Assembly: GCF_030814115.1 (NCBI RefSeq)
Contig: NZ_JAUSUP010000007.1
Span: 1 to 64,000 of the forward strand
Direction: 5' to 3'
Source: Alkalibacillus filiformis
Lineage (GTDB): Bacteria > Bacillota > Bacilli > Bacillales > Alkalibacillaceae
Length of the DNA stretch: 64,000 nt
Both the position numbers and the translations under genes were made by a program. Positions 1-64,000 of this stretch are shown here, in pieces. The notes beneath the pieces were generated by a model. It made no database searches and had not been told where the DNA came from. It was given only the letters and a program-made list of their open reading frames with translations. Position 1 is the first letter of the stretch, and every line of letters starts with the position of its first letter.

Positions 1-93
1 ACCACTATAATATGGAGGGAAATGATAAAAAATTGAGCAATTTTGAGTCACAGCTAGGTGAATTGTTTTGTGTCCAGTTTAAGGGGGCCTAGC

Positions 94-165
94 CGCGAGC
101 GCTGATAAAATTTCGTGAACGCTGATAAGTTTGGCACGAGCGCTGATAAAATATTTGAACACTGC
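94..165 (+). repeat. 20-bp repeat array, GAGCGCTGATAAA variant
   Basis: About four degenerate units built on GAGCGCTGATAAA or GAACGCTGATAAG follow each other at roughly 20-bp spacing, all in one orientation. The array lies past the 3' end of the leftward hydrolase gene. The same unit recurs near 11.4, 12.8 and 36.4 kb. Bases 1-93 before it show no gene. Confidence 0.85.
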
Positions 166-187
166 CCTCATTTCCTCAACAACAAAA

Positions 188-225
188 AAGATCCAAGCGA
201 AGTCATCATACCTCGCTTGGATCTT
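188..225. terminator. Intrinsic terminator of the hydrolase gene
   Basis: A 13-bp perfect stem (AAGATCCAAGCGA and its complement) around a 12-base loop, with a T-run on the minus strand. The stop codon of the hydrolase gene lies in the loop, so the last codons of the gene form part of the hairpin. Confidence 0.85.
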
Positions 226-1063
226 CTCTTACATTAGTAAGAAAACGATTAATTGTGTTTAGGACATCTTTTTGCCGTTCAAAAACTAGCGAGAAATGGT
301 TAGCATTTGTCATTAACACATTAATCCGTGGAACAATCTTTTCTAATTCCGCAAATGACTCGTTGAAAAAAAGTGGCCTACCTGCTCCCATGTAACCCGT
401 CGCTTTAACTAAAAGTACGGGAACTGTAATGTGTGGCAATACTTCTTCGTGATTAAACTCAAAAAAACTATCAAAGTCTTTCTCTATCACTTCAACTTTT
501 GAACGATGACGCACCGTTTTTTCATCGATTGCTTTTGTTTCATACTGTGCAATCTCCTCTAACTGTTGTGACCAGTTAATGTTTAGCTTCTCATACGCAC
601 GCTTTGTAAAATCAATATAATCAGCCTTAGATTGATATGGCTTCTCTAGCCGTTGTAGTGACGGTAAAATGAGTTCTTTTTGACCGAAATCAGCAACCCC
701 TGCACCATCTAGTAAAATGAGTGATCGAACGCGGCTACTTAAAGCTGTCACTTTCGCGCAAATATATCCACCAATTGAATAACCGACTAATGTAACCTCT
801 TTAAGATTTAACATCATTAATAAATCGAGTAAATCACCTACATGATGGTCGATCGAAGTTGGCCGGTCCGTCTCATCACTTAACCCTCGCCCTCGTAAGT
901 CATAACTAATGACTCGATGATCGCTAGCTAGTGAATCTTGATAATATGCCATTTGCTTATGGTTACCGGTTAAACCGTGAACTAAAATAACAACATGTTC
1001 CCCTTCGCCTCGCTCAAATACACGAAGCTTTTTACCGTTAGTTAATTGAATATGACGTTCCAA
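206..1063 (-). CDS. Alpha/beta hydrolase family protein
   Basis: A cytoplasmic serine hydrolase of the alpha/beta-hydrolase fold; substrate unknown. The oxyanion-side motif HGLTGN lies near residue 30 and the nucleophile elbow GYSIGG about 65 residues later; a late Asp and the C-terminal NANHF histidine can complete the triad. The open frame runs upstream to 1171, but that part overlaps the DUF3237 gene. A GAGGTG ribosome binding site six bases before a TTG codon at 1063 points to a 285-residue protein starting MERHIQL. It is the last gene of a leftward group with the DUF3237 protein and flavin reductase, which hints at hydrolysis of a ring-cleavage or ester intermediate. Family is certain, role is inference. 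Confidence 0.85.
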   Translation of the reverse strand: MERHIQLTNGKKLRVFERGEGEHVVILVHGLTGNHKQMAYYQDSLASDHRVISYDLRGRGLSDETDRPTSIDHHVGDLLDLLMMLNLKEVTLVGYSIGGYICAKVTALSSRVRSLILLDGAGVADFGQKELILPSLQRLEKPYQSKADYIDFTKRAYEKLNINWSQQLEEIAQYETKAIDEKTVRHRSKVEVIEKDFDSFFEFNHEEVLPHITVPVLLVKATGYMGAGRPLFFNESFAELEKIVPRINVLMTNANHFSLVFERQKDVLNTINRFLTNVREDPSEV

Positions 1064-1080
1064 TTCGAACACCTCAGCTT

Positions 1081-1557
1081 TTAATTCAATTTCCCTACTT
1101 GATAAATCGAGTAAATCACTTTCCCTGACATTCGCTTTCCACGCGATACAAACAAGCGATTGTTCAGCCATTGATATTGGTTAGAAGACGTTTCGAAAAT
1201 CGGTGCCGTATGAAAGTAGTATTCATCGATCGGCACTTCATCACCATCATCTAACCTTTTAATAACGGATCGTTCACCTGCTCGTATTCCTCGATAAGTC
1301 ATCATAATTAACTGTTTGTCATTCGTTTCTAACAAAATACGAACATCTTGAATAACCGTTCCATCATCGCGAACAGTACTCCAATCATCACCACCTGGCA
1401 CGACATTTCCTTGAAGCCTTTCTCCTTTAAAAACACCACCTGTCACACGGATCACTCGCCGATTGCCAACCGGTGTTTTACCTGGTAAGTGTGGTTTTTC
1501 CACCGTTAACTCTAAATCACACAAATGAACTAAGTCTGGCTTCGGTAATAATGGCAT
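1081..1557 (-). CDS. DUF3237 domain protein
   Basis: A 158-residue protein that matches the DUF3237 family from its overall pattern: an N-terminal 'L.LTVEKP' strand, a central GGVFKGERLQG segment and the GDDWSTVRDDGT segment, ending in a beta-rich fold with a conserved YYFHTAPIFET stretch. The family is a small beta-barrel found beside aromatic and xenobiotic catabolic genes; no reaction is firmly assigned. An AAAGGAGG ribosome binding site precedes the ATG. The stop lies just before the likely TTG start of the hydrolase, so the two are probably co-translated. There is no signal peptide. Confidence 0.8.
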   Translation of the reverse strand: MPLLPKPDLVHLCDLELTVEKPHLPGKTPVGNRRVIRVTGGVFKGERLQGNVVPGGDDWSTVRDDGTVIQDVRILLETNDKQLIMMTYRGIRAGERSVIKRLDDGDEVPIDEYYFHTAPIFETSSNQYQWLNNRLFVSRGKRMSGKVIYSIYQVGKLN

Positions 1558-1684
1558 ATTTACGCCTCAGCCTCCTTTACAACTGAACGTGAAAATTGCT
1601 GCACTTCTCTATTACTACATCCTATGTCCTATATAAAAAAATAGACCAATAGAGTTTGTAGACTACTTTTAAAATACACAAAAA

Positions 1685-1714
1685 ATCCCTAACGCCTCAA
1701 TTGACGTTAGGGAT
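1685..1714 (-). terminator. Terminator after flavin reductase gene
   Basis: Ten-base stem ATCCCTAACG with its exact complement around a ten-base loop, followed on the minus strand by a run of six T. It ends the flavin reductase transcript, so the DUF3237 and hydrolase genes may need their own promoter or read-through. The 110 bases between it and the DUF3237 start show no clear promoter. Confidence 0.85.
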
Positions 1715-1724
1715 CATAACTCTA

Positions 1725-2186
1725 TTATTTTGGAACGATTTTTGAGAACTGGCCACAGTAATAACCTAAAGGTTCTCCTTCATCATAGTCATAGTTTTCA
1801 ACTTCACCTATGAATAAAACGTGGTCACCACCATCATATTCAGCCCATGGTGCACACTCAATATGTGCCAAACTATCTTTAATTCGCTGACCACCTTCAG
1901 AAGTTTCCCATTCAAATGGAGATTCTTCATTCGGCTTACCAGCAAAATGGATTGCTGTCTGTTGTTGTTCTTCTTTTAAAACGTTGACAATAAAATGATT
2001 GCCGCGCATCTTTTCTAAAGCTTTCGTATTCCGGTCAACTGAAACTAACACTAACGGCGGCTCTAGTGAAACAGAAGTAAATGAGTTTACTGTAAAGCCG
2101 TGTGTATGTCCGTCTGCTTCACATGTGACGACTGTGACACCTGTTGCAAACTTCCCCATGCAATTACGAAAATCTCGTTGGTCCAT
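1725..2186 (-). CDS. Flavin reductase (FMN-binding, DIM6/NTAB family)
   Basis: This 153-residue protein belongs to the short flavin reductases that supply reduced FMN or FAD to a separate monooxygenase (HpaC/NtaB type). Family marks are the N-terminal MGKFATGVTVVT stretch, GFTVNSFTSVSLEPPLV for flavin contact, and the C-terminal DHVLFIGEVENY segment. No partner monooxygenase gene lies in the window, so the enzyme must work with an oxygenase encoded elsewhere or reduce free flavin. The start ATG has an AAAGGAGAGG site. It lies between an aldehyde dehydrogenase and a DUF3237/hydrolase pair, which fits aromatic compound turnover. Confidence 0.9.
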   Translation of the reverse strand: MDQRDFRNCMGKFATGVTVVTCEADGHTHGFTVNSFTSVSLEPPLVLVSVDRNTKALEKMRGNHFIVNVLKEEQQQTAIHFAGKPNEESPFEWETSEGGQRIKDSLAHIECAPWAEYDGGDHVLFIGEVENYDYDEGEPLGYYCGQFSKIVPK

Positions 2187-2322
2187 TTAAACCTCTCCTT
2201 TGTACCTTACTACAACCGGTTACTACTAAAATTATTCATATTATAACGCAATATGCTTGTTTTAAATGTGATCTCTATTAAATCCACCAACAACCCTATC
2301 ATACTAAACTTAATCTATAGAA

Positions 2323-2349
2323 AAAAGCCTCGAAGACCGAGGCTTTTCT
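2323..2349. terminator. Bidirectional terminator after aldehyde dehydrogenase
   Basis: AAAAGCCTCG and CGAGGCTTTT form a ten-base stem with a five-base loop and A/T runs on both sides, directly against the aldehyde dehydrogenase stop codon. Confidence 0.9.
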
Positions 2350-3816
2350 TTAAGAGTAAGGGAATTGACGTTTTTTATGTTGAATGGAAATCCATTTCTT
2401 AGTTGTAAATGCTTCTAAACTCTCACTACCGTTCAATCGACCGACTCCAGACATTTTTTCACCGCCAAAGGCTACAATGGGTTCATCATTAATTGTGCCA
2501 TCATTCACGTGAATCATGCCTGTCTCTATACGCTTACCTAATTCTGCACCACGCTCAGTGTTAGCAGTATGAACAGCTCCACTTAAACCGAAATCAGAGG
2601 CATTAGCAATCTCTATAGCTTCTTCATCAGATTCAAACGTAGTAACGGCTACCGCTGGGCCAAACATTTCTTCGTTAGCTACACTCATATTTGGTGAAAC
2701 GTCTGTTAAAATAGTCGGTGTCACAACATTACCTTTCACTTCACCACGAACTAATGGTACTGCACCTTCTTCAATACTTTTCTCAATTGTATTTTCTAAT
2801 GTTTCAACTTGTCGTTTATTAATTAGTGGGCCGATAATGGTATCCTCTTCTCGAGGGTCACCAACTTTTAACGACTCTACTTTATTTTTATACTTTTGTA
2901 AGAACTCGTCTTTCACACTTTCATGAACTAAAACTCTATTAGCTGACATACAAATTTGTCCTTGGTGTGTAAAACGACTAAATACAGCAGCACTTACAGC
3001 ATAATCAATATCTGCGTCATCTAAAATAATTAACGCACTATTGCCACCTAATTCAAGAGAAGCTTTTTTTAGATTTCTACCCGCGACTTCTCCAATCTTT
3101 CTACCAACTACTGTAGAGCCTGTAAATGAAACGACTTTGTTTAATGGGTGCTCTACGAAACGATCGCCAATTTCTGAGATCTCAGTTATGACAGAGTTTA
3201 CTAATCCTTTTGGTAAACCAGCTAATTCAAAAATCTTAACTAATAATGTACCACCTGTTACTGGCGTATCTTCGTGCGGTTTAATGACCACTCCGTTACC
3301 AGCTCCAACTGCTGTTGCAACAGATTTCATTGATAAATAAAATGGGAAGTTAAATGGACTAATAACCCCAACTACACCTACTGGTTCCTGATAAACTCGA
3401 TTTTCTTTACCATCTACAGGGGATGGCAAAATCTCACCTGTCATTCTTAACGGATATGTAGATGCTTCCTTAATAATATTAGTAACTAAACCAATTTCAA
3501 AGCCAGCTTTTAACCTTGTTCCACCTAACTCTTCAATGATTAGTTCTGTAATTTCATCATGATTTTCCTCTACAACTTTCGCTGCTTGTAAAAGTAAGTC
3601 TCGACGTTCATATGGATTTATATTAATCCAATCTTGCTGTACTTCATTTGCACTTTCATATGCTTGATCCAAATCATCCTTAGAAGCGCTTGTCATTGTA
3701 GCAATGACTTCTTCACTATAAGGATTTAGGTTATTCATTTCGATTGAACCCTGGCCCTCTCTCCACTTTCCTCCGATTGCCTGTTTTGATAATTGATCAA
3801 AACTAAAATGTGTCAT
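2350..3816 (-). CDS. yfmT: Aldehyde dehydrogenase, vanillin dehydrogenase (YfmT) type
   Basis: A 488-residue NAD(P)-dependent aldehyde dehydrogenase that oxidises an aldehyde to its acid. It has the NAD-binding GVISPFNFPFYLS region, the catalytic base motif ELGGNSAL near residue 255 and the catalytic cysteine in GQICMSANR about 34 residues later, and is full length for the family. In Bacillus subtilis the vanillin/benzaldehyde-type enzyme YfmT sits next to the soluble chemoreceptor YfmS; the same pair is present here with 18 bases between the genes, which is the main ground for the subfamily call. The true substrate is not proven by sequence. A strong GGAGGAATAA-type site precedes the ATG. 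Confidence 0.85.
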   Translation of the reverse strand: MTHFSFDQLSKQAIGGKWREGQGSIEMNNLNPYSEEVIATMTSASKDDLDQAYESANEVQQDWININPYERRDLLLQAAKVVEENHDEITELIIEELGGTRLKAGFEIGLVTNIIKEASTYPLRMTGEILPSPVDGKENRVYQEPVGVVGVISPFNFPFYLSMKSVATAVGAGNGVVIKPHEDTPVTGGTLLVKIFELAGLPKGLVNSVITEISEIGDRFVEHPLNKVVSFTGSTVVGRKIGEVAGRNLKKASLELGGNSALIILDDADIDYAVSAAVFSRFTHQGQICMSANRVLVHESVKDEFLQKYKNKVESLKVGDPREEDTIIGPLINKRQVETLENTIEKSIEEGAVPLVRGEVKGNVVTPTILTDVSPNMSVANEEMFGPAVAVTTFESDEEAIEIANASDFGLSGAVHTANTERGAELGKRIETGMIHVNDGTINDEPIVAFGGEKMSGVGRLNGSESLEAFTTKKWISIQHKKRQFPYS

Positions 3817-3834
3817 ATATTTATTCCTCCAGTG

Positions 3835-4680
3835 CTATCTCTGTAAGTTGTCATCGATTAAGTTACTTAATTTCTCTACATCTTCTAAAACGTCTTGAAC
3901 GGCTTGTGACATGCTTTCCATAGCATCTGACTGTTCAGCTGATTGTTGGTTGACGTTTTGAACCATTTGCTCGAAATTCTGTACATTCTCAACCAATGCT
4001 GAAGTAATATCACTTATTTCTTCTGAAGATTTCTTAGATTCACTTGCTAACTTTCTAACTTCATCAGCTACAACTGAAAATCCTTTTCCATACTCTCCAG
4101 CTCTAGCAGCTTCAATTGAAGCATTTAGTCCTAGAATATTGCTTTGATCAGAAATCTTAGTTACGTCTTCTGAAAATTCGTCTATACTCTTTATGTTATT
4201 ATTCATAGAACCAAACTGCTCTTTCGTTTCTTCCAAGTTTCGAGATAACTCATCACTTGTTGATGTCACTTCTTCAATTACTGAAGTTATGTTTTCAAAC
4301 GTTTCATATAGTTTATTACTAACTTCTGAGAGCACTTCTGCTCTTTCTATACTTGTTCCAATACCGACGCCACCAATGATTTCACCATCATCATTTCTCA
4401 GCGGAATTGCTCTAGCAATTACAGGTACACCAAAGACTTCTTTAGGTACTCTCATCGTCTGTTGCTGACCTTCATTGATCGCTTTTGTAATAATATCCCC
4501 TTCTTGTAACGGGTCACCTTGTTGTACTGGTAACTGAAAAGTCTCACCTGGAATGTTTAATAATAGTCTTTCAGTATCATAGATTCCTACTGTTACATCC
4601 TCTTGTATTAAAGGGTTCAATAATGGTGCAACTTTTTGAAACGCTTCCAACACACTTAAATCATTTTTAACTGTTTCCAA
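3835..4680 (-). CDS. yfmS: Soluble methyl-accepting chemotaxis protein, YfmS-like
   Basis: A cytoplasmic chemoreceptor of 281 residues without membrane segments. Residues 1 to about 120 form a sensor region; the rest is a coiled-coil signalling domain with the conserved hairpin tip ([17 protein letters not shown], then [10 protein letters not shown]) that contacts CheA and CheW. Heptad-rich helices flank the tip. The start is TTG, fixed by AAGGAGG seven bases before it. Expression is probably set by the cyclic-di-GMP riboswitch just upstream, so receptor level would follow the motile/sessile signal. The aldehyde dehydrogenase next to it suggests the receptor senses an aromatic aldehyde or its cofactor state; that is inference. 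Confidence 0.92.
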
Positions 4681-4710
4681 ACTTAAACCTCCTTATAATC
4701 ATGGATTTAG

Positions 4711-4820
4711 AGGTAAACCGTTTGTAGTTACCCGGCGGCACGGCCACCATAGCAACTGCCTTAGGTCCGTAACTTTGCGTATCACTTTTTCAAATGACTT
4801 GCCACTCTTTTCGGTTTACA
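4711..4820 (-). promoter_or_regulatory. Cyclic-di-GMP-I (GEMM-I) riboswitch
   Basis: Read on the minus strand, the RNA shows the GEMM-I landmarks in order: P1 5' strand GUAAACCG, a GGCAAG segment, a P2 hairpin UCAUUU-GAAA-AAGUGA with the GAAA tetraloop, the conserved ACGCAAAG, the CCUAAGGC receptor-type segment, a P3 arm closing in GCCGCCGGG, and the P1 3' strand CGGUUUAC, an eight-base perfect match to the first. It lies 31 bases before the chemoreceptor start. The tail of P1 (ACCUCU) can pair with the GGAGGU of the ribosome binding site, so ligand binding may free the site and raise translation; this direction is inference. Confidence 0.9.
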
Positions 4821-4872
4821 TAAAATTTTTCTAACTTAAGAAGCATATCATAACTGTTGGTAATTTGTCCCT

Positions 4873-5772
4873 TTAGACGTTTCTAGTTTGAATAAACTCC
4901 TCGACTTCTTCTTTCGTCGGCATACCAGACTGTGCGCCTAGTTTACTAACCGACAGTGCCCCAACTGCATTTCCGAACAAACAACCTTCAGCTAACGAAT
5001 CACCTCGCGTTAACGCAACGGCCAACGCGCCATTAAATGAATCGCCTGCACCCGTCGTATCGACGACATCTACAGAAAAACCAGGGACTAGGTGAGACTG
5101 GCCATGCTCAAAATACTCGACACCTTTTGACCCGTGAGTGATTACGAACTTTTCGCGATTTTGTTCATAAAACGCCTTCTTCTCTTCATCATCTAAAAGC
5201 ACCGCTAACTCATGCTCATTCGGTGTAATATAATCGACAGAAGCCATAACAGAAATTGAGATCGGCTGAACAGGCGCAGGGTTTAAAATCACACGAACAC
5301 CATGCTTATTCGCCAACTCTACCGCTTTTTCAACGGATTCAATCGGAATTTCAAACTGAAGTAAAATCGTCTCACTTTCTGCAATGATAGGCTCATATTT
5401 CTCGACTAACTGTGGCGTAACTGCATGATTAGCACCAGGAACAACGATAATATGATTATCATTCTCCGCAATCGTAATCGACGCAACACCCGTTGGTTCG
5501 CCTGGGGCTTCTTCAATATAATTTGTATTGATACCTTGAGTTTCAAAATGGTGATTTAACGTTTTAGCAAAAGCATCATTTCCAACACAACCAATTAAAT
5601 TCACATTCGCACCAAGCTTACTTGAAGCAACGGCCTGATTAGCTCCTTTTCCACCTGGGATCGTTGAAAAAGATTTCCCTAAGAGCGTTTCACCTTTATT
5701 CGGAAACTGTTCTGCTTCTGTCACTAAATCCATATTAATACTACCGATCACTGTTACTGTTCCTGATGACAT
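4873..5772 (-). CDS. rbsK: Ribokinase (PfkB family)
   Basis: Phosphorylates D-ribose to ribose 5-phosphate with ATP. The 299-residue protein carries the PfkB signatures: the N-terminal GSINMDLV with GGKGANQAVA near residue 40 for sugar binding, and the C-terminal DTTGAGDSFNGA with the catalytic Asp in the anion hole. The open frame extends to 5850, but an AAGGAGGAG site before the ATG at 5772 and the palindrome upstream argue for the shorter start. It stands after the terminator of the DUF1028 gene, so it may be its own transcript, in a neighbourhood with a nucleoside hydrolase that would release ribose. Confidence 0.93.
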   Translation of the reverse strand: MSSGTVTVIGSINMDLVTEAEQFPNKGETLLGKSFSTIPGGKGANQAVASSKLGANVNLIGCVGNDAFAKTLNHHFETQGINTNYIEEAPGEPTGVASITIAENDNHIIVVPGANHAVTPQLVEKYEPIIAESETILLQFEIPIESVEKAVELANKHGVRVILNPAPVQPISISVMASVDYITPNEHELAVLLDDEEKKAFYEQNREKFVITHGSKGVEYFEHGQSHLVPGFSVDVVDTTGAGDSFNGALAVALTRGDSLAEGCLFGNAVGALSVSKLGAQSGMPTKEEVEEFIQTRNV

Positions 5773-5821
5773 AATGCTCCTCCTTAACTCACTTATATGA
5801 CACTCACCGACAATTATATGT

Positions 5822-5839
5822 AAATTTCCCGGGAAATTT
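5822..5839. promoter_or_regulatory. 18-bp perfect palindrome upstream of ribokinase
   Basis: AAATTTCCCGGGAAATTT is a perfect 18-base palindrome 50 bases before the ribokinase start and just past the preceding terminator. Symmetry and place fit an operator for a dimeric repressor of this gene. The regulator is unknown and no second copy was noticed in the window. Confidence 0.55.
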
Positions 5840-5868
5840 CCTGACTTCATTTTACATAAAAAGCTATA

Positions 5869-5897
5869 AAGTGCCTACGCGCAAGACATAGGCACTT
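5869..5897. terminator. Terminator after DUF1028 gene
   Basis: AAGTGCCTA and TAGGCACTT form a nine-base stem around an 11-base loop just after the DUF1028 stop codon, followed by an A/T-rich tail. Confidence 0.8.
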
Positions 5898-5904
5898 CAT
5901 CACT

Positions 5905-6783
5905 CTATTGTTCCATTAAAATGAATTGATATAACTTATAGTCTATTTTCCCTTGTTCTTGCTCTCGTTCTTCAAAGTTTTCCGAGTGGATATAACTTCT
6001 TAATGCTTTATAAAACGTTTCATCGGTAACATCTGTCGCATCGTGTAAATAGCCTAATTGTGTGAAGCGACGAACGAGTTTTTCACGTTTTTCTGTATCA
6101 ATGTCCAAAATATCTTCCGATTTCGGACGAGTGAAGTACAATTGATGTAAACGATAAATTCGCTCTAGTTCATGAATTGGCGTTTCATGATCATCAACTC
6201 TTAAATCAACCATTCGATCATTTAAGCCAGCGTAACCGCCTTTTTCTTTAACGATAAACAGAGCAGCTGACTGCATACCACGTGAATCACCACCAGCTTT
6301 TTGTCCTTCTTTTAAGGCGTGGAGAAGTTTTTCTGCTAGTGGCTCACCAGCTTTCTCTTCAAAACCTTTTGCCATTGCGTTAGCGGTCTCTTCACTTACA
6401 AGGATATTACCTTGTGCGGCATAGTTTTCTCCTGTTTTTCCACCAGCCCAGTCATAACAACCGTCACCAGTGAACGTGGCCACGCCACCATTTGCATCAA
6501 CGATTCCAGCTTGACGCATCGCTTTGTCCGGATCTTTTCCCACTAATATGTCCATCACTTCTTGAGCTGACTTACCTTCTTTCAACAACCGTAAACCTTC
6601 AGGGCCATAAGACGTATTGGCCATCGATTGTGTAGCAACCGCTCCTACACCAGCTTCAGCCCACGGTACAACAGCACCAACACCTAAAAACTTAGACTGT
6701 ACGGCAATACCAAGCTCTCCAGTTTCTGGGTCTCTACCAACAATTGAAAATGTCGCGACTAAATCGTTAGGAATTTTGTTCAT
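5905..6783 (-). CDS. DUF1028 family protein (Ntn-hydrolase-like)
   Basis: A 292-residue protein of the DUF1028 family. The N-terminal ATFSIVGRDPETGELGIA, followed by GVGAVVPWAEAGVGAVATQ, and the central GNILVSEETANAMA and GGDSRGMQSAAL segments are typical. The family has an Ntn-hydrolase-like fold, often seen beside peptidases, pantothenate-type symporters or nucleoside genes, with no settled reaction. The C-terminal 80 residues (from about residue 205) form a charged helical extension. The start has a GGAGGAG site. It sits 14 bases after the sodium symporter gene, so the two are co-transcribed. Function is left open. Confidence 0.82.
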   Translation of the reverse strand: MNKIPNDLVATFSIVGRDPETGELGIAVQSKFLGVGAVVPWAEAGVGAVATQSMANTSYGPEGLRLLKEGKSAQEVMDILVGKDPDKAMRQAGIVDANGGVATFTGDGCYDWAGGKTGENYAAQGNILVSEETANAMAKGFEEKAGEPLAEKLLHALKEGQKAGGDSRGMQSAALFIVKEKGGYAGLNDRMVDLRVDDHETPIHELERIYRLHQLYFTRPKSEDILDIDTEKREKLVRRFTQLGYLHDATDVTDETFYKALRSYIHSENFEEREQEQGKIDYKLYQFILMEQ

Positions 6784-6797
6784 AATTTAACTCCTCC

Positions 6798-8240
6798 TTA
6801 AAATTGGTAAGGCTCTTTTTTAAATATTAAACTAAACGTAATAAATGCGATTAATGATAAAAATACTGGGATCGTAACAGCATGGACACCAAATAAATTA
6901 CCGTACGTATCATTGTACTGATGGATTGCGATATACGAACCAATCCCGACAACCATCGAAGCAATCGCACCGTGTTTATTGGCATATTTCCAATAAAGTC
7001 CGAGTACAATCGGCCAGATAAATGCCGCTTCTAAACCACCAAACGCAAATAAATTTAAATAGATTAATAGTTCAGGTGGATTAATCGATAGTAAAAATAC
7101 TATAACACCTAAAATGGCCGTAAAGCCAATGCTCACCCTTTTCACATGAGCACGATTAGCATCAGGTTTGAAATAGTTAATGTAAACATCTTTTACGACA
7201 GATGAACTGACGAGTAACAACAATGAATCGACCGTCGACATCATCGCCGCAAGTGGTGCTGCGAGTACGATCCCCGCCACCCAAGGCGGTAGCGTCTCCA
7301 TGGCAATGAGCGGAATCACTTGATCAGCTACTTCAATTCCAGGCAAAACGGGTCTAGCGAAAACACCAATTAAGTGCATGTTCAACATAATGAATCCGAC
7401 AACAATGGTTCCAATCATAAGAGCACGATGCATTGAGCGAGCGTCACGATAAGACATCGCACGTACCGCTACTTGTGGAAGACCAACGACACCTACACCG
7501 ACTAAAATCCAAAACGATGTGACATATGCAGCCGTTAATTGCCCATCATGCCCGTACGGTGTTACTAAGTTCGGGTTTTCAGTCACTAAATCGGTCATAA
7601 TTTGATCGATCCCACCACCTGCGATCACAACACCAATTAATAACACAAGTGTTCCGACAAACATGATAATCCCTTGCGTTGCATCTGTGACGGCAACCGC
7701 GCGGAACCCACCGATAATGACGTATAATAACACAGCAACAGCAAATAAAAACAATGCTCCTAAATAAGACAAACCTGTTACCGTTTGAATTAAGTAAGCA
7801 CCGCCGATCCACTGTGCCGCCATTGCAGCAAATAAGAAGACGACAATACTAAACGCTGAAATTAATACGACTGATTTACTTTGGTAACGTTCTTTCAAAA
7901 AATCGATTAACGTTACGGCTTTAAATTTTCTCGTCACAATGGCAAATTTCTTACCTAAAACGAGCAGCACGAAATAACCAGTTGCCACTTGTGTCATCGC
8001 AAGTAACACCCAACCTAACCCGATCGTGTAGGCTGCACCCGGCCCACCAAGAAAACTTGATGCACTGCCGTAAGTCGCAGCCATCGTCATCGCTAAGACG
8101 AGTCCACCGAGCTCACGACTTCCTAAGAAATAGTCACTCAAAAACGAAGACGACTGCTTCATTTTTCTATTTGACCAGATTCCGATTAAAAAAATTACAA
8201 ACAATAATGCTAAGAGAGGAACTAACACTTCCCAATTCAC
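6798..8240 (-). CDS. Sodium:solute symporter family protein (PanF-like)
   Basis: A polytopic membrane protein of 480 residues with about 13 hydrophobic spans, of the SSS family. The TYGSASSFLGGPGAAY segment near residue 60 and GGFRAVAVTDATQG near residue 180 are the sodium-site and family marks seen in the pantothenate symporter PanF and Bacillus YhjB. The start is a GTG whose GTGA overlaps the YhdT stop codon, so translation is coupled. YhdT-PanF pairing is known in Escherichia coli, but here the neighbours are a nucleoside hydrolase and ribokinase, so a nucleoside or ribose-related substrate is as likely as pantothenate. Confidence 0.85.
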   Translation of the reverse strand: MNWEVLVPLLALLFVIFLIGIWSNRKMKQSSSFLSDYFLGSRELGGLVLAMTMAATYGSASSFLGGPGAAYTIGLGWVLLAMTQVATGYFVLLVLGKKFAIVTRKFKAVTLIDFLKERYQSKSVVLISAFSIVVFLFAAMAAQWIGGAYLIQTVTGLSYLGALFLFAVAVLLYVIIGGFRAVAVTDATQGIIMFVGTLVLLIGVVIAGGGIDQIMTDLVTENPNLVTPYGHDGQLTAAYVTSFWILVGVGVVGLPQVAVRAMSYRDARSMHRALMIGTIVVGFIMLNMHLIGVFARPVLPGIEVADQVIPLIAMETLPPWVAGIVLAAPLAAMMSTVDSLLLLVSSSVVKDVYINYFKPDANRAHVKRVSIGFTAILGVIVFLLSINPPELLIYLNLFAFGGLEAAFIWPIVLGLYWKYANKHGAIASMVVGIGSYIAIHQYNDTYGNLFGVHAVTIPVFLSLIAFITFSLIFKKEPYQF

Positions 8241-8521
8241 CGCTCGTCACTCCCCTCTTCGTCAAATGGTACTTCTTTTAACACAAATTTCACGACTAAA
8301 TAGACGAGAAATACCATAACGATGAAGCCCATAATACAGCTCCAAAAGAACCATGCTGGAAAACCGAATATATATGTATAATCTTCAGGTGGTTTAGACC
8401 CTAATGTGTAGGCGAATCCATACCACCAAATGATGTTAAAAACCGCTAACGCACAACCAATTAACGCTTCTCGGTGCGCAATCCGAAAACGCCAATCCGT
8501 CCGCTTCTCCCCCTTCGGCAC
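8237..8521 (-). CDS. yhdT: YhdT family small membrane protein (DUF997)
   Basis: A small membrane protein with two hydrophobic spans (around the IGCALAVFNIIWWYGFAY segment and the WFFWSCIMGFIVMVFLVYLV segment) that matches the YhdT/DUF997 family. Such proteins are encoded directly before PanF-type sodium symporters and are thought to be an accessory subunit. The open frame begins at 8575 but an AAAGGGG site lies eight bases before a GTG at 8521, giving a 94-residue protein of normal family length; the upstream 18 codons are probably leader. Its stop overlaps the symporter start by four bases. Confidence 0.8.
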   Translation of the reverse strand: MPKGEKRTDWRFRIAHREALIGCALAVFNIIWWYGFAYTLGSKPPEDYTYIFGFPAWFFWSCIMGFIVMVFLVYLVVKFVLKEVPFDEEGSDER

Positions 8522-8645
8522 TTCAACATCCCCTTTCAATAAATTAACGTGTTGAATACTTCCATTGTAAAGCAAGGCGGACTAAAAATCATTGGGGTTT
8601 TAAAAAATTAGTTATCCCCGCCTTTAGCAGTTACTTACCATTTAA

Positions 8646-8671
8646 AAAGCGAACCGATATTGGCCCGCTTT
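8646..8671 (-). terminator. Terminator after nucleoside hydrolase gene
   Basis: On the minus strand AAAGCGGGCC pairs with GGTTCGCTTT (one G-T pair), then a five-base T-run. It directly follows the nucleoside hydrolase stop and separates that gene from yhdT. Confidence 0.75.
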
Positions 8672-8675
8672 ATTA

Positions 8676-9611
8676 TTAGCTATATGTCGCTAAGGCGTCT
8701 GATAGTAGACCCCAGAACTTTTCTTGGTTTAAGTCTCGTGCAAATTTCACATTTGGCTCACGATCTGTTACAGCAAGTAAGTCCACACACGTCATACCGT
8801 AAGCAAACTCACCTTTCGTTTCAATATCGACACGGACATCAACCGTATCAAAAATCGATGGGTCAATTAAGTACGCGACTGTACAAGCATCATGAATCGG
8901 TGCTCCATCGAATCCGAACACTTCTTTATATGTCTTTTTAAAGAAACGAAGCAGTTCAACAACGAATTCAGATACAGGGTTATCAATTGCTGCAAAACGA
9001 TCAATCGTTTCATCTGTCGCTTGTGCTTCATGCGTCACATCTAAACCGAACATCGCAATTGGCACACCACTTTCGTAGACGACTTTTGCCGCTTCAGCAT
9101 CAACCCAAATATTAAATTCAGCTGCTGGCGTCCAATTTCCAAACGTTCCTCCACCCATTAGCACGATTTCTTGAATTTTCGGAACAATTTTCGGTTCTTT
9201 TACCATCGCCATCGCAATATTCGTTAAAGGCCCTGTTGGCACTAATGTAATATCGCCATCTGATGCCATCACTTTTTCAATAATTAAATCAACGGCGTGT
9301 TGTTCCACGACAGGTGTATTCGGTACATCAGGTAAATTAGGCCCGTCTAATCCCGAGTCACCATGAATCGATTCAGCAATTTGTGTTTCACGAACCATCG
9401 GGCGATTTGAACCTTGTGCAACTGGAACATCTAGTCCAATAATGTCACAAACACGTCTTGCATTTAAAGTCGTTTTATCCACTTCAACATTCCCTGCCAC
9501 CGTCGTAACAGCTTCTATTTTTATTTTGTCATTCGCATGCGCTAAAATCATCGAAATTGCATCATCATGACCAGGATCACAATCTAAAATAACTCTACGT
9601 TGTTCTACCAT
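8676..9611 (-). CDS. Nucleoside hydrolase (IunH/RihA-RihB type)
   Basis: Splits the N-glycosidic bond of ribonucleosides to a base and ribose. The 311-residue protein has the calcium-binding DCDPGHDD motif at residues 10-17, the central TGPLTNIAMA region, LMGGG and AEFNIWVDAEAA, and a late HDACTVAY motif holding the active-site Asp/His. No signal peptide, so it works in the cytoplasm. A GGAGG site precedes the ATG, and a CcpA-type cre element lies about 48 bases upstream. Ribokinase, 3 kb downstream on the same strand, would use the released ribose. Base preference cannot be read from sequence. A second paralogue lies at 36.8 kb. Confidence 0.93.
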   Translation of the reverse strand: MVEQRRVILDCDPGHDDAISMILAHANDKIKIEAVTTVAGNVEVDKTTLNARRVCDIIGLDVPVAQGSNRPMVRETQIAESIHGDSGLDGPNLPDVPNTPVVEQHAVDLIIEKVMASDGDITLVPTGPLTNIAMAMVKEPKIVPKIQEIVLMGGGTFGNWTPAAEFNIWVDAEAAKVVYESGVPIAMFGLDVTHEAQATDETIDRFAAIDNPVSEFVVELLRFFKKTYKEVFGFDGAPIHDACTVAYLIDPSIFDTVDVRVDIETKGEFAYGMTCVDLLAVTDREPNVKFARDLNQEKFWGLLSDALATYS

Positions 9612-9658
9612 AATATGCCTCCTATACCTCTCAAATGTTGCTACAATGCTTAGTCTAA

Positions 9659-9674
9659 TAGAAAACGCTTACAA
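9659..9674 (-). promoter_or_regulatory. CcpA cre site before nucleoside hydrolase
   Basis: Minus-strand TTGTAAGCGTTTTCTA matches the cre consensus WTGNAARCGNWWWCAW at all but one position. It lies 48 bases before the start codon, so the gene is probably under carbon catabolite control. Confidence 0.65.
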
Positions 9675-9756
9675 AAGATAGACATTTGACTTGGAATTTC
9701 GACAAGGAATTTTAAGGTATTTCTATAAATAGAGCAGGAGAAAGGGGAGTATGTCC

Positions 9757-9963
9757 ATGGAACAAAAAGGTTGTATTAAATGCGGCAGTCGCGATGCCGA
9801 TCAAAAAGAAGTCGCAATGACAGGAACAGGTTTTTCAAAAATGTTCGACGTCCAACACAATAAGTTCATCGTCGTATTTTGTAATAATTGTGGCTACTCT
9901 GAGTTTTATAATTCAAATACTTCAACAGCGAGTAACGTATTTGACTTCTTTTTCGGTGGATAG
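9757..9963 (+). CDS. Zn-ribbon protein (DUF2082-like)
   Basis: A 68-residue cytoplasmic protein with one four-cysteine zinc ribbon: CIKCG near the start and CNNCGYSEFY some 40 residues later. It fits the small nucleic-acid-binding Zn-ribbon family DUF2082. The C-terminal tail ends in an aromatic FDFFFGG. Two in-frame ATG codons lie at 9751 and 9757; AAAGGGG is only three bases from the first but nine from the second, so the second is preferred. It is a single-gene unit closed by a strong terminator. Function unknown beyond metal binding. Confidence 0.8.
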   Translation: MEQKGCIKCGSRDADQKEVAMTGTGFSKMFDVQHNKFIVVFCNNCGYSEFYNSNTSTASNVFDFFFGG

Positions 9964-9971
9964 CAACATTT

Positions 9972-10006
9972 AAGCCAGTTCAATTCATTAATGAACTGGC
10001 TTTTCT
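9972..10006. terminator. Terminator after Zn-ribbon gene
   Basis: AAGCCAGTTC pairs with GAACTGGCTT around an 11-base loop, followed by TTTT. Confidence 0.9.
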
Positions 10007-10050
10007 ATGCTAAAATATAGACAGTCTCATCATTAGGAAGGAGCTACATT

Positions 10051-11409
10051 TTGAAACCGATCATCATTAGACCACTAGTGACACTTTTAATGGGGACGAC
10101 TTATTTAGTATCACAATTCGTCGACCATGACATACTTCCAATCTTAGTGAGTTTATTTGCACTTATTACGATTATTTCTTTTATTCCATATTTAAAAAAA
10201 GTCCCGATGATTTTAATTAGCTCACTACTCGGTTTATCTTTTATATTTTTCATTCAAGGTGAAGGGCTATGGGGAATGTTTCACGGACTGAATACGAACG
10301 TTTCCGTTTTAGCGATTTTTATTTTCGTCCCGCTCATATCAATTCCTATTTACCAAGGGAATTACTTACTCTATTTAGAAACGGTATTTAATTACTATAT
10401 TAAAACGACTAAGCAACTCTATATTTACGTTAAAACGGCTTTAATGGGTGTCGGATCAGTTATGAATTTAGGGACTGTCCCGATTTTATTTCAACTGACG
10501 GACACTGAATCGTACAAACCGTATCGTATGTTAAGAACGCGTGCTTTAGGACGCGGTTTTGCGATGGCCTTCATGTGGTCGCCCTATTTCATTTCTGTTG
10601 CTTTAATTATTTCTTACTTTGACGTTGAATGGATTCAACTTTTCCCGTTAGGTATTTCAATGGCAATCATTGGTATTGTGTTAGGTAGTTTTTTTGAATC
10701 AAAACATGATGCTGTAATTCCGACTGATGAGGAAGTGGAGTCGAATGTCTCAATCGATCAAGCGAAGAAAAAGTTACTCGAATTACTCGTCATTATTATC
10801 GTGATGACCGCAGCAATTATGGTCATCGAATATTTTGTTAACCTTTCTGTTTTAACGATTATTCCGCTCATTGCTATTGTTCTGTCGATTGGCTGGGGAC
10901 TTGTTTACCAGTCGCCAAAAGAGCTTGGACGAAGCTTTTTCAACTTCACACAAGAACGGCTGCCAGCTATGGGTAATGAGCTGTCGTTATTTATCGCAGC
11001 GGGGGCTTTCGGTGCTGCCATTTTAAGCGCAGGTGCTAGTGATTGGATTATTTATTTTATCGACGTATTCGGCATCTCACACATTCTTGTTTTAATACCT
11101 GTCTTATTAGTTGTCGTTAATCTGCTTTCATTCGTTGGGGTGCATCCAATTATTACGATGACTGCACTAGCAATTACACTGAGCTCATCACCGATTTTCA
11201 TCGATGATCACTTTTTATTAAGCTTCGGCTTACTATCAGCCTGGATGGTATCCGTGATCTCATCACCATTTTCAGGACTGAACTTGCTCATGTCCGGCTT
11301 AGCACAAAGCAACCCAATCGCGATCGGCCCGAAAAGTAACTTGCCATTCGCACTGACACTGTGGGGGATTGCTTATGTGATTATGGTTGGGTTGTATTTT
11401 GTATTTTAA
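10051..11409 (+). CDS. Polytopic membrane permease, IT-superfamily-like
   Basis: A 452-residue integral membrane protein with about 12 predicted spans and a charged cytoplasmic loop near residues 225-245. The two-half layout, with a motif LGTVPILFQLTD in the first half and GVHPIITMTALAITLSSSP in the second, recalls the re-entrant loops of ion-transporter superfamily carriers (DcuC, CitMHS, DctM-like), but I do not recognise the exact family. Start is TTG with GGAAGGAG upstream. It is followed by a repeat array and then a PucR-type regulator on the same strand, which may control it. Substrate is unknown, probably an organic anion. Confidence 0.7.
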   Translation: MKPIIIRPLVTLLMGTTYLVSQFVDHDILPILVSLFALITIISFIPYLKKVPMILISSLLGLSFIFFIQGEGLWGMFHGLNTNVSVLAIFIFVPLISIPIYQGNYLLYLETVFNYYIKTTKQLYIYVKTALMGVGSVMNLGTVPILFQLTDTESYKPYRMLRTRALGRGFAMAFMWSPYFISVALIISYFDVEWIQLFPLGISMAIIGIVLGSFFESKHDAVIPTDEEVESNVSIDQAKKKLLELLVIIIVMTAAIMVIEYFVNLSVLTIIPLIAIVLSIGWGLVYQSPKELGRSFFNFTQERLPAMGNELSLFIAAGAFGAAILSAGASDWIIYFIDVFGISHILVLIPVLLVVVNLLSFVGVHPIITMTALAITLSSSPIFIDDHFLLSFGLLSAWMVSVISSPFSGLNLLMSGLAQSNPIAIGPKSNLPFALTLWGIAYVIMVGLYFVF

Positions 11410-11412
11410 AGT

Positions 11413-11617
11413 GTGAGCGCTGATAAATTTTGCTGAGCGCTGATATTTTATCGTGAGCGCCGATAAATTTTGCTGAGCGCTGATATTTTATCGTGAGCGC
11501 TGATATTTTATCGTGAGCGCCAAATGAATCTCGTGAGTGCCAATTTATTTTTGCGAGCGCCAAAATAACTTTCGCGAGCGCCAAATTAATTCCGGGAACG
11601 CCAAATAATTGCTCGCC
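11413..11617 (+). repeat. 20-bp repeat array, GAGCGCTGATA/GAGCGCCAAAT variants
   Basis: Ten head-to-tail units, nearly all exactly 20 bases long. The first five read GAGCGCYGATAWW, the last five GAGYGCCAAWT, so the array shifts from one variant to the other midway. It fills the space between the permease and the PucR-type regulator. An open frame on the minus strand through it is an artefact. Confidence 0.9.
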
Positions 11618-11673
11618 AGTACCTACACCATTCATGCTATAATACGGTTAACATAACAGTTGGAGTGACGTTA

Positions 11674-12522
11674 ATGATCGAACAGCTGAAAACATTATAT
11701 CCAAGCATGACTCAATTGGATCAACCGACTGACGACTATATCACATTTATTGTTAGCGAAACGTTGTACGGCATTCCAAAAGATGACTTATCTGAAGAAT
11801 CGCTGACGCTTCTTCAAACATTGTTACCGAACCAAGTAACTTCGCAAAAAGAACAAGGTTGGATTCACTTTTTAACGGGACAAACGAGTGAACCACCACA
11901 ACAACTAGAGGCTTTTCGTGTTGTCGCTTTATACGTCCAATCGACTTTTGAACAGTCACTATTGGAAAGTACGTTAGAGGATGTGCTCGGTAAAAAACTC
12001 ATCTTCATTTGGCAAAATAGTAATTCAGCGATTGTGTTGGAGTCTCTAAAAATGGATGAGGAATCTCTGCAGTTCCATGAAGTGATTGATATTTTGTCGA
12101 ACGATTTAGAAGTAAAGCTCTCGATCTTTCAAACCGAAATTTACGAAGAGATCGAACTTTTGCCTAAACTTTACAACTGGAGCATTGAAGTTGCGGAAAA
12201 GTTATTGAAGTCGTCTCATCAACGTGTTTTAACACAAAGTGAAGCGCTCATCCCAACAATGATCGAAAGCTTAAGCGAGGATGACCGCAGCTATTTTGTG
12301 AATACGGTTTTAAAAGAAGCTATCAATGATTCAGAACTACTGAAGACGATTGTAGCAACGGTTGAACATCAAGTGAATATTTCGGTTGTAGCAAAAGAAC
12401 TGTATATGCATCGTAACACCGTGCAAAAACGGATTGAAAAATTTTACGAGCTAACGGGGCTTGACGTGCGTCAGTTTGAAGATGCGTTAAAAGCCTACGT
12501 CTGTATTAAATATTTAACGTAA
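11674..12522 (+). CDS. PucR/CdaR-type transcriptional regulator
   Basis: A 282-residue regulator whose C-terminal 60 residues form the PucR-type helix-turn-helix: ISVVAKELYMHRNTVQKRIE followed by ELTGLDVRQFEDALKAYV. The N-terminal two thirds have no obvious metabolite domain signature and may carry a degenerate GGDEF-like region as in CdaR. A GGAG site fits the ATG at 11674 better than the GTG at 11665. It lies downstream of an anion-permease-like gene and a repeat array and is closed by a strong terminator. PucR/CdaR proteins usually activate genes for purine, sugar diacid or hydroxy acid use; the target here is probably the permease next to it. Confidence 0.8.
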   Translation: MIEQLKTLYPSMTQLDQPTDDYITFIVSETLYGIPKDDLSEESLTLLQTLLPNQVTSQKEQGWIHFLTGQTSEPPQQLEAFRVVALYVQSTFEQSLLESTLEDVLGKKLIFIWQNSNSAIVLESLKMDEESLQFHEVIDILSNDLEVKLSIFQTEIYEEIELLPKLYNWSIEVAEKLLKSSHQRVLTQSEALIPTMIESLSEDDRSYFVNTVLKEAINDSELLKTIVATVEHQVNISVVAKELYMHRNTVQKRIEKFYELTGLDVRQFEDALKAYVCIKYLT

Positions 12523-12523
12523 A

Positions 12524-12551
12524 AATTCCCTTGGGCAACTCCAAGGGAATT
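12524..12551. terminator. Bidirectional terminator between convergent genes
   Basis: AATTCCCTTGG and CCAAGGGAATT form an 11-base perfect stem with a six-base loop between the PucR-type gene and the RpiR fragment. Confidence 0.9.
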
Positions 12552-12785
12552 AATCATCTCGAATATATGAAATCGCTTCTCTTGTCTGGTCGATATAGTC
12601 GACGGCTTGTTCGTATTGAACCGATGCTAAACACATGAAAAGCATATCTATAATATGTAATTGCGCAATTCGTGATGATGTCGCACCACTTCTAAATGTC
12701 GCTTCACGCGCTGCTGAAGTATGAAGCGTGATGTCTGAAAGGTCAGCCACTTTTGAGCGTCCATACTTTGTAATACTGATTTGGC
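12550..12785 (-). pseudogene. C-terminal fragment of RpiR/MurR-family regulator
   Basis: The reading frame encodes only the end of a SIS-domain regulator: QISITKYGRSKVADLSDI followed by a REATFRSGATSSRIAQLHII-type segment, both typical of the last 80 residues of RpiR/MurR proteins. The N-terminal helix-turn-helix and most of the SIS domain are missing. Reading upstream, homology holds back to about 12785 and then stops at the first unit of a 20-bp repeat array. The fragment follows nagA-nagB on the same strand, where an amino-sugar repressor would be expected. A 66-residue open frame from 12750 is only a relic. Confidence 0.8.
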
Positions 12786-12970
12786 GCTCGCACCGATTTT
12801 TTTGCGGTAAATTTTATCAGCGTTCGCCCACTTTTATCGGCGCTCGTGATAATTTATCGGCATTCACGCTATTTTTATCAGCGCTCGTAAAATTTTATCG
12901 GCGCTCAACCAAGTTTTATCAGCGCTCGCCCACTTTTATCAGCGCTCAGACCAATTTATCAGCGCTCACC
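12781..12970 (-). repeat. 20-bp repeat array (inverted orientation) inside regulator locus
   Basis: About nine units of the form TTTATCAGCGCTCG, the reverse complement of the arrays at 0.1, 11.4 and 36.4 kb. The array occupies the whole gap between nagB and the truncated RpiR gene and takes the place of the missing 5' part of that gene. Confidence 0.9.
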
Positions 12971-12982
12971 ACCGAACTGATT

Positions 12983-13687
12983 TCAATTCAACACCTTCAC
13001 ACCGCCTGACAGCAATGTCACATTCGAATGTTCATGCAAAATGCTCGCTGGGAATTGCTCATCGACTTCGCCTTGTAACATTCGACTGACCGCTTCTTGT
13101 TTATCTTCGCCGTATACGAGCAAAATAATTTGCTCCGCTTCCATAATCGTTTCAATCCCCATTGTGATCGCCTTTTTCGGCACTTCATCTAAACTGTTAA
13201 AAAATCGAGCGTTAGCTTTTCGAGTCGTCTCGGCTAAATCAACAACGTGGGTGCGCGAAGAAAAAGGGGTGCCAGGTTCATTAAAGCCGATATGACCATT
13301 ATGCCCTAAGCCGAGTACTTGTAAATCAATTCCACCATGCTGTTTAATCAGTTGTTCATACCGCTCACACTCTAAAGTCAAATTAGCCGCTTCACCGTCT
13401 GGAATCAATGTTTGGCCAACTCGAATATGTTGAAATAAATTGTCTTCCATAAAACTACGGTAACTTTGCGGATGATCAGAAGCAATTCCAACATACTCAT
13501 CTAGATTAAACGTCACAGCCTTTGACAAATCAATCAAACGTTTGATTAACTGCTCATACATCCCTTTTGGTGTGCTGCCAGTCGCTAAGCCTAACGTTGA
13601 ATTAGGCTTTTTTTTCAGCTGATTCATTATTAATTCTGCTGCTGTTAGACTAAAGTCGTCATAACGATTAGCTTTTATGTGCCTCAT
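12983..13687 (-). CDS. nagB: Glucosamine-6-phosphate deaminase
   Basis: Converts glucosamine 6-phosphate to fructose 6-phosphate and ammonia. The 234-residue protein has LGLATGSTPKGMYEQL near residue 35, the substrate-binding NLDEYVGI segment, and the catalytic GLGHNGHIGFNEPG near residue 130. Length is close to other bacterial NagB. An AAAGGAG site fixes the ATG at 13687 although the frame is open to 13738; the gene overlaps the end of nagA by 20 bases. It ends directly at a repeat array, and the last residues are short compared with some homologues, so a slight C-terminal change by the array is possible. Confidence 0.93.
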   Translation of the reverse strand: MRHIKANRYDDFSLTAAELIMNQLKKKPNSTLGLATGSTPKGMYEQLIKRLIDLSKAVTFNLDEYVGIASDHPQSYRSFMEDNLFQHIRVGQTLIPDGEAANLTLECERYEQLIKQHGGIDLQVLGLGHNGHIGFNEPGTPFSSRTHVVDLAETTRKANARFFNSLDEVPKKAITMGIETIMEAEQIILLVYGEDKQEAVSRMLQGEVDEQFPASILHEHSNVTLLSGGVKVLN

Positions 13688-14813
13688 AACTGATGACTCC
13701 TTTGCAATACGTTGAATGAATATTAAATTGATCATCAACTAACAAAAAGTCAGCATCCTTTCCGACTGTAATGCTGCCTTTCAGATCCCACACTCCATAC
13801 TGTTTAGCTGGATTTTCAGCCGTCATCTTAATGACATCGTGAAAACTAGCTTCACAAAGTTCAATCATGCGTCTAACCGCCTGATCCATCATTAGAACAC
13901 TACCCGCAAGTGTTCCATCAGTCAAAGTCGCGCTCTCACCCTCAACTGTTACAGTATGACTGCCTAACCTGTATGTGCCATCGTTCAAGCCTTTTGCACG
14001 CATCGCATCGGTAATCATCAATATTTTGTCAGGACCTAACGTCTTATACAAAATTTTAACCATATCATCAGAGACGTGAATGCCATCGACGATTAATTCA
14101 CTTTTCAACTCATCCATTAACATGGCCGCTCCAACAGCACCAACTTCACGGTGATGCACGCCATTCATCGCATTGCACAAATGAGTTAACTGTTTCAGCC
14201 CCTCACGACAAGCTTGTTCAATATGTTGGAAACTGGCATCGGTATGGCCTGCAGATGCGATCACTCCGTGTTCATCTAAATAACGGATTAACGGACTAGC
14301 AGCTTCTAATTCTGGCGCTAACGTCATCGCTTTAACAGCACCAGTTTCAACCCAACGTTTCGCAACGGTGAGGTCTGGCTCAATAATACAGTCTGGCGGT
14401 TGTGCGCCTGCTTTTGATTTTTCAATAAAAGGGCCTTCTACATGAGCGCCGAGAACTTCAGCTTGCCCTCGTTTCGATGAATATTGAGCAATCGTGCTGA
14501 CGACTTGGTCCAATTCATCTAGCGGACTCGTTAAAGTCGTTGCTAAAAACGATGTTGTCCCCTCTTTTGGCAAAGTTTCTGCGATTTGATCTAAAGCTTC
14601 TTCTGTTCCATCCATTACATCAACCCCAGAAGCACCGTGGATATGTGTGTCAATGAAACCTGGGACAAGGTTAAAGCCTTTTCCGTCGACTGCCCTTTCA
14701 CCTTCCAATGGCTCGTGATGAATTTCGGCAATGCGCCCGTCTTCTACTGTAATCGCGCCGTCAACAATGACCCCATCTTCTAAGTATAAATTAACGTGAT
14801 TGATTGAGAACAT
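13668..14813 (-). CDS. nagA: N-acetylglucosamine-6-phosphate deacetylase
   Basis: Removes acetate from N-acetylglucosamine 6-phosphate. The 381-residue amidohydrolase shows the metal site DTHIHGASG (His57, His59), the GAHVEGPF glutamate near residue 125, SAGHTDASF, and THLCNAMNGVHHREVG, plus the catalytic Asp in MITDAMRAKG near residue 265. A GGAGAG site precedes the ATG. It is the first gene of nagA-nagB. The kinase expected with it is the broken gene at 21.0-21.9 kb, now separated by 6 kb of accessory genes. Confidence 0.95.
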   Translation of the reverse strand: MFSINHVNLYLEDGVIVDGAITVEDGRIAEIHHEPLEGERAVDGKGFNLVPGFIDTHIHGASGVDVMDGTEEALDQIAETLPKEGTTSFLATTLTSPLDELDQVVSTIAQYSSKRGQAEVLGAHVEGPFIEKSKAGAQPPDCIIEPDLTVAKRWVETGAVKAMTLAPELEAASPLIRYLDEHGVIASAGHTDASFQHIEQACREGLKQLTHLCNAMNGVHHREVGAVGAAMLMDELKSELIVDGIHVSDDMVKILYKTLGPDKILMITDAMRAKGLNDGTYRLGSHTVTVEGESATLTDGTLAGSVLMMDQAVRRMIELCEASFHDVIKMTAENPAKQYGVWDLKGSITVGKDADFLLVDDQFNIHSTYCKGVISYEAHKS

Positions 14814-14952
14814 ACAGAGCTCTCCTTTATATGTTAACTTTTATTTTAAGAAACTTTAATAAAATCCGTAATATTGTTTTAACATATTCGAATTCATATT
14901 ATAATAGAGACACAAAAACTTTCAGAAAACTTTACTTAAAGGAGTGCTTCAC

Positions 14953-15024
14953 ATGTCTAAGGCATGGCTCGATGAACAACAGATTATACTTAAAAAGGTA
15001 TTTCAATTTAACTCCTCCAAATAA
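14953..15024 (+). CDS. Possible 23-residue peptide upstream of nagA
   Basis: ATG with AAAGGAG seven to nine bases upstream opens a 23-codon frame (MSKAWLDEQQ...) that reads away from nagA. A TATAAT box near 14898 with a TTTAAC-like -35 could drive it. It may be a real small peptide or the N-terminal stub of a lost gene. Apart from this, 14814-15070 shows nothing else I can support. Confidence 0.3.
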   Translation: MSKAWLDEQQIILKKVFQFNSSK

Positions 15025-15070
15025 GTTGTTCATTTAACAAACTTTATAGTTACTACAATAACTTCGACAA

Positions 15071-15097
15071 AAAAGCGTTAACCCTTTTTGGATTAAC
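15071..15097 (-). terminator. Terminator after small membrane protein gene
   Basis: CGTTAA pairs with TTAACG with extra G-C pairing near the loop; on the minus strand it is followed by six T. Confidence 0.65.
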
Positions 15098-15128
15098 GTC
15101 TACGTTAGTTTAGTTCAGTAAGAGGCCA

Positions 15129-15416
15129 TCACTTCCTCAGTACTTTTTTTAGAAAATAAATAATGGGAAACCACATCATTATCCCATGCGCTAATCCAAC
15201 AATGCTCATTACTAATGGAGTAAATGGAATTGCAATTAACCCTGATTTGATTCCCCTAATCTCATTTTGTCCTGCTTGAAAAGTAAGGTTCTCATTAAAG
15301 AAAGAATAAAAAAATAGTCCTACCCCTATCACTAACCCCAATAGTGAATAGTATAATAAACACTTTTGAATAACTATTTTTAGTAATTGTTTCTTATCCA
15401 CTGTGTGTTTCTCCAT
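15129..15416 (-). CDS. Small two-span membrane protein, unknown
   Basis: A 95-residue protein with a charged N-terminus and two hydrophobic stretches, about residues 20-42 and 65-88, ending in a basic KKVLRK tail, so both ends probably face the cytoplasm. I do not recognise the family. It has a plausible ribosome binding site and its own terminator. It is the first of a row of small leftward accessory genes (MazG-like, acetyltransferases, HAD, HD) that fill the gap between nagA and the broken sugar kinase. Confidence 0.6.
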   Translation of the reverse strand: MEKHTVDKKQLLKIVIQKCLLYYSLLGLVIGVGLFFYSFFNENLTFQAGQNEIRGIKSGLIAIPFTPLVMSIVGLAHGIMMWFPIIYFLKKVLRK

Positions 15417-15526
15417 TTTCCCTCTTTTCCCTTCTTCAACTATTTCGCTCCAAATAGTTGATTTACGCTGATTTACTTAATCTACTATTGCTCAAGTTAG
15501 TGTAAGTTTAGTTTACAACGTTATTA

Positions 15527-15826
15527 TTATTTGTAACTAATTTTACTTTCCCACTTATTCAACTTTTCACTAACTAACTTTCCGAACTCTTCTTCATTCT
15601 CAGATAACTTATAATACATAGCTAAGGCGACCAAAACAACATCGATACATTCCTCTTTTACATCATCGATTCCTAACTGCTTATAGTCACTCCCACTTGC
15701 TTTAAGATAAGATAATACAGCTTGAGAAGTTTCACCAACTTCTTCAGTTAACTTTAGTGCCATTTGTTCTAACGTTTTTGGTTCTCTTTCACTAAGTGAT
15801 TTTATTTCTGTTAGCAATTGCTCCAT
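15527..15826 (-). CDS. MazG-like nucleotide pyrophosphohydrolase
   Basis: A 99-residue single-domain protein of the all-alpha NTP pyrophosphohydrolase group. The metal-binding motif is visible as KLTEEVGE (EExxE type) near residue 27 and EECIDVVLVALA (ExxD type) near residue 58. Such enzymes clean the nucleotide pool by splitting (d)NTPs to the monophosphate. A GAGGTGAG site precedes the ATG. It is a separate unit, 23 bases from the acetyltransferase gene upstream. Exact nucleotide specificity unknown. Confidence 0.85.
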   Translation of the reverse strand: MEQLLTEIKSLSEREPKTLEQMALKLTEEVGETSQAVLSYLKASGSDYKQLGIDDVKEECIDVVLVALAMYYKLSENEEEFGKLVSEKLNKWESKISYK

Positions 15827-15849
15827 GATTTCTCACCTCTATTAGATTG

Positions 15850-16341
15850 CTACTTACCATTTATGTATAACGATAAACTCATTATAAACTGTTCACCAAT
15901 AGGACCCATTTTCCTCCTGCCCGTATCCCTATAACCTATTGTAGAGTACAGTTTCTGAGCAGGAATGTTTTTATGATTAACAGCCAATATAATTTCGTTA
16001 CAGTTAGGAAATTCAGATTTAACAAAATCATTTAATAAGAACATAGCCTGTTTAGCATATCCTTTTCCTTGCTTCGTTTGATTAATAGATAATGAAGTTA
16101 ACAACATTGCATTTGGGTTATCTGAATACTCTTTTACACGTTCTGTTGAATGTAATAAAAAGAAGCCTATAGGTTCATTTTCGCTTACTACAACAATTCT
16201 ATATTGTCCTTCTGTGACCTCGAAATATTTGCTCGGTAAAGCAGTGAATTGTGCTTGCTCTTCAGGAAGTTCAAAAGACTTCAAGTCATCTAAATACTCA
16301 TCTGAGAAATGTTCTAACTTTATGTGATTAACTGTTTTCAT
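15850..16341 (-). CDS. GNAT family N-acetyltransferase
   Basis: A 163-residue acetyltransferase. The acetyl-CoA binding motif A is present as a QTKQGKGYAKQAM stretch near residue 92, followed by ILAVNHKNIPAQKLYSTIGY, the classic motif B of the GNAT fold. GGAGAG lies before the ATG. The acceptor (a small molecule, antibiotic or protein N-terminus) cannot be told from sequence. It belongs to the row of single accessory genes from 15.1 to 19.3 kb. Confidence 0.88.
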   Translation of the reverse strand: MKTVNHIKLEHFSDEYLDDLKSFELPEEQAQFTALPSKYFEVTEGQYRIVVVSENEPIGFFLLHSTERVKEYSDNPNAMLLTSLSINQTKQGKGYAKQAMFLLNDFVKSEFPNCNEIILAVNHKNIPAQKLYSTIGYRDTGRRKMGPIGEQFIMSLSLYINGK

Positions 16342-16456
16342 AAGACTGTATTCTCTCCTTACATTTTTTACATATTAACACGATGAATGTATGTTCTTAA
16401 TATTCTATATTCAACTCCATGCATTTTATAAATTTCGCTCAACAAGAAAATACTAC

Positions 16457-16558
16457 TTATTTGTTATGCTCCATTAACTCTAATTGAATTAAACTACCAA
16501 TATACAACACTAAAATCAAACCACATGACCATCCTAAATATTTTAATAATCTTCTCAT
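16457..16558 (-). CDS. 33-residue single-span membrane peptide
   Basis: A short frame missed by usual length limits. MRRLLKYLGWSCGLILVLY gives a basic start followed by one hydrophobic span, with an acidic end. GGGAGGGAG lies six to nine bases before the ATG, a strong start signal. No family is recognised; single-span peptides of this size act in membranes as modulators or toxins, but nothing here decides. The rest of 16342-16686 holds the G-run element near 16.6 kb. Confidence 0.55.
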   Translation of the reverse strand: MRRLLKYLGWSCGLILVLYIGSLIQLELMEHNK

Positions 16559-16599
16559 CTGCTCCCTCCCCAATAAAGTATTATGTTACCTTTCTTTAA

Positions 16600-16668
16600 A
16601 ACATCCTTCCCCGTTAACTCAAAATGGATAGCTTTTATTGATCAATCGCACCGTTAATTTAAATGAAT
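16600..16668 (-). repeat. Accessory-block repeat element (G-run motif), copy 1
   Basis: Minus-strand GAGTTAACGGGGAAGG preceded by ATTGATCAATAAAAG. It follows the glycolipid-binding-domain gene and resembles the elements at 17.3, 18.8 and 19.5 kb. Confidence 0.45.
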
Positions 16669-16686
16669 AGAGTCACATATTAATCA

Positions 16687-17238
16687 TTATAGAACCCTAC
16701 TAAATGTATTTGGATAATCAACAACTAACCCATTTGAATCAACACATATGATTGTCTCATAATCATAACAACGGTATTTGAAGTACCTTAATTCACCTTC
16801 CTTACGAATATATTGATAAGACTGGGGTACCTTTTTTGTTTCTAAAGAAGGAGTTGATATATAAACCATATGAAAGTGTTCTATTTGATTAATACTCCAA
16901 TTTATTCTATTAATAGGCAAAGTGTTGGAAAAAGGAGTAGCTGAAATATCTATGTCAATAGCACCCTCAAGCTTGTCAATTATTTCCCCACCATTATTAA
17001 ACCAGTTTCCCTCTCCGTCAGTATGTAATTCTAAACTACCAGTGTTTTCAACATTAATACTAAACTTCTTAGTAAGCCAATGCTCATTTAATTCAACATT
17101 ATAATTTAAATAATGAGCATAGCTGTTATCTACATAAAATACCGTACTTTGAACAACGAGTTTTTCGGGTGTACTACCTAATTTAAGGTACTCGTAACCA
17201 TATAATTCTTCATTGTTCCATACTACTTTTCCATCCAT
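16687..17238 (-). CDS. Putative glycolipid-binding domain protein (PF06475-like)
   Basis: A 183-residue cytoplasmic protein that fits the putative glycolipid-binding family: an opening VVW segment, a run of antiparallel beta strands, the central GEGNWFNNGGEIIDKLEGA, then DIDISATPFSNTLPINRINW and a closing VDSNGLVVDYPNTFSRV. The DIDxxxTPxxNxLPI signature is the clearest mark. No biochemical role is settled for the family. GGGGGA lies six bases before the ATG at 17238, preferred over the GTG at 17244. It stands alone between accessory genes and is followed by a G-run repeat. Confidence 0.72.
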   Translation of the reverse strand: MDGKVVWNNEELYGYEYLKLGSTPEKLVVQSTVFYVDNSYAHYLNYNVELNEHWLTKKFSINVENTGSLELHTDGEGNWFNNGGEIIDKLEGAIDIDISATPFSNTLPINRINWSINQIEHFHMVYISTPSLETKKVPQSYQYIRKEGELRYFKYRCYDYETIICVDSNGLVVDYPNTFSRVL

Positions 17239-17287
17239 GTACACTCCCCCATTAATTTCTCGATAAAAAAGGTTATAGAAGTAAACT

Positions 17288-17350
17288 GTTTCGTTTGTTC
17301 AAAAGCGATCATTCTTAATAAACAAACGCCCCCCGTTACTTGAATAAGAC
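17288..17350 (-). repeat. Accessory-block repeat element (G-run motif), copy 2
   Basis: Minus-strand TTCAAGTAACGGGGGGCG followed by TTTATTAAGAATGATCG and a repeat of GTTTGTT-like ends that can pair. It directly follows the HAD/HD gene pair. Confidence 0.5.
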
Positions 17351-17391
17351 TAATTTGTTTACATACCTTTACTGTTGTTCACACCTATAAT

Positions 17392-18075
17392 TTATTTTAG
17401 TGCTTGTATGAATTCATTTATGTTGCTTAACATTTGATCTGGTTGAACACCAAACTCTAATGCCTGATAATTTGGTAACCACTGTACTCCGATAGTATGT
17501 ACGTTGGCTTTTTTACCAGCCAAAATGTCAGCGTCACTATCTCCTAAAAAAATAGCATCAGTGTTCTTTATGTTAAGCTGTGCCAATGCCTTGTTCAACC
17601 CTTCTGGATGAGGTTTTGGTATAGAAACATCATCACCAGTGATTATTACATCAAATAAGTCTTTCATATTAAGGCAATCTAAAGAGATATGTAAACTTCT
17701 GCTAGCTTTTCCTGTTACAATCCCCAATTTATAACCTTCTCTTTTTAAAAACAGAAGTAATTCGTTAACCTTCTCATTCTCAAAGACAAGTTCTTGGTGT
17801 TTTTCACTATACTTCTCATAATATAATTCAATTGCTTTATCATGATTTGAATCCATAAGATTTTCTCTGATGATTCCAGTTTCAGATGGACCAAACATAG
17901 CCTTTATCTCATCTGGAGTAACCTCTTTGTTGTCAAAGTCCTTAAATACAGCTTGAAATGCATAAAAACAAACTGGCAAAGTATCAGCAAGTGTACCATC
18001 AAAATCAAAAATAATCGCTTTAATATCTACACACCCTTTATCAAATAATGTATCTTCGAATAAAAACTGGCTCAA
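17392..18075 (-). CDS. HAD family hydrolase (phosphoglycolate phosphatase-like)
   Basis: A 227-residue phosphatase of the haloacid dehalogenase superfamily: motif I DFDGTLADT near residue 24, motif II in GIVTGK, the lysine in SIPKPHPEG and motif IV GDSDADILAGKKA. The alpha-helical cap between motif I and II is of the PGP/beta-PGM type. The TTG at 18075 has no good ribosome binding site; AAAGGG further in suggests the true start is nearer the VDIKAIIFDFDG segment, so the first 15 residues are doubtful. It follows the HD-domain gene by four bases, so the two form an operon. Confidence 0.85.
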   Translation of the reverse strand: MSQFLFEDTLFDKGCVDIKAIIFDFDGTLADTLPVCFYAFQAVFKDFDNKEVTPDEIKAMFGPSETGIIRENLMDSNHDKAIELYYEKYSEKHQELVFENEKVNELLLFLKREGYKLGIVTGKASRSLHISLDCLNMKDLFDVIITGDDVSIPKPHPEGLNKALAQLNIKNTDAIFLGDSDADILAGKKANVHTIGVQWLPNYQALEFGVQPDQMLSNINEFIQALK

Positions 18076-18079
18076 ATAA

Positions 18080-18721
18080 TTAATGATCTATATTGGTATA
18101 TATTGAATCTTCTACACCTGGGAGAAGCTTGTATATGCTTTTATTGAGCAGTCCTTCTAACTCATTTTTAATTTTGTAAAATCCCTTCCAGTGTAGCGAA
18201 GTGTGTAAAGTTGTTCCATGTCGTAAACCAACCGATACTAACCTTTTCTCAAGTGTAGTAAAACCCTCGGCATCAGCAAGAGCATCGCACAAAGTGATTA
18301 CTTTATTATAAATATCATATGTACTGTTCTCATTAAGAATTTCAACCAATTTTAACTTCATATGTTCAGGGACAAGGCTCCAATCAGCTGCTTTTTCAAT
18401 ATGTTCATTCATGCAAGGAAATGAATGAGTAACACAAACAATTGCATTACCAGTAAAGCCAATTTTCTTGAAATAAATGTAGCCATCGAATGAATGAATA
18501 ACAGATTTGGTAAATCCTTTATACCTACCTATATCGTGTAAGAGAGCGGCATTGTACCCTAAACCAACGTCAAAATCATATCCATTTTTATTTAGTTCAA
18601 TTAAAATATTTTCAGTCGCTTTTGCGACATTAATCGAATGTTTAAACCACGGTCCTGGGTTTTGGCTATATGCCCATTCAATAAGCTCAAATGCATAATT
18701 TCTGTCCAATATATATTTCAT
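18080..18721 (-). CDS. HD domain phosphohydrolase
   Basis: A 213-residue protein with an HD metal-dependent phosphohydrolase domain. The histidine in FKHSINVAKATE near residue 28 and the HD pair in ALLHDIGRYKG near residue 64 give the metal site, with a later HSFDGY and a VTHSFPC segment. The substrate is probably a nucleotide or a phosphorylated metabolite. AAAGGAATG lies before the ATG. The tight pairing with the HAD phosphatase suggests two steps of one dephosphorylation route. Confidence 0.82.
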   Translation of the reverse strand: MKYILDRNYAFELIEWAYSQNPGPWFKHSINVAKATENILIELNKNGYDFDVGLGYNAALLHDIGRYKGFTKSVIHSFDGYIYFKKIGFTGNAIVCVTHSFPCMNEHIEKAADWSLVPEHMKLKLVEILNENSTYDIYNKVITLCDALADAEGFTTLEKRLVSVGLRHGTTLHTSLHWKGFYKIKNELEGLLNKSIYKLLPGVEDSIYTNIDH

Positions 18722-18790
18722 GGGATGTCATTCCTTTTCTAATTAATGAATACCCTTTCTCTTCTAAAGTATAATTTCCTTCTTCAATTA

Positions 18791-18812
18791 TTGCCCCCCC
18801 TATAGTTGAAGA
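18791..18812 (-). repeat. Accessory-block repeat element (G-run motif), copy 3
   Basis: Minus-strand TTCAACTATAGGGGGGGCAA, directly after the RimJ-like acetyltransferase gene. Shares the TTCAA-N5-GGGGGGGC core with the copies at 17.3 and 19.5 kb. Confidence 0.5.
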
Positions 18813-18820
18813 TAAAAGTC

Positions 18821-19330
18821 TTAAATAGTCCACTTATAATAAACAAACTTCACACTATTTCCATTCATTATAAATTCTTCATCACTTGTTGATATTTGTT
18901 TAAATCCGTTTTTTTCCAAGACTTTCTGTGACGGTATATTGTTAGTTGTTGTCTTTGCTAAAATCTGTTTAATACCTTGCTTGTTAAGAGTTTCTAATAA
19001 TAGCTTCAATGCTCTATTAGCAATTCCTTTTCCAGTATACGCTCCACCCACTCTATAACCAATATAGCCTAAATTACGGGATTTATCGATATCTACTAAG
19101 TTCATTCGTCCAAGGATTAAACCATTGTCATCCTTAACTAAATAATAATATGATTGTCCATTAGTTTGTTCATCAAGTAAGTCTTCGTGCCTTATTTTAA
19201 ATGTTTCATAATTATAATAGTCCTCTCCACGACTTGGTACCATCTTTTCAAAATAATCTCTGTTTTTAATTTCAAATTCATACAGCTTTTTAGCATCACC
19301 TGGCTGTAATTTTTCCAATGTAATTTCCAT
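18821..19330 (-). CDS. GNAT acetyltransferase, RimJ/RimL-like
   Basis: A 169-residue acetyltransferase of the group that acetylates protein N-termini or small amines. It begins with a typical MEITLEKLQPGDAKKLYEF, has the GYRVGGAYTGKGIANRALKL CoA-binding stretch near residue 92, and NIPSQKVLEKNGFKQ as motif B. GAGAGGT lies before the ATG. It is a lone gene between two G-run repeat elements in the accessory block. Confidence 0.87.
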   Translation of the reverse strand: MEITLEKLQPGDAKKLYEFEIKNRDYFEKMVPSRGEDYYNYETFKIRHEDLLDEQTNGQSYYYLVKDDNGLILGRMNLVDIDKSRNLGYIGYRVGGAYTGKGIANRALKLLLETLNKQGIKQILAKTTTNNIPSQKVLEKNGFKQISTSDEEFIMNGNSVKFVYYKWTI

Positions 19331-19439
19331 AATAGATACCTCTCAATGTTATTTCATAGATTACCATTTAACCTTATCACGCTATCCTGCTTCGTTAGTT
19401 CAATAGCTTCTACACCGATGTTAACATAATATTCCAATA

Positions 19440-19512
19440 ATTGTATCAATAAAAAGACGACCAATTTTCTTGATCGCCTTATTAAACTCTTGCCCCCCCT
19501 TTGGTTGAACAA
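19440..19512 (-). repeat. Accessory-block repeat element (G-run motif), copy 4
   Basis: Minus-strand TTCAACCAAAGGGGGGGCAA, then AAGGCGATCAAGAAAATTGG and GTCGTCTTTTTATTG; GATCAA and TTGGTC can form a short hairpin with a T-run. A shorter related stretch (TTCGTTAGTTCAATA) is at 19.39 kb. The gap 19331-19596 otherwise shows nothing I can support. Confidence 0.45.
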
Positions 19513-19596
19513 GACATTCACTTTTAAATACAACTATTCATGCAGAGAAATCATCAATAATTTTTGCGACTTCAATCCTTCCATACCTCTTTCGAA

Positions 19597-19733
19597 TTAT
19601 CGTATATCTAAACATAATCCATAATCTTCAGTTGTTACAGGAATGCTGCCCAGTTTGTTTTTACTATAATTAGAGTTAGCACTAAGTATAAACCACAAGA
19701 AATCAGTTTCTCTGTCTTTAAGTTGTAGACGAT
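19597..19733 (-). pseudogene. Possible decayed gene end downstream of aminopeptidase
   Basis: Directly after the aminopeptidase stop, one minus-strand frame reads a protein-like 45-residue stretch (LQLKDRETDFLWF..., ending VTTEDYGLCLDIR) with no start. After a frame change it continues as RYGRIEVAKIIDDFSA to a stop near 19540. This looks like the tail of a small gene whose head is lost. No family recognised. Confidence 0.3.
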
Positions 19734-20987
19734 TTAGAATTGGAAATCCCCTTCCTTCATTAGTAGGACTTCAGTTCCACCTTCTTCAATGCCCACTACT
19801 TTCATATCTTCGGTGCCAAACGTCACATTGACTAACAAAAGCGAAGTATTCAGACCCGCTGCCTGCAACTCTTCCTGGGATTGGCCAATGCCATTATGAA
19901 TATTGGAGGGAGATGCATTTCCGATTCCAATATGACAGGACGTATTCTCGTCCAACAAGGTATTGTAAAAAAGAGTATCTGTCTGAGCAAGAGGAGATTT
20001 ATTAGAGACCAAGGCAATTTCACCTAGATAATGTGAACCTTCGTCTGTTTCGATGAGATTTTGTAACACCTCCTGTCCCTTTGCGGCATAATAGTCGGTA
20101 ATCCATCCATCTTTAAAAATTAGATCAAATTCATCGATGACCCTTCCCCCATAAATTAGAGGTTTAGTACCTACCAATTTGCCATTCACCTTATTTTTAT
20201 GGGGAGCAGTAAATATTTCTTCGGTAGGAATGTTCGGAAAGAAAGGTATTCCATTTTTATCTATGACACCCCCACCGACATAGAGGTGATTTTTAGGTAG
20301 ACCAACTAATAAATCAGTTCCTCGGCTATTTGTAAAATGCAGGGCTTCAAATTGGCTCTCGTTTAAGATTTTCTTGCGAGACTCGAAGGCTCTATTGTGA
20401 CTCTCCCAATCTTTTATAGGATTCTCTCCATCTGCCCGAGCTCCTTTTAAAATTAATTTCCATAATGATTGTAAAGCTTCTTCTTCACTTACGTTTGGAA
20501 AAACTTTAGTTGCCCATTCAACGTATGGAACAGCCAGAAGACACCAGCGTACCTCGTGGGACCTAATTTTCGCGTGATAATCCCTCAATTTTGTACGGGA
20601 AGCTTTTTGAAAACGATTAACTCTTTCTGTAGAAACCTCCTCAAAGACACCTAAGTTTTCAGAAATGATATGGATGTAAGCAGCACCTGCATCAGCCCAC
20701 TCCTTAAAACGAGCAGCTTGCCAATCAGGAAAGTAATCGATGGCACTATCTGCTGCATTTAAGTAAAATTCTTTGGTAGACTGTTCATCTGTCCAATCTA
20801 TAAATACATTTGAAGCTCCTGCCCCGTAGGCTACCGTTTGGATCAGACGTGCAAATGTTGCATTTTGTATATCACTATGAATAATCAATAATTGATCTTT
20901 TTGTAGATTTACACCAGCTCGTACAGCAAGTTCTGCATACTTTTTTAACTGTTCTTCACTTATAAATTCATATATTCCTTTAATCAT
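19734..20987 (-). CDS. Aminopeptidase, M29 family (AmpS/AmpT-like)
   Basis: A 417-residue metal-dependent aminopeptidase of the thermophilic M29 family, removing N-terminal residues from peptides in the cytoplasm. Typical marks are the N-terminal KYAELAVRAGVNLQKDQLL, the FTNSRGTDLLVGLP stretch near residue 220 and the metal-ligand regions FPNIPTEEIFTAPHK, a conserved ALVSNKSPLA, and HIGIGNASPSNI. It is full length and has a GGAGAG site before the ATG. It is not in an operon with its neighbours and sits at the edge of the accessory block, next to the broken sugar kinase. Confidence 0.92.
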   Translation of the reverse strand: MIKGIYEFISEEQLKKYAELAVRAGVNLQKDQLLIIHSDIQNATFARLIQTVAYGAGASNVFIDWTDEQSTKEFYLNAADSAIDYFPDWQAARFKEWADAGAAYIHIISENLGVFEEVSTERVNRFQKASRTKLRDYHAKIRSHEVRWCLLAVPYVEWATKVFPNVSEEEALQSLWKLILKGARADGENPIKDWESHNRAFESRKKILNESQFEALHFTNSRGTDLLVGLPKNHLYVGGGVIDKNGIPFFPNIPTEEIFTAPHKNKVNGKLVGTKPLIYGGRVIDEFDLIFKDGWITDYYAAKGQEVLQNLIETDEGSHYLGEIALVSNKSPLAQTDTLFYNTLLDENTSCHIGIGNASPSNIHNGIGQSQEELQAAGLNTSLLLVNVTFGTEDMKVVGIEEGGTEVLLMKEGDFQF

Positions 20988-21039
20988 TTAATATCTCTCC
21001 TGGGATGTTCTTTTTTACTAGAGAAACCTGATGCGGTGT

Positions 21040-21935
21040 TTAACCATCTAATTGTTTTAACCCTGCATCAACCGCGCCCATCACGGGTTCACGTTTCAAC
21101 ACTTTTAACTGACTACTTGAAGGAATTCGACTTTTTAACAACTCAGGCAAGACATCTTCTCTTTTAAACAAGCAACCTGCCAAGATGACCGTTTGATGTT
21201 GTTGAAAATGCTCATTTAACATCGTATTAATTGATAAAGCTAAATCATCAGCCGCTTGTTCAACAATTTCAATCGCATGGGGATCCTGCTCATCATAAGC
21301 CTCAAAAACAACACGGCTAAGTGATGCGATTTTTCCCCGTGGACTACTAGATTCATAAACGGCTGGAACTAAATCGTACCACATCAACTTGAAAGTAATC
21401 CGAAACCTTTTCAACTAAGTTATAAGCATCAGCTTTCCTGTCATGCGTATGGAATACTTTCCTTAAAGCCGCTTCACCGATCGCATAACCACTTCCTTCA
21501 TCACCGAAAAGATAGCCTCAGCCACCGATTCTCGAAGCCTTACCTTCTTCGTTAATGCCATATGTAATCGAACCTGTCCCAGCGATTTGAACGATCCCTG
21601 GCTCACCATAAGTCCCTGCATATAATGCATTAATTGCATCATTCGCGACAATGATACGCCTATTCAGCAAACACAGATTCTACTAATTTACTTTTTTCTG
21701 AATCACCTGATCCTGACATGCCCGCAAACACGAGCGCTACTTGATCGAAAGCTTCGCCGTTTTGCTTTTTTAACTGATCAAACATATGTGATACGGTCTC
21801 TTTTAATTGCTCGCGACTAACCGCATTCGGATTTGTCGGCCCTACTGTTACTTCGGCGAAAACCGTTCCGTGTTGATCTGCAACGACCGCTTGTGTCCCT
21901 GTTCCACCACCATCGATTCCTAAGACGATTGCCAT
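21040..21935 (-). pseudogene. N-acetylglucosamine kinase-type (BadF/BcrA ATPase) pseudogene
   Basis: The locus still encodes a recognisable ROK-unrelated sugar kinase of the BadF/BcrA ATPase family: LGIDGGGTGTQAVV at the N-terminus, VQIAGTGSITYGINEEGKA in the middle, GDEGSGYAIGEAALRKVF, and a C-terminal LAGCLFKREDVLPELL. It is broken three times: a frameshift near 21660, a TGA at 21518-21520 where the family has a Trp (GG-W-GYLFGDEG), and a second frameshift near 21390-21410. The gene would have phosphorylated N-acetylglucosamine for nagA/nagB. With three lesions it is almost surely dead. Confidence 0.9.
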
Positions 21936-22050
21936 AAACTCAACCCCATATATTCGAATTTACTTTTCATTATGTGTAAAGGCTTTCAAAAAAGCAATAG
22001 CAGATTGCACATAGTTAATCTAGTAAATGTGTGCACTTTTGCCATAGTTT

Positions 22051-22066
22051 TTGAAAGCGCTTTTTT
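22051..22066 (+). promoter_or_regulatory. cre-like site before the msmK-type gene
   Basis: TTGAAAGCGCTTTTTT matches the cre consensus except for the two bases of the terminal CA. It lies 32 bases before the ATG at 22099, where CcpA could act on the sugar-transporter ATPase gene. Confidence 0.5.
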
Positions 22067-22098
22067 ATAAAATAAGATTAGTAGAAAGGATGGTTGAA

Positions 22099-23196
22099 AT
22101 GGCAGAGTTAAAACTAAACAATATTAATAAGTATTATGAAAAAGATGTACACGCCGTTAAAAATTTTGATTTAGATATTGGAGATAAAGAATTTGTTGTA
22201 TTTGTCGGCCCGTCTGGTTGCGGTAAGTCAACGACACTACGTATGATCGCTGGGTTAGAGGACATTACATCAGGTGACTTAATGATTGACGATCGACGTG
22301 TCAATGATGTCCCACCGAAAAACCGTGATATCGCAATGGTTTTCCAAAACTACGCGCTATACCCGCACATGTCGGTTTATGACAACATCGCATTCGGCTT
22401 AAAGCTACGTAAGTTTAAAAAAGAAGTGATTAAAGAAAAAGTAGAAGAAGCAGCTAAAATTCTTGGCTTAGAAGACTACTTAGACCGTAAGCCTAAAGCA
22501 CTTTCAGGTGGTCAGCGTCAGCGTGTTGCACTATGACGCGCAATCGTACGTGATGCAAAAGTGTTCTTAATGGACGAACCGTTATCAAACTTAGATGCGA
22601 AACTACGTGTTCAAATGCGTACAGAAATTCAAAAGCTTCACCAACGTCTACAAACAACAACAATCTACGTGACACACGACCAAACAGAAGCGATGACGAT
22701 GGCAACACGCCTAGTCGTTATGAAAGATGGCGTTGTTCAACAAGTTGGTTCTCCGAAAGAAGTATTTGATTATCCGAACAACGTATTCGTAGGAGGATTT
22801 ATCGGTTCACCAGCAATGAACTTCTTTAATGGAACAATTGAAGATGGAGCATTTAAAGTGGGCGATACAACTTTTGAAATCCCTGAAGGCCGCATGAAAA
22901 TTTTACGCGATCAAGGCTATGTTGGAAAAGGTGTTGCGATGGGCGTTCGTCCTGAAGATATTCATGATGAGCCAGTCTTTATCGAAAACTCACCAGGTAC
23001 AGCATTCGAATCAAACGTCGAAGTAGCTGAACTAATGGGATCTGAAACTTACCTATACTCGCGCCTAGGCGAGCAAGAATACATTGCACGCGTTGACGCA
23101 CGTACACAAGTGAACGCAGGCGACAGCGTGAAACTAGCAATCGACATGAACAAGGTCCACTTCTTCGATTCAGAAACAGAAGAGCGAATTAAATAG
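22099..23196 (+). pseudogene. msmK: Sugar ABC transporter ATPase (MsmK/UgpC type) with in-frame TGA
   Basis: A 366-codon gene for the shared ATPase that powers several carbohydrate ABC importers. All parts are in one frame: Walker [11 protein letters not shown]-loop [10 protein letters not shown], signature [11 protein letters not shown], Walker B VFLMDEPLSNLDAKL, H-loop THDQTEAM, and the C-terminal TOBE regulatory domain. The single defect is TGA at 22534-22536 where relatives have a Gly (GGA) directly after RVAL. Read-through (context TGA C) would give a full protein; otherwise it stops after the signature. The ABC permeases at 30.7-33.8 kb have no ATPase of their own, so this gene is the likely partner. 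Confidence 0.88.
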
Positions 23197-23202
23197 TGAA
23201 AA

Positions 23203-23226
23203 AACCGCCTCGAGGGCGGTTTTTTT
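23203..23226. terminator. Terminator after msmK-type gene
   Basis: AAACCGCC-TCGA-GGGCGGTTT stem with a T-run, seven bases after the stop. Confidence 0.92.
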
Positions 23227-23257
23227 CGTTTTGATAGTGTTGTACATCGCGGAATTA

Positions 23258-23372
23258 GGCGAACGCTTAGTTAATTAGGCGTTCGCCTAAAAATTTTTCA
23301 TTTCGCCTGAATATCAAGAATTTCGCCTAATTATTTTAAAAATCGCCTGATTCTCAAATAATCAGGCGATTT
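23258..23372 (+). repeat. 20-bp repeat array, CGCCTGAATAT variant
   Basis: Opens with an inverted pair (GCGAACGC ... GGCGTTCGC), then TTTCGCCTGAATAT and TTTCGCCTAATTAT units at 20-base spacing, and closes with a hairpin AATCGCCTGATT / AATCAGGCGATT. It lies between the convergent msmK-type and FGE genes; the closing hairpin serves the FGE gene as terminator. Confidence 0.88.
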
Positions 23373-23383
23373 CACTATCGATT

Positions 23384-24319
23384 CTATACATCTTTCACAC
23401 ATCGAAAGCCAATATTACCTGACGAGCTGTCTGGTGTGTTGGAAGTACGTGCTGCCACTCGGTAGCGATTGCAGTATGAGTCGTGGCATAAGTACGACCC
23501 GCCTCTCATCGCTTTTGCATCTGCTTCACCTACCTGGGATCCCTCAATTACAAACGAATCCGCGCTCCACTCCCATACGTTGCCTGCCATTTGATCAAGT
23601 CCAAATCCATTGCTTTGATATGCATAGACTGGTGCTGTCGCTAAATACCCGTCTTCCATAATGTTCTGCGTTGGGAATTCTCCTTGCCAAATGTTACACA
23701 TATGCCTGCCACCAGGTATCAACTCATCTCCCCACGGGTAACGCTTTTGCACGAGTCCACCACGTGCAGCATACTCCCATTCTGCTTCAGTCGGCAATCT
23801 TTTTCCAGCCCACTTACAATAAGCGGCCGCATCATTCCATGACACGTGTACAACGGGGTGCTTCATTCGTTGATCGATATTCGAATATGGTCCCTCAGGC
23901 TGGTACCAATAAGCTTTTTCAACGACAACCCACCAAGGCGTATTCGGCACGCGCTGTCTAGCAAAAGGTACATTTTCCCCTTTGATAAACTTATGAAAAA
24001 CGAACGACCAGCCAAACTGCTCAGCTTCTGTCACATATCCTGTCTCATCGATAAAAGCTTTAAATTCACGATTCGTCACGACTGTTTTGTCGATATAAAA
24101 CGGGTCAACAACGACTTCACGAACAGGTCCTTCCCCATCATGAGGGTTAATGTCGTGATCGTCAGAGCCCATTAAAAATGGACCTCCATTTAGAAACACC
24201 ATCTCTTTTTCAAGGTCATGTTCACTTTTCGAGATGTCTGCATTGCGGCGTTCACCCGTTGAAAAGTCGACCTTCACTTGTTCACGTTTTGCACTGCAGC
24301 AAGATTTTTCTCCACTCAC
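23384..24319 (-). CDS. Formylglycine-generating enzyme (sulfatase activator)
   Basis: Oxidises the active-site Cys of type I sulfatases to formylglycine. The 311-residue protein has the FGE-sulfatase fold: FLNGGPFLMGSDD near residue 43, a central PVVHVSWNDAAAYCKWAGKR with LPTEAEWEYAARGG, the GNVWEWSAD segment, and the catalytic Cys pair in GSYLCHDSYCNRYR near residue 280, so the enzyme should be active. A Cys-rich start (KSCCS) is typical of bacterial forms. GTG start with GAGGTG before it. It lies just downstream of the sulfatase gene, which has a Cys-type motif, and is certainly its activator. Confidence 0.95.
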   Translation of the reverse strand: MSGEKSCCSAKREQVKVDFSTGERRNADISKSEHDLEKEMVFLNGGPFLMGSDDHDINPHDGEGPVREVVVDPFYIDKTVVTNREFKAFIDETGYVTEAEQFGWSFVFHKFIKGENVPFARQRVPNTPWWVVVEKAYWYQPEGPYSNIDQRMKHPVVHVSWNDAAAYCKWAGKRLPTEAEWEYAARGGLVQKRYPWGDELIPGGRHMCNIWQGEFPTQNIMEDGYLATAPVYAYQSNGFGLDQMAGNVWEWSADSFVIEGSQVGEADAKAMRGGSYLCHDSYCNRYRVAARTSNTPDSSSGNIGFRCVKDV

Positions 24320-24349
24320 ACCAACACCTCACTTCTACACAATCTAATT

Positions 24350-24447
24350 CGGCGTTCGCCGGAATCCCCACCTGTTTCGCCGGAAAAATTTAATTTTCGC
24401 CGGATTATTGAATTTTTCGCCGGAATATCAACAAAATCGCTGATAAA
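24350..24447 (+). repeat. 20-bp repeat array, CGCCGGAATAT variant
   Basis: Starts GGCGTTCGCCGG, then four TTTCGCCGGAWWAW units at 20 to 21 bases, ending in TCGCTGATAA. It fills the gap between the FGE and sulfatase genes. Confidence 0.88.
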
Positions 24448-24528
24448 CGACACTAATCGACAACCAACCCACTAAATAATATCATAAATAAAAGCAGGGA
24501 CGAACGCGAGCGCCCCCACTTCTATTCA

Positions 24529-25839
24529 TTACTTTTTGCGACTTTCGTAATCGTCATCAACACTTTCCCATTCTTCTGCTTCATAGCCTGGGACGCGGCC
24601 TTTTAACAATGGATCATCGCTTTCTTCCATCCATTGATCAACTTTCGCACGCAGGTCAGCTACCACTTCACGATAAGCTTCATCACTAGCTAAATTATTC
24701 AACTCAGCCGGGTCAGCCTCTAGATCATAGAGCTCTTCATCAACATTCGGCACGTAATAATCATCACGCACGACTTCACCCGTTAAGCTCGTATGCAAAT
24801 CGTACGGCATATAAACTTTAGGCCCGTCTTCAAAGTTACGAATGTATTTATACTTCTCAGTACGGACACCGCGCATCGGGTGATACTTATCGTGCCACGT
24901 CATTTCTGCAAAAAAGTGATCACGCGTCTGTTCCACTTCGCCCTCAATTAACGGCAAGAAGCTGACACCGTCAACGCCTTCAGGAACTTTACAATCGACT
25001 AAATCAAAGATCGTCGGCATTAAGTCAACGTTACATAATAACGCATCTGACTGATAGCCTTGTTCGTACATGCCTTCAGGGAACTTCATTAAAAAGGCTG
25101 TCTCAAGCCCTGAGTCATAAAGCGTTCCTTTAGCACGTGGGAAGGCAATGCCGTGGTCTGTCGTGAAAATAATAACTGTATTATCGTCAAAGCCTTGTTC
25201 TTTAATAGCCCGTTTAATACGCCCAACTGCATCATCCATATCCATACCCGAACGGTAAAACTGCGCAAAATCTTTACGCACTTCTTCTGTATCTGGTAAA
25301 TAATCTGGTAAAACAACTTCGTCTAAGTCAACAGGCTCATAGTCGTCAAACGGGCGGTGCGTCTCTTCAAACCCAAGTGAGACGTAGAATGGCGAGTCGT
25401 CATCGCGCTTATTTTCTTCTTTTAAAAAGTCGACGAAATGATCCGTCACATCAGTTGCCCAGTTGCCAGGTACTTGTTGATAATGTTGATACCCTAACTT
25501 GTACGGGTCAAATTCATCGTTTACAGACTCGTGGTAAAGGCCAATTAACGACGTGCGGTAGCCAATTTTGTTCAACTCAGATGGGATCGTCTCCAACTGT
25601 TCATAAATCGAATGCCCCATATGCGCAAGCCCCATCATACCGTGATTGTGCCCGTAGCGGCCCGTCATAATACTGCCGCGGCTCGGACTACATTGTGGCT
25701 GTGAGCAAAAATAATTATTAAACTGAATACCTTCAGAAGCTAATTCATCAATTTCTGGCGTTTCAACATTTCGGCCGTATGTGCCTAAGTAACGCCCTGT
25801 ATCATGCGATATAATAAAAACGATATTCGGTCGCTGCAT
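24529..25839 (-). CDS. Cytoplasmic type I sulfatase
   Basis: Hydrolyses a sulfate ester or sulfamate. The 436-residue protein starts RPNIVFIISHDTGRYLGTYG with metal ligand Asp13, carries the formylglycine motif CSPSR at residues 50-54 followed by GSIMTGRYGHNHG, and has the IIFTTDHGIAFPRAKGT metal site near residue 220. It is closest in pattern to heparan N-sulfatase-like bacterial proteins. There is no signal peptide, so it must act on an imported sulfated compound. The ATG is only 15 bases after the GH65 phosphorylase gene and has an AGAGAGGTG site, so the two are co-expressed and probably act on the same molecule. Confidence 0.93.
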   Translation of the reverse strand: MQRPNIVFIISHDTGRYLGTYGRNVETPEIDELASEGIQFNNYFCSQPQCSPSRGSIMTGRYGHNHGMMGLAHMGHSIYEQLETIPSELNKIGYRTSLIGLYHESVNDEFDPYKLGYQHYQQVPGNWATDVTDHFVDFLKEENKRDDDSPFYVSLGFEETHRPFDDYEPVDLDEVVLPDYLPDTEEVRKDFAQFYRSGMDMDDAVGRIKRAIKEQGFDDNTVIIFTTDHGIAFPRAKGTLYDSGLETAFLMKFPEGMYEQGYQSDALLCNVDLMPTIFDLVDCKVPEGVDGVSFLPLIEGEVEQTRDHFFAEMTWHDKYHPMRGVRTEKYKYIRNFEDGPKVYMPYDLHTSLTGEVVRDDYYVPNVDEELYDLEADPAELNNLASDEAYREVVADLRAKVDQWMEESDDPLLKGRVPGYEAEEWESVDDDYESRKK

Positions 25840-25854
25840 GATGCTACACCTCTC

Positions 25855-28095
25855 TTAAAGTGATTTTGCAACAGGTGAATCTACTGTTAACTGCACTCGC
25901 TCATCGTAATGGCCAATTGTCACGCCTTCACCTTCAACTAACGTGTAAACCACTTGTCCATCTTTTAGCTCAACATTAATTAAACGGCCACGGAAGCGTA
26001 AACTAAAGGAAAAATCATCCCAAGCAGCTACTTGTCTTGGCGCAAAAGTTAATCCTTCTTCTTTTACACGAAGTCCGGCAAAACCGTAAACCATCGCTAA
26101 CCACGTGCCGCCCATATTCGCCATATGCAAGCCGTCTTTCGTGTTTTTGTGTAAATTATCAATATCTAAACGTGCGGTTTCGTTGAAATAATGATACGCT
26201 TTTTCATCGTGTCCAAGTTTTGACGCCATAATGCTAAACACACAGTAAGATAAAGACGAATCGTGTGTTGTCACACGCTCATAATAGTCATACGATTTGC
26301 GGATCGTCTCTTCATCAGCCACATCTTCTACTAAAAAGTGAGCGAGCACGGTATCGGCTTGCTTACACACTTGATAACGGTACAACGTTAGCGGGTGGTA
26401 ATTTAATAGTAGCGGGTATTCTTCTTCAGACGTATTGTCTAAGTCCCACACTTCTTTGTTTAAAAATGTATCATCTTGCTCGTTAATGCCAAGCTCCTCA
26501 TTGTAAGGCAAGAACATGTTCTCTGCCGCTTCATTCCAAAACGCCGCTTCCTCATCAGTCACACCTAGCTTCTCTACTAGACCGCCACCTTGAACGTCTT
26601 GATAAATTTTATAAGCCCACTCCATGTTATACTTCGCCATTGCGTTCGTGTAATAGTTATTATTAACAATACACGTATACTCATCAGGGCCTGTAACGTT
26701 ATTAATTAAAAACTTCCCATCTTTCATAAAGCCTGTGTCAGCCCATAGTCTCGCTGTTTCAATAAGCACTTCTGCTAAATAATCTTCTTTGAACTGCTCA
26801 TCTTTCGTCACTAAGTAGTACTGAATAAAGCTGTACGCAATGTCAGCACTAATGTGATATTGCGCTGTACCTGCTGGGAAAAACGCTGAGCTTTCAGGAC
26901 CTGTAATCGTACGCCACGGGAACAATGCACCTTGCTTATGTCCCATTTCTTTCGCACGCGCTCTTGCTGCATCTAGCGTTGAGTAACGATGTAACAGTAA
27001 GCCTTTTGCAATCTCAGGATTTGTCATTAAGAAAACTGGGAAAATATAAATTTCCGTATCCCAGAAATAATGACCCTCATAACCTTCGCCTGAAAGACCT
27101 TTTGCTGAAATGTTACTCACTGAATCTTTTCCAACTGACTGCAGAAGGTGATACAAGTTAAAACGAATTCCTTCTTGTAAACTGTCATCACCTGACACCG
27201 CCACGTCAGACACACGCCAAAACTCGTCTAAATAACCTTTTTGTTCAGATAAGATTGTATCAAAATCAGCGATCCCTTTTTGAATGTCGATTCCTTTTTG
27301 TAAAAGATCATCACCGTGACGAAGCGTATCTGTATAAACGTTATACTTAATTAAAGACGCCCCATCACCACTGAATGTAAACGTCTCTGTTACGTCATAA
27401 TCGCCACACTCAACGTCGTGCGCACCTTCATGCTCATGACGCGTCACGCAAGCTACTTCTAAATTCGAACGCTCAGTACGTGCTTTTATTTGCGTTAAAC
27501 CTGATTCATTCACCGCCTGATCTGCGTATATAAGTTTCGCATGACCAGAAGCCAAACGCGGATCACCTTTTTCAACGTAGTTCGTCACATCGCCATTTAC
27601 TTTTGATACGAGCTTAATTTCTTTTATGTCAGAAACCGGCTCAACATCTACTTTAATCGCGAACAATTCTTTCGTCACAAATGAAACGACACGCGTGAAC
27701 GTTAATTTTGCTTCTTTTCCATTCGGCGAACGCCAATGAATGTGGCGGACAGAATAACCTTGATCCATGTGAAGCGTACGGTCGAAGCTCACGACCTCCC
27801 CTTCAAATAAGCTAAAACGCTCGCCATCGATTAACACATCAATTTGTTGCGCATCGATCACGTTTGCTAACTTTTGTTGAAAGTCAGGAAAACCAAATAA
27901 CTTCTCCCCGTACTGAATATCTGTCTCTTCATGAAACGCATTAATGTACGTTCCGTGAATCGATTTAAAATCGTCACGATAGCCTTCTTCAAAATTTCCT
28001 CTTACCCCTAAGTAACCATTACCGAGGAACATAAGACTTTCGTTAACTAAAAGCTGCTGTTCATCTAAAGCTGTATTTGATAACTGCCAAGTCAA
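25855..28095 (-). CDS. Glycoside hydrolase family 65 phosphorylase, enzyme 1
   Basis: A 746-residue inverting phosphorylase that would split an alpha-linked glucose disaccharide with phosphate into beta-glucose 1-phosphate and a sugar. Marks: N-terminal beta-sandwich with NESLMFLGNGYLGVRGNFEE, the GHYFWDTEIYIFP stretch near residue 345, the catalytic Glu in NVTGPDEYTCIVNNNYYTN near residue 475, and the phosphate-binding HDSSLS. A GGGAG site before a TTG at 28095 is the best start, shorter than the open frame to 28143. The active-site variant TGPDEYTCIV differs from the second GH65 enzyme in this locus, so the two probably cut different linkages. Linkage cannot be read from sequence. Confidence 0.9.
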   Translation of the reverse strand: MTWQLSNTALDEQQLLVNESLMFLGNGYLGVRGNFEEGYRDDFKSIHGTYINAFHEETDIQYGEKLFGFPDFQQKLANVIDAQQIDVLIDGERFSLFEGEVVSFDRTLHMDQGYSVRHIHWRSPNGKEAKLTFTRVVSFVTKELFAIKVDVEPVSDIKEIKLVSKVNGDVTNYVEKGDPRLASGHAKLIYADQAVNESGLTQIKARTERSNLEVACVTRHEHEGAHDVECGDYDVTETFTFSGDGASLIKYNVYTDTLRHGDDLLQKGIDIQKGIADFDTILSEQKGYLDEFWRVSDVAVSGDDSLQEGIRFNLYHLLQSVGKDSVSNISAKGLSGEGYEGHYFWDTEIYIFPVFLMTNPEIAKGLLLHRYSTLDAARARAKEMGHKQGALFPWRTITGPESSAFFPAGTAQYHISADIAYSFIQYYLVTKDEQFKEDYLAEVLIETARLWADTGFMKDGKFLINNVTGPDEYTCIVNNNYYTNAMAKYNMEWAYKIYQDVQGGGLVEKLGVTDEEAAFWNEAAENMFLPYNEELGINEQDDTFLNKEVWDLDNTSEEEYPLLLNYHPLTLYRYQVCKQADTVLAHFLVEDVADEETIRKSYDYYERVTTHDSSLSYCVFSIMASKLGHDEKAYHYFNETARLDIDNLHKNTKDGLHMANMGGTWLAMVYGFAGLRVKEEGLTFAPRQVAAWDDFSFSLRFRGRLINVELKDGQVVYTLVEGEGVTIGHYDERVQLTVDSPVAKSL

Positions 28096-28157
28096 AATCG
28101 ACACTCCCACTCTATAAAAATTCCGTGACATCTTTTGAAGCAAATTGGTAAATTATG

Positions 28158-28278
28158 TTTTATCAGCGATTTTTCATATATTCCAGCGAAAATTAAATTT
28201 TTCCGGCGAAATCTTAAATAATTCGGCGAAAATCTCTATATTCCGGCGAAACCACCTCATATTCCGGCGAACGCCTGA
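28158..28278 (-). repeat. 20-bp repeat array (inverted), CGCCGGAATAT variant
   Basis: Reverse-complement orientation: TATCAGCGA, then TTCCGGCGAAAA units at 20-base spacing, ending GGCGAACGCC next to the pgmB stop. It separates pgmB from GH65 enzyme 1. Confidence 0.88.
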
Positions 28279-28968
28279 TTACTCCGCCTTCGCACTCACA
28301 CCGAAGCTCTGATATGCTTGAATAATCTCATCAAAATCAAGTTCAGTCGTATCATCGACGCGGTAATCAGCGTGCGATAACGCCTCAGCTGTTCCGACAC
28401 CGACCGAAAACATTCCAGCGCTGTTAACGGCTGTTACGCCAGATGGTGCATCTTCAATGCCGATGCACTCGACATAATCGACACCAAAATAATCTGCTGC
28501 ATTCGTAAACGTCTCAGGGTCAGGTTTACCTTTCGACACTTGTGCGGCATCGACAATATAGTCAAATTGATCAATGAGCTTAAGTTCCTTTAAGACGTGC
28601 GTTGCATTTTTACTCGCTGAACCTAAACCTACTTTAATCCCTTGCTGACGAATCGTTGCTAATAGATCTGTAATGCCTGGTAAAATATCGTCTTCACTTA
28701 TCGTGCCTAATAAGTCGACATAGTGATCATTTTTTTCAGTTGCTAATGCTTCTTTACGCTCAAGTGATAAGTCACTCTGATTAGAATCAAGCGCTAAAAT
28801 TTTCTCTAACGACTCCATACGCCCAACACCTTTTAACTCTTCATTAAACTCGCGGTCAATCGTAATTCCTAAAGAATCGGCTAACCTTTTCCACGCTTGA
28901 TAATGTAATTCAGCCGTATCGGTAATAACACCATCTAAATCAAAAATAAATGCTTTTGGCATGATCAT
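28279..28968 (-). CDS. pgmB: Beta-phosphoglucomutase
   Basis: Converts beta-glucose 1-phosphate, the product of GH65 phosphorylases, to glucose 6-phosphate. The 229-residue HAD protein has the motif I FDLDGVITDTAELHYQAW, GVGRMESLEKIL in the cap, the VGLGSASKNA loop, the lysine in SKGKPDPETF and the acidic GIEDAPSGVTAVNSAGM, all typical of beta-PGM. AAAGGAA lies nine bases before the ATG. Its place between the regulator and a GH65 gene is the standard arrangement of disaccharide phosphorylase loci. Confidence 0.95.
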   Translation of the reverse strand: MIMPKAFIFDLDGVITDTAELHYQAWKRLADSLGITIDREFNEELKGVGRMESLEKILALDSNQSDLSLERKEALATEKNDHYVDLLGTISEDDILPGITDLLATIRQQGIKVGLGSASKNATHVLKELKLIDQFDYIVDAAQVSKGKPDPETFTNAADYFGVDYVECIGIEDAPSGVTAVNSAGMFSVGVGTAEALSHADYRVDDTTELDFDEIIQAYQSFGVSAKAE

Positions 28969-28983
28969 GATTCATGTTCCTTT

Positions 28984-30009
28984 CTACTGCTGTTTCGTTA
29001 TATCTTTAACACTCTCACGTTCTAACAATTTATAATTTAAGTAAATCTCCGTTTCATCAGCCTCACCATCAACAATACGATTCAACAACTGTGCTGCTTG
29101 ACGTCCCATTTCAAAGAAGTCTTGCGCTACTGTCGTTATGCCAGGCGAAGTCATGCCTGCAATCATCGAATCGTCAAAGCCGACGACCGACAAATCTTCA
29201 GGCACAGATAAGCCTAGATCTTGCGCTGCACGCATGACACCATAAGCCATAAGATCACTAAAACAAACGAACGCGGTTGGACGATGAGTTTCTAAAAACG
29301 TTTTCGCTTTCTCATACGCCTCACCATCATCGAAATCCGCATAAAAAACCGGCCTGTCTTCAAACGTTAACCCACTTTCAAGCAATGCCTCTTCTACACC
29401 ACTTAATCGCTCTTCATTGACGTAGGCTTCCTTCGTCCCTGCCATAATTGCGATATCTTCATGACCTTTTTCAATTAAATAGTTCGTGAGCGCCTTAGTT
29501 GCTTCTCTGTTTTGAATCGTCACACTGCCTACACAAGGTTGAGGTTCATCCATTAAGACATCGATTAACACACACGGCACTTCGGTATCGACCATTTCTT
29601 TAAAAAATGGATCATCTAACCGAATCCCTTGCAAAATCGCTCCACCAATATTGCGCTCACGACAAAATTGAACATAACTTTGCTCTTCCTGTTTAAACGA
29701 ATCGGTAAAATAAATTGAAAAATCTAAGTTAAGCTGCTGACTGCCGAAGTAGATCCCTTTAAATAACTCAAATGAATTGTTATCCTTCTGATCGTTTTCT
29801 TCAAAACCAGAGGAGATTAAGCTAATGGCTGAATTTTTCTTAGATGAAAGCATACGAGCAACACGATTTGGTGAATACTCCAACTCATTTGCTGTTTCTA
29901 ACACACGCAGTCTCGTCTTCTCCCCAACATCTGGGTAGTTGTTTAGTGCTTTAGAAACAACTCCGACTGATACACCGGCTTTTTTTGCTACATCTTTAAT
30001 CGACACCAT
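28984..30009 (-). CDS. LacI family transcriptional regulator
   Basis: A repressor of about 341 residues with an N-terminal helix-turn-helix VSIKDVAKKAGVSVGVVSKA, the hinge YSPNRVARMLSSKKN, and a periplasmic-binding-type sugar domain ending in GFDDSMIAGMTSPGITTVAQ. It probably controls this sulfatase/phosphorylase locus through LacI-type operators such as the AAAACGTTTT palindrome before the first GH65 gene. An AGAGGA site favours the ATG at 30009, though a GTG at 30018 overlaps the YesL stop by four bases. The inducer is probably the imported disaccharide or a phosphorylated product. Confidence 0.93.
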   Translation of the reverse strand: MVSIKDVAKKAGVSVGVVSKALNNYPDVGEKTRLRVLETANELEYSPNRVARMLSSKKNSAISLISSGFEENDQKDNNSFELFKGIYFGSQQLNLDFSIYFTDSFKQEEQSYVQFCRERNIGGAILQGIRLDDPFFKEMVDTEVPCVLIDVLMDEPQPCVGSVTIQNREATKALTNYLIEKGHEDIAIMAGTKEAYVNEERLSGVEEALLESGLTFEDRPVFYADFDDGEAYEKAKTFLETHRPTAFVCFSDLMAYGVMRAAQDLGLSVPEDLSVVGFDDSMIAGMTSPGITTVAQDFFEMGRQAAQLLNRIVDGEADETEIYLNYKLLERESVKDITKQQ

Positions 30010-30014
30010 TAACT

Positions 30015-30707
30015 TCACTTCCTCTTTTCAGCTTTGTTTTTGACACTCTCAGTCCAATGATTAAACATTAATAACGCTAAATAAGCGATTCCGACGCCAG
30101 AGAAAAACGGTAACAATGCTGTAAATTGAAATAGCGCAATATACGATAACGCGCCTGTCACAAACAAAATAAACACCGTTAATACTGGGCTACCTACTGT
30201 TGTTAAGGCCGCATACTTCATTAAATCTTTCATCGTCATGTCCATATGAGCTTCCATACAGAAGAAGATCATTTGAAAAGCGAACAATAGCACACCTATG
30301 ACGATCATGACGACAGCTATAAACTGTGAAACATCGATTAAAATATAAAAGTCTACAAACCATATCATCCATATAACAGTGAACAACACATTCGTCTTCA
30401 GAAAACTTTTGTAATGTCGAAATAACGTTCTGAAATAGTGTGTTTGTTTATTTTTCTCATCTTGTTCCAACATCCAGTGCCGAAGCGACATAAACATCGC
30501 CCTTGTCGTTGGGAAATAGACAAACGTGAAGACGACTATGAACAGGACGTAGTGAATCATCGCAAACTTATGGTCACTGACATACCAAGAATAGATCGCA
30601 AACCACGTCGGAATGTTAAGGAAAAACCAACTGACATTCGTTAGTGCCAACCTAGCAACCCAACGTGATAACATGACAATCCATCCTGATAAACTAAACC
30701 CGTTCAT
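30015..30707 (-). CDS. YesL family membrane protein (DUF624)
   Basis: A 230-residue protein with five to six membrane spans, matching the YesL/DUF624 family (LTNVSWFFLNIPTWFAIY, then a FPTTRAMFMSLRHWM region with the conserved PxTRAM pattern). Such proteins are found in Gram-positive sugar ABC importer operons and are thought to assist the permease, without a proven job. It lies 20 bases downstream of the second permease gene and its stop overlaps a possible start of the LacI gene, so it is part of the operon. Confidence 0.85.
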   Translation of the reverse strand: MNGFSLSGWIVMLSRWVARLALTNVSWFFLNIPTWFAIYSWYVSDHKFAMIHYVLFIVVFTFVYFPTTRAMFMSLRHWMLEQDEKNKQTHYFRTLFRHYKSFLKTNVLFTVIWMIWFVDFYILIDVSQFIAVVMIVIGVLLFAFQMIFFCMEAHMDMTMKDLMKYAALTTVGSPVLTVFILFVTGALSYIALFQFTALLPFFSGVGIAYLALLMFNHWTESVKNKAEKRK

Positions 30708-30726
30708 AGTCTCACCTCACACCATA

Positions 30727-31566
30727 TTACTTCACCGCTCCTTCACCAATTCCTCTAATAATGTGTTTCTGTGCGAACACATAGAAGATCACGACCGGAA
30801 TAATCGTTAACACAAGACCTGCCATCGCTTGGTTCCACTGTATCGTAAACTCTCCGAAGAAGTAGAACGTCGCAAGCGGAATCGTACGCAAGCTTTGATC
30901 CGTTAACACTAATGAAGGCAGTAAATAGTCATTCCAAATTTGAATAACATTTAAAATAATAACTGTTACCGTAATCGGTTTTAATATAGGGAATATAATT
31001 TTCCAAAACACGGTAAACTTATTCGCTCCATCAATTTCAGCTGACTCTTCTAATGACACTGGAATTGATTTAATAAATCCATGATATAAGAATACAGCTA
31101 AACTCGCGTTAAATCCAACGTGCATGAAAATTAAACCACTACGCGTATTTAACATCGGTAATCCCGTTGTCGACATGATTTGATCCATAAACTGAATTAA
31201 CGGCATCATAATCGTTTGGAACGGGATTAACATCGTCGCAATAAACGTCATGAAAATAATACGGCTTAACGTATTATCTTTACGCACAAGCATCCACGCA
31301 GTCATCGAGGATAAAATGACGATGATGACAACCGATATAATCGTAATGACTAATGAGTTGAAAAACGCCAACCCAAAGTTCATCCGATCCATTGCACGAA
31401 TATAATGTTCAAACGTTAACGTTTCCGGCAATGCTAATACATTTTCATACAGCTCAGAACGGCTCTTAAACGAGTTAACGAGCATAATATAAACCGGAGA
31501 TAAAAACACTAAAGCTCCTACGACTAACAATATTTCTTTTAAATACTTCTTAAAGAGACGCATCAC
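30727..31566 (-). CDS. Sugar ABC transporter permease, MalG/MsmG type
   Basis: A 279-residue inner permease with six membrane spans. The EAA loop is EESAEIDGANKFTVFWKIIF near residue 172, which contacts the ATPase. The N-terminus and the closing VIFYVFAQKHIIRGIGEGAVK are standard for carbohydrate uptake family 1 (CUT1). The start overlaps the end of the partner permease by four bases. No ATPase gene is in this operon, so the MsmK-type protein must provide energy. Confidence 0.93.
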   Translation of the reverse strand: MMRLFKKYLKEILLVVGALVFLSPVYIMLVNSFKSRSELYENVLALPETLTFEHYIRAMDRMNFGLAFFNSLVITIISVVIIVILSSMTAWMLVRKDNTLSRIIFMTFIATMLIPFQTIMMPLIQFMDQIMSTTGLPMLNTRSGLIFMHVGFNASLAVFLYHGFIKSIPVSLEESAEIDGANKFTVFWKIIFPILKPITVTVIILNVIQIWNDYLLPSLVLTDQSLRTIPLATFYFFGEFTIQWNQAMAGLVLTIIPVVIFYVFAQKHIIRGIGEGAVK

Positions 31567-32438
31567 ATTTCAACCTCTCTCTTCTTCGTCATATAAACTT
31601 GGACTAATGTAATGGCTGCAATGACGATAAAGAAGATAATCGCCTTAGCCTGTCCGTAACCATAGTTGTTATAGCCAAAGATCTCATTATAAATGTGCAT
31701 CGCTAATAGCTCAGTCGAATTAGCTGGACCTCCTGATGTTAAAGACAGGTTGACGTCATAGATCTTGAAACTAAACGATAACGTTAAGAATAAGCTAATC
31801 GTTAAAGCTGGCATTAATAATGGCATGACGATATTTTTCAGACGTTGCCAGTAGTTCGCACCGTCTATTTCAGCTGCTTCCATTACCTCACCTGGAATAC
31901 TTTGAATACCAGCAATGTAAATAATCATCATGTAACCAGCCATTTGCCATGAGAACACGATAACAAGTGCATACATTGCTAAATCACGGTCCGTTAACCA
32001 GTTACGAAACACCTCTTCATTACCTGTTAAATCTCCAATAATTCTAAACCCATCAGAGAAAATGAACTGCCAAATATAACCTAAAATTAATCCACCAATT
32101 AAGTTCGGCATGAAGAACATCGTACGTGCAAAGTTCGCAGACTTAAACGCTGACGTAACTAGTAAGGCAAAACCTAAACCTAATACGTTAACTAATACTA
32201 AACTTAAAATCGTAAACTCTAACGTTAGCCAAGCCGAGTTCACAAAGCGCCCATCGTCTATTAACTCAATATAGTTATCTAATCCAACATACACCATTGG
32301 ATTAGCTGAAAAACCGTCCCATTCAAAAAATGAGTAAAAAATTCCGATAACAAACGGAATTAACACGACCGTCGCAAAAATGATAAACAACGGTAAAACA
32401 AACACTAAATACCATAACTTATTGCGATGTTTACTCAA
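31563..32438 (-). CDS. Sugar ABC transporter permease, MalF/MsmF type
   Basis: A 291-residue CUT1 permease with six spans and the EAA loop EAAEIDGANYWQRLKNIVMP near residue 188. TTG start with AGAGGGATG upstream. It forms the heterodimeric channel with the next gene, overlapping it by four bases. A hairpin in the gap to the binding-protein gene upstream probably lowers expression of the permeases relative to the binding protein. Confidence 0.93.
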   Translation of the reverse strand: MSKHRNKLWYLVFVLPLFIIFATVVLIPFVIGIFYSFFEWDGFSANPMVYVGLDNYIELIDDGRFVNSAWLTLEFTILSLVLVNVLGLGFALLVTSAFKSANFARTMFFMPNLIGGLILGYIWQFIFSDGFRIIGDLTGNEEVFRNWLTDRDLAMYALVIVFSWQMAGYMMIIYIAGIQSIPGEVMEAAEIDGANYWQRLKNIVMPLLMPALTISLFLTLSFSFKIYDVNLSLTSGGPANSTELLAMHIYNEIFGYNNYGYGQAKAIIFFIVIAAITLVQVYMTKKREVEM

Positions 32439-32492
32439 CTTTCATCCCTCTTTTCTAACCTGAACCATGTCACAACCTGTTGTTAAGAAAGG

Positions 32493-32537
32493 AAAAAATA
32501 ACAGGGAACACCTCATTGGGTGACCCTGTTATTTTTT
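32493..32537 (-). terminator. Attenuator hairpin between binding protein and permeases
   Basis: A 14-base stem, AAAAAATAACAGGG with its complement, around a 17-base loop, followed by T-runs. Lying inside the operon, it should pass only part of the transcription, giving excess binding protein over membrane subunits. Confidence 0.8.
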
Positions 32538-32552
32538 TGTCAAAAGATCTTA

Positions 32553-33797
32553 TTACCTCGTTGCACCTTCCCAAACTTCATCTAAACGCTCGATAAATTC
32601 TTCACCTGTCATGCTGTCATCTAAAAAAAACTCTTCTGTAGCTGGTGCTAAATCGTTCGGTACGATGTCAGCTGGGTAGTAGTTGTGTGCCCAAGGAATT
32701 GTGTCACCACTGTTAGAAGCATCTAGTACTTCTTGTGCTAGTGGGTCTAAACCATCTGCATCAATGTGTGTAAATCCAGGCACGTGATTAAATTCATCAA
32801 CCATATACTCTTGACCGACATCACTATTGTGTAACCACTCTAAGAAATCTTTTGCTGCATCAATTTCAGCTTGCTCTTTATTAGCGTTAACGCCCCAGTT
32901 ACCACCAACGCCAACGATTTGCTTATCATTACCGTCTAATGGGAATGGCATTAAACCTACTTCAAAATCTAAGTCATAATCATTTAACATTGAAACAACC
33001 CAGTTACCTTGGTGAATCATCGCTGTTTCACCATTTACGAAGTCACCAACTTGACGGTCATAGTTCACATCAAGTGGATTAACAGTGTGTTCACGAATCG
33101 CTTCCATAAACTGACCGAACTCTTGGAATTCAGGCGTTTCAGACATTGCCACTTCGCCGTCATTTAACTGATCAATGAAACCCATGTAATCGTCTTGTAG
33201 CGAGAACGGATAGTTACTAATGTGTCCAATTAAGAAGTAAGCTTCTTGTGAAAGCGTCAGACCGTTAATACCTTCTTCTTCAAAGTCTTGTAACGCTTGA
33301 ACGAATGACTCGTAATCTGTAATATCTTCAGGGTCAACTAAGTCTTTGTTATAAACTAAACCGAAACCTTCAATACCATATGGTAGACCAACTAAACGGT
33401 CTTCGTACTCTAATCCCATTTCAGGTGCAACGTCATCAGCTAATGACATGTCGCTTAAATCATATAAATATGAATCTAGCTGATCGGCTACTTGAATGTT
33501 TTGTACTGTCATAATTGAAGGACCTTGGTTACTGTTTAGGCGAACTTGTAGTTGTGATAAATAGTCATCACCTGTCGTCCCCCAAACATCAACCTCAATA
33601 CCTGTTTCCTCTTCATACATTTCCGCTAACTCTTCTAGTGGCTCAGAGATTTCTACTTTACTTTGGAAAACTGAGATTTGTTCAACCTCACCGTCTTCAT
33701 TCACACCACTTTCAGCATCGTCACCATTGCCACCACACGCTGCTAACACTAGCATTGCTGCAACAAAAAGTGTAAAAAATAACTTATTAAATTTCAT
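32553..33797 (-). CDS. Sugar-binding lipoprotein of ABC importer
   Basis: A 414-residue extracellular solute-binding protein of family 1. It starts with a lipoprotein signal (MKFNKLFF..., lipobox LAAC, Cys21), followed by an acidic linker and the MalE-like fold with GLPYGIEGFGLVYNKDLV, GETAMIHQGNWVVS and VGGNWGVNANKEQ. It captures the oligosaccharide at the outer membrane face and delivers it to the two permeases. GGGGAGG precedes the ATG. The protein is very acidic, as usual for secreted proteins of salt-loving bacilli. Confidence 0.93.
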   Translation of the reverse strand: MKFNKLFFTLFVAAMLVLAACGGNGDDAESGVNEDGEVEQISVFQSKVEISEPLEELAEMYEEETGIEVDVWGTTGDDYLSQLQVRLNSNQGPSIMTVQNIQVADQLDSYLYDLSDMSLADDVAPEMGLEYEDRLVGLPYGIEGFGLVYNKDLVDPEDITDYESFVQALQDFEEEGINGLTLSQEAYFLIGHISNYPFSLQDDYMGFIDQLNDGEVAMSETPEFQEFGQFMEAIREHTVNPLDVNYDRQVGDFVNGETAMIHQGNWVVSMLNDYDLDFEVGLMPFPLDGNDKQIVGVGGNWGVNANKEQAEIDAAKDFLEWLHNSDVGQEYMVDEFNHVPGFTHIDADGLDPLAQEVLDASNSGDTIPWAHNYYPADIVPNDLAPATEEFFLDDSMTGEEFIERLDEVWEGATR

Positions 33798-33823
33798 AAA
33801 ATTTTCCTCCCCTATAAAACTGA

Positions 33824-36184
33824 TTAATTATATTGCAAAGCTAAAGGAACAGTGAGAGTGTCTTTTAGCTTCATAACCTCATTTTGAATCGTGATCGGCA
33901 ACTCGCTTTGTGAATCCTTTGAGATCGTGCATTGCGCTCTCGTAATCTCAAAGCGTAACTGCTCACCTTGCCAATCGATATTAAACGTAATCGAATCCCA
34001 TTCACTTGGTAGAGTCGGATTAACGGATAAACCTTTGGGCGTTAACCTCACCCCTGCAAAACCAAACACAGAAATACTCCAAATCCCTGCAATCGATGCA
34101 GCATGAATGCCTTCTTGAGATGATTTCATATTTTGACCAAGATCAATCTCTGCTGCGCGGCGGAACATGCGATAAGCCATGTCCATCTTTTCAAAATCAC
34201 TCGCCACAATCGCGTGCGTCGATAGACTTAAAGACGAATCGTGTAACGTACGCGGTTCATAATAATCGAAGTTTGCACGCTTAAGCGCTGCATCAAATTC
34301 AACCTCATCTTTTAAGAACGTTTGCTCAAGTAAATAGAGTAAAACGAGTACATCAGCTTGCTTCGTCACTTGAAGCCCATTAATTTGTGGCTGATTGTAA
34401 TCTTTATAAATCGTTCTTGGCTGCTCTTGCTTTTTATATTTTTCTAAATCGATTTCAGGAAGTGATAAATACGTGTCATCTTGAGGAATGACTTGATCAT
34501 CTTCCCTCGGTGCTGGTAAGAAAATGTTCTCAGCTTTTTCTTTCCAGTTTTCATAGTTTTGCTGTAAGTTGAGTTTTTCATTAAGTGTTGCGAAAACGTT
34601 TTCGTTTTGCTCACTTAAAAACTCATAATACTTAATGGCTAGCTTCAAATTAAAATAACTCATGTAATTCGTATAAGCATTGTTATTCACATGCTCTTTA
34701 TATTCATCTGGTCCAATCACATTATGAATTTCATATCTTGCCTCAGCTTCATTCCATTCATAACGACTAGCCCAGAAGTTAGCACTATCAAAAACCATTT
34801 CGTAACCGTAATCATTTAGAAACGCTTCATCGTTCGTCACGTTGTAATACTGATTAATTGCAAAAGCAATGTCAGCCGTAATGTGCTGCTCGATTAAGCC
34901 TGTCCAAATCTTACTTCTTTCACCAGTTACGATATCAATGTCACCATAAAGCGGTGTCACTTCCCCATCATCTGGGAATGCCATCTCCCACGGGTACATC
35001 GCACCTTCATAATCATTTTCTTTCGCCTTCGCTCGCGCACTTTCCAACCCGTAATAACGATAGGTTAATAGAGAACGTGCCACTTCAGGATTCGAATAAG
35101 TGAAAAATGGTAGAACGAAAATCTCAGTATCCCAAAACGAGTGGCCTTTATACCCTTCACCAGATAACCCTTTCGCACCAATCCCCATCCGCGAATCATG
35201 ATCAGGTGTCATAATCGTCATATGATAGATTGAGAATCGAACAGCTAGCTGGTCAAAGTTGTCTTGACTATCAATCTCGATATTGTAGCGGTTCCATATT
35301 TGATTGAACCACGCTTGTCGATGCTCATCTCTTAACTCGTCATAACTTTTTTGCGCGACTTTTTCCAATGTTTGATGTGCTTGTTGCTTAACCGTTTCTT
35401 GATCAGCACCATTCGGTAAAAACTCACGATCACGACTCGTATAAACAGTCGTTAACTTTTCAAATGTAACCTTTTCACCCGGCGCTAATTCAAACTGACA
35501 ACCAACACCGACTTTACGCCTGTCCATAAGTTTATCGACTGAAGATTCTTTCGATAAACGGTGCTGACTGACTAACGCAACATCCACATCAGACTGACGC
35601 GTCGTCTGCACATATTCGAGTAAATCATTTCCGTAAATTCTCGGCACACCATTTAAAAAGTGCTGTGCACCTGTGTTCGTCGTTTGACCGTTAATTGAGC
35701 TTTCTAGTTGAATTGATGCACTTTTATTTAGCGCCTCTATTTCAACTTTCATGCCAATTAAGTGACGTTCAGCAAGCGAGACGAAACGACGACAATGGAA
35801 TTGAAATGCTTTTCCTTTTGGTGATGTCCACTTAAACGAACGCGTTAGCTCAGCTGTTTTTAAATTCAATATTCTAACGTATTCATTCGTTTCGCCAATT
35901 TCTAAATGAAAACGCTCACCATCGATATAAAAATCTATTTGCGTTACATCTGCTAAGTTAGGAAGCTCTGTTACTTCAGTCGGATCGGCTTGATTGAACG
36001 TCCCATTAACAAATAAGTTACGTTTCTCACCGAAATAAGACTCTTCTGTTGCCGAACGAAGCCCCATATAGCCATTACCTAATGCCATAACCGCTTCAAA
36101 CTTCCGCAAATGATTCGGCGAAAAGTCATTTTCAGCTACAATCCAATCTTTAAACTCCTCTTGGCCATAATCATATCGGATCAT
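33824..36184 (-). CDS. Glycoside hydrolase family 65 phosphorylase, enzyme 2
   Basis: A 786-residue disaccharide phosphorylase, first gene of the operon. It has an N-terminal beta-sandwich with AVMALGNGYMGLRSATEES, the GHSFWDTEIFVLPFF stretch, the catalytic Glu in NVIGPDEYKEHVNNNAYTN, and HDSSLSLSTHAIVAS. The VIGPDEY-x-EHVNNNAYTN form and the GNGYMGLRSATEE start resemble kojibiose/nigerose-type phosphorylases more than maltose phosphorylase. No signal peptide; it works in the cytoplasm and yields beta-glucose 1-phosphate for pgmB. AAAAGGGG lies before the ATG. Two operator-like palindromes lie upstream. Confidence 0.9.
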   Translation of the reverse strand: MIRYDYGQEEFKDWIVAENDFSPNHLRKFEAVMALGNGYMGLRSATEESYFGEKRNLFVNGTFNQADPTEVTELPNLADVTQIDFYIDGERFHLEIGETNEYVRILNLKTAELTRSFKWTSPKGKAFQFHCRRFVSLAERHLIGMKVEIEALNKSASIQLESSINGQTTNTGAQHFLNGVPRIYGNDLLEYVQTTRQSDVDVALVSQHRLSKESSVDKLMDRRKVGVGCQFELAPGEKVTFEKLTTVYTSRDREFLPNGADQETVKQQAHQTLEKVAQKSYDELRDEHRQAWFNQIWNRYNIEIDSQDNFDQLAVRFSIYHMTIMTPDHDSRMGIGAKGLSGEGYKGHSFWDTEIFVLPFFTYSNPEVARSLLTYRYYGLESARAKAKENDYEGAMYPWEMAFPDDGEVTPLYGDIDIVTGERSKIWTGLIEQHITADIAFAINQYYNVTNDEAFLNDYGYEMVFDSANFWASRYEWNEAEARYEIHNVIGPDEYKEHVNNNAYTNYMSYFNLKLAIKYYEFLSEQNENVFATLNEKLNLQQNYENWKEKAENIFLPAPREDDQVIPQDDTYLSLPEIDLEKYKKQEQPRTIYKDYNQPQINGLQVTKQADVLVLLYLLEQTFLKDEVEFDAALKRANFDYYEPRTLHDSSLSLSTHAIVASDFEKMDMAYRMFRRAAEIDLGQNMKSSQEGIHAASIAGIWSISVFGFAGVRLTPKGLSVNPTLPSEWDSITFNIDWQGEQLRFEITRAQCTISKDSQSELPITIQNEVMKLKDTLTVPLALQYN
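34591..34604. promoter_or_regulatory. Perfect LacI-type palindrome inside GH65 gene
   Basis: CGAAAACGTTTTCG is a perfect 14-base palindrome within the coding region of GH65 enzyme 2; its core AAAACGTTTT is the same as in the upstream site at 36257-36266. It may be an internal operator that allows DNA looping by the LacI-family protein, or chance. Confidence 0.35.
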
Positions 36185-36205
36185 ATCATACCCCTTTTAC
36201 AAATC

Positions 36206-36221
36206 GTGTAACCGCTTACTA
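36206..36221 (-). promoter_or_regulatory. Possible cre/LacI-type operator upstream of GH65 gene
   Basis: Minus-strand TAGTAAGCGGTTACAC is cre-like with two mismatches, 22 bases before the start codon. It lies close to the AAAACGTTTT site, and both may bind LacI/GalR-family proteins. Confidence 0.4.
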
Positions 36222-36254
36222 AACGTATGAAAAAATATAGATTACTAGAATTTA

Positions 36255-36268
36255 CGAAAACGTTTTAG
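36255..36268. promoter_or_regulatory. LacI-type operator upstream of GH65 gene
   Basis: AAAACGTTTT palindrome flanked by CG and AG, in the leader of the first gene of the operon, about 75 bases before its start codon. The regulator at 29 kb is the natural candidate to bind it. Confidence 0.5.
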
Positions 36269-36412
36269 TAACTTTCAAAAAATTTTTTAAGCACCCTGTT
36301 CGTGCTCGTAAATCAAAGTATAAGAGCATTCTATTAAAAAGTCAACAGAAAATGAAAGCGATTTTATAGACAAATTTTGGGGATGTTTTGAGTGGAAGCT
36401 GATCTTTTGGCT

Positions 36413-36728
36413 TGAGCGCTGATAAATTCTCGTGAACGCTGATAACTTGAGCGCGAGCGCTGATAAATTTTTGTGAACGCTGATAAGCTTGGTCCGAGCG
36501 CTGATAAATTTTCGTGAACGCTGATAAGCTTGGTCCGAGCGCCGATAAATCCTCGTGAACGCTGATATCATAGTCGAAGTGCTGTTATGTTCGTGAGCGC
36601 CAAATTATCTCGTGAACGCCAGAATTTTTAAGCGAACGCCAAATTAATTCGTCCGAGCGCCAGAATATTTCCGCGTGCGCCAAATTTTTGACCGCGAACG
36701 CCAGAATATCCCCACGAACGCCAAAAAA
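36413..36728 (+). repeat. Long 20-bp repeat array, GAGCGCTGATAAA and GAACGCCAAAT variants
   Basis: About fifteen units in one orientation; the first half alternates GAGCGCTGATAAATT and GAACGCTGATAAGCT, the second half reads GAACGCCARAAT or GAGCGCCAGAATAT. Two 40-base pairs in the first half are almost identical, a sign of recent local duplication. It fills the gap between two divergently unrelated leftward units and ends in a hairpin terminator. Confidence 0.9.
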
Positions 36729-36756
36729 AATCGCCGAACAATTCTATTCGGCGATT
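36723..36756 (-). terminator. Terminator after nucleoside hydrolase 2
   Basis: AATCGCCGA / TCGGCGATT stem; on the minus strand it is followed by eight T. Built from the same core sequence as the neighbouring repeat units. Confidence 0.85.
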
Positions 36757-36782
36757 CGCGGAAAACCTTCTTTCATTTCCTT

Positions 36783-37718
36783 CTATAATACACTAAAAAA
36801 CAACTCTACAAATCGTTTGCGCTCAACATCATGCAATACGTGTACATTCGGTGATTTGTTCATCGTCCCTAAATGATCAACGACCGTCGCACCTGCTGTT
36901 GTGTAGCCTGCTGTCTCAACAGTGACGTAACAATCCTGTCCCTCGAATAAACTAGGGTCGATCACATAAGCAACCGCACATAAATCATGCAAGCGCAGTA
37001 CTTCAGAATGATACGGTTCTAAAAATGGTGAAGAATCTTGGGCATCCATATAATGTTGCAACATTTCATAAAGTGTTTTCGACAGCTCGTTACCTGTTGC
37101 TTTTAATAAGTCTAAGTCTTTTTGGTCTAAATAAGCTTTATGCGTCACATCAAGACCACTCATCACAATCGGAATCCCACTTTGCATAACGACTTCAGCC
37201 GCTTCTGGGTCAACGTAAATATTAAATTCGGCCTTAGGCGAAACGTTACCGCCTCGTGCAGCGCCACCCATAATCGAAATTTGTTTAATTTTCGGTTTCA
37301 CTTCCGGATGCGCTAACAACAACGCCCCAACGTTTGTAAGTGGGCCTGTCGCAATGATCGTCACCGGCTCATCAGCTTCTTTCAAAACAGATACCATCGC
37401 CTCAATTGCTGGACGATCACTTTCCTCTAACGTCGCCTCAGGTAACTCGACACCACCAATACCAGACTCACCGTGAATATGGTCGGCAATCACTAAGTCG
37501 CGTAAAAATGGCTTCTCAGATCCGCGCGCAATTTCAACCTCTTCTCCTATGTAACTGACAAAACGAAGCGCATTATCCATGACTTTATCTTGCGTCTGAT
37601 TACCCGCACTCGTCGTAATTAACTTCACCTCTGTCTTCTCATGCCTTAACGCTAATAAAAGCATCATCACATCATCAATACCAGGATCACAATCAATAAT
37701 GACTGGTGTCTTCTCCAT
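36783..37718 (-). CDS. Nucleoside hydrolase, second paralogue
   Basis: A 311-residue ribonucleoside hydrolase with the IIDCDPGIDDVMMLLLA metal motif at the N-terminus, TGPLTNVGALLLA, IMGGAARGGNVSPKAEFNIY, and the late LHDLCAVAYVIDP motif. AGAGGTG favours the ATG at 37718 over the GTG at 37727. It has the same domain plan as the copy at 8.7 kb but differs in many positions, so the two may prefer different bases. It lies seven to sixteen bases after the FAD oxidoreductase gene and is co-transcribed with it. Confidence 0.93.
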   Translation of the reverse strand: MEKTPVIIDCDPGIDDVMMLLLALRHEKTEVKLITTSAGNQTQDKVMDNALRFVSYIGEEVEIARGSEKPFLRDLVIADHIHGESGIGGVELPEATLEESDRPAIEAMVSVLKEADEPVTIIATGPLTNVGALLLAHPEVKPKIKQISIMGGAARGGNVSPKAEFNIYVDPEAAEVVMQSGIPIVMSGLDVTHKAYLDQKDLDLLKATGNELSKTLYEMLQHYMDAQDSSPFLEPYHSEVLRLHDLCAVAYVIDPSLFEGQDCYVTVETAGYTTAGATVVDHLGTMNKSPNVHVLHDVERKRFVELFFSVL

Positions 37719-37733
37719 TACACTCACCTCTTC

Positions 37734-38837
37734 TTATGTTCGAAGTGGATCAAACGGTGTTAAATCCATTTCCACTTCTTCGTCTATAGCTAGCTTAGCC
37801 GTCATTTTACCGACAAAAGGTCCAATGGTCAATCCTGAAGGCCCTAAGCCTGTTGCGACAATCAGATTGTTATAACTAGCAGTTTTTCCTAATAAAGGCT
37901 TTTGATCAGGCCCCATAGGTCGAAAGCCGATACGAACATCTTCCAACGTCGCATCGGCTAACCCAGGTGCCACGGCAAGACCTTCATCTAGCACCTCTTG
38001 CACACCACCAGCAGTCAACCTGTAGTCAAAGCCACTTCCTGCCTCGCGCGTCGCACCAAACACGACACGCCCATCATCAAACGCTAACATGTAATGACTC
38101 GACTGTGGTAAAACGACCGACCAACCTTTCGTATCTTCACCTTCAGACCGCAAATGCGCGATTTGACCACGTTGCGGCTCTAGCTCAATCGACACTTCTA
38201 CCTGTTCAAGCAACTTTTTCGACCAAGCACCTGATGCCACAATGACACGATCTGCTTCTAACACTCCTTCAAGCGTCCTAACAACAATTTCACCACCACG
38301 ACTCTCAAGCTCCACCTCTTCTTCAAACAACTGTCCGCCACGTTTTTCAAAAGCACGCACTAACGCTTGAGTAAGCAAGTTTCCATCAACTCGTGCACCA
38401 CCAGAAACATGGACAGCCTTGCAATCATCTTGAAGTGGCGGGAACATCGCTTTTGCCTCTGTATTCGTCAACTTTTCCACACTTCCGACAAAATCCGTCT
38501 CCTCACGCTTTCGAACCGCTTCTTCATAAAGTGCCTCAAGTTCCGCTTCCGTATTCGCTAACGCCAGCGCACCACACTTATAATACCCTGTCTCACCAGC
38601 TTCATCCTTACGCAAATCATCAATTAATACTGGATAATCCACCGCGCCAGCCTTCGCTAACTCATAAAGATCCGGATCCTTTCTTGCACCAACCCAAGGA
38701 CAAACAATCCCAGCGCCAGCCCGTGTTGCCTTTCCTTGAAAGTCCGCATCCACTAACACGACATCTTCTCCTTGCTGAACGAGACGATATGCCGTTGCAG
38801 CTCCTAAAATGCCCGCACCAATGATGATATGCTTCAA
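37734..38837 (-). CDS. FAD-dependent oxidoreductase (DadA/glycine oxidase type)
   Basis: A 367-residue flavoprotein that oxidises an amine, probably an amino acid. The N-terminal GAGILGAATAYRLVQQGEDV is the FAD dinucleotide fold, with VVLVDADFQGKATRAGAGIV; a second ADRVIVASGAWSKKLL stretch and the C-terminal LIVATGLGPSGLTIGPFVGK complete the DAO fold. TTG start with GGGGAGG before it. The partner nucleoside hydrolase and the EamA exporter nearby do not fix the substrate; D-amino acids or N-methylated glycine are candidates. Confidence 0.88.
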   Translation of the reverse strand: MKHIIIGAGILGAATAYRLVQQGEDVVLVDADFQGKATRAGAGIVCPWVGARKDPDLYELAKAGAVDYPVLIDDLRKDEAGETGYYKCGALALANTEAELEALYEEAVRKREETDFVGSVEKLTNTEAKAMFPPLQDDCKAVHVSGGARVDGNLLTQALVRAFEKRGGQLFEEEVELESRGGEIVVRTLEGVLEADRVIVASGAWSKKLLEQVEVSIELEPQRGQIAHLRSEGEDTKGWSVVLPQSSHYMLAFDDGRVVFGATREAGSGFDYRLTAGGVQEVLDEGLAVAPGLADATLEDVRIGFRPMGPDQKPLLGKTASYNNLIVATGLGPSGLTIGPFVGKMTAKLAIDEEVEMDLTPFDPLRT

Positions 38838-38897
38838 AAAAGCCCTCCCCTTTCAATTATATGTCACAGTTTTACTTAATAGGAAATATATTTACAG

Positions 38898-39818
38898 CTA
38901 ATTCTCAACAACTTTCCCACGGCGCCTTTTTAACAAGTACTCAATAGCACCAGTCCCTAAGAAGATCCCTATTATAATAAGTACAAACCCAATAATATGT
39001 TCAAGCATAATCGCTTCATTTAAAAAGACCGCCGAACCAATAATCGCAAACAACGTATTTAAGTTAATAAAAATCGCCGATTCAGCCGGGCCAACTTTTT
39101 TAATCACATAGTTATACGTCATATGACCAAATGCTGTCGCCATAATCGCACTAAATAAAAAGACAGAGCCAATATGCCAATCAAACACTCGCGTCATCTC
39201 ACTCACATCTGCACCTAACGCCTGGCTTAATCCGAAAATAACAACCGAACCAAACACCATGATGTAACCCGTGATCAAACGAGGATCAAACGTCGCTCTT
39301 AATTTACTAATTAACACAAAACTAAACCCTTGAACCGCCACACCAAGGAAGACAAACACATCCCCCATTGACATCGCACCTAGTCCACCACTGCCTGCAA
39401 GTGTTGTTGTTGCCACACCAGCAAAACCAAAAATAAACCCGATCGTCCTTAACAAGTTTACTTTCTGCCTTAAGAAAATAACTGCCATCAACACGGTCAT
39501 AAGCGGCATTAACCCAAGAATAAGTGCTCCGTTAACACCAGTTGTCCCTTCTAACCCAACCGCAATAAACGAATGGTGTAACACGACATTAAATGTTCCA
39601 ATATATAACATAACGAGCCACTCTGACTTATGCGGCAAACGGAAAATCCCCATAAAATAACAAATGACCAACACCGCAATCCCCGCCGTAAACACACGGA
39701 AAGATGTCAGCAACACCGGATCAATCGTATCGACCAGCACTTTAAGCGCCGGCAAATTCATCCCCCACATAAGCATGACTAGGAATAACAAAATATAAAT
39801 CTTAACCAAACTTTTCAC
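38898..39818 (-). CDS. EamA family (DMT) transporter
   Basis: A 306-residue membrane protein with ten spans in two EamA repeats: the first begins VMLMWGMNLPALKVLVD, the second LGVAVQGFSFVLISKLRA, with AIMATAFGHMTYNYVIKKVG near residue 225 as the usual second-half motif. Such proteins mostly export amino acids or metabolites. GTG start with only a weak ribosome binding site. It is upstream of and on the same strand as the FAD oxidoreductase, 60 bases apart. The basic tail KRRRGK is cytoplasmic. Confidence 0.88.
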   Translation of the reverse strand: MKSLVKIYILLFLVMLMWGMNLPALKVLVDTIDPVLLTSFRVFTAGIAVLVICYFMGIFRLPHKSEWLVMLYIGTFNVVLHHSFIAVGLEGTTGVNGALILGLMPLMTVLMAVIFLRQKVNLLRTIGFIFGFAGVATTTLAGSGGLGAMSMGDVFVFLGVAVQGFSFVLISKLRATFDPRLITGYIMVFGSVVIFGLSQALGADVSEMTRVFDWHIGSVFLFSAIMATAFGHMTYNYVIKKVGPAESAIFINLNTLFAIIGSAVFLNEAIMLEHIIGFVLIIIGIFLGTGAIEYLLKRRRGKVVEN

Positions 39819-39897
39819 CTGTTTCTAAACTATAATTCTTCCACCATACACAATTTCGTGACTAGAAGCAATAAGTACGACTTCCTAATCCTCATAA

Positions 39898-40012
39898 TCC
39901 GGCGTTCGCCGGATTATGGTTGCATTTCGCCGGAATATTTTAATTTTCGCCGGAATAATAAAAATTTCGCCCGAAAAATAAAATAATCGCCGGAATCTAT
40001 TACCCGGCGATT
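39898..40012 (+). repeat. 20-bp repeat array, CGCCGGAATAT variant, with terminator
   Basis: GGCGTTCGCCGG start, four TTTCGCCGGAATAWT units at 20-base spacing, and a closing stem AATCGCCGG / CCGGCGATT that should end the DUF35 gene transcript on the minus strand. Confidence 0.88.
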
Positions 40013-40035
40013 GCTAATTCACTCAAATACTCTAC

Positions 40036-40344
40036 TTATGATGACTTTTGAAATATATAAGCTCCTTCTTGAATTTCTTTAAAAGAAACAGAATCTCCAA
40101 TATCAATATCTTCATCCATATATCCTGTCACTCTTAAACGTTCAGTTAGTTGAACAAGTACGACTTGGTATGGAGCTTTATCAGCAAACTTTGGAGGCGC
40201 GATGTGAATAGTAGTGAAGCTATAAACCTCACCTTTTCCTTCGATGTCTAGCCTAGAAAAACTGGAATTCCTACACTTTGGGCAATAATACTTTTCTGAT
40301 AATGTTTCATATCCACATTGGTTACAACGAAACGCATCCATCAC
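40036..40344 (-). CDS. DUF35 Zn-ribbon/OB-fold protein
   Basis: A 102-residue acyl-CoA-binding accessory protein: an N-terminal rubredoxin-like zinc ribbon (CNQCGYETLSEKYYCPKC), then an OB-fold with GKGEVYSFTTIHIAPPKFAD and YQVVLVQLTERLRVTGYM. Such DUF35 proteins form complexes with thiolases and help in C-C bond formation or cleavage. It begins directly after the thiolase stop, as is usual for the pair, and is the last gene of the ten-gene operon. Confidence 0.92.
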   Translation of the reverse strand: MMDAFRCNQCGYETLSEKYYCPKCRNSSFSRLDIEGKGEVYSFTTIHIAPPKFADKAPYQVVLVQLTERLRVTGYMDEDIDIGDSVSFKEIQEGAYIFQKSS

Positions 40345-41478
40345 TTACACCCTCTCTAAAATATGAACTGTTGAGTATGACCCTGTGCCACCTAAATTTT
40401 GCGCCAATCCAATACGCGCGCCATCTACTTGATTTGGGGCCGTTCCCCTCAACTGATGAACAATTTGATACAGTTGAGAAATGCCTGTTGCACCTATTGG
40501 ATGCCCCTTAGATAAAAGACCCCCACTTGTATTAATTGGTTTTTCACCATTTGGCAATGTTTTACCTTGTTCTACTGCTAAGTAACCTTCTCCTCGGTTA
40601 AAAAAGCCTAATTCTTCTGATGAAATTATTTCAGTCATCGAAAAACAATCGTGAATTTCTACTACGTCAATATCCTCTGGACCTAACCCAGCTTTTTCAT
40701 AAGCTATTCTCCCAGATTCGCCAACTGCTGGGATCGACAATAGGTTTTCGGCATTTTGCATTTCAGTCGGTCCTGATGCTTGAGCACTGCTTCTTACTGC
40801 TATGTCTCCTTTTTTCTTTGACAATACAACAGCCGAGGCTCCATCTGTTGTCGGAGAGCAATCAAATAACCCTAGTGGCTCCGTAATCATACGAGCTGAC
40901 ATAATTTCTTCAATTGACGTTTCAGTCTTAAACTGTGATAACGGATTATTAATGGCATTATTTCGGTTTTTCAGAGCGACATGAGCTAAATGTTCCTTAG
41001 TTGCACCAGTCTCATAAAAATACCGATTAGCTAATACACCAAAGAAACCAGGGAAAGTTAACCCCGCATGCTTTTCATTAGAGTCATTATCCATTGCTGC
41101 GTTGATTGCTTCAGTAACTTCTACTGTAGAAACATGTTTCATTTTTTCTACACCAGCAACGAGAACTGTTTCATATTCTCCACTCATAATGCCCAATAAG
41201 GCTTGACGAAAAGCAATGCCACCAGATGCACATGCCCCTTCAATTTTTGCTGTCGGTACATAACCTAAACCTAAATCATTAGCAATAATTGCGCCTAATA
41301 TTTCTTGGTTATAAATAGAACCTCCCATGAAGTTACCTACAAATACCGCATCAACATCTGGTTTCCCGGCATCTTCAAGCGCTTCAATTGATGCATCTAG
41401 CAATAAGTTTTTCAATGTTTTATCTTCTAATTTGCCGAACTGCGTCATGCCGACACCGTGAATATATGTTTGCATCAT
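40345..41478 (-). CDS. Thiolase family protein (SCP-x-like)
   Basis: A 377-residue thiolase of the unusual type that works with a DUF35 partner. The nucleophilic Cys is in IEGACASGGIAFRQA near residue 84, the HDCFSMTEI segment supplies a histidine, and GGLLSKGHPIGATG near residue 340 holds the active-site His; the classic last cysteine motif is replaced by NLGGTGSYS. It should cleave or make a beta-keto acyl-CoA. It overlaps the acyl-CoA ligase gene by four bases. Confidence 0.92.
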   Translation of the reverse strand: MMQTYIHGVGMTQFGKLEDKTLKNLLLDASIEALEDAGKPDVDAVFVGNFMGGSIYNQEILGAIIANDLGLGYVPTAKIEGACASGGIAFRQALLGIMSGEYETVLVAGVEKMKHVSTVEVTEAINAAMDNDSNEKHAGLTFPGFFGVLANRYFYETGATKEHLAHVALKNRNNAINNPLSQFKTETSIEEIMSARMITEPLGLFDCSPTTDGASAVVLSKKKGDIAVRSSAQASGPTEMQNAENLLSIPAVGESGRIAYEKAGLGPEDIDVVEIHDCFSMTEIISSEELGFFNRGEGYLAVEQGKTLPNGEKPINTSGGLLSKGHPIGATGISQLYQIVHQLRGTAPNQVDGARIGLAQNLGGTGSYSTVHILERV

Positions 41479-42956
41479 TGCACCCCCTCTAAATGCTGCT
41501 TACGAAGTTCACGTTTAAGAATTTTACCATAAGAGCTTTTAGGTAACTGATCTACGAAATGAATTTGTTTAGGTTTTTTCAAACTAGCTAAGTACTCTTT
41601 ACAAAGCGCAATTAAGTCTTCTTCAACAACTTCAGTAGTGCCATTTGGAACAACATATGCTACAACTGATTCGCCCCATTTGTCATCAGGTATACCAATT
41701 ACACAAGTTTCTTTGACACCCTCATGCTTGTTTAGTACCTCTTCAACTTCTCTAGGGTAAATATTTAATCCGCCCGAAATAATAACATCTTTAATACGAT
41801 CAACGATGTGTAAATAACCTTGTTCATCAACCCATCCTAAGTCTCCAGTATGCAACCAGCCATTTTGTAACGTTTTGTTTGTCGCTTCTTCATTATTCCA
41901 ATAACCTTTCATAACGAGAGAACCTTTACAAACAATTTCTCCTACTTCACCATTTTCAACTTCAAGACCATCAGAATTGATAATTTTCATATCTACAAAA
42001 GGACCCGTATAACCACAAGATTCCAATCGACTACTTAACTGATTCCTCGGCATGACAGTAATACACATCGGTGCTTCAACTTGACCATAAGTCTCAACAA
42101 ACTTAGTTCCTAGTTTAGATAGAGCAAGTTGTAATTTGCTCGCAGCGATTGGTGAACCTGCCATGTTAATCGACTTAATAGACTTTAACTTTTCAGGGTC
42201 AAAGTTTGGATTCTGAATCATTAAGTTGACCATCGTTGGCACCATAAAAATAACAGAGACTTGATCCTTTTCAATGTCATCAATAAACTCTTCAGGTTCA
42301 AAGTTGTTATACACGACTTGTGTGTTTCCATGTAACCATGCAACGTGAGATAAAAAGTTACTACCATGAGTTAACGGTGCTACATGACCAATCACATCTC
42401 TGTTCGTAACCTCACAAACCTCAGACAGTGATAAAGCACCTGTTAACATATTTCGGTGAGATAACATGACACCTTTGGGATTGCCGGTCGTTCCTGAAGT
42501 ATACATAATGGCAAACAAATCATCTTCATGCACATCTTCTTCTACTGCATCACCGTAATAACGGTTGATCACAGTATCGTAATCAGTTCCTATTAAAAGG
42601 CGATCAAAGTCTAACTCTATTGGATTAATCAAATCTTCTTCTCCAATTACAATACCTAATTGCGCATCGTCAATCATATATTCATGTTCTCTTGGATGTA
42701 ACTTGTAGTTTAACGGTACTTTAATAAAGCCACCAAAAGCAGCTGCCAAATCAAGCTCAACATGCTCATGACGATTAGACATTAATACTGCAAAACGGTC
42801 TCCCTTTTTCAAACCTTTATCTTCTAGATAACTAGCAATAGCCATAGAGCGATAATAAAGATCCTGATACGTAATCGATACATCCTCAAACTTTACTGCT
42901 GTTCTATTAGGATAGGCTTTCATCACTTTCTTAGCTTGCAATCCTAATGTTTCCAT
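41475..42956 (-). CDS. Acyl-CoA synthetase (AMP-binding)
   Basis: A 493-residue ligase that activates a carboxylic acid to its CoA thioester. It has the P-loop YTSGTTGNPKGVMLSHRNM near residue 152, the VETYGQVEAPMC segment, the GWLHTGDLGWVDEQGYLHIV hinge region and the catalytic lysine in SSYGKILKREL near the end. The acid it uses is not readable, but its place with a thiolase suggests medium-size acids entering a beta-oxidation-like route. GGGGAGG before the ATG; three bases after the PPC gene. Confidence 0.93.
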   Translation of the reverse strand: METLGLQAKKVMKAYPNRTAVKFEDVSITYQDLYYRSMAIASYLEDKGLKKGDRFAVLMSNRHEHVELDLAAAFGGFIKVPLNYKLHPREHEYMIDDAQLGIVIGEEDLINPIELDFDRLLIGTDYDTVINRYYGDAVEEDVHEDDLFAIMYTSGTTGNPKGVMLSHRNMLTGALSLSEVCEVTNRDVIGHVAPLTHGSNFLSHVAWLHGNTQVVYNNFEPEEFIDDIEKDQVSVIFMVPTMVNLMIQNPNFDPEKLKSIKSINMAGSPIAASKLQLALSKLGTKFVETYGQVEAPMCITVMPRNQLSSRLESCGYTGPFVDMKIINSDGLEVENGEVGEIVCKGSLVMKGYWNNEEATNKTLQNGWLHTGDLGWVDEQGYLHIVDRIKDVIISGGLNIYPREVEEVLNKHEGVKETCVIGIPDDKWGESVVAYVVPNGTTEVVEEDLIALCKEYLASLKKPKQIHFVDQLPKSSYGKILKRELRKQHLEGVQ

Positions 42957-42959
42957 TGA

Positions 42960-43445
42960 TTAAACCTCCCCTTTTGATGAAAATCTAAATACAGGTAACC
43001 CCCAATAGTCATCTATTTGCCTTTGCAAATGAATACCATCTACTGGGTTTAATGTATACTCCATCGTTACAGCCGTAGGGTTTTCTCCCTTCAAGAAATG
43101 TCCCCCTGTAATATTTCCATCTGGATCAACAATGAGGCCATGGAAGTGTACATCCAACTCTCCATTTTGATCTAATCCGATAAAACCAGTGCCTGATAAA
43201 ATCTCAACCGGTTTCTCAATATTAATTTGATCTGTATAGCCAATACTTCCATCTTCGTTTTGACTAATTTGCAACATTCCAACACGTTTTAATGATCCAA
43301 TACATTGAAAGGATGCTGTCTGAATACCGTACTCCTTACAAACTTCGATCATTCCTTCAAACAAATCAACATCCTTAGTTAGACGTCCCATAATGGTTTG
43401 TTCACTTTTTCCTTGAACACTTTCTATTGATTGGTATTTACCCAA
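42960..43445 (-). CDS. PPC domain protein (DUF296)
   Basis: A 161-residue protein with a PPC/DUF296 domain: a FEGMIEVCKEYGIQTASFQC opening and the HFHGLIVDPDGNITGGHFLKG signature with metal-binding histidines near residue 105. In bacteria these are stand-alone proteins of unknown function. GGAGGT seven bases before a TTG at 43445 gives the start, overlapping the end of the SDR gene. Its presence inside a catabolic operon is unusual and suggests an enzyme or metabolite-binding role rather than DNA binding. Confidence 0.82.
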   Translation of the reverse strand: MGKYQSIESVQGKSEQTIMGRLTKDVDLFEGMIEVCKEYGIQTASFQCIGSLKRVGMLQISQNEDGSIGYTDQINIEKPVEILSGTGFIGLDQNGELDVHFHGLIVDPDGNITGGHFLKGENPTAVTMEYTLNPVDGIHLQRQIDDYWGLPVFRFSSKGEV

Positions 43446-44202
43446 TATCAACACCTCCATCAACTCTTAAAGTTTGAGCAGTTGTATACCCTGACTTTGG
43501 ATTAGCAAAATATGAAACAGCCTCAGCAATGTCTTCTGTTTGCCCCATTCTCTTTATGACTTGCTGGTCAAAATTGTAGGCTAACCCTGATGTAATACCA
43601 GTTTCTGTTGCACCTGGCGCAACAGAATTACAAGTAATATCATACTCACCTAATTCTTTTGCTACCCATTTCGTTAAGGCTATTAAAGCTCCTTTTGAAG
43701 CAGCATAAGCTGGTCCTGATCTACCTTTTTTTGACCCTTGATGACTCGATAAAACTCCCCCATTAATACCTGAGACGGAACTAATATTCACAATTCTTCC
43801 ATATTTGCTTTCTAACATATGAGGGTATATAACGGCTTTCATAAAATTAAATGCAGCCTTTACATTTGTTTCTAAATCACGGTCCCATATCTCATCAGTC
43901 ATATCTTCAATATCAACACGTCCACAAGTTCCAGCATTATTCACTAGAATTTGAACGCCACCAAAGCTTTCTACTGTATTGTCGACTACACTTTTAACGA
44001 ACGATTCTTCACGAATGTTTCCAGTCATTTCAATTACACCTACACTAGGATTCGCTTGCTTAATAGATTGAGCCGTTTCTTCACACGATTTTAGATCGAC
44101 TAAAGTTATATTCGCCCCTTGTTCTGCTAGTTTAATAGCTGAAGCTGCACCAATCCCTCCAGCAGCTCCAGTAATTATTGCCGTTTGTCCTTCGACACTC
44201 AT
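43438..44202 (-). CDS. SDR family oxidoreductase (FabG-like)
   Basis: A 254-residue NAD(P)-dependent short-chain dehydrogenase: cofactor motif TGAAGGIGAASAIKL at the N-terminus, NNAGTCG, catalytic Ser-Tyr-Lys in the NISSVSG and YAASKGALI segments, and the VAPGATETG and LRVDGGVDIG ends. AAAGGATG favours the ATG at 44202; the frame open to 44238 overlaps the TRAP permease gene. It would oxidise or reduce a hydroxy/keto group on the substrate of the operon. Confidence 0.92.
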   Translation of the reverse strand: MSVEGQTAIITGAAGGIGAASAIKLAEQGANITLVDLKSCEETAQSIKQANPSVGVIEMTGNIREESFVKSVVDNTVESFGGVQILVNNAGTCGRVDIEDMTDEIWDRDLETNVKAAFNFMKAVIYPHMLESKYGRIVNISSVSGINGGVLSSHQGSKKGRSGPAYAASKGALIALTKWVAKELGEYDITCNSVAPGATETGITSGLAYNFDQQVIKRMGQTEDIAEAVSYFANPKSGYTTAQTLRVDGGVDIG

Positions 44203-44224
44203 TATTAACACATCCTTTTTTTGA

Positions 44225-45559
44225 CTAATCAATTCCAATTAAATCCGGTAAGAAAGTTGAAATTTCTGGAATAAACGTTACTAAAATTAAGACCACTATA
44301 GCTGCAATTAAGAAAGGTAATATGGCCTTGGAAACTTGTGATATAGGCAATTTGGTTATACCTGCCGCAACATATAAGTTCAACCCGACCGGTGGTGTAA
44401 ATAGTCCAATTGCTAAGTTTAGAGTCATAAACACACCAATGACTGTTGGATCCATATCTAAAAACAGCGCAATCGGTAAAATGATTGGCACAAAAATGTA
44501 AAATGCTGAAATTGCATCGATAAATGCACCAGCAACTAAAAGCATTAAGTTAATTAATAATAAAATCAAAATAGGATTTTCCGTTATAAATAATAGTGAA
44601 TCAGCGATTTGCCTAGCTATTCTCTCTGAAGTGATTATGTAAGCAAATAATGAAGCTGAACTCACAATAAACATGACAACAGCTGTTTGAACCGATGCAT
44701 CAACAAAGACGTTATACAATTTTTTAATAGACAGTTCACGATAAACGAACATGCCAATAAACAAACCATAAAAGACAGCTACAACTGCAGCTTCTGTTGG
44801 TGTAAAGATTCCACCATAAATACCACCAAGTATAATTATTGGAATTAACAAGCCCCAAAAAGCTGATAAAAAAGACTTTCCAATATCTTTTAAACTACTT
44901 CTTTCGTATTTCTGAACAGGTTTCACTTCTTCTTTTACAGGAAGTAGCTTTTGATCATCACGCCACTTGATCATTAATGCTGTAATCACAAAGGCAATGG
45001 CAAGGAGTATTCCAGGAACAATACCTGCAATAAAAAGCCTACCAATTGTGACATCAATTTGATCTCCCGCTACTACAGCAAAAACGATAAAAGCAATACT
45101 AGGAGGAACAATAATACCTATTGAACCCGAACTTGCAACTAAAGATGCTGCTGTATCTTTTCGATACCCGTTTTTCACAATGGCAGGAATTAAAATACCA
45201 CCAATTGCCGCAACTGTAGCTGGACCAGAACCAGAGATTGCCGCAAAAAATAGTGCTGTAATCACTGTTATAAAAACAATTCCGCCTCTTACATTACCTA
45301 CTAATGTCTGAGCGAAACTAATCAACCTTTTAGATATCCCAGCGTACTCCATAATGACACCTGCAAGAATGAAAAATGGAATGGCTAATAAAGTGAAGGT
45401 TGAGATACTTGTATACATAATGTTTGACATAGTATTGACACTCGTCATACCACCTATGGAGAACAGAACGAATACAGAGGTCGTTCCAATGGCAATTGCT
45501 ATTGGGACTTTTAATAACACCAACAAGAAAAATAGCCCAAAGAGTAAGATTATTGTCAT
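44225..45559 (-). CDS. dctM: TRAP transporter large permease (DctM)
   Basis: A 444-residue membrane protein with about 12 spans, the transport subunit of a tripartite ATP-independent carrier. Marks are AISGSGPATVAAIGGILIPA near residue 110, SGSIGIIVPPSIAFIVFAV, TPTEAAVVAVFYGL and the closing LFTPPVGLNLYVAAGI. It uses a sodium gradient to import organic acids. It overlaps dctQ by four bases. GTG/ATG start with the upstream gene coupled. Confidence 0.95.
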   Translation of the reverse strand: MTIILLFGLFFLLVLLKVPIAIAIGTTSVFVLFSIGGMTSVNTMSNIMYTSISTFTLLAIPFFILAGVIMEYAGISKRLISFAQTLVGNVRGGIVFITVITALFFAAISGSGPATVAAIGGILIPAIVKNGYRKDTAASLVASSGSIGIIVPPSIAFIVFAVVAGDQIDVTIGRLFIAGIVPGILLAIAFVITALMIKWRDDQKLLPVKEEVKPVQKYERSSLKDIGKSFLSAFWGLLIPIIILGGIYGGIFTPTEAAVVAVFYGLFIGMFVYRELSIKKLYNVFVDASVQTAVVMFIVSSASLFAYIITSERIARQIADSLLFITENPILILLLINLMLLVAGAFIDAISAFYIFVPIILPIALFLDMDPTVIGVFMTLNLAIGLFTPPVGLNLYVAAGITKLPISQVSKAILPFLIAAIVVLILVTFIPEISTFLPDLIGID

Positions 45560-46038
45560 CTTTCGACCTCCTCATCATTTATAGAACGCCATTCCAAAAC
45601 AAAGACTTGAATTGTTCGAATAATACAGAGCGCTGCACCTACAGGTAACGCAAGTGAGAATAACCACCTTGGCCAACCAAGTGCAGGAGTAGTACTATTG
45701 ATTGTTCGTTGAAAGTCAATCATTTCATATCCGAAGTAGGCGATCGATACAAAAAAGAAAATTGAAACAAACGTCACGATGATCGAGATGATTTTCTTTA
45801 AACTTTTCGGTGCAATATCAAAAAGTAAAGTAAAGCCAAGGTGTGCATGTTTACGCACACCTATGGCTGCTCCTACGAACGTTAAAAGAACAAACAAGTT
45901 AACAGTCACTTCTTCTGTGAACGATAATGAAATTCCAATGAAGTTTCTCGATAAGACATTTGTAAAAGCGATAATTGACATGACCGCTAATACGGAAACC
46001 ACTATAAACTCTTCAATATTATTCAACCACCGAGTCAT
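45556..46038 (-). CDS. dctQ: TRAP transporter small permease (DctQ)
   Basis: A 160-residue protein with four membrane spans, the small subunit of the TRAP carrier: INNVLSRNF-type opening (TNVLSRNFIGISLSFTEEV), GAAIGVRKHAHLGF, and the last span near ALPVGAALCIIRTIQVF. It pairs with the large permease downstream, with which it overlaps by four bases. Confidence 0.93.
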   Translation of the reverse strand: MTRWLNNIEEFIVVSVLAVMSIIAFTNVLSRNFIGISLSFTEEVTVNLFVLLTFVGAAIGVRKHAHLGFTLLFDIAPKSLKKIISIIVTFVSIFFFVSIAYFGYEMIDFQRTINSTTPALGWPRWLFSLALPVGAALCIIRTIQVFVLEWRSINDEEVER

Positions 46039-46062
46039 GCCTTATTCCCCCTTCTAACCGCT

Positions 46063-47064
46063 TTAAGGTGTAAACGCTTCTAGTAAATCCGCACCCCATA
46101 CATCTTCAAAGTCATCATAGATTGGTTGTACAACTTCAAGGAATGCATCTAATTCTTCATCGGTAGGGTAATAGAACTGCATACCGCCCTCTTCTAACTC
46201 CTCAATTTGCTCAGCTTCCTTTTCTCTTGCTAATTCAATTTGATACGCTGCTGCTTCTTGGCCTAAACGAGTGAACAGTTCTTGGTCTTCTTCACTCATT
46301 GACTGAAATAATTCTTGGTTCATACCTAACACTAATGGATCGTATGAGTAGTTCCACATTGTCGTATAGTCTTGCACTTCATCTAAACGAGAAGAATAAA
46401 TGACATCAATTGGATTTTCTTGACCATCAATAGCTCCTTGTTGTAATGAAGTAAATACTTCAGAGAAAGTCATAGTTGTAGGATCAGCACCTAACTCTCT
46501 CCATAAATCTGTATACATCGTAATACCAGGAATTCGAATTCCTAGGCCATCAATATCCTCAGGTGATGTGATTTCGTGAACACTGTTTGTAACTTGGCGG
46601 AAACCATTTTCACCATAACCTAAAGGTTCTACACCAATTTCTCTTAAAATATCTTGCAACATCTCGCCACCTTCACCATTAAACACTTCATCAACCTCAT
46701 CGTGATCTCTGAACAAGAATGGAGCACTTGCTACACCAAACCTGTCATCTAAGATCGAATAAATAATAGTAGAGTTAAAAGTTAAGTCGATATTTCCTCG
46801 CGATAACAACTCAACAGCTTGCCCTGAATCCCCACCAGATAACTCTTCGTTTGGATAAACATCAATTGTAATGCGACCTTCTGTTTCCTCTTCAATATCT
46901 GTTGCTAATTTTTCTGCCGCTTCAAACCAAGTAGAAGATTCAGCAACTGTAACTGACATTTGTAAATCATGACTCTCTTCTCCTGCAGTAGATCCCTCTT
47001 CTTCACATGCAATTAAAAAAATGGATAAAACAACTAACAAGACTAAAATAGAAAACCTCTTCAT
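46063..47064 (-). CDS. dctP: TRAP transporter solute-binding lipoprotein (DctP)
   Basis: A 333-residue binding protein that captures the carboxylate outside the cell. The lipobox LIAC (Cys20) follows a short hydrophobic signal. The fold marks are the ENGFRQVTNSVHEITSPEDI-like segment with its conserved Arg that binds the carboxylate, LGIRIPGITMYTDLWRELGA, and TSLQQGAIDGQENPIDVIYS. The last feature set is typical of C4-dicarboxylate and other organic acid TRAP systems. GGGGAGGAAAA precedes the ATG. Confidence 0.95.
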   Translation of the reverse strand: MKRFSILVLLVVLSIFLIACEEEGSTAGEESHDLQMSVTVAESSTWFEAAEKLATDIEEETEGRITIDVYPNEELSGGDSGQAVELLSRGNIDLTFNSTIIYSILDDRFGVASAPFLFRDHDEVDEVFNGEGGEMLQDILREIGVEPLGYGENGFRQVTNSVHEITSPEDIDGLGIRIPGITMYTDLWRELGADPTTMTFSEVFTSLQQGAIDGQENPIDVIYSSRLDEVQDYTTMWNYSYDPLVLGMNQELFQSMSEEDQELFTRLGQEAAAYQIELAREKEAEQIEELEEGGMQFYYPTDEELDAFLEVVQPIYDDFEDVWGADLLEAFTP

Positions 47065-47085
47065 TTCATTTTCCTCCCCTAATTT

Positions 47086-48408
47086 TTAAAGAATATAGTC
47101 GTCAATAAAATCTATTAAATGCATGGCTTCCATATGGTCAGACAATCCTTCTCGCTCTATGCCGAGTTTCATCTGCAATAGACAACCAGGGTTTGTTGTA
47201 ATTAAGATTTGTGCTTGTGTTTCATTAACATATTCCATCTTGTCGTCGAGAATTTTCATAGACATTTCTGGTTGAGATAAATTGTAGATGCCAGCAGAGC
47301 CACAACAATGGTCAGAACCTTCCAACTCTACATAATAAACATTGTTAATAGCCTTCAATATTTCTCTTGGTGCGTCTTGAACACGGCTCACATTTCTCAA
47401 ATGACAAGAATCTTGGTATGTTACTGTAACGGGACTTTGTTGTTTAGAAGTTAAAGTTTCTTTCGTAATGCCTAATTCATAAACTAATTGTGTAATGTCA
47501 ATTGACTTACTCGAAAATTGCTTTGCTTGCTCTAATAGCGCATAATCTTCATCTTTTAATAAATGATCATACTCAGAAAGAAAGGCTCCACAACCTCCAG
47601 CATTATTGACGATGTAATCTACATCCTCAGCCAAAAACTGTTGTAAATTAACCTTTGCATTCTCTCTCGCTTTTTCTAACTCTCCACTATGTCCTTGAAG
47701 TGCTCCACAACAAACTTGATTTTCAGGTACCCATACATCACAACCAAGCTCTTGTAGAACATTAATCGTCGCTTCATTTGTTTTTGCAAACATCGTGTCC
47801 ATTAAACAACCTGTGAAGAAAGCAACCTTCGTCTTTTTACTTTTCCCCTCATAAACCATCCCCTTTTTGACGTTACTTTTTTCTATCTTTGGAATCACTT
47901 TTTCCATCTCTCTCATTGTTGATGGAAAAAATGATAGAATACCCATCTTTCTTGTAAGCGTTTGCAAACCTGAACGTTGATAAAACTTAACAAAACTTGT
48001 AACCTTCTCCATTGCACTTTGATTCTGAAACAAATAATCAAAAGCTACTTTTCTCGCAGCCTTTTCTTTAACAGGAGCATTTGTTTCTCGTTGTATAACG
48101 TTTCTCGCACTCTCTAGTAATGACCCATATTCAACCCCAGCCGGACAGGCGGGTTCACAAGCTCGACATCCTAAGCACAAGTCAATCGATTCTTCCACAG
48201 ATCCATCAAAAGGAATATCACCATCCCTTACTGCTTTCATTAGAGCAATTCTCCCACGTGGGGACTGTGTTTCATCGTAATTGGAGTGAACATATGTAGG
48301 GCATGCCGGTAAGCAAAAACCGCAGCGCATACAATCAAGCAGTTTCGTTTCCTCAATCTCTTCCTGAAAACCTTGTTGTATTTTTTCTTGCATTTCTAAA
48401 GTGATCAT
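47086..48408 (-). CDS. glcF: Fe-S oxidoreductase subunit, GlcF-like
   Basis: A 440-residue iron-sulfur protein of the glycolate/lactate oxidase group. Two 4Fe-4S motifs lie near the N-terminus (CMRCGFCLPACP and CLGCRACEPACP); two CCG domains follow (GCLMD ... CCGALQGHSGE, and CHLRNV ... HCCGSAGIY). It carries electrons from the FAD subunit to the quinone pool. It overlaps the FAD subunit gene by four bases. Confidence 0.94.
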   Translation of the reverse strand: MITLEMQEKIQQGFQEEIEETKLLDCMRCGFCLPACPTYVHSNYDETQSPRGRIALMKAVRDGDIPFDGSVEESIDLCLGCRACEPACPAGVEYGSLLESARNVIQRETNAPVKEKAARKVAFDYLFQNQSAMEKVTSFVKFYQRSGLQTLTRKMGILSFFPSTMREMEKVIPKIEKSNVKKGMVYEGKSKKTKVAFFTGCLMDTMFAKTNEATINVLQELGCDVWVPENQVCCGALQGHSGELEKARENAKVNLQQFLAEDVDYIVNNAGGCGAFLSEYDHLLKDEDYALLEQAKQFSSKSIDITQLVYELGITKETLTSKQQSPVTVTYQDSCHLRNVSRVQDAPREILKAINNVYYVELEGSDHCCGSAGIYNLSQPEMSMKILDDKMEYVNETQAQILITTNPGCLLQMKLGIEREGLSDHMEAMHLIDFIDDYIL

Positions 48409-49847
48409 CTTGAAACCACCACACGCTTTTTAGTAGATTTAGCGAACATCTTTCCAGGGTTCATAATATTATTGGGGTCGATTGCTTTTTTAATCGACTT
48501 CATCAACTCTATACCTTCCCTACCAATTTTCCACTCTAAGTAGGAGGATTTCATTTCACCTACACCATGCTCTCCTGTTATGGTGCCACCCAGATCAACA
48601 GCAATTTGGAAAATCTCTGCAAATGCTTCCTCTACACGCTTAATTTCCTCTTTATTTCGTTCATCTGTTACACATGTAGGATGTAAATTACCATCACCAG
48701 CGTGACCGAAAGTTTGAATTCTTACGTTATACTTTTCTGCCGTTTCAGTAATGGCCCTAACCATCGTAGCAATTTCAGACCTTGGTACAGTTGCATCTTC
48801 TAATATAGTTGTAGGTGTTAATTGAGCCAAACAAGACAACGCATCTTTACGCGCTCGCCTTAACGATTCTGCTTCTTGTTCATTAGCAGCTCTTGTAATA
48901 CTAACTGCTCCAAAACGCTGACAAATTTCATTGATTTTTTCAATGTCATTTGCAACTACAGCCTCTGGACCATCCTGTTCTATAAGTAATAACGCTTCAC
49001 AGTCTGTCGGCAACCCTATTTGTTTATAATCTTCAACTACACGAATAGTTTCTTGATCCATAAACTCTAAAGTTGCTGGAATTATTCGGTTAGCAAGAAT
49101 AGCTGATACTGCCTCTGCTGCTTCTTCCATAGATTTATATATCACTACCATTGTCTGCTTAGATGGCGGCTTGGGTATAAGCTTCAGTGTTGCTTGAGTC
49201 ACAATTGCTAAAGTCCCTTCAGATCCAATTAGTAAGCTTTTTAAATCATAGCCAGCAACATCTTTTGCTAGTTTCCCACCAGTATATATAATGTCCCCAT
49301 TGGGTAGCACAGCTTCTAGAGCTAGAACATAATCTTTTGTTACACCATATTTTAACCCTCGTAATCCACCTGAGTTTTCACTAATATTACCTCCAATCGT
49401 CGATATTTTACCCGAACTCGGATCAGGTGGATAAAACAAGCCGCGGTTTTCTACATAGCCATGAACTGTCTCAGTTAAAACGCCTGGTTCAACTGTCAGC
49501 GTTAAATTTTCCTCATCAAGCTCAACAACTTGATCCATGTTGTTAAATAATATAACAACCCCACCATTTGTTGGTGTTGTACCTGCTGCTAAGTTTGTAC
49601 CAGATCCCCTGGGCACAATGGGAACATCTTGTTCATTACACGACTTTACAATTTGTGAAACCTCACTTGTGTTTCGGGGAGATATGATTAAATCTGGCAT
49701 TGATTGAAATCCTGCAGTCGCATCATAAGAATAAGATAACCTTGATGCTGTTGATGTCTTTACGTTTTCAACACCGGATATTCCTTCTAGTTTCTGTATA
49801 AATTCTCGGTTTAAAATCTTCTTCCCCCTCCTTCCTCTATCAAACAA
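48405..49847 (-). CDS. glcD: FAD-binding oxidase subunit, GlcD-like
   Basis: A roughly 470-480 residue flavoprotein (FAD-binding type 4 plus C-terminal FAD-oxidase domain) that oxidises a 2-hydroxy acid such as glycolate or D-lactate to the 2-oxo acid. Marks are VPRGSGTNLAAGTTP near residue 80, the GGNISENSGGLRGLKYG FAD-binding stretch and the HAGDGNLHP and TGEHGVGEMK metal/substrate motifs. The start is unusual: TTG at 49847 has no ribosome binding site and lies in the cre element, whereas a strong AGGAAGGAGG at 49829-49838 points to an ATT codon at 49814. First gene of the operon. Confidence 0.93.
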   Translation of the reverse strand: MFDRGRRGKKILNREFIQKLEGISGVENVKTSTASRLSYSYDATAGFQSMPDLIISPRNTSEVSQIVKSCNEQDVPIVPRGSGTNLAAGTTPTNGGVVILFNNMDQVVELDEENLTLTVEPGVLTETVHGYVENRGLFYPPDPSSGKISTIGGNISENSGGLRGLKYGVTKDYVLALEAVLPNGDIIYTGGKLAKDVAGYDLKSLLIGSEGTLAIVTQATLKLIPKPPSKQTMVVIYKSMEEAAEAVSAILANRIIPATLEFMDQETIRVVEDYKQIGLPTDCEALLLIEQDGPEAVVANDIEKINEICQRFGAVSITRAANEQEAESLRRARKDALSCLAQLTPTTILEDATVPRSEIATMVRAITETAEKYNVRIQTFGHAGDGNLHPTCVTDERNKEEIKRVEEAFAEIFQIAVDLGGTITGEHGVGEMKSSYLEWKIGREGIELMKSIKKAIDPNNIMNPGKMFAKSTKKRVVVSR

Positions 49848-49905
49848 TGAAACCGTTTACAACGTTGTTAGATTAATTATATTATTCTGAATGTTCTTAA
49901 ATCAA
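49847..49905 (-). promoter_or_regulatory. Operon promoter with perfect cre site
   Basis: Minus strand: -35 TTGATT (49900-49905), 18-base spacer, -10 TATAAT (49876-49881), then TTGTAAACGGTTTCAT (49847-49862), which fits the cre consensus WTGNAARCGNWWWCAW at every position. The cre site lies just past the start point, where CcpA blocks transcription. Confidence 0.8.
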
Positions 49906-49920
49906 TGTATTAAAACACAA

Positions 49921-49946
49921 AAAAGAGAGCATTCAAGCTCTCTTTT
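49921..49946. terminator. Terminator overlapping CdaR-type gene end
   Basis: AAAAGAGAGC / GCTCTCTTTTTT stem with a six-base loop. The stop codon of the regulator lies in the loop. Confidence 0.9.
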
Positions 49947-51054
49947 TTGTATCTTCATATAAAAATCGATATCCTAGATAGAGTAACGTAATATGATGAA
50001 CACTTTTTAGATCTAGATCTGTTAACTGTTCAATCTTTCTCAGCCGATAATCAAGGGTGTTTTTATGAATGTATAAATATTCAGCTGTTTTATGACGAGA
50101 TAAATCATTTTTAAACCAAGCACTTATTGTTTCTAGATATACATCTTGACCTGTAATTGGATTAATTGTGCGTCTAACAAACTCTCTTTTAACACTAGAA
50201 TCCAACACTTGTTGCAACAGCTCTAGCCGAAGATCTCCATCAAATACTATATCTTTCGTTTTAAGTGATACTGCACAAGCTCGTTCTGCTTGCTTCAACG
50301 ATACTTTTAAATTCTCAGAACGCTGTGGTTGCCCAACTCCAATTGCAACACTTTCATCAAATAACTTTTCCAACTCTTTCTTGAAACGTTTAAGTCGTGA
50401 CTTTAAAACAAGTTCTTCTTCTTGCTCAATTAGGAATAAAATTCGATCTTGCCCCCAACGAATAATTAATGTTTGTCTAAGACCCCACGCATCTTTTAAC
50501 ATTTTTATTTCTTTGTAAGTAAAGTGATAATCTTTATTTTTAGTATCTAGTACAATAACTCTTTCATAACTATACATGTTCAGGTTATAAAAATTACTCT
50601 TCTCAATCATACCCTTTGTTATTTGATCAGAATTGAGCCAATCAAATATAAAAAATTCTATTTCTCTAGCTTGCCGTTCTTCATCAAGTCGATTAATTGA
50701 ATCTCTAACAAATAGTTCTGTAACTTTTCTCACTAGCATAGCAAATGGTTTAATTAAATCTGGTTCTCCAGTAATTCCAATACAACCATAAGCTTGCTCC
50801 TGAATGAGGATTGGTAGTACAATACCTTGCCTCACTCCTTTTAGCTCCTTAGTTAACTCATCAGTCATAACTAAATTTTCTTTATTCTCAATTGCCTTAA
50901 GAGCTCCCTCATGAAAATGATCAACCCTTGTTGGATCTGACGAAGCTACAATAACCCCTTTATTGTTGGTTAGGATCACATCTTCTTTTATGAGGTTTTT
51001 CACTTCTCGAACAATATCCTCAGACAGTATCCCTCTCTCAAAATATTCGCTCAT
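49933..51054 (-). CDS. CdaR family transcriptional regulator
   Basis: A 373-residue regulator of the sugar-diacid type. Residues 1-130 form the putative diacid/hydroxy acid recognition domain (LTNNKGVIVASSDPTRVDHF and the IGITGEPDLIKPFAMLVRK pattern), a GGDEF-like middle follows, and the last 55 residues carry the PucR-type helix-turn-helix TAEYLYIHKNTLDYRLRKIE. It lies upstream of and on the same strand as the GlcD/GlcF/TRAP operon and probably activates it in response to the imported hydroxy acid. A start ATG has a weak upstream site. Confidence 0.9.
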   Translation of the reverse strand: MSEYFERGILSEDIVREVKNLIKEDVILTNNKGVIVASSDPTRVDHFHEGALKAIENKENLVMTDELTKELKGVRQGIVLPILIQEQAYGCIGITGEPDLIKPFAMLVRKVTELFVRDSINRLDEERQAREIEFFIFDWLNSDQITKGMIEKSNFYNLNMYSYERVIVLDTKNKDYHFTYKEIKMLKDAWGLRQTLIIRWGQDRILFLIEQEEELVLKSRLKRFKKELEKLFDESVAIGVGQPQRSENLKVSLKQAERACAVSLKTKDIVFDGDLRLELLQQVLDSSVKREFVRRTINPITGQDVYLETISAWFKNDLSRHKTAEYLYIHKNTLDYRLRKIEQLTDLDLKSVHHITLLYLGYRFLYEDTKKRA

Positions 51055-51245
51055 ATATAATTACCCCTCATTATAAGTTTCTGAATTTTCTTTACAAACA
51101 TTCTATCATACTACTATATTTCTATATATCCCTTACAGCTTGTTAAATATTTGTAATATTATTTAATAACTTATTAACTGAAATTGAAGTTATTCTATAA
51201 TATAATGGCGTATGTTTAATTGTTTTAATAGAGAGTTGGGAGAGT

Positions 51246-52256
51246 ATGGCAGAGGTTAAGACGACGCGTGATCCGTTCGTTGACAATGCGCGATTTTTGC
51301 TCGTGTTTCTTGTCGTGTTAGGGCATTTTTTCGTGCCGATTCGTGGGGATCACCCGGTCATCAACGAAATTAACAATCTACTTGGCCTATTTAGAATGCC
51401 AGCACTAATCTTACTCACTGGCTTTCTAAGTAAAGGGTTCATGAAGCCAGGTTTTCTTAAAAAAATTACGATGAAGTTGCTCGTTCCGTATTTTATTTTC
51501 CAGATTATTTTCGGAGCGTATTACTATTTTCTATATAACGATCCGACGTTTGAGTTTTATCTATTATCACCGCAGTTTACGTTATGGTTTCTATTAAGCT
51601 TATTTTTCTGGAACTTAATGTTGTTTGTATTTACAAAAATTAAGTATCCACTATTAATTGCGGTTTTATTAGGGATCGGCGTTGGCTATATTTCAGATAT
51701 TGGTCACTACTTGTCTATGCACCGTACGTTTGTCTTCTTCCCATTCTTCTTGCTCGGTTACTACATGAAGTTAGAGCAGATAAAATGGGTAAAGAAGCGT
51801 TTTATGAAAGTGGCTGCCGTGGCAGCGTTCGTGTTCGTTTATATTATGTTTGAACAAGTGTTATCACTAAACGAATCGTTGAATTGGCTGTTCGGCTACA
51901 CGCCGTATGCAGGACTTGGCTATGACCAGTGGTATGCTGGGTTCATCCGATTAGCAATCTACGGACTATCATTAGTTGTCGGCTTTGCCTTTCTAGCATT
52001 CGTGCCAACGCGTGAGACATTTTTTACCGAACTTGGTAAACGAACAGCTTACATTTATATTTTACACGGTGTCGTTGTTGAGACGATGTACGAGCTTTAT
52101 TTATATGAAGCACTTTCGGACATTTGGGATTACATGCTCATCCTCGTTTACGGTGCAATCATCACATTAGCACTCGGATCGAATAAAACAGTTAAGTGGA
52201 CGCGACCTTTAATAGAAGGAAGGATTGCACAGCCACTACTGTATCGAAAGAACTAA
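51246..52256 (+). CDS. Acyltransferase 3 family membrane protein
   Basis: A 336-residue membrane protein with about ten spans, of the acyltransferase 3 (OafA/fucose-4-O-acetylase-like) family. DPFVDNARFLLVFLVVLGHF near the start with the conserved Arg and His, and FRMPALILLTGFLSK near residue 50, are the family marks. It would acetylate a surface polysaccharide or small molecule, taking acetyl groups across the membrane. GGGAGAG precedes the ATG. It is a single gene closed by a strong terminator, convergent to nothing and read rightward away from the CdaR-type gene. Confidence 0.88.
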   Translation: MAEVKTTRDPFVDNARFLLVFLVVLGHFFVPIRGDHPVINEINNLLGLFRMPALILLTGFLSKGFMKPGFLKKITMKLLVPYFIFQIIFGAYYYFLYNDPTFEFYLLSPQFTLWFLLSLFFWNLMLFVFTKIKYPLLIAVLLGIGVGYISDIGHYLSMHRTFVFFPFFLLGYYMKLEQIKWVKKRFMKVAAVAAFVFVYIMFEQVLSLNESLNWLFGYTPYAGLGYDQWYAGFIRLAIYGLSLVVGFAFLAFVPTRETFFTELGKRTAYIYILHGVVVETMYELYLYEALSDIWDYMLILVYGAIITLALGSNKTVKWTRPLIEGRIAQPLLYRKN

Positions 52257-52284
52257 ACGGACTAGTCCGTTTAGTTCTTTTTTT
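52251..52284. terminator. Terminator after acyltransferase gene
   Basis: AACTAAACGGA-CTAG-TCCGTTTAGTT, an 11-base perfect stem followed by eight T. It overlaps the last codons of the acyltransferase gene. Confidence 0.93.
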
Positions 52285-52403
52285 GCCCTAAAGTAATACT
52301 TAAGACAAACCTTTAATATATTAGAATGGATTAGCTTAAGATTATTGATCCTATGTTATAACTTCTAGGTGTGATTAGTGTTTTATTAAAGGAGAGGATA
52401 TTA

Positions 52404-52781
52404 ATGAAAAAAATACTTTTACCATTAATAGTCGGTTTAATTTTAGGAGGTAGTATTACCGTTTATGCAAGTAGTAACTATTTTGCAGACGCACTAAGTA
52501 ATCAAGATGAACAAATAAAGAACATTTTAATGGAACATTATGAAGATATGTATAAACAAAGAGGCCAGCAACAACACACTGATATGATGAGTGTCGTCCA
52601 GTCTGAGCGTGAAGCAATTTTAGACTATTTCAAGCCTAAAATTGAAGAATTGGTGCATGATGAAGCAGACCAAAGAAGAGAAGAACATATTAAAGCAATC
52701 GAACAGGCTTCAAATGAACTTATAGAAGATATTTATAAAATGTTGGAAGAAGAACTTGGTTATGAAATACCTAGAGGTTAG
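52404..52781 (+). CDS. Small exported helical protein, unknown
   Basis: A 125-residue protein with an N-terminal hydrophobic segment (MKKILLPLIVGLILGGSITV) that is a signal peptide or membrane anchor, followed by a charged, helical, probably coiled-coil region rich in Glu, Gln and Lys. I do not recognise a family. AAAGGAGAGG fixes the ATG at 52404, shorter than the frame open from 52371. It lies 28 bases before the Zn-ribbon membrane protein gene and is likely co-transcribed with it. Confidence 0.75.
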   Translation: MKKILLPLIVGLILGGSITVYASSNYFADALSNQDEQIKNILMEHYEDMYKQRGQQQHTDMMSVVQSEREAILDYFKPKIEELVHDEADQRREEHIKAIEQASNELIEDIYKMLEEELGYEIPRG

Positions 52782-52809
52782 TTCGAAATTGTAAAAGGAG
52801 GCGATTTCT

Positions 52810-53565
52810 ATGGGCGCATTTACATGTAGCAAATGCTATAACCAACAAGCTGGTGGGAACTTTTGTGAAAACTGTGGGAATGCATTAGTGCAAGGTGGTC
52901 AGCAAGTCATTCAAGTAAAACAAATTCCATTATCTCGAAGTAGCAGACAACAAACGTCAGAGCCCTCAGCATTAAACACCATGATGAGAAGCTACGGCGA
53001 ATTTTATAAAAAAACATTAAAAAATCCAACCCACGCACTTAAACAATCAGACCATCATTACGGTAACGCGATTGCGACATTACTTCTTCTATCCATCACC
53101 TTTGCACTTGGTATTTACTCATTGATGAACGCGCAAGGTGTGCTAGTCGATACGAATGCATTCCAAATTATAAGTCGGATAACACTTGGTGCACTACTCA
53201 TCTTAGCAACTGGTTTAGTAGGACTAATCATCAGCTTAAAGATCGGTGGCATTCATTTAACTTATAAAGAAACGATTGCTCAATATGGCACACTTGCTGT
53301 TCCTTTCACCTTACTCACGATGTTATCAATAGTCACAGGACTAAGCTCATCCGTCACATTCACTTTATCATTAGCCGCAATAGGACTACTCCTTTTTGTA
53401 GCATTCACCCCAATGCTGATGACCTTCTTTCATATTTTACAAACAGAAAACCACCGCGCAACACTATACTTAAGCTTCTTAGCTTTTGGCGTGACAATCC
53501 TAACACTATACGTCATGTTCCGAATCTATTTAGCTGACCTATGGGTGATGGTTGGCAGAATATAA
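52810..53565 (+). CDS. Zn-ribbon protein with five-span membrane domain (Yip1-like)
   Basis: A 251-residue protein: an N-terminal zinc ribbon CSKCYNQQAGGNFCENCGN (residues 5 to 23), a polar linker to residue 90, then five hydrophobic spans. The pattern resembles Yip1/YIP1-like small membrane proteins of Bacillus with a Zn-ribbon head; the exact family is not certain. Its role may be in membrane stress or protein trafficking but nothing in the sequence fixes it. AAAGGAGGCG precedes the ATG. Confidence 0.75.
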   Translation: MGAFTCSKCYNQQAGGNFCENCGNALVQGGQQVIQVKQIPLSRSSRQQTSEPSALNTMMRSYGEFYKKTLKNPTHALKQSDHHYGNAIATLLLLSITFALGIYSLMNAQGVLVDTNAFQIISRITLGALLILATGLVGLIISLKIGGIHLTYKETIAQYGTLAVPFTLLTMLSIVTGLSSSVTFTLSLAAIGLLLFVAFTPMLMTFFHILQTENHRATLYLSFLAFGVTILTLYVMFRIYLADLWVMVGRI

Positions 53566-53579
53566 TTTAATAATGGTAG

Positions 53580-53608
53580 CGAACGTCTATTAAGGCGTTC
53601 GTTTTTTT
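53580..53608 (+). terminator. Terminator after Zn-ribbon membrane protein gene
   Basis: CGAACG / CGTTCG stem with a ten-base loop and seven T. The stem shares the GCGAACG core seen at the start of the repeat arrays. Confidence 0.75.
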
Positions 53609-53620
53609 CTATAATTGGAT

Positions 53621-53709
53621 TCCGGCGTTCGCCGGATTATTGAAGATTTCGCCGGAATATCGTGATTTTCGCCGGATTACCATCAAAGTCGCTGATAATC
53701 CAGATAATG
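53621..53709 (+). repeat. 20-bp repeat array upstream of NERD gene
   Basis: GGCGTTCGCCGG, then TTTCGCCGGATTAT, TTTCGCCGGAATAT and TTTCGCCGGATTAC units at exactly 20-base spacing, and a closing GTCGCTGATAATCCAG. The last 65 bases are nearly identical to the array downstream of the NERD gene. Confidence 0.92.
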
Positions 53710-53814
53710 TAAACGAGATCCAAATTATATAATGAGCAACTTACAAAAAACTAGACACGAACACACATTCTGTTATATAATAAAAGTGCCCCTCATAGAA
53801 AAGGAGATTGATAT

Positions 53815-54765
53815 ATGATCATACTTCCTCACAGTAAACCTCCTGAGCTCGAACAACTTGAAGCCCTCGTCCCTCGTTATAAAGGGAAAGATCAAACCTA
53901 TCAAACCATTCAGGAGCGACTTGGCAAAGAGTTAGCAGGATATAAAGGTGAACGTTCTCTCCATTACTATATAAAACTACTAAAGTTAAACAATCACTTT
54001 CTATTATTTGGTTTTCGAGCCAAAGGAATCGATAGTTATTTCCAAATTGACTCAATGCTCATCACGCAAAGTTTCATTCTTATAATTGAAGCAAAACATT
54101 TAAAGGGGACACTTTCAATCAATGAAGCTGGACAACTAATACAAGAAACCGAAGATTATACTGAGGTTTACCAGAACCCACTCACCCAAGCTAACATTCA
54201 AAGGTACCAACTCACCCACCTATTATCACAGCGGGAGTTAGATCTCTTGCCCATTTATACGTGTGTTACTTTCACACATCCTAAATCAATTCTCAACATC
54301 AATAAAAACTCCGTTGACATCTTCCCAAGCCAGAACCTTCCCAGCTATATCTATAAAGTCTTATCTCAAAATAAAAAACCTATCATTAGTAACCAAAAAG
54401 CTCATTCAATTGCCACTACATTAAAATTCCAACACTCACCTAAAAACAATAACTTAATAAATTATTACGGAATCACTGACCACCTAGTTCGGAAAGGAGT
54501 ATGGTGCACAGCTTGTCAAAAAATAATGATGATTCGCATCCACGGAAATTGGCACTGCCCAAAATGTAACCACAAAGACAAAACTGCACACATGCAAGCA
54601 TTAAGAGAATTCTCGATTTTGTATGATCGACAACAGATTACCAATAAAGAGGCTAGAACATTTTTAAAAATCGAATCCGAATCAACAGCTAAAAGGTTGC
54701 TGTCAAAGTTTGATAGAATCGGTGATACAAAAGGAAGTCTATACCTTTTAAATTCATTAACTTAA
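53815..54765 (+). CDS. NERD domain protein with zinc finger
   Basis: A 316-residue protein. Residues 40-155 form a NERD (nuclease-related) domain: GERSLHYYIKLLKL, DSYFQIDSMLITQSFILIIEAKHLKG with a PD-(D/E)xK-like Asp ... Glu-x-Lys core, and the QRYQLTHLL end. A four-cysteine finger (CTACQK ... CPKCNHKD) and a small helical DNA-binding-like tail follow. It may cut or bind DNA, and NERD proteins occur in plasmids and defence-related loci. AAAGGAG precedes the ATG. It is closed by a terminator and framed on both sides by near-identical repeat arrays, which suggests it arrived or was copied as a cassette. Confidence 0.88.
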   Translation: MIILPHSKPPELEQLEALVPRYKGKDQTYQTIQERLGKELAGYKGERSLHYYIKLLKLNNHFLLFGFRAKGIDSYFQIDSMLITQSFILIIEAKHLKGTLSINEAGQLIQETEDYTEVYQNPLTQANIQRYQLTHLLSQRELDLLPIYTCVTFTHPKSILNINKNSVDIFPSQNLPSYIYKVLSQNKKPIISNQKAHSIATTLKFQHSPKNNNLINYYGITDHLVRKGVWCTACQKIMMIRIHGNWHCPKCNHKDKTAHMQALREFSILYDRQQITNKEARTFLKIESESTAKRLLSKFDRIGDTKGSLYLLNSLT

Positions 54766-54800
54766 CCGCTCCTCAAATGAGAGAGCGGTTAAGTTATTTT
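54761..54800. terminator. Terminator after NERD gene
   Basis: CTTAACCGCTC / GAGCGGTTAAG, an 11-base stem around an 11-base loop, with a T-rich tail. Confidence 0.9.
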
Positions 54801-54818
54801 GGCATAATCTAGGAATTC

Positions 54819-54952
54819 AGCGTTCGCCGGATTATGAGGCACTTTCACCGGAAAAATTTAATTTTCGCCGGATTATTGAAAAATTCGCCGGAATATCGTG
54901 ATTTTCGCCGGATTACCATAAAAGTCGCTGATAATCCAGATAATGTAAGCGA
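54819..54952 (+). repeat. 20-bp repeat array downstream of NERD gene
   Basis: Five units, GCGTTCGCCGG to TTTCGCCGGATTACC, ending GTCGCTGATAATCCAG. From about 54880 to 54952 it copies the array at 53621-53709 with only a few changes. Confidence 0.92.
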
Positions 54953-55020
54953 TATTAACTAAGCTCACAATAAAAAATCACAAGTAAATCAACATTCAAC
55001 CCTTTCCTTAATAATCCTTC

Positions 55021-56289
55021 CTAAAAATACACCCCATAAACAATCGCACTGGTCACCAGCATGACTGCCACACTCAACGGCAGCCCGACCTTAACGAAAT
55101 CTACAAATCTATAGCCGCACGCCTCGTATACAACGAGATTCGTCTGGTAGCCGATTGGGGTGACGAAGCTTGCGGAGGCGGCAATGGCGATGACGACTGC
55201 GAAGCCAATCGGATCGACATGTAGCACCCGTGCCATTTCTAAACCGATTGGCAGCATGAGCACGGCGGCAGCGACGTTCGTCATCAGCTCAGTGAATAGG
55301 TTCGTTAAAAGGTACAGTGCGACGACCACGGCGAACATGCCTAGCGGGGCGACGGCCGCCAACACGACCGTGGCGATCCAATCTGCTAAACCGGACTTCG
55401 ACATAGCCATCCCAACGCCAATCGCACTCGAAACGAGGATTAAAATTTGCCAAGGAATCGTTCGCACAACATCCCCCGTTTTCAACACGCGCGATACTAA
55501 AAGCAACACGACAACAGATGTAACAGCGATCAACATCGGCACCAAGCCAAAAGCAACTAACACAATCGCCACGCCTAAAAGCGATAAAGCAATCCATCCG
55601 TCTGCCGGATTCCCTCGGCTTGTACCCATTTTACGCCGACGCATCCCCCGCCCCCGACGACCACGCTTCGTTCTTTTATCAGGCAAAAGTCGCCAGCCGA
55701 CAATCGCCACATAAACAAGCCCTACAAGGGTAATAGGCACACCAACGACCGCCAATTGAAAAAAACCAAACCCTTCCAGCTCAACTTCTCGCAGCAAGCC
55801 ATCGACAACAAGATTCGTCGACGTCCCAATTAACGTCACCGTTCCGCCTAAAATCGTCACGTAAGAAAGCGGAATTAATAGTTTCGTCTCTGGCACGCCG
55901 TTTCGCTTACACCAATTTCATACAACCGGAACTAAAGTGACCACAATCGGCGTGTTATTCAAAAAACTTGAAGCCCCAGCTGCAGGTGCGAGTAACCGGA
56001 CCACTAAATCTCTCATCGAACCCACTTCCGCTCCACGCAAAAGCTTCCCAACGATTCGCGTCATCACTCCGCTTCTTTCAATCACGCCAGCAATGACAAA
56101 CAACAAACCGATCGTCCAGACCCCTTCATTAACAAAGCCTCTCGCCGCTTCATTCGGCTCGAGCACTCCCGATAACAAAAGCACGACTAACGCCACAAAA
56201 ACAACCCACTCCGCTCGAAACCGATCCGTCAATAAAACGATAATCATGAAACATATAAGTCCACTAACCAACATCATTTCAACCGTCAT
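55021..56289 (-). pseudogene. SLC13/DASS-type anion permease with in-frame TGA
   Basis: A 422-codon frame for a divalent-anion:sodium symporter-like permease with about 11 spans. The first part holds GAAGASSFLNNTPIVVTLVPVV-type motif (the conserved SNTPIV-like loop) and the second a matching GTSTNLVVDGLL and ITPIGYQTNLVVYEACGY repeat. It is interrupted by one TGA at 55918-55920 between LVPVV and NWCKRNGVPETKL; all else is in frame. It may be a recent pseudogene or be read through. An Arg-rich loop (KRTKRGRRGRGMRRRKMG) follows span 4. GC content is higher than that of its neighbours, which suggests transfer. Confidence 0.85.
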
Positions 56290-56390
56290 ATTACCAATCC
56301 TCTACCTCGAGTTCTCACATAATCTATGAAAACAAAAGTCGATCGGTAAGAGCGGACGACCTAGGATTGATAGCGTAATTAAGCGAACGC

Positions 56391-56477
56391 TTAATTAATC
56401 GGGCGTTCGCCTAATTATCGTGGATTTCGCCTGAATATCAAAAAAATCGCCTGATTCCACAATAACCAGACGATTTC
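56391..56477 (+). repeat. 20-bp repeat array, CGCCTGAATAT variant
   Basis: GCGAACGC-TTAATTAATC-GGGCGTTCGC inverted pair, then TTTCGCCTGAATAT units and a closing hairpin CGCCTGATT ... AACCAGACG. It lies in the 312-base gap between the divergent SLC13 gene and the Fe-ADH gene. The remaining bases of this gap carry only the Fe-ADH leader. Confidence 0.88.
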
Positions 56478-56601
56478 ATTCTTCGCTTTCTTACTCCACT
56501 CTAAATTTATCAAACTTTTCTGAATAAAACCTACCTCTCTTCATATATTTTCGTTATAATAGTAAATAAATACTATTCTACAAACATTTAAGGAAGGTGG
56601 T

Positions 56602-57765
56602 TTGATCGTACAAGCAGTGCAATACCCGCGTTCAATTTATATCGGTGAAAAAAGTTTAACGAAATTACAGCAAACTTTAAAACAACTAAATACCACTAAC
56701 CCGCTCTTCATCATGAGTCAAACTCTAGCAAAATCACCATACGTCCAAGAGACTATTAACAAACTACCATACGAAACGTCAACTTTTACTAACTTTCAAG
56801 GCGAACCAAACACTAACCACTTAACTCTAGCAACAGACCATTTCCAACAAAAGCAATGTGACAGTATCGTTGCGATTGGTGGCGGCAGCGCAATCGACTT
56901 AGCTAAGGCTGTTTCGTATCAAACTTTAAATCCTTCTATGAAACTTACTGAAATACCTAATCAAGATCACATCCCGAGAGTTCCACTAATCGCCGTTCCA
57001 ACTACAGCTGGCACTGGTTCTGAAGCAACAAAAATAACGGTGATCACAGATGAGACTAGCCAAATTAAAATGAACCCTGCTCACCATGACCTCACCCCAG
57101 ATGTTGCAATACTAGATCCGCTTCTAACAACATCTTTGCCTCAACACATCACAGCCTATACTGGAATAGATGCACTCGCTCATGCAATGGAAGCATATGT
57201 TTCAACGTTAGCAAGTGATTTAACCGACGATTATGCATTGAAAGCCATTCGCTTAATCGGTGAATATCTACCAATTGCCGTCCATCAACCAGAAAGCATC
57301 GAAGCCCGTGAAAAAATGTTAAAAGGAAGTCTTTACGCTGGCATTGCCTTTTCAAATGCATCTACAAACCTAGCTCATGCGACTGCCAGACCATTAGGAG
57401 CGCGGTTCAAAATTCCACACGGATTAAGCGTAGCATTAACACTTTCACAAGTCGTCAAATTCGGGCTCCAATCTACTGAACAACGTTATGCTAATATAGC
57501 AAGCGCTTTACACCAAGACCCTCTAAAAACAGATGCGCAAGACACGTATCAATTCATCGAAGACCTTAACGATACATTTAACATTTACGAACTTGCTCAA
57601 ACTTATATTCAACATGACTTTCAAGACGACATCCCTCAACTTACAGAAGATGCACTTTCAGGAAATGGTATTAAGACAAACCGCAAACTCCCTACAACTT
57701 CAGACATTCAAAAAATCTATTATCAAATCAATAAAAACTTAGGAGTGATCAAATGGCAGAAATGA
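56602..57765 (+). CDS. Iron-containing alcohol dehydrogenase
   Basis: A 387-residue group III alcohol dehydrogenase that interconverts an aldehyde and an alcohol with NAD(P). Marks are GGGSAIDLAKAVSYQ near residue 95, VPTTAGTGSEATKITVITD, the metal ligands in YTGIDALAHAMEAYVS near residue 190 and the HGLSVALTLS histidine near residue 275. TTG start with AAGGAAGGTGG upstream. It is the first gene of a four-gene operon; its end overlaps the TPP enzyme by 13 bases. It probably reduces the aldehyde made by that enzyme. Confidence 0.93.
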   Translation: MIVQAVQYPRSIYIGEKSLTKLQQTLKQLNTTNPLFIMSQTLAKSPYVQETINKLPYETSTFTNFQGEPNTNHLTLATDHFQQKQCDSIVAIGGGSAIDLAKAVSYQTLNPSMKLTEIPNQDHIPRVPLIAVPTTAGTGSEATKITVITDETSQIKMNPAHHDLTPDVAILDPLLTTSLPQHITAYTGIDALAHAMEAYVSTLASDLTDDYALKAIRLIGEYLPIAVHQPESIEAREKMLKGSLYAGIAFSNASTNLAHATARPLGARFKIPHGLSVALTLSQVVKFGLQSTEQRYANIASALHQDPLKTDAQDTYQFIEDLNDTFNIYELAQTYIQHDFQDDIPQLTEDALSGNGIKTNRKLPTTSDIQKIYYQINKNLGVIKWQK

Positions 57766-59501
57766 CTGGCGGCGAAGTAATTGCCAAAATGTTAGGTAAG
57801 GAAAATGTGAATAAAGTGTTCGGCATCATTGATGGCACTTATTTTGGACTATATTCAAGCTTTGAAAAATACGGCATCGACCTCATTACACCTCGTCACG
57901 AAACGAGTGCTGCTCATATGGCGGGGGCTTATGCAAGAACTACTGGTGACTTAGGTGTATGTATGGCAAGTAATGGCCCAGGCGTTGCTAATATTCTCCC
58001 GGGCCTAGTAGTCGAGGAAGCTGAAGGAAATCGTGTATTAGTCATTACGAGCTCGAGGCGCACCGGAATTATGTATCCTGACCGCGGTGGTACATACCAA
58101 TGCTTCAACCAAACAGGCGTCATAAAACAAATGGCAAAATGGAGCGAGGCTGTCCTCTCTTTTGACCGAATTCCAGAATTAATGCGCACCGCTTTACGTG
58201 AGTGTTATGACGGAAGGCCTGGTGTTGTCCATTTAGATATTCCAGAAAACATTATGAATTCCAAGTTCAAAGCTACATTCCCATTCCAAGAACCACATCA
58301 ATACAGACTTATGACCAACCTTGATCCAACTGAAGAACAAGTAAAACAAGCGGCTCAACTACTTTTAAAAGCTAAGTTCCCGATCATCCATGCCGGTAGT
58401 GGTGTCATCCATGCTCAAGCTTACGACGAGCTTGAAAGTATCGCGGACTTACTCCAGTCAATGGTGACAACGAGTTGGTCAGGTCGTGGCGCTATGCGAG
58501 AAAGCAACCGCCTCACCATGCCAATGGTACACATCGAAACGAACAACAACATTCGAAACGAAGCCGATCTCGTTCTAGTCCTCGGTTCAAGACTCGGCGA
58601 GACAGATTGGTGGGGAAAAGCACCTTATTGGAACAAAGACCAACAAGTCATCCAAGTTGACCTAGACCCGAGCATAATCGGCATGAACAAACCGATAGAT
58701 CTTGGCATTCAAGCTGATATTAAGCAATTTTTAGCCAAGCTGTACGATCAACTCGTCGAACAAAAAGACCAAATCGAAACGAACAACCGCAAGACGACGA
58801 TTAATAAATTTGTAGAAGAAAAAGAAAAGCACCGCAAAAAACTCGATCAAAAGCTCGAAGACACTGAAGCTCCAATGAACCCAGCACATGTCCCTTATTT
58901 GGCACAACAAGTCTTCTCATCAGAAGTCCCCGTCATCGCTGATGGTGGTAACACAGCGATTTGGGCTAACTTTTATTCAACCGTTGAAAAACCTGGTTCA
59001 CTCTTTTCGACATTTAAATTCGGGATGCTTGGCGCTGGCGTTGCTCAAGCATTAGGCGTTGCAGCTGCTAATCCTGATGAACCGGTTATTTGTGTCATTG
59101 GTGACGGTGCGATGGGCTTTCACCCACAAGAGGTGGAAACAGCCGTCCGAAACAACTTGAAAGTGATCTTCCTCGTCGTTTGTGACAAACAATGGGGCAT
59201 GGTGAAAATTAACCAAAACTTCTCCCTTCGTCCGGTCAAAACACTTGTCAAAAAATCACTTGATGAAGAGGAAAACATAAATGCTGACTTAGGAGAAATT
59301 AACTTTGATCAACTCGCTCAAAGTATGGGAGCACACGGCGAGCGAGTATCAGAACCAGATGAGTTACGAGAAGCGCTCGATCGCGCCTTAAAACTTGACC
59401 AATGTGCTGTCATTCATTGTGACGTTGACCCTGTCAAACATATGTGGGCACCAGGGTTAAAATATTTCAAAGACATGCACCTTGAGCCAAAGGGGAAATA
59501 G
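57753..59501 (+). CDS. Thiamine pyrophosphate-dependent enzyme (AHAS/decarboxylase family)
   Basis: A 582-residue three-domain TPP enzyme. The N-terminal HETSAAHMAGAYARTTG holds the catalytic Glu, the middle domain spans roughly residues 195-330, and the C-terminal GDGAMGFHPQEVETAVRNNL is the TPP/Mg motif, with KQWGMVKINQ after it. It decarboxylates or ligates a 2-oxo acid. It is not an acetolactate synthase in an ilv context; the neighbours (Fe-ADH, BASS transporter) suggest a 2-oxo acid decarboxylase whose product aldehyde is reduced. Exact substrate unknown. Confidence 0.88.
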   Translation: MAEMTGGEVIAKMLGKENVNKVFGIIDGTYFGLYSSFEKYGIDLITPRHETSAAHMAGAYARTTGDLGVCMASNGPGVANILPGLVVEEAEGNRVLVITSSRRTGIMYPDRGGTYQCFNQTGVIKQMAKWSEAVLSFDRIPELMRTALRECYDGRPGVVHLDIPENIMNSKFKATFPFQEPHQYRLMTNLDPTEEQVKQAAQLLLKAKFPIIHAGSGVIHAQAYDELESIADLLQSMVTTSWSGRGAMRESNRLTMPMVHIETNNNIRNEADLVLVLGSRLGETDWWGKAPYWNKDQQVIQVDLDPSIIGMNKPIDLGIQADIKQFLAKLYDQLVEQKDQIETNNRKTTINKFVEEKEKHRKKLDQKLEDTEAPMNPAHVPYLAQQVFSSEVPVIADGGNTAIWANFYSTVEKPGSLFSTFKFGMLGAGVAQALGVAAANPDEPVICVIGDGAMGFHPQEVETAVRNNLKVIFLVVCDKQWGMVKINQNFSLRPVKTLVKKSLDEEENINADLGEINFDQLAQSMGAHGERVSEPDELREALDRALKLDQCAVIHCDVDPVKHMWAPGLKYFKDMHLEPKGK

Positions 59502-59504
59502 ACG

Positions 59505-60434
59505 ATGGGGATCGATGAGGTACAGTTAAACTTTAATGCCACGACGTTAATGATGATGAATATATTAATCGGCTTTATTATGTTTGGTGTGGCGTTAGAT
59601 TTAACCGTCAAAGATTTTAAACGAACGTTAAAAACACCGAAACCATTTCTTATTGGGTTAACGGCTCAATTTTTATTACTGCCAGCTTTTACTTTTTTGC
59701 TCGTTTTAATTTTACAGCCACAACCGAGCATCGCACTCGGCATGTTTTTAGTCGCAGCTTGTCCAGGTGGCAATCTATCAAACTTCCTTGCCCATCTTGG
59801 TAAAGGAAGAACCACTCTATCCATAAGCATGTCTGCTGTTTCAACTTTATTCGCCACCTTTATGACGCCATTGAACACGATCTTTTGGGGATCACTGTAC
59901 GGCCCGACAAATGATCTATTGCGGACATTTATGATCAGCCCTGTTGACTTACTCATGACCATTTTCATTTTACTAGGCATCCCTTTAGCATTAGGCATGT
60001 ACGTTAATTACCGATATCCAGAATGGTCACAAAAAGCAAGCAAATGGATGAAGCGCTTTTCGATTGTATTCTTTATATTATTCGTATTAGGTGCGCTCGC
60101 TGCCAACTTTGGCTATTTCATAGAGTTCGTTGGCATGGTTGTATTAGCAGTCTTTTTACACAACTTACTCGCCATTTCATTAGGCTACTTCTCAGCACGT
60201 TCGTTTGGATTAGAAGAGCGTGACAGACGCGCGATTTCAATCGAAATAGGCATCCAAAACTCTGGGCTTGGCCTCATATTAATCTTTAACTTTTTCGATG
60301 GCTTAGGCGGTATGGCGATCGTCGCCGCATGGTGGTCAATCTGGCATATTATTGCCGGTTTAACACTAGCTAGCTTCTGGTCACGTCGCACACCTGAACA
60401 ATACAAAGAAGAAAGTGAGGGGCAAGTGGCATGA
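59505..60434 (+). CDS. Bile acid:sodium symporter family protein (BASS)
   Basis: A 309-residue membrane protein with nine to ten spans, of the BASS family. Marks are FIMFGVALDLTVKDFKRTLK near residue 22, the AACPGGNLSNFLAHLGKGRT unwound-helix motif near residue 85 and IEIGIQNSGLGLILIFN near residue 245, the second crossover. BASS carriers take up organic anions such as pyruvate, pantoate or bile acids with sodium. Placed between the TPP enzyme and an epimerase, it probably brings in their substrate. Confidence 0.93.
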   Translation: MGIDEVQLNFNATTLMMMNILIGFIMFGVALDLTVKDFKRTLKTPKPFLIGLTAQFLLLPAFTFLLVLILQPQPSIALGMFLVAACPGGNLSNFLAHLGKGRTTLSISMSAVSTLFATFMTPLNTIFWGSLYGPTNDLLRTFMISPVDLLMTIFILLGIPLALGMYVNYRYPEWSQKASKWMKRFSIVFFILFVLGALAANFGYFIEFVGMVVLAVFLHNLLAISLGYFSARSFGLEERDRRAISIEIGIQNSGLGLILIFNFFDGLGGMAIVAAWWSIWHIIAGLTLASFWSRRTPEQYKEESEGQVA

Positions 60435-61381
60435 ACATACTCATTACAGGGGCAATGGGCTATATCGGGAGCCAACTTGTCAAAAAAATGATGCAACTTA
60501 ACCAAGAGCGCGACACTCCTTGGCAGATTATTGCAACTGACATAAAAGAAAAAGCTGATTTTAACATGGATGAACATGTACATTATATAAAAATGGACGT
60601 TCGCTCACCACAAGTTCTCACCGTACTTATGCATTATGAGATTGACACAGTGATCCATTTAGCCACCATCGTCACACCAGGTAAGAAAAGCAACCGCGAA
60701 TTTGAATATTCAGTCGATGTTGAAGGAACGCAAAATATTTTAGAGGCTAGTGTCGATTGCGGAATTGAGCGCGTCGTCATTACATCAAGTGGTGCAGCAT
60801 ACGGCTACCACCCTGATAACGCCGAATGGATCAAAGAAGATCACCCAATCCGCGGCAACGAAGAGTTCGCTTATTCTTATCATAAGCGATTAGTAGAAGA
60901 AATGCTTGCCGACTACCGTAGACGTTACCCACAGTTAGAACAAGTCATATTCAGAATCGGGACCATTCTCGGCGAAAACGTCGATAACCAAATCACAGAT
61001 TTATTTAAGAAAAAACGCTTACTCGGCATTAAAGGCTCAGACAGCCCATTCGTATTCATTTGGGACCAAGATGTCATCGCTTGTTTAATAAAAGCAATAG
61101 AAAGTGAAAAAGTCGGCATTTACAACGTTGCCGGTGACGGCGCACTGACAGTCGACGAACTAGCTAATATACTAGACAAAAAAGTCATTCGAATTCCCGT
61201 CAAACTTATAAGAGGCGCGTTGTTTGCACTCAAAAGACTTCGCCTCACCCAATACGGAGAAGAACAAGTCAACTTCCTCCGCTATCGACCCGTGCTCGAT
61301 AACACAAAATTAAAAGAAGACTTCGGCTATAAACCGACTTATACATCGGAAGAAGTTTTTCGGGAGTATGTGAGGGAGTGA
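60431..61381 (+). CDS. NAD-dependent epimerase/dehydratase family protein
   Basis: A 316-residue extended short-chain dehydrogenase. ITGAMGYIGSQLVKKMM binds NAD; the catalytic Tyr-Lys pair is in FAYSYHKRLVEE near residue 145, with a TSSGAAYGY stretch before it. Targets are usually sugar nucleotides, but in a catabolic setting such proteins also oxidise hydroxy or lactone compounds. Its start overlaps the BASS gene by four bases, so it belongs to the operon. Confidence 0.88.
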   Translation: MNILITGAMGYIGSQLVKKMMQLNQERDTPWQIIATDIKEKADFNMDEHVHYIKMDVRSPQVLTVLMHYEIDTVIHLATIVTPGKKSNREFEYSVDVEGTQNILEASVDCGIERVVITSSGAAYGYHPDNAEWIKEDHPIRGNEEFAYSYHKRLVEEMLADYRRRYPQLEQVIFRIGTILGENVDNQITDLFKKKRLLGIKGSDSPFVFIWDQDVIACLIKAIESEKVGIYNVAGDGALTVDELANILDKKVIRIPVKLIRGALFALKRLRLTQYGEEQVNFLRYRPVLDNTKLKEDFGYKPTYTSEEVFREYVRE

Positions 61382-61404
61382 GACTTGGGCGAACATTTGG
61401 GTAA

Positions 61405-61534
61405 TCCAGCGTTCGCCGAATTACCACCTGGTTTCGCCGGAAAAATTAAATTTTCGCCGATATATTGAAAAAATCGCCGGAATACTGTGATTTTCGCCTG
61501 AATATTAAAAAAATCGCTGATAATCTAGATAATG
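61405..61534 (+). repeat. 20-bp repeat array, CGCCGGAATAT variant, before a second array
   Basis: GCGTTCGCCGAAT, TTTCGCCGGAAAAATT, TTCGCCGATATATT, ATCGCCGGAATACT and TTCGCCTGAATATT units at 20-base spacing, ending ATCGCTGATAATCTAG. The last unit switches to the CGCCTGA form. Confidence 0.9.
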
Positions 61535-61566
61535 GAATTGCGACACTGCGGATCAAAATCGGTGTT

Positions 61567-61703
61567 TAAGCGAACGCTCAATTAATTAAGCGTTCGCCTG
61601 ATTATCGTGGATTTCGCTCGATTATTGTGATTTTCTCTTAATTAATTAAAATTTCGCCTGAATATCAAAAAATCGCCTGATCCCGCAATAATCAGGCGAT
61701 TTC
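61567..61703 (+). repeat. 20-bp repeat array, CGCCTGAATAT variant, with terminator
   Basis: GCGAACGC ... GCGTTCGCCTG inverted start, five TTTCGCYYGAWTAT units, and a closing hairpin AATCGCCTGAT / ATCAGGCGATT with T-runs on the minus strand that ends the small gene transcript at 61713. It stands side by side with the CGCCGGAATAT array, so two variants meet here. Confidence 0.9.
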
Positions 61704-61712
61704 CCTATCAAA

Positions 61713-61922
61713 CTACTTGTCCTTCTTATACTTCCTCTCACTCTGCGAGGTATTCTGACTCTTCTTCTTGTTGCGCTGCTTTTGGTTGCGTTCTTCAATC
61801 TTCACGTCCTCTAATGGTGGCTCGTCTGTTAGTTGAGAATCTTTGTGCTCATCGACAAGCGTGCGGTCTTCTTCAAATACACCTTTCTTCTTCGGGTCAA
61901 TACTCTCTTTGTTGCGGTCCAT
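61713..61922 (-). CDS. Small hydrophilic basic/acidic protein, unknown
   Basis: A 69-residue highly charged protein without hydrophobic stretches: an acidic first half and a Lys/Arg/Gln-rich end (RNKKKSQNTSQSERKYKKDK). It is probably disordered. No family recognised. AAAGGTGG lies before the ATG. Ends against a repeat-derived terminator. Confidence 0.6.
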   Translation of the reverse strand: MDRNKESIDPKKKGVFEEDRTLVDEHKDSQLTDEPPLEDVKIEERNQKQRNKKKSQNTSQSERKYKKDK

Positions 61923-61963
61923 TGTAGCACCACCTTTTTGTGAGGTTTTGTAATATGTGTACC

Positions 61964-62221
61964 CTAAGTGCCATGGTTGTTAAACTTTGTCGACGAACGA
62001 AAACATCGCCCTACCTCACTCGCCAACCAAATCAACACCTCATCCCTCACCACCTCACGAAACAATCCACTGTGTACAATCCACAAAATCGTTTCGCGAA
62101 AATAATTGTAATCACCATCATTCATTAGCTTCTCAAACGCCATCATGAGCACACGCCGTAATATCATCGTCTTAAAATCATCCTTCTGCAATTGATCTAT
62201 CAAACCCTCCACCTCATTCAT
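61964..62221 (-). CDS. Small helical protein, unknown
   Basis: An 85-residue protein predicted to be all-helical: MNEVEGLIDQLQKDDFKTMI, then ILRRVLMMAFEKLMNDGDYN, then a VRDEVLIWLASEVGRC segment. No family recognised. GGGAGG before the ATG at 62221 favours this start over the GTG at 62236. It lies between the O-antigen-ligase-like gene and the hydrophilic protein gene, on the same strand. Confidence 0.55.
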   Translation of the reverse strand: MNEVEGLIDQLQKDDFKTMILRRVLMMAFEKLMNDGDYNYFRETILWIVHSGLFREVVRDEVLIWLASEVGRCFRSSTKFNNHGT

Positions 62222-62278
62222 AAAAAAACCTCCCACTCTATAATCGAATGGAAGATTTCAAAGTGTTATGCTTACCGA

Positions 62279-63547
62279 CTACTTCGCCTGACTAGCTCTT
62301 CGCCAAATCATCCCCAATACAACAAAGAAAAACGGCGCAACTGGGATCACACTCACGTTGAACATGACTTTCACCAAATAAGACACGACAGAAGCGAGTA
62401 ACAAAACGGTTAATAACTGCTCATTTCCTTCTGTAACACGGCTCGCACTTACACCTTTCCAAAATATTAAACTCAAAAACACGACATACACCATTAACGC
62501 TGGAACACCTAACGTCAAACCAACCTCAACGAATTCGTTATGTGAATTATCATGTCTACCATCCTCGACTCCAATCGCATCATAATAAACTTGATTAAAC
62601 GTACTTGGTCCTGTCCCAGTCCAAAAATTCTCAGCCATTAACTCAACTGAAATCACCCAAAATTGCCAACGAGCTGGTGCATCTCCTGGCTCTTGTTCTA
62701 CGACTTGCCTAGCATCTTCTCCAACGGACATAAACTCTCCTAAAACAAAATGATCTTCAGTAAAATCGATGATCACCATCGTGACGAACAAAGCAGTCAA
62801 CATAACCGTCCACCGCTTCAACAAATCTCTCCGTTTAATAATCATGAACCCTGTAATGACTAACGCCCCAGCCAATAGACCGATCCAGCCAGCTCTCGCA
62901 CTCGTGTATAACAGTGCGATAAAAATGATAACTCCAATCATTAGCCACATCGTCATATATTTCGTCTGGTTGCTCATTAAGTAAACGATGAACAAAAACA
63001 TTAACATGAGCATCGCATAAGTGCCGAAATGGTTGCTATTATCGAAGAACGCCCAACTTTTAATAAATTCACGCTCAATCGGTTCTTCCAACAATAAATT
63101 CATCCAAAAATGCTGGAAAATACCGTACAAAGCAACAGGAATGGAGGAAATGACGATGAGCTGAATGGTTAGCAGCTGTTTCCGTTGCGGAATAAAATGA
63201 TAAGTGAAGAAAAACATCGATGCAAAACTAACCCACGCTAAATAACCTAGGAACTTATACTCTCTTCCCCACAATGATGTATAAGGGTCAACTGAAAAGT
63301 AAGTCGCCACCCCTGCCAATAGCAAAAAAAGTAACATGACATGCTCTGCTCGACTTTTTAACAGTGGAATTTCAATCGACTTAAACATCAACCGAACTAG
63401 GACGACAACCCAAAACACCAACACAAACAAAAGCAAATATATGTATTTAATTAAAGTAGAATAGAAAACATCAAAATATGGCACAATCATGATCGGAAAA
63501 AACACAACAAAGACTGTGAGCAACCACGTAAACCAGCGACTATACAC
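62279..63547 (-). CDS. O-antigen ligase/polymerase-like membrane protein
   Basis: A 422-residue membrane protein with about 11 spans. The large extracytoplasmic loop near residues 270-330 contains GTGPSTFNQVYYDAIGVEDGRHDNSHNEFVEVGLTLG-like pattern with the conserved GTGPSTF and HNEFVEVGLTLG motifs of the Wzy_C/O-antigen ligase domain. It probably joins glycan chains to a surface carrier. In Gram-positive bacteria such proteins serve in capsule or cell-wall glycan export. The gene stands alone. Confidence 0.85.
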   Translation of the reverse strand: MYSRWFTWLLTVFVVFFPIMIVPYFDVFYSTLIKYIYLLLFVLVFWVVVLVRLMFKSIEIPLLKSRAEHVMLLFLLLAGVATYFSVDPYTSLWGREYKFLGYLAWVSFASMFFFTYHFIPQRKQLLTIQLIVISSIPVALYGIFQHFWMNLLLEEPIEREFIKSWAFFDNSNHFGTYAMLMLMFLFIVYLMSNQTKYMTMWLMIGVIIFIALLYTSARAGWIGLLAGALVITGFMIIKRRDLLKRWTVMLTALFVTMVIIDFTEDHFVLGEFMSVGEDARQVVEQEPGDAPARWQFWVISVELMAENFWTGTGPSTFNQVYYDAIGVEDGRHDNSHNEFVEVGLTLGVPALMVYVVFLSLIFWKGVSASRVTEGNEQLLTVLLLASVVSYLVKVMFNVSVIPVAPFFFVVLGMIWRRASQAK

Positions 63548-63639
63548 CCAGAACTCCCCCTTTAGACCTACTTAAATTCTACCCTTAATTATCTTTTTTT
63601 TAATATTTTTCCAAAGAAGTTTGACTAGGTCTACAAACA

Positions 63640-63668
63640 AAAAACACCCACGTATAGCGTGAGTGCTT
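63640..63668 (-). terminator. Terminator after LacI remnant
   Basis: GCACTCACG / CGTGGGTGT stem with one G-T pair, followed by six T on the minus strand. Confidence 0.7.
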
Positions 63669-63677
63669 CGTTCTGAT

Positions 63678-63800
63678 TTAATTTCTTGTTGATTGACGCT
63701 GAATTAATTCAAAAGGGAAAAGCTTTCTCTTTGTTTTATGTCTTCCCCTTCAATCATAGTGATTAAACTTTCTAAATTATACTCATCGAAGGCACTAAGC
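63678..63800 (-). pseudogene. 3' remnant of a LacI-family regulator
   Basis: One minus-strand frame reads ESLITMIEGED, and after a frame shift near 63730 the next reads KRKLFPFELIQRQSTRN and a stop, the standard last residues of LacI/GalR repressors. The rest of the gene is absent: upstream is the terminator of the binding-protein gene. Only about 35 residues are left. Confidence 0.45.
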
Positions 63801-63807
63801 TGAATAA

Positions 63808-63838
63808 ACAAAACCCAAACGGCGCACCGGTTGGGTTC
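63808..63838 (-). terminator. Terminator after sugar-binding protein gene
   Basis: AACCCAAACGG / CCGGTTGGGTT stem (one mismatch) followed by T-rich sequence on the minus strand. Confidence 0.8.
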
Positions 63839-63852
63839 CATTTAAAATCAAT

Positions 63853-64000
63853 TTATTGCGTCACTAACTCTAAATCAACTGGAATGAAATCTTCTACCGA
63901 TTCACCTTCAGCAATTGATAAAGCTGTTTCAATTCCTTGCTCACCAATTACAATTGGCTGCTGTGCAATTGTAGCGTCCATTTCGCCTGCTTCTACTGCT
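63853..64000 (-). CDS. Sugar-binding protein of ABC importer, C-terminal part (RbsB-like)
   Basis: The last 48 codons of a periplasmic-binding-type protein run off the window edge. The end reads EAGEMDATIAQQPIVIGEQG, then ETALSIAEGESVEDFIPVDL, typical of type 1 sugar-binding proteins (Peripla_BP_4, RbsB-like) where a variable-arm 'TIAQQP..IG..G' motif contacts the sugar. Stop codon TAA at 63853-63855 is followed by a terminator. The upstream part, with the permease and ATPase genes, must lie outside the window. Confidence 0.8.
   Translation of the reverse strand, partial: AVEAGEMDATIAQQPIVIGEQGIETALSIAEGESVEDFIPVDLELVTQ

What the first reader, a model, noticed from the sequence alone, without database searches (positions are those of the whole stretch)
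53..61703. One superfamily of degenerate 20-bp intergenic repeat arrays, thirteen copies in 64 kb
Arrays at 0.1, 11.4, 12.8, 23.3, 24.4, 28.2, 36.4, 39.9, 53.6, 54.8, 56.4, 61.4 and 61.6 kb are all built of direct repeats with an almost exact 20-base period. Three variants exist (GAGCGCTGATAAA, CGCCGGAATAT, CGCCTGAATAT); hybrid arrays at 11.4, 36.4 and 61.4 kb show they share one ancestor with a common CGCYGRWWA core. Every array lies in a gap between genes, and several end in an inverted copy that forms the terminator of the next gene. A period near two helical turns would put each unit on the same face of the DNA, as for a bound protein. Long open frames through arrays are artefacts.
Basis: partly seen in the sequence, partly recalled or inferred. 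Interest (0 to 1): 0.8.

Follow-up and report, generated by a model that had tools for sequence, protein, structure and literature searches.

The report
Phased intergenic repeat arrays of Bacillales
This salt-loving bacterium and scattered distant relatives carry, between their genes, rows of a short DNA word set 20 or 21 letters apart; the pattern looks like a row of docking sites for an unknown protein, but it may also be an old selfish repeat.

Summary
All 13 arrays are present, lie between genes, and far exceed chance (17 array calls against a mean of 0.05 in 20 shuffles). The host belongs to Alkalibacillus. The unit is a core of about 10 bp, CGCYGATAAW, plus a nearly free linker of about 10 bp; cores recur mostly every 20 or 21 bp. 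The window variants (GAGCGC type; CGCCGGA/CGCCTGA type) belong to one superfamily, with intermediate forms in sister species. The same core and spacing, with mostly unrelated linkers, occur in 22 of 397 sampled genomes of the order (two or more hits, this genome included) and in 0 of 391 genomes elsewhere in the phylum. Arrays avoid divergent promoter gaps, favour convergent gaps and show no orientation preference. Between species they stay in place while units come and go; in two of three species pairs the CGC and GATAA positions are better conserved than neighbouring DNA, the third pair fails this test. I favour recognition of double-stranded DNA by an unidentified protein binding side by side (0.45). 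The main rival, a BOX-like parasitic repeat, fits the cassette-like B and C elements well. The searches made matched no known RNA or repeat family. No binding protein was identified.

The parts
94..155 (+). type A array, 3 units (GAGCGCTGATAAA), steps 20, 21
11412..11610 (+). type A array: GAGCGCYGATA units followed by GAGCGCCAAATTAATT-type (D) units
12809..12971 (-). type A array, 8 units; orthologous arrays in G002 and G003 continue into D-type units
23255..23370 (+). type C cassette: head palindromes (23255-23290), CGCCTGA/CGCCTAA units, tail hairpin (ends approximate)
24345..24450 (+). type B cassette: head palindrome CGGCGTTCGCCG (24350-24361), CGCCGGA units, CGCTGATAA end (ends approximate)
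28160..28280 (-). type B cassette, 5 units (ends approximate)
36411..36757 (+). A-D array: 7-8 GARCGCYGATAA-like units, then GARCGCCARAATATT-like units, then tail hairpin (36728-36757) that is terminator-like on the minus strand
39892..40012 (+). B::C fusion: B head (39892-39919) and units, C-type tail hairpin (39985-40012); G002 and G003 hold a longer version at this place
53617..53709 (+). type B cassette, 3 units; G002 differs by an 18-kb segment whose junction is at this array
54812..54945 (+). type B cassette, 5 units, tail TCGCTGATAATCCAGATAATG
56378..56477 (+). type C cassette; tail hairpin 56443-56477
61402..61534 (+). type B half of a B-C composite
61565..61695 (+). type C half of the B-C composite, ending in a tail hairpin (end approximate)

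Best explanation
These are intergenic arrays of a recognition word that is read at the DNA level. Each unit is an asymmetric site of about 10 bp (CGCYGATAAW) plus a spacer of about 10 bp, so successive sites point the same way and sit about two helical turns apart. The most likely mechanism is that an unidentified sequence-specific protein binds neighbouring sites side by side and forms a nucleoprotein stretch between transcription units. Shown here: the core, the 20/21 step, the mostly free linkers, the intergenic placement, the lack of orientation preference, the stable places with unit turnover, and the recurrence in distant genera. Inferred: that a protein binds, that it oligomerises, and what the stretch is for (a chromosome-organising or insulating role is a guess). 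Arrays grow and shrink by unequal recombination (inferred from unit-sized gaps), often in two-unit steps. In Alkalibacillus a derived form (B and C cassettes with palindromic ends) has also been dispersed as a block.
For: Core step 19/20/21 in 123 of 132 nearest-neighbour pairs in the own sample, the other 9 near-multiples of it. 118 core pairs at 19-22 bp in 461 kb, against 0 for each of about 200 scrambled cores. Same core and mostly 20/21 steps in 18 of 18 stretches fetched around hits from 12 genomes (10 genera), and in Oceanobacillus senegalensis and Sporolactobacillus nakayamae. In the own genome linkers of neighbouring units are no more alike than those of different arrays (0.34 vs 0.36); cores there are 0.93 alike, partly by construction as they were picked at 8 of 9 matches or better. 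In two of three species pairs (own-C5, C5-NBRC) the CGC and GATAA positions are 0.92-1.0 identical, neighbouring DNA 0.87-0.88, and two positions inside the core (R, Y) only 0.64-0.84 (three thresholds; no test of significance was run). Array strand does not follow transcription: 21 same, 15 opposite (p=0.41); 15 to 13, 19 to 14 and 19 to 14 in the unmasked recount.
Against: No binding protein was found. The third species pair (own-NBRC) does not show the core better conserved than its flank (0.81 vs 0.85). Placement resembles that of parasitic repeats: convergent gaps enriched, divergent gaps depleted. Distribution among genomes is patchy, and 3 of 6 Alkalibacillus genomes lack the GARCGC form. 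Type A arrays fold somewhat better than shuffles on both strands (mean z -2.1 and -1.9, 24 arrays), B/C arrays less so (-1.6 and -0.9, 10 arrays). Oceanobacillus linkers are alike within arrays (0.69). B cassettes look copied as blocks. Gene conversion, or an aligner that lines up cores, could also make cores look conserved.
Confidence: 0.45

Rival explanations
1. A BOX-like family of short interspersed, modular, parasitic repeats: spread in trans by an unknown enzyme, tolerated downstream of genes, with middle units that expand and contract and no host function.
For: B and C cassettes have a set order: palindromic head, usually four B units with position-specific linkers, tail; and B-C composites about 165 bp apart. 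Convergent gaps 18 of 55 arrays vs 34 of 271 array-free gaps (p=0.0009), divergent 1 of 55 vs 69 of 271 (p=2e-5) (same direction at three frame cut-offs without masking, p 0.0004-0.001 and 0.00008-0.0012). The BOX paper takes enrichment in convergent gaps as a sign of parasitic elements (PMC3049150, sections 5 and 6 read). Patchy presence.
Against: In type A arrays and in several other genera linkers are unrelated while cores are kept, which block copying alone does not predict. Position-specific freedom at two core positions. The same core and 20/21 step in 13 families. Y1 transposase (RAYT-type) absent from the three array-rich congeners. No clean empty site or target duplication was seen in the places aligned. 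BOX elements are slightly over-represented in divergent gaps, unlike these arrays.
Confidence: 0.35
2. RNA-level elements: arrays are transcribed and act as structured RNA, terminators or processing sites.
For: Tail hairpins are terminator-like on one strand at 36.7, 40.0 and 56.4 kb. Two arrays of genus g38 lie, by eye, between a terminator-like leader hairpin and a start codon. Type A mean fold z -2.1 and -1.9 on the two strands.
Against: No strand preference relative to genes (21 vs 15). Fold signal is about equal on both strands, as the partly palindromic type A core predicts. No Rfam match to arrays in the window. The core in other genera is not self-complementary (by inspection).
Confidence: 0.12
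3. Neutral satellite-like tandem repeats made by replication slippage, with no recognition at all.
For: Gaps between orthologous arrays are often 18-22 or 40-42 bp, and unit counts differ. Oceanobacillus and Sporolactobacillus arrays are long and more homogeneous.
Against: Single-unit slippage would make neighbouring units most alike, yet adjacent linkers in the own genome are at background (0.34) and i+2 linkers are alike (0.60). It does not predict the same core and step in unrelated families.
Confidence: 0.08

Closest known systems
BOX elements of Streptococcus pneumoniae (boxA-boxB(n)-boxC)
   Same: Short modular intergenic repeats with end modules, a variable number of middle units, stem-loops, enrichment between convergent genes, frames through large copies (PMC3049150: abstract and sections 5 and 6).
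   Different: Middle unit is 20-21 bp with a 10-bp core and free linker; the core-and-step pattern spans 13 families, whereas the abstract puts BOX in S. pneumoniae and S. mitis with related elements in S. suis; BOX is slightly over-represented in divergent gaps, these arrays are depleted there; terminal inverted repeats with target duplication not shown here; no BOX sequence model was compared.
ParR-binding centromeres (parC) of plasmids such as pSK41
   Same: Direct repeats of about 20 bp bound side by side by an oligomerising protein (passages of PMC9426499).
   Different: Here dozens of chromosomal sites; no parM/parR family among 20 window proteins near arrays; the ParM-family search (StbA_N) rang nowhere, controls included, so it is uninformative.
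Noc-binding sites of Bacillus subtilis
   Same: Dispersed chromosomal sites that leave out the terminus region (passages of PMC4331003); own-genome exact type A clusters are absent from about 800 kb around the GC-skew switch.
   Different: Noc sites are discrete palindromes; these are asymmetric tandem arrays, and in G377 the arrays crowd one side of dnaA.
REP/BIME elements with RAYT transposases
   Same: Palindromic intergenic repeats downstream of genes (recalled).
   Different: Y1_Tnp found in 1 of 6 congeners, G001, which has no array hits, and not in the array-rich ones.

Membership tests
BOX element | modular order: end module, variable number of middle units, end module | tested here: met
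   B and C cassettes; only partly true of type A arrays
BOX element | boxA/boxB/boxC sequence similarity | not tested
   no BOX models were at hand; unit length differs from recalled boxB length
BOX element | terminal inverted repeats and target-site duplication | tested here: inconclusive
   heads and tails are palindromic but no clean empty site was seen in the five window places aligned with orthologues
REP/RAYT | associated Y1 transposase in array-bearing genomes | tested here: not met
   PF01797 in 1 of 6 congeners, the array-free G001
ParMRC centromere | tandem direct repeats of 10-20 bp | tested here: met
   comparison from PMC9426499 passages
ParMRC centromere | parM and parR genes next to the repeats | tested here: inconclusive
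   none among 20 window proteins near arrays; StbA_N search rang in no control genome either
CRISPR array | repeats of about 23-47 bp with unique spacers and cas genes (recalled) | tested here: not met
   core about 10 bp, linker about 10 bp; no cas family among the 30 window proteins scanned
Rfam RNA family | covariance-model match at gathering score | tested here: not met
   only a c-di-GMP-I riboswitch in the window, outside the arrays; arrays of other genera not scanned
DnaA box cluster | TTATCCACA-like 9-mers (recalled) | tested here: not met
   reverse core TTATCRGCG differs at 3 of 9 positions by inspection; no binding tested

The most novel reading that the evidence does not exclude
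A previously undescribed nucleoprotein system of Bacillales: a conserved protein recognises CGCYGATAAW, assembles along arrays spaced at two helical turns, and marks or insulates boundaries between transcription units in selected chromosome regions, with arrays as fast-evolving landing platforms.
Probability: 0.25. Interest if true: 0.85.

Novelty: new variant of a known kind. Interest (0 to 1): 0.6.

Why it matters
If a protein reads these arrays, they would reveal an undescribed DNA-organising or insulating system spread unevenly over an order of well-studied bacteria, with the binding word and spacing already in hand. If they are parasitic, they are an unusually wide and phased relative of BOX-type repeats. 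Either way they explain a set of spurious reading frames and warn against annotating them.

Tried and rejected
RAYT/REP mobiliser: Y1_Tnp only in array-free G001 of 6 congeners. Phage or plasmid origin: no match in plasmids or phages by distant BLAST with one 171-bp array. Viral contigs gave 0, 1 and 8 stretches for three patterns; I judged the last two to be at about chance level from a rough estimate of my own, not a tool control, and did not inspect those nine stretches. Known RNA family: none on window arrays. Translated repeat protein: rejected, since 20-bp units leave the opposite strand nearly free of stops in all frames. ParM linkage: uninformative, as the search rang in no control. 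A simple origin-distance rule: own, G002 and G377 leave the dnaA neighbourhood free of listed hits, but G377 arrays lie nearly all on one side and the Oceanobacillus arrays sit at 8-32 kb and 3.83-3.97 Mb of their record with dnaA unplaced, so no common rule was reached. Fur and DnaA boxes: considered from memory, not matched. Literature: exact 13-mer, 0 papers; the other nine searches listed no description of these arrays in the titles and abstract starts shown. The library lacks most subscription papers. PMC6344855 and PMC2267715 were seen only as passages; the latter lists B. halodurans families Bhal-1 and Bhal-2 that were not compared.

Corrections made on checking: a label says '11 other genera'; counted again it is 9 genera besides Alkalibacillus. 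One search put stops into the arrays before calling frames, so it could not find an array inside a gene; one search repeats it without masking and its numbers are given for that point.
Full report
What is there. At threshold 9 there are 17 array calls with 74 units, against a mean of 0.05 arrays in 20 shuffles. The exact 13-mer GAGCGCTGATAAA occurs 97 times in the genome and its reversed control 0 times. In 461 kb sampled from the genome (window plus 20 stretches, most of them chosen because they hold arrays), 118 core pairs stand 19-22 bp apart; about 200 scrambled cores give 0.

Anatomy of the unit. In type A the informative stretch is about 13 bp, GARCGCYGATAAA, and the rest is near background (profile grown from core seeds). 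In 125 units from sister species and other genera the informative stretch is CGCYGATAWA, about 10 bp; those units were picked by the nine-base core, so its invariance there is by construction and only the neighbours are informative. Same-strand nearest-neighbour distances in the own sample are 19-21 in 123 of 132 cases, the rest 40, 41, 60 or 61. This count needs only exact cores, not a set spacing.

Two architectures. Type A arrays are runs of GARCGCYGATAA units, in several cases followed by GARCGCCARAATAT-like (D) units, at 36.4 kb also by a tail hairpin. Types B and C are cassettes. B has a palindromic head, usually four CGCCGGA units in a set order with position-specific linkers (copies with fewer or rearranged units occur), and often a tail TCGCTGATAATCCAGATAATG. 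C has head palindromes, CGCCTGA/CGCCTAA units and a tail hairpin. B and C stand about 165 bp apart as composites in G002 and at 61.4-61.7 kb in the window, and the 39.9 kb element is a B head fused to a C-type tail. Sister species G004 and G005 carry CGCYGATAW arrays in which inverted units already occur, which links the forms. The B/C pattern was found in no genus but this one: 2 of 299 genomes, own and G002, 1 of 116 genera (G003, not in that sample, has them too).

Spread. The pattern of two CGCYGATAA cores with 10-13 bases between occurs in 26 of 397 genomes of the order (this one included) and 17 of 136 genera. Four of these 26 have a single hit, which I set aside as possibly chance; 22 genomes of 15 genera and 13 families have two or more. 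The reversed control rang in 4 of 397 genomes, one of them 7 times. In a phylum sample of 398 genomes (7 of them in the order), 4 of the 391 others have one hit each and none has two. Eighteen stretches fetched around hits from 12 of those genomes all show at least one array of 4 or more units (core allowed two mismatches), with steps mostly 20 or 21 and mostly unrelated linkers. By exact pattern, named records are A. haloalkaliphilus (two strains), Oceanobacillus senegalensis (6 stretches; arrays of 7 to 27 units with step 20 almost throughout, and one run of 2) and Sporolactobacillus nakayamae (2 adjacent stretches; a run over about 1.1 kb up to a stretch of N). The own genome may be left out of that collection.

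Evolution. Array places are old. For 37 own arrays, orthologous places with both flanks were found 19 times in NBRC stretches, all 19 with arrays, and 16 times in C5 stretches, 15 with arrays and 1 without; C5 against NBRC gave 26 rows (23 distinct places), all with arrays. This is biased, since most of those stretches were fetched because they hold arrays; the less biased window synteny stretches still show arrays at the orthologous places of 8 of 13 window arrays, the other five being at synteny breaks or not covered. Unit counts differ, and gaps of 18-22 and 40-42 bases are common among gaps inside arrays, beside short ones of 1-3 and some of other lengths. In the own genome linkers of adjacent units are as different as linkers of different arrays (0.34 vs 0.36), while second neighbours are alike (0.60): growth is often by two-unit steps. 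The same contrast is seen in genus g38 (0.39 vs 0.76) and, weakly, in eight other stretches (0.35 vs 0.49), hardly in G004/G005 (0.37 vs 0.41), and not in Oceanobacillus (0.69 vs 0.75). In units judged orthologous by their linkers (threshold 0.6), core, linker and near-flank identities are 0.92, 0.81 and 0.87 (own-C5, 44 units); 0.92, 0.79 and 0.88 (C5-NBRC, 49 units); 0.81, 0.73 and 0.85 (own-NBRC, 27 units); linker values are pushed up by the threshold. CGC and GATAA reach 0.92-1.0 in the first two pairs while R and Y vary at 0.66-0.84. The third pair does not support constraint above flank. Before unit filtering, core identity was 0.81-0.90, linker 0.54-0.68 and near flank 0.82-0.87.

Placement. 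Of 55 arrays classified (33 own, 22 from G004, G005 and 9 other genera), 36 are in tandem gaps, 18 in convergent gaps and 1 in a divergent gap; 6 more were at stretch edges. Array-free gaps of at least 100 nt: 168, 34 and 69 (p=0.0009 for convergent, 2e-5 for divergent). In tandem gaps array strand agrees with transcription 21 times and opposes it 15 times (p=0.41). That script masked the arrays with stops. Without masking, at frame cut-offs of 100, 150 and 200 aa, 11, 2 and 1 of 61 arrays fall in a frame, always on the opposite strand, and the two trends hold (p 0.0004-0.001 and 0.00008-0.0012; strand p 0.49-0.85). Frames are mechanical, not curated genes. So the arrays behave as double-stranded features kept away from promoter-only gaps. 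Enrichment in convergent gaps is also seen for pneumococcal repeats and read there as a sign of parasites; BOX, however, is slightly over-represented in divergent gaps (PMC3049150, section 6).

Chromosome position. In C1 the GC skew turns from plus to minus near 500 kb, which I read as the terminus (inference). None of 38 exact type A clusters (positions copied) lies in C1:209-1005 kb, 29% of the genome (11 expected; P about 2e-6 if clusters fell independently; region chosen after seeing the data); none of the 18 B/C pattern hits does either. Sampled stretches there have similar numbers of gaps to the others (36 vs 41 per 100 kb) but fewer convergent ones (2.1 vs 7.8), which may explain part of it. 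In G377, 15 of 17 clusters lie in 660 kb on one side of dnaA (also chosen after the fact). Clustering looks real, but no rule common to the genomes emerged.

Mechanism. A short asymmetric word, kept position by position, repeated in one direction at two helical turns with free spacers, is what a row of sites for a side-by-side binding protein looks like; pSK41 ParR on 20-bp repeats is a known parallel (PMC9426499 passages). I hold this at 0.45 because no protein was found and one species pair fails the conservation test. The B and C cassettes are best read as a dispersed, BOX-like derivative whichever view is right. Step drift (mean about 20.3) means that long arrays would follow a slow spiral rather than one face if the helix repeat is 10.5 bp.

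Novelty. In the searches named under Tried and rejected I found no description of these arrays; the library lacks most subscription papers. I class them as a new variant of a known kind, modular intergenic repeats, with the order-wide phased core as the unusual part.

Noticed in passing
window 4731-4813 (-): c-di-GMP-I riboswitch above gathering score, between a frame ending at 4680 and a PfkB-type kinase gene at 4873-5850.
   Followed up: no
window 55021-55896 and 55918-56289 (-): A citrate-transporter (CitMHS) gene appears as two adjacent frames, probably broken.
   Followed up: no
window 22051-22536 and 22561-23196 (+): An ABC transporter ATPase appears as two frames (ABC_tran part, then MalK-type OB/TOBE part), so it is possibly broken here.
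   Followed up: no
window 53608-53628; G002:C17 31139-49052: G002 carries about 18 kb that the window lacks, with the junction at the head of the 53.6 kb array.
   Followed up: partly
window 56456-61403; G002:C17 51866-54384: Between the arrays at 56.4 and 61.4 kb the window holds genes shared in order with array-poor G004 and G005, while G002 has different short segments separated by B-C composites: gene exchange bounded by arrays.
   Followed up: partly
own genome samples: Type B/C arrays lie on the strand I read as lagging in 13 of 14 cases, 10 of the 14 being in this one window; type A is 15 leading to 12 lagging. Unexplained.
   Followed up: no
L129, L130 (genus g38): Arrays lie between a terminator-like leader hairpin (T-box-like by eye) and a start codon, so these two copies are probably transcribed.
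   Followed up: no
L012, L013 (Oceanobacillus senegalensis): The same frames appear twice on either side of array stretches, which may be assembly duplication at arrays rather than biology.
   Followed up: no
window 23384-25839 (-): Sulfatase gene beside a sulfatase-modifying-factor gene, and two GH65 genes at 25855-28143 and 33824-36184.
   Followed up: no
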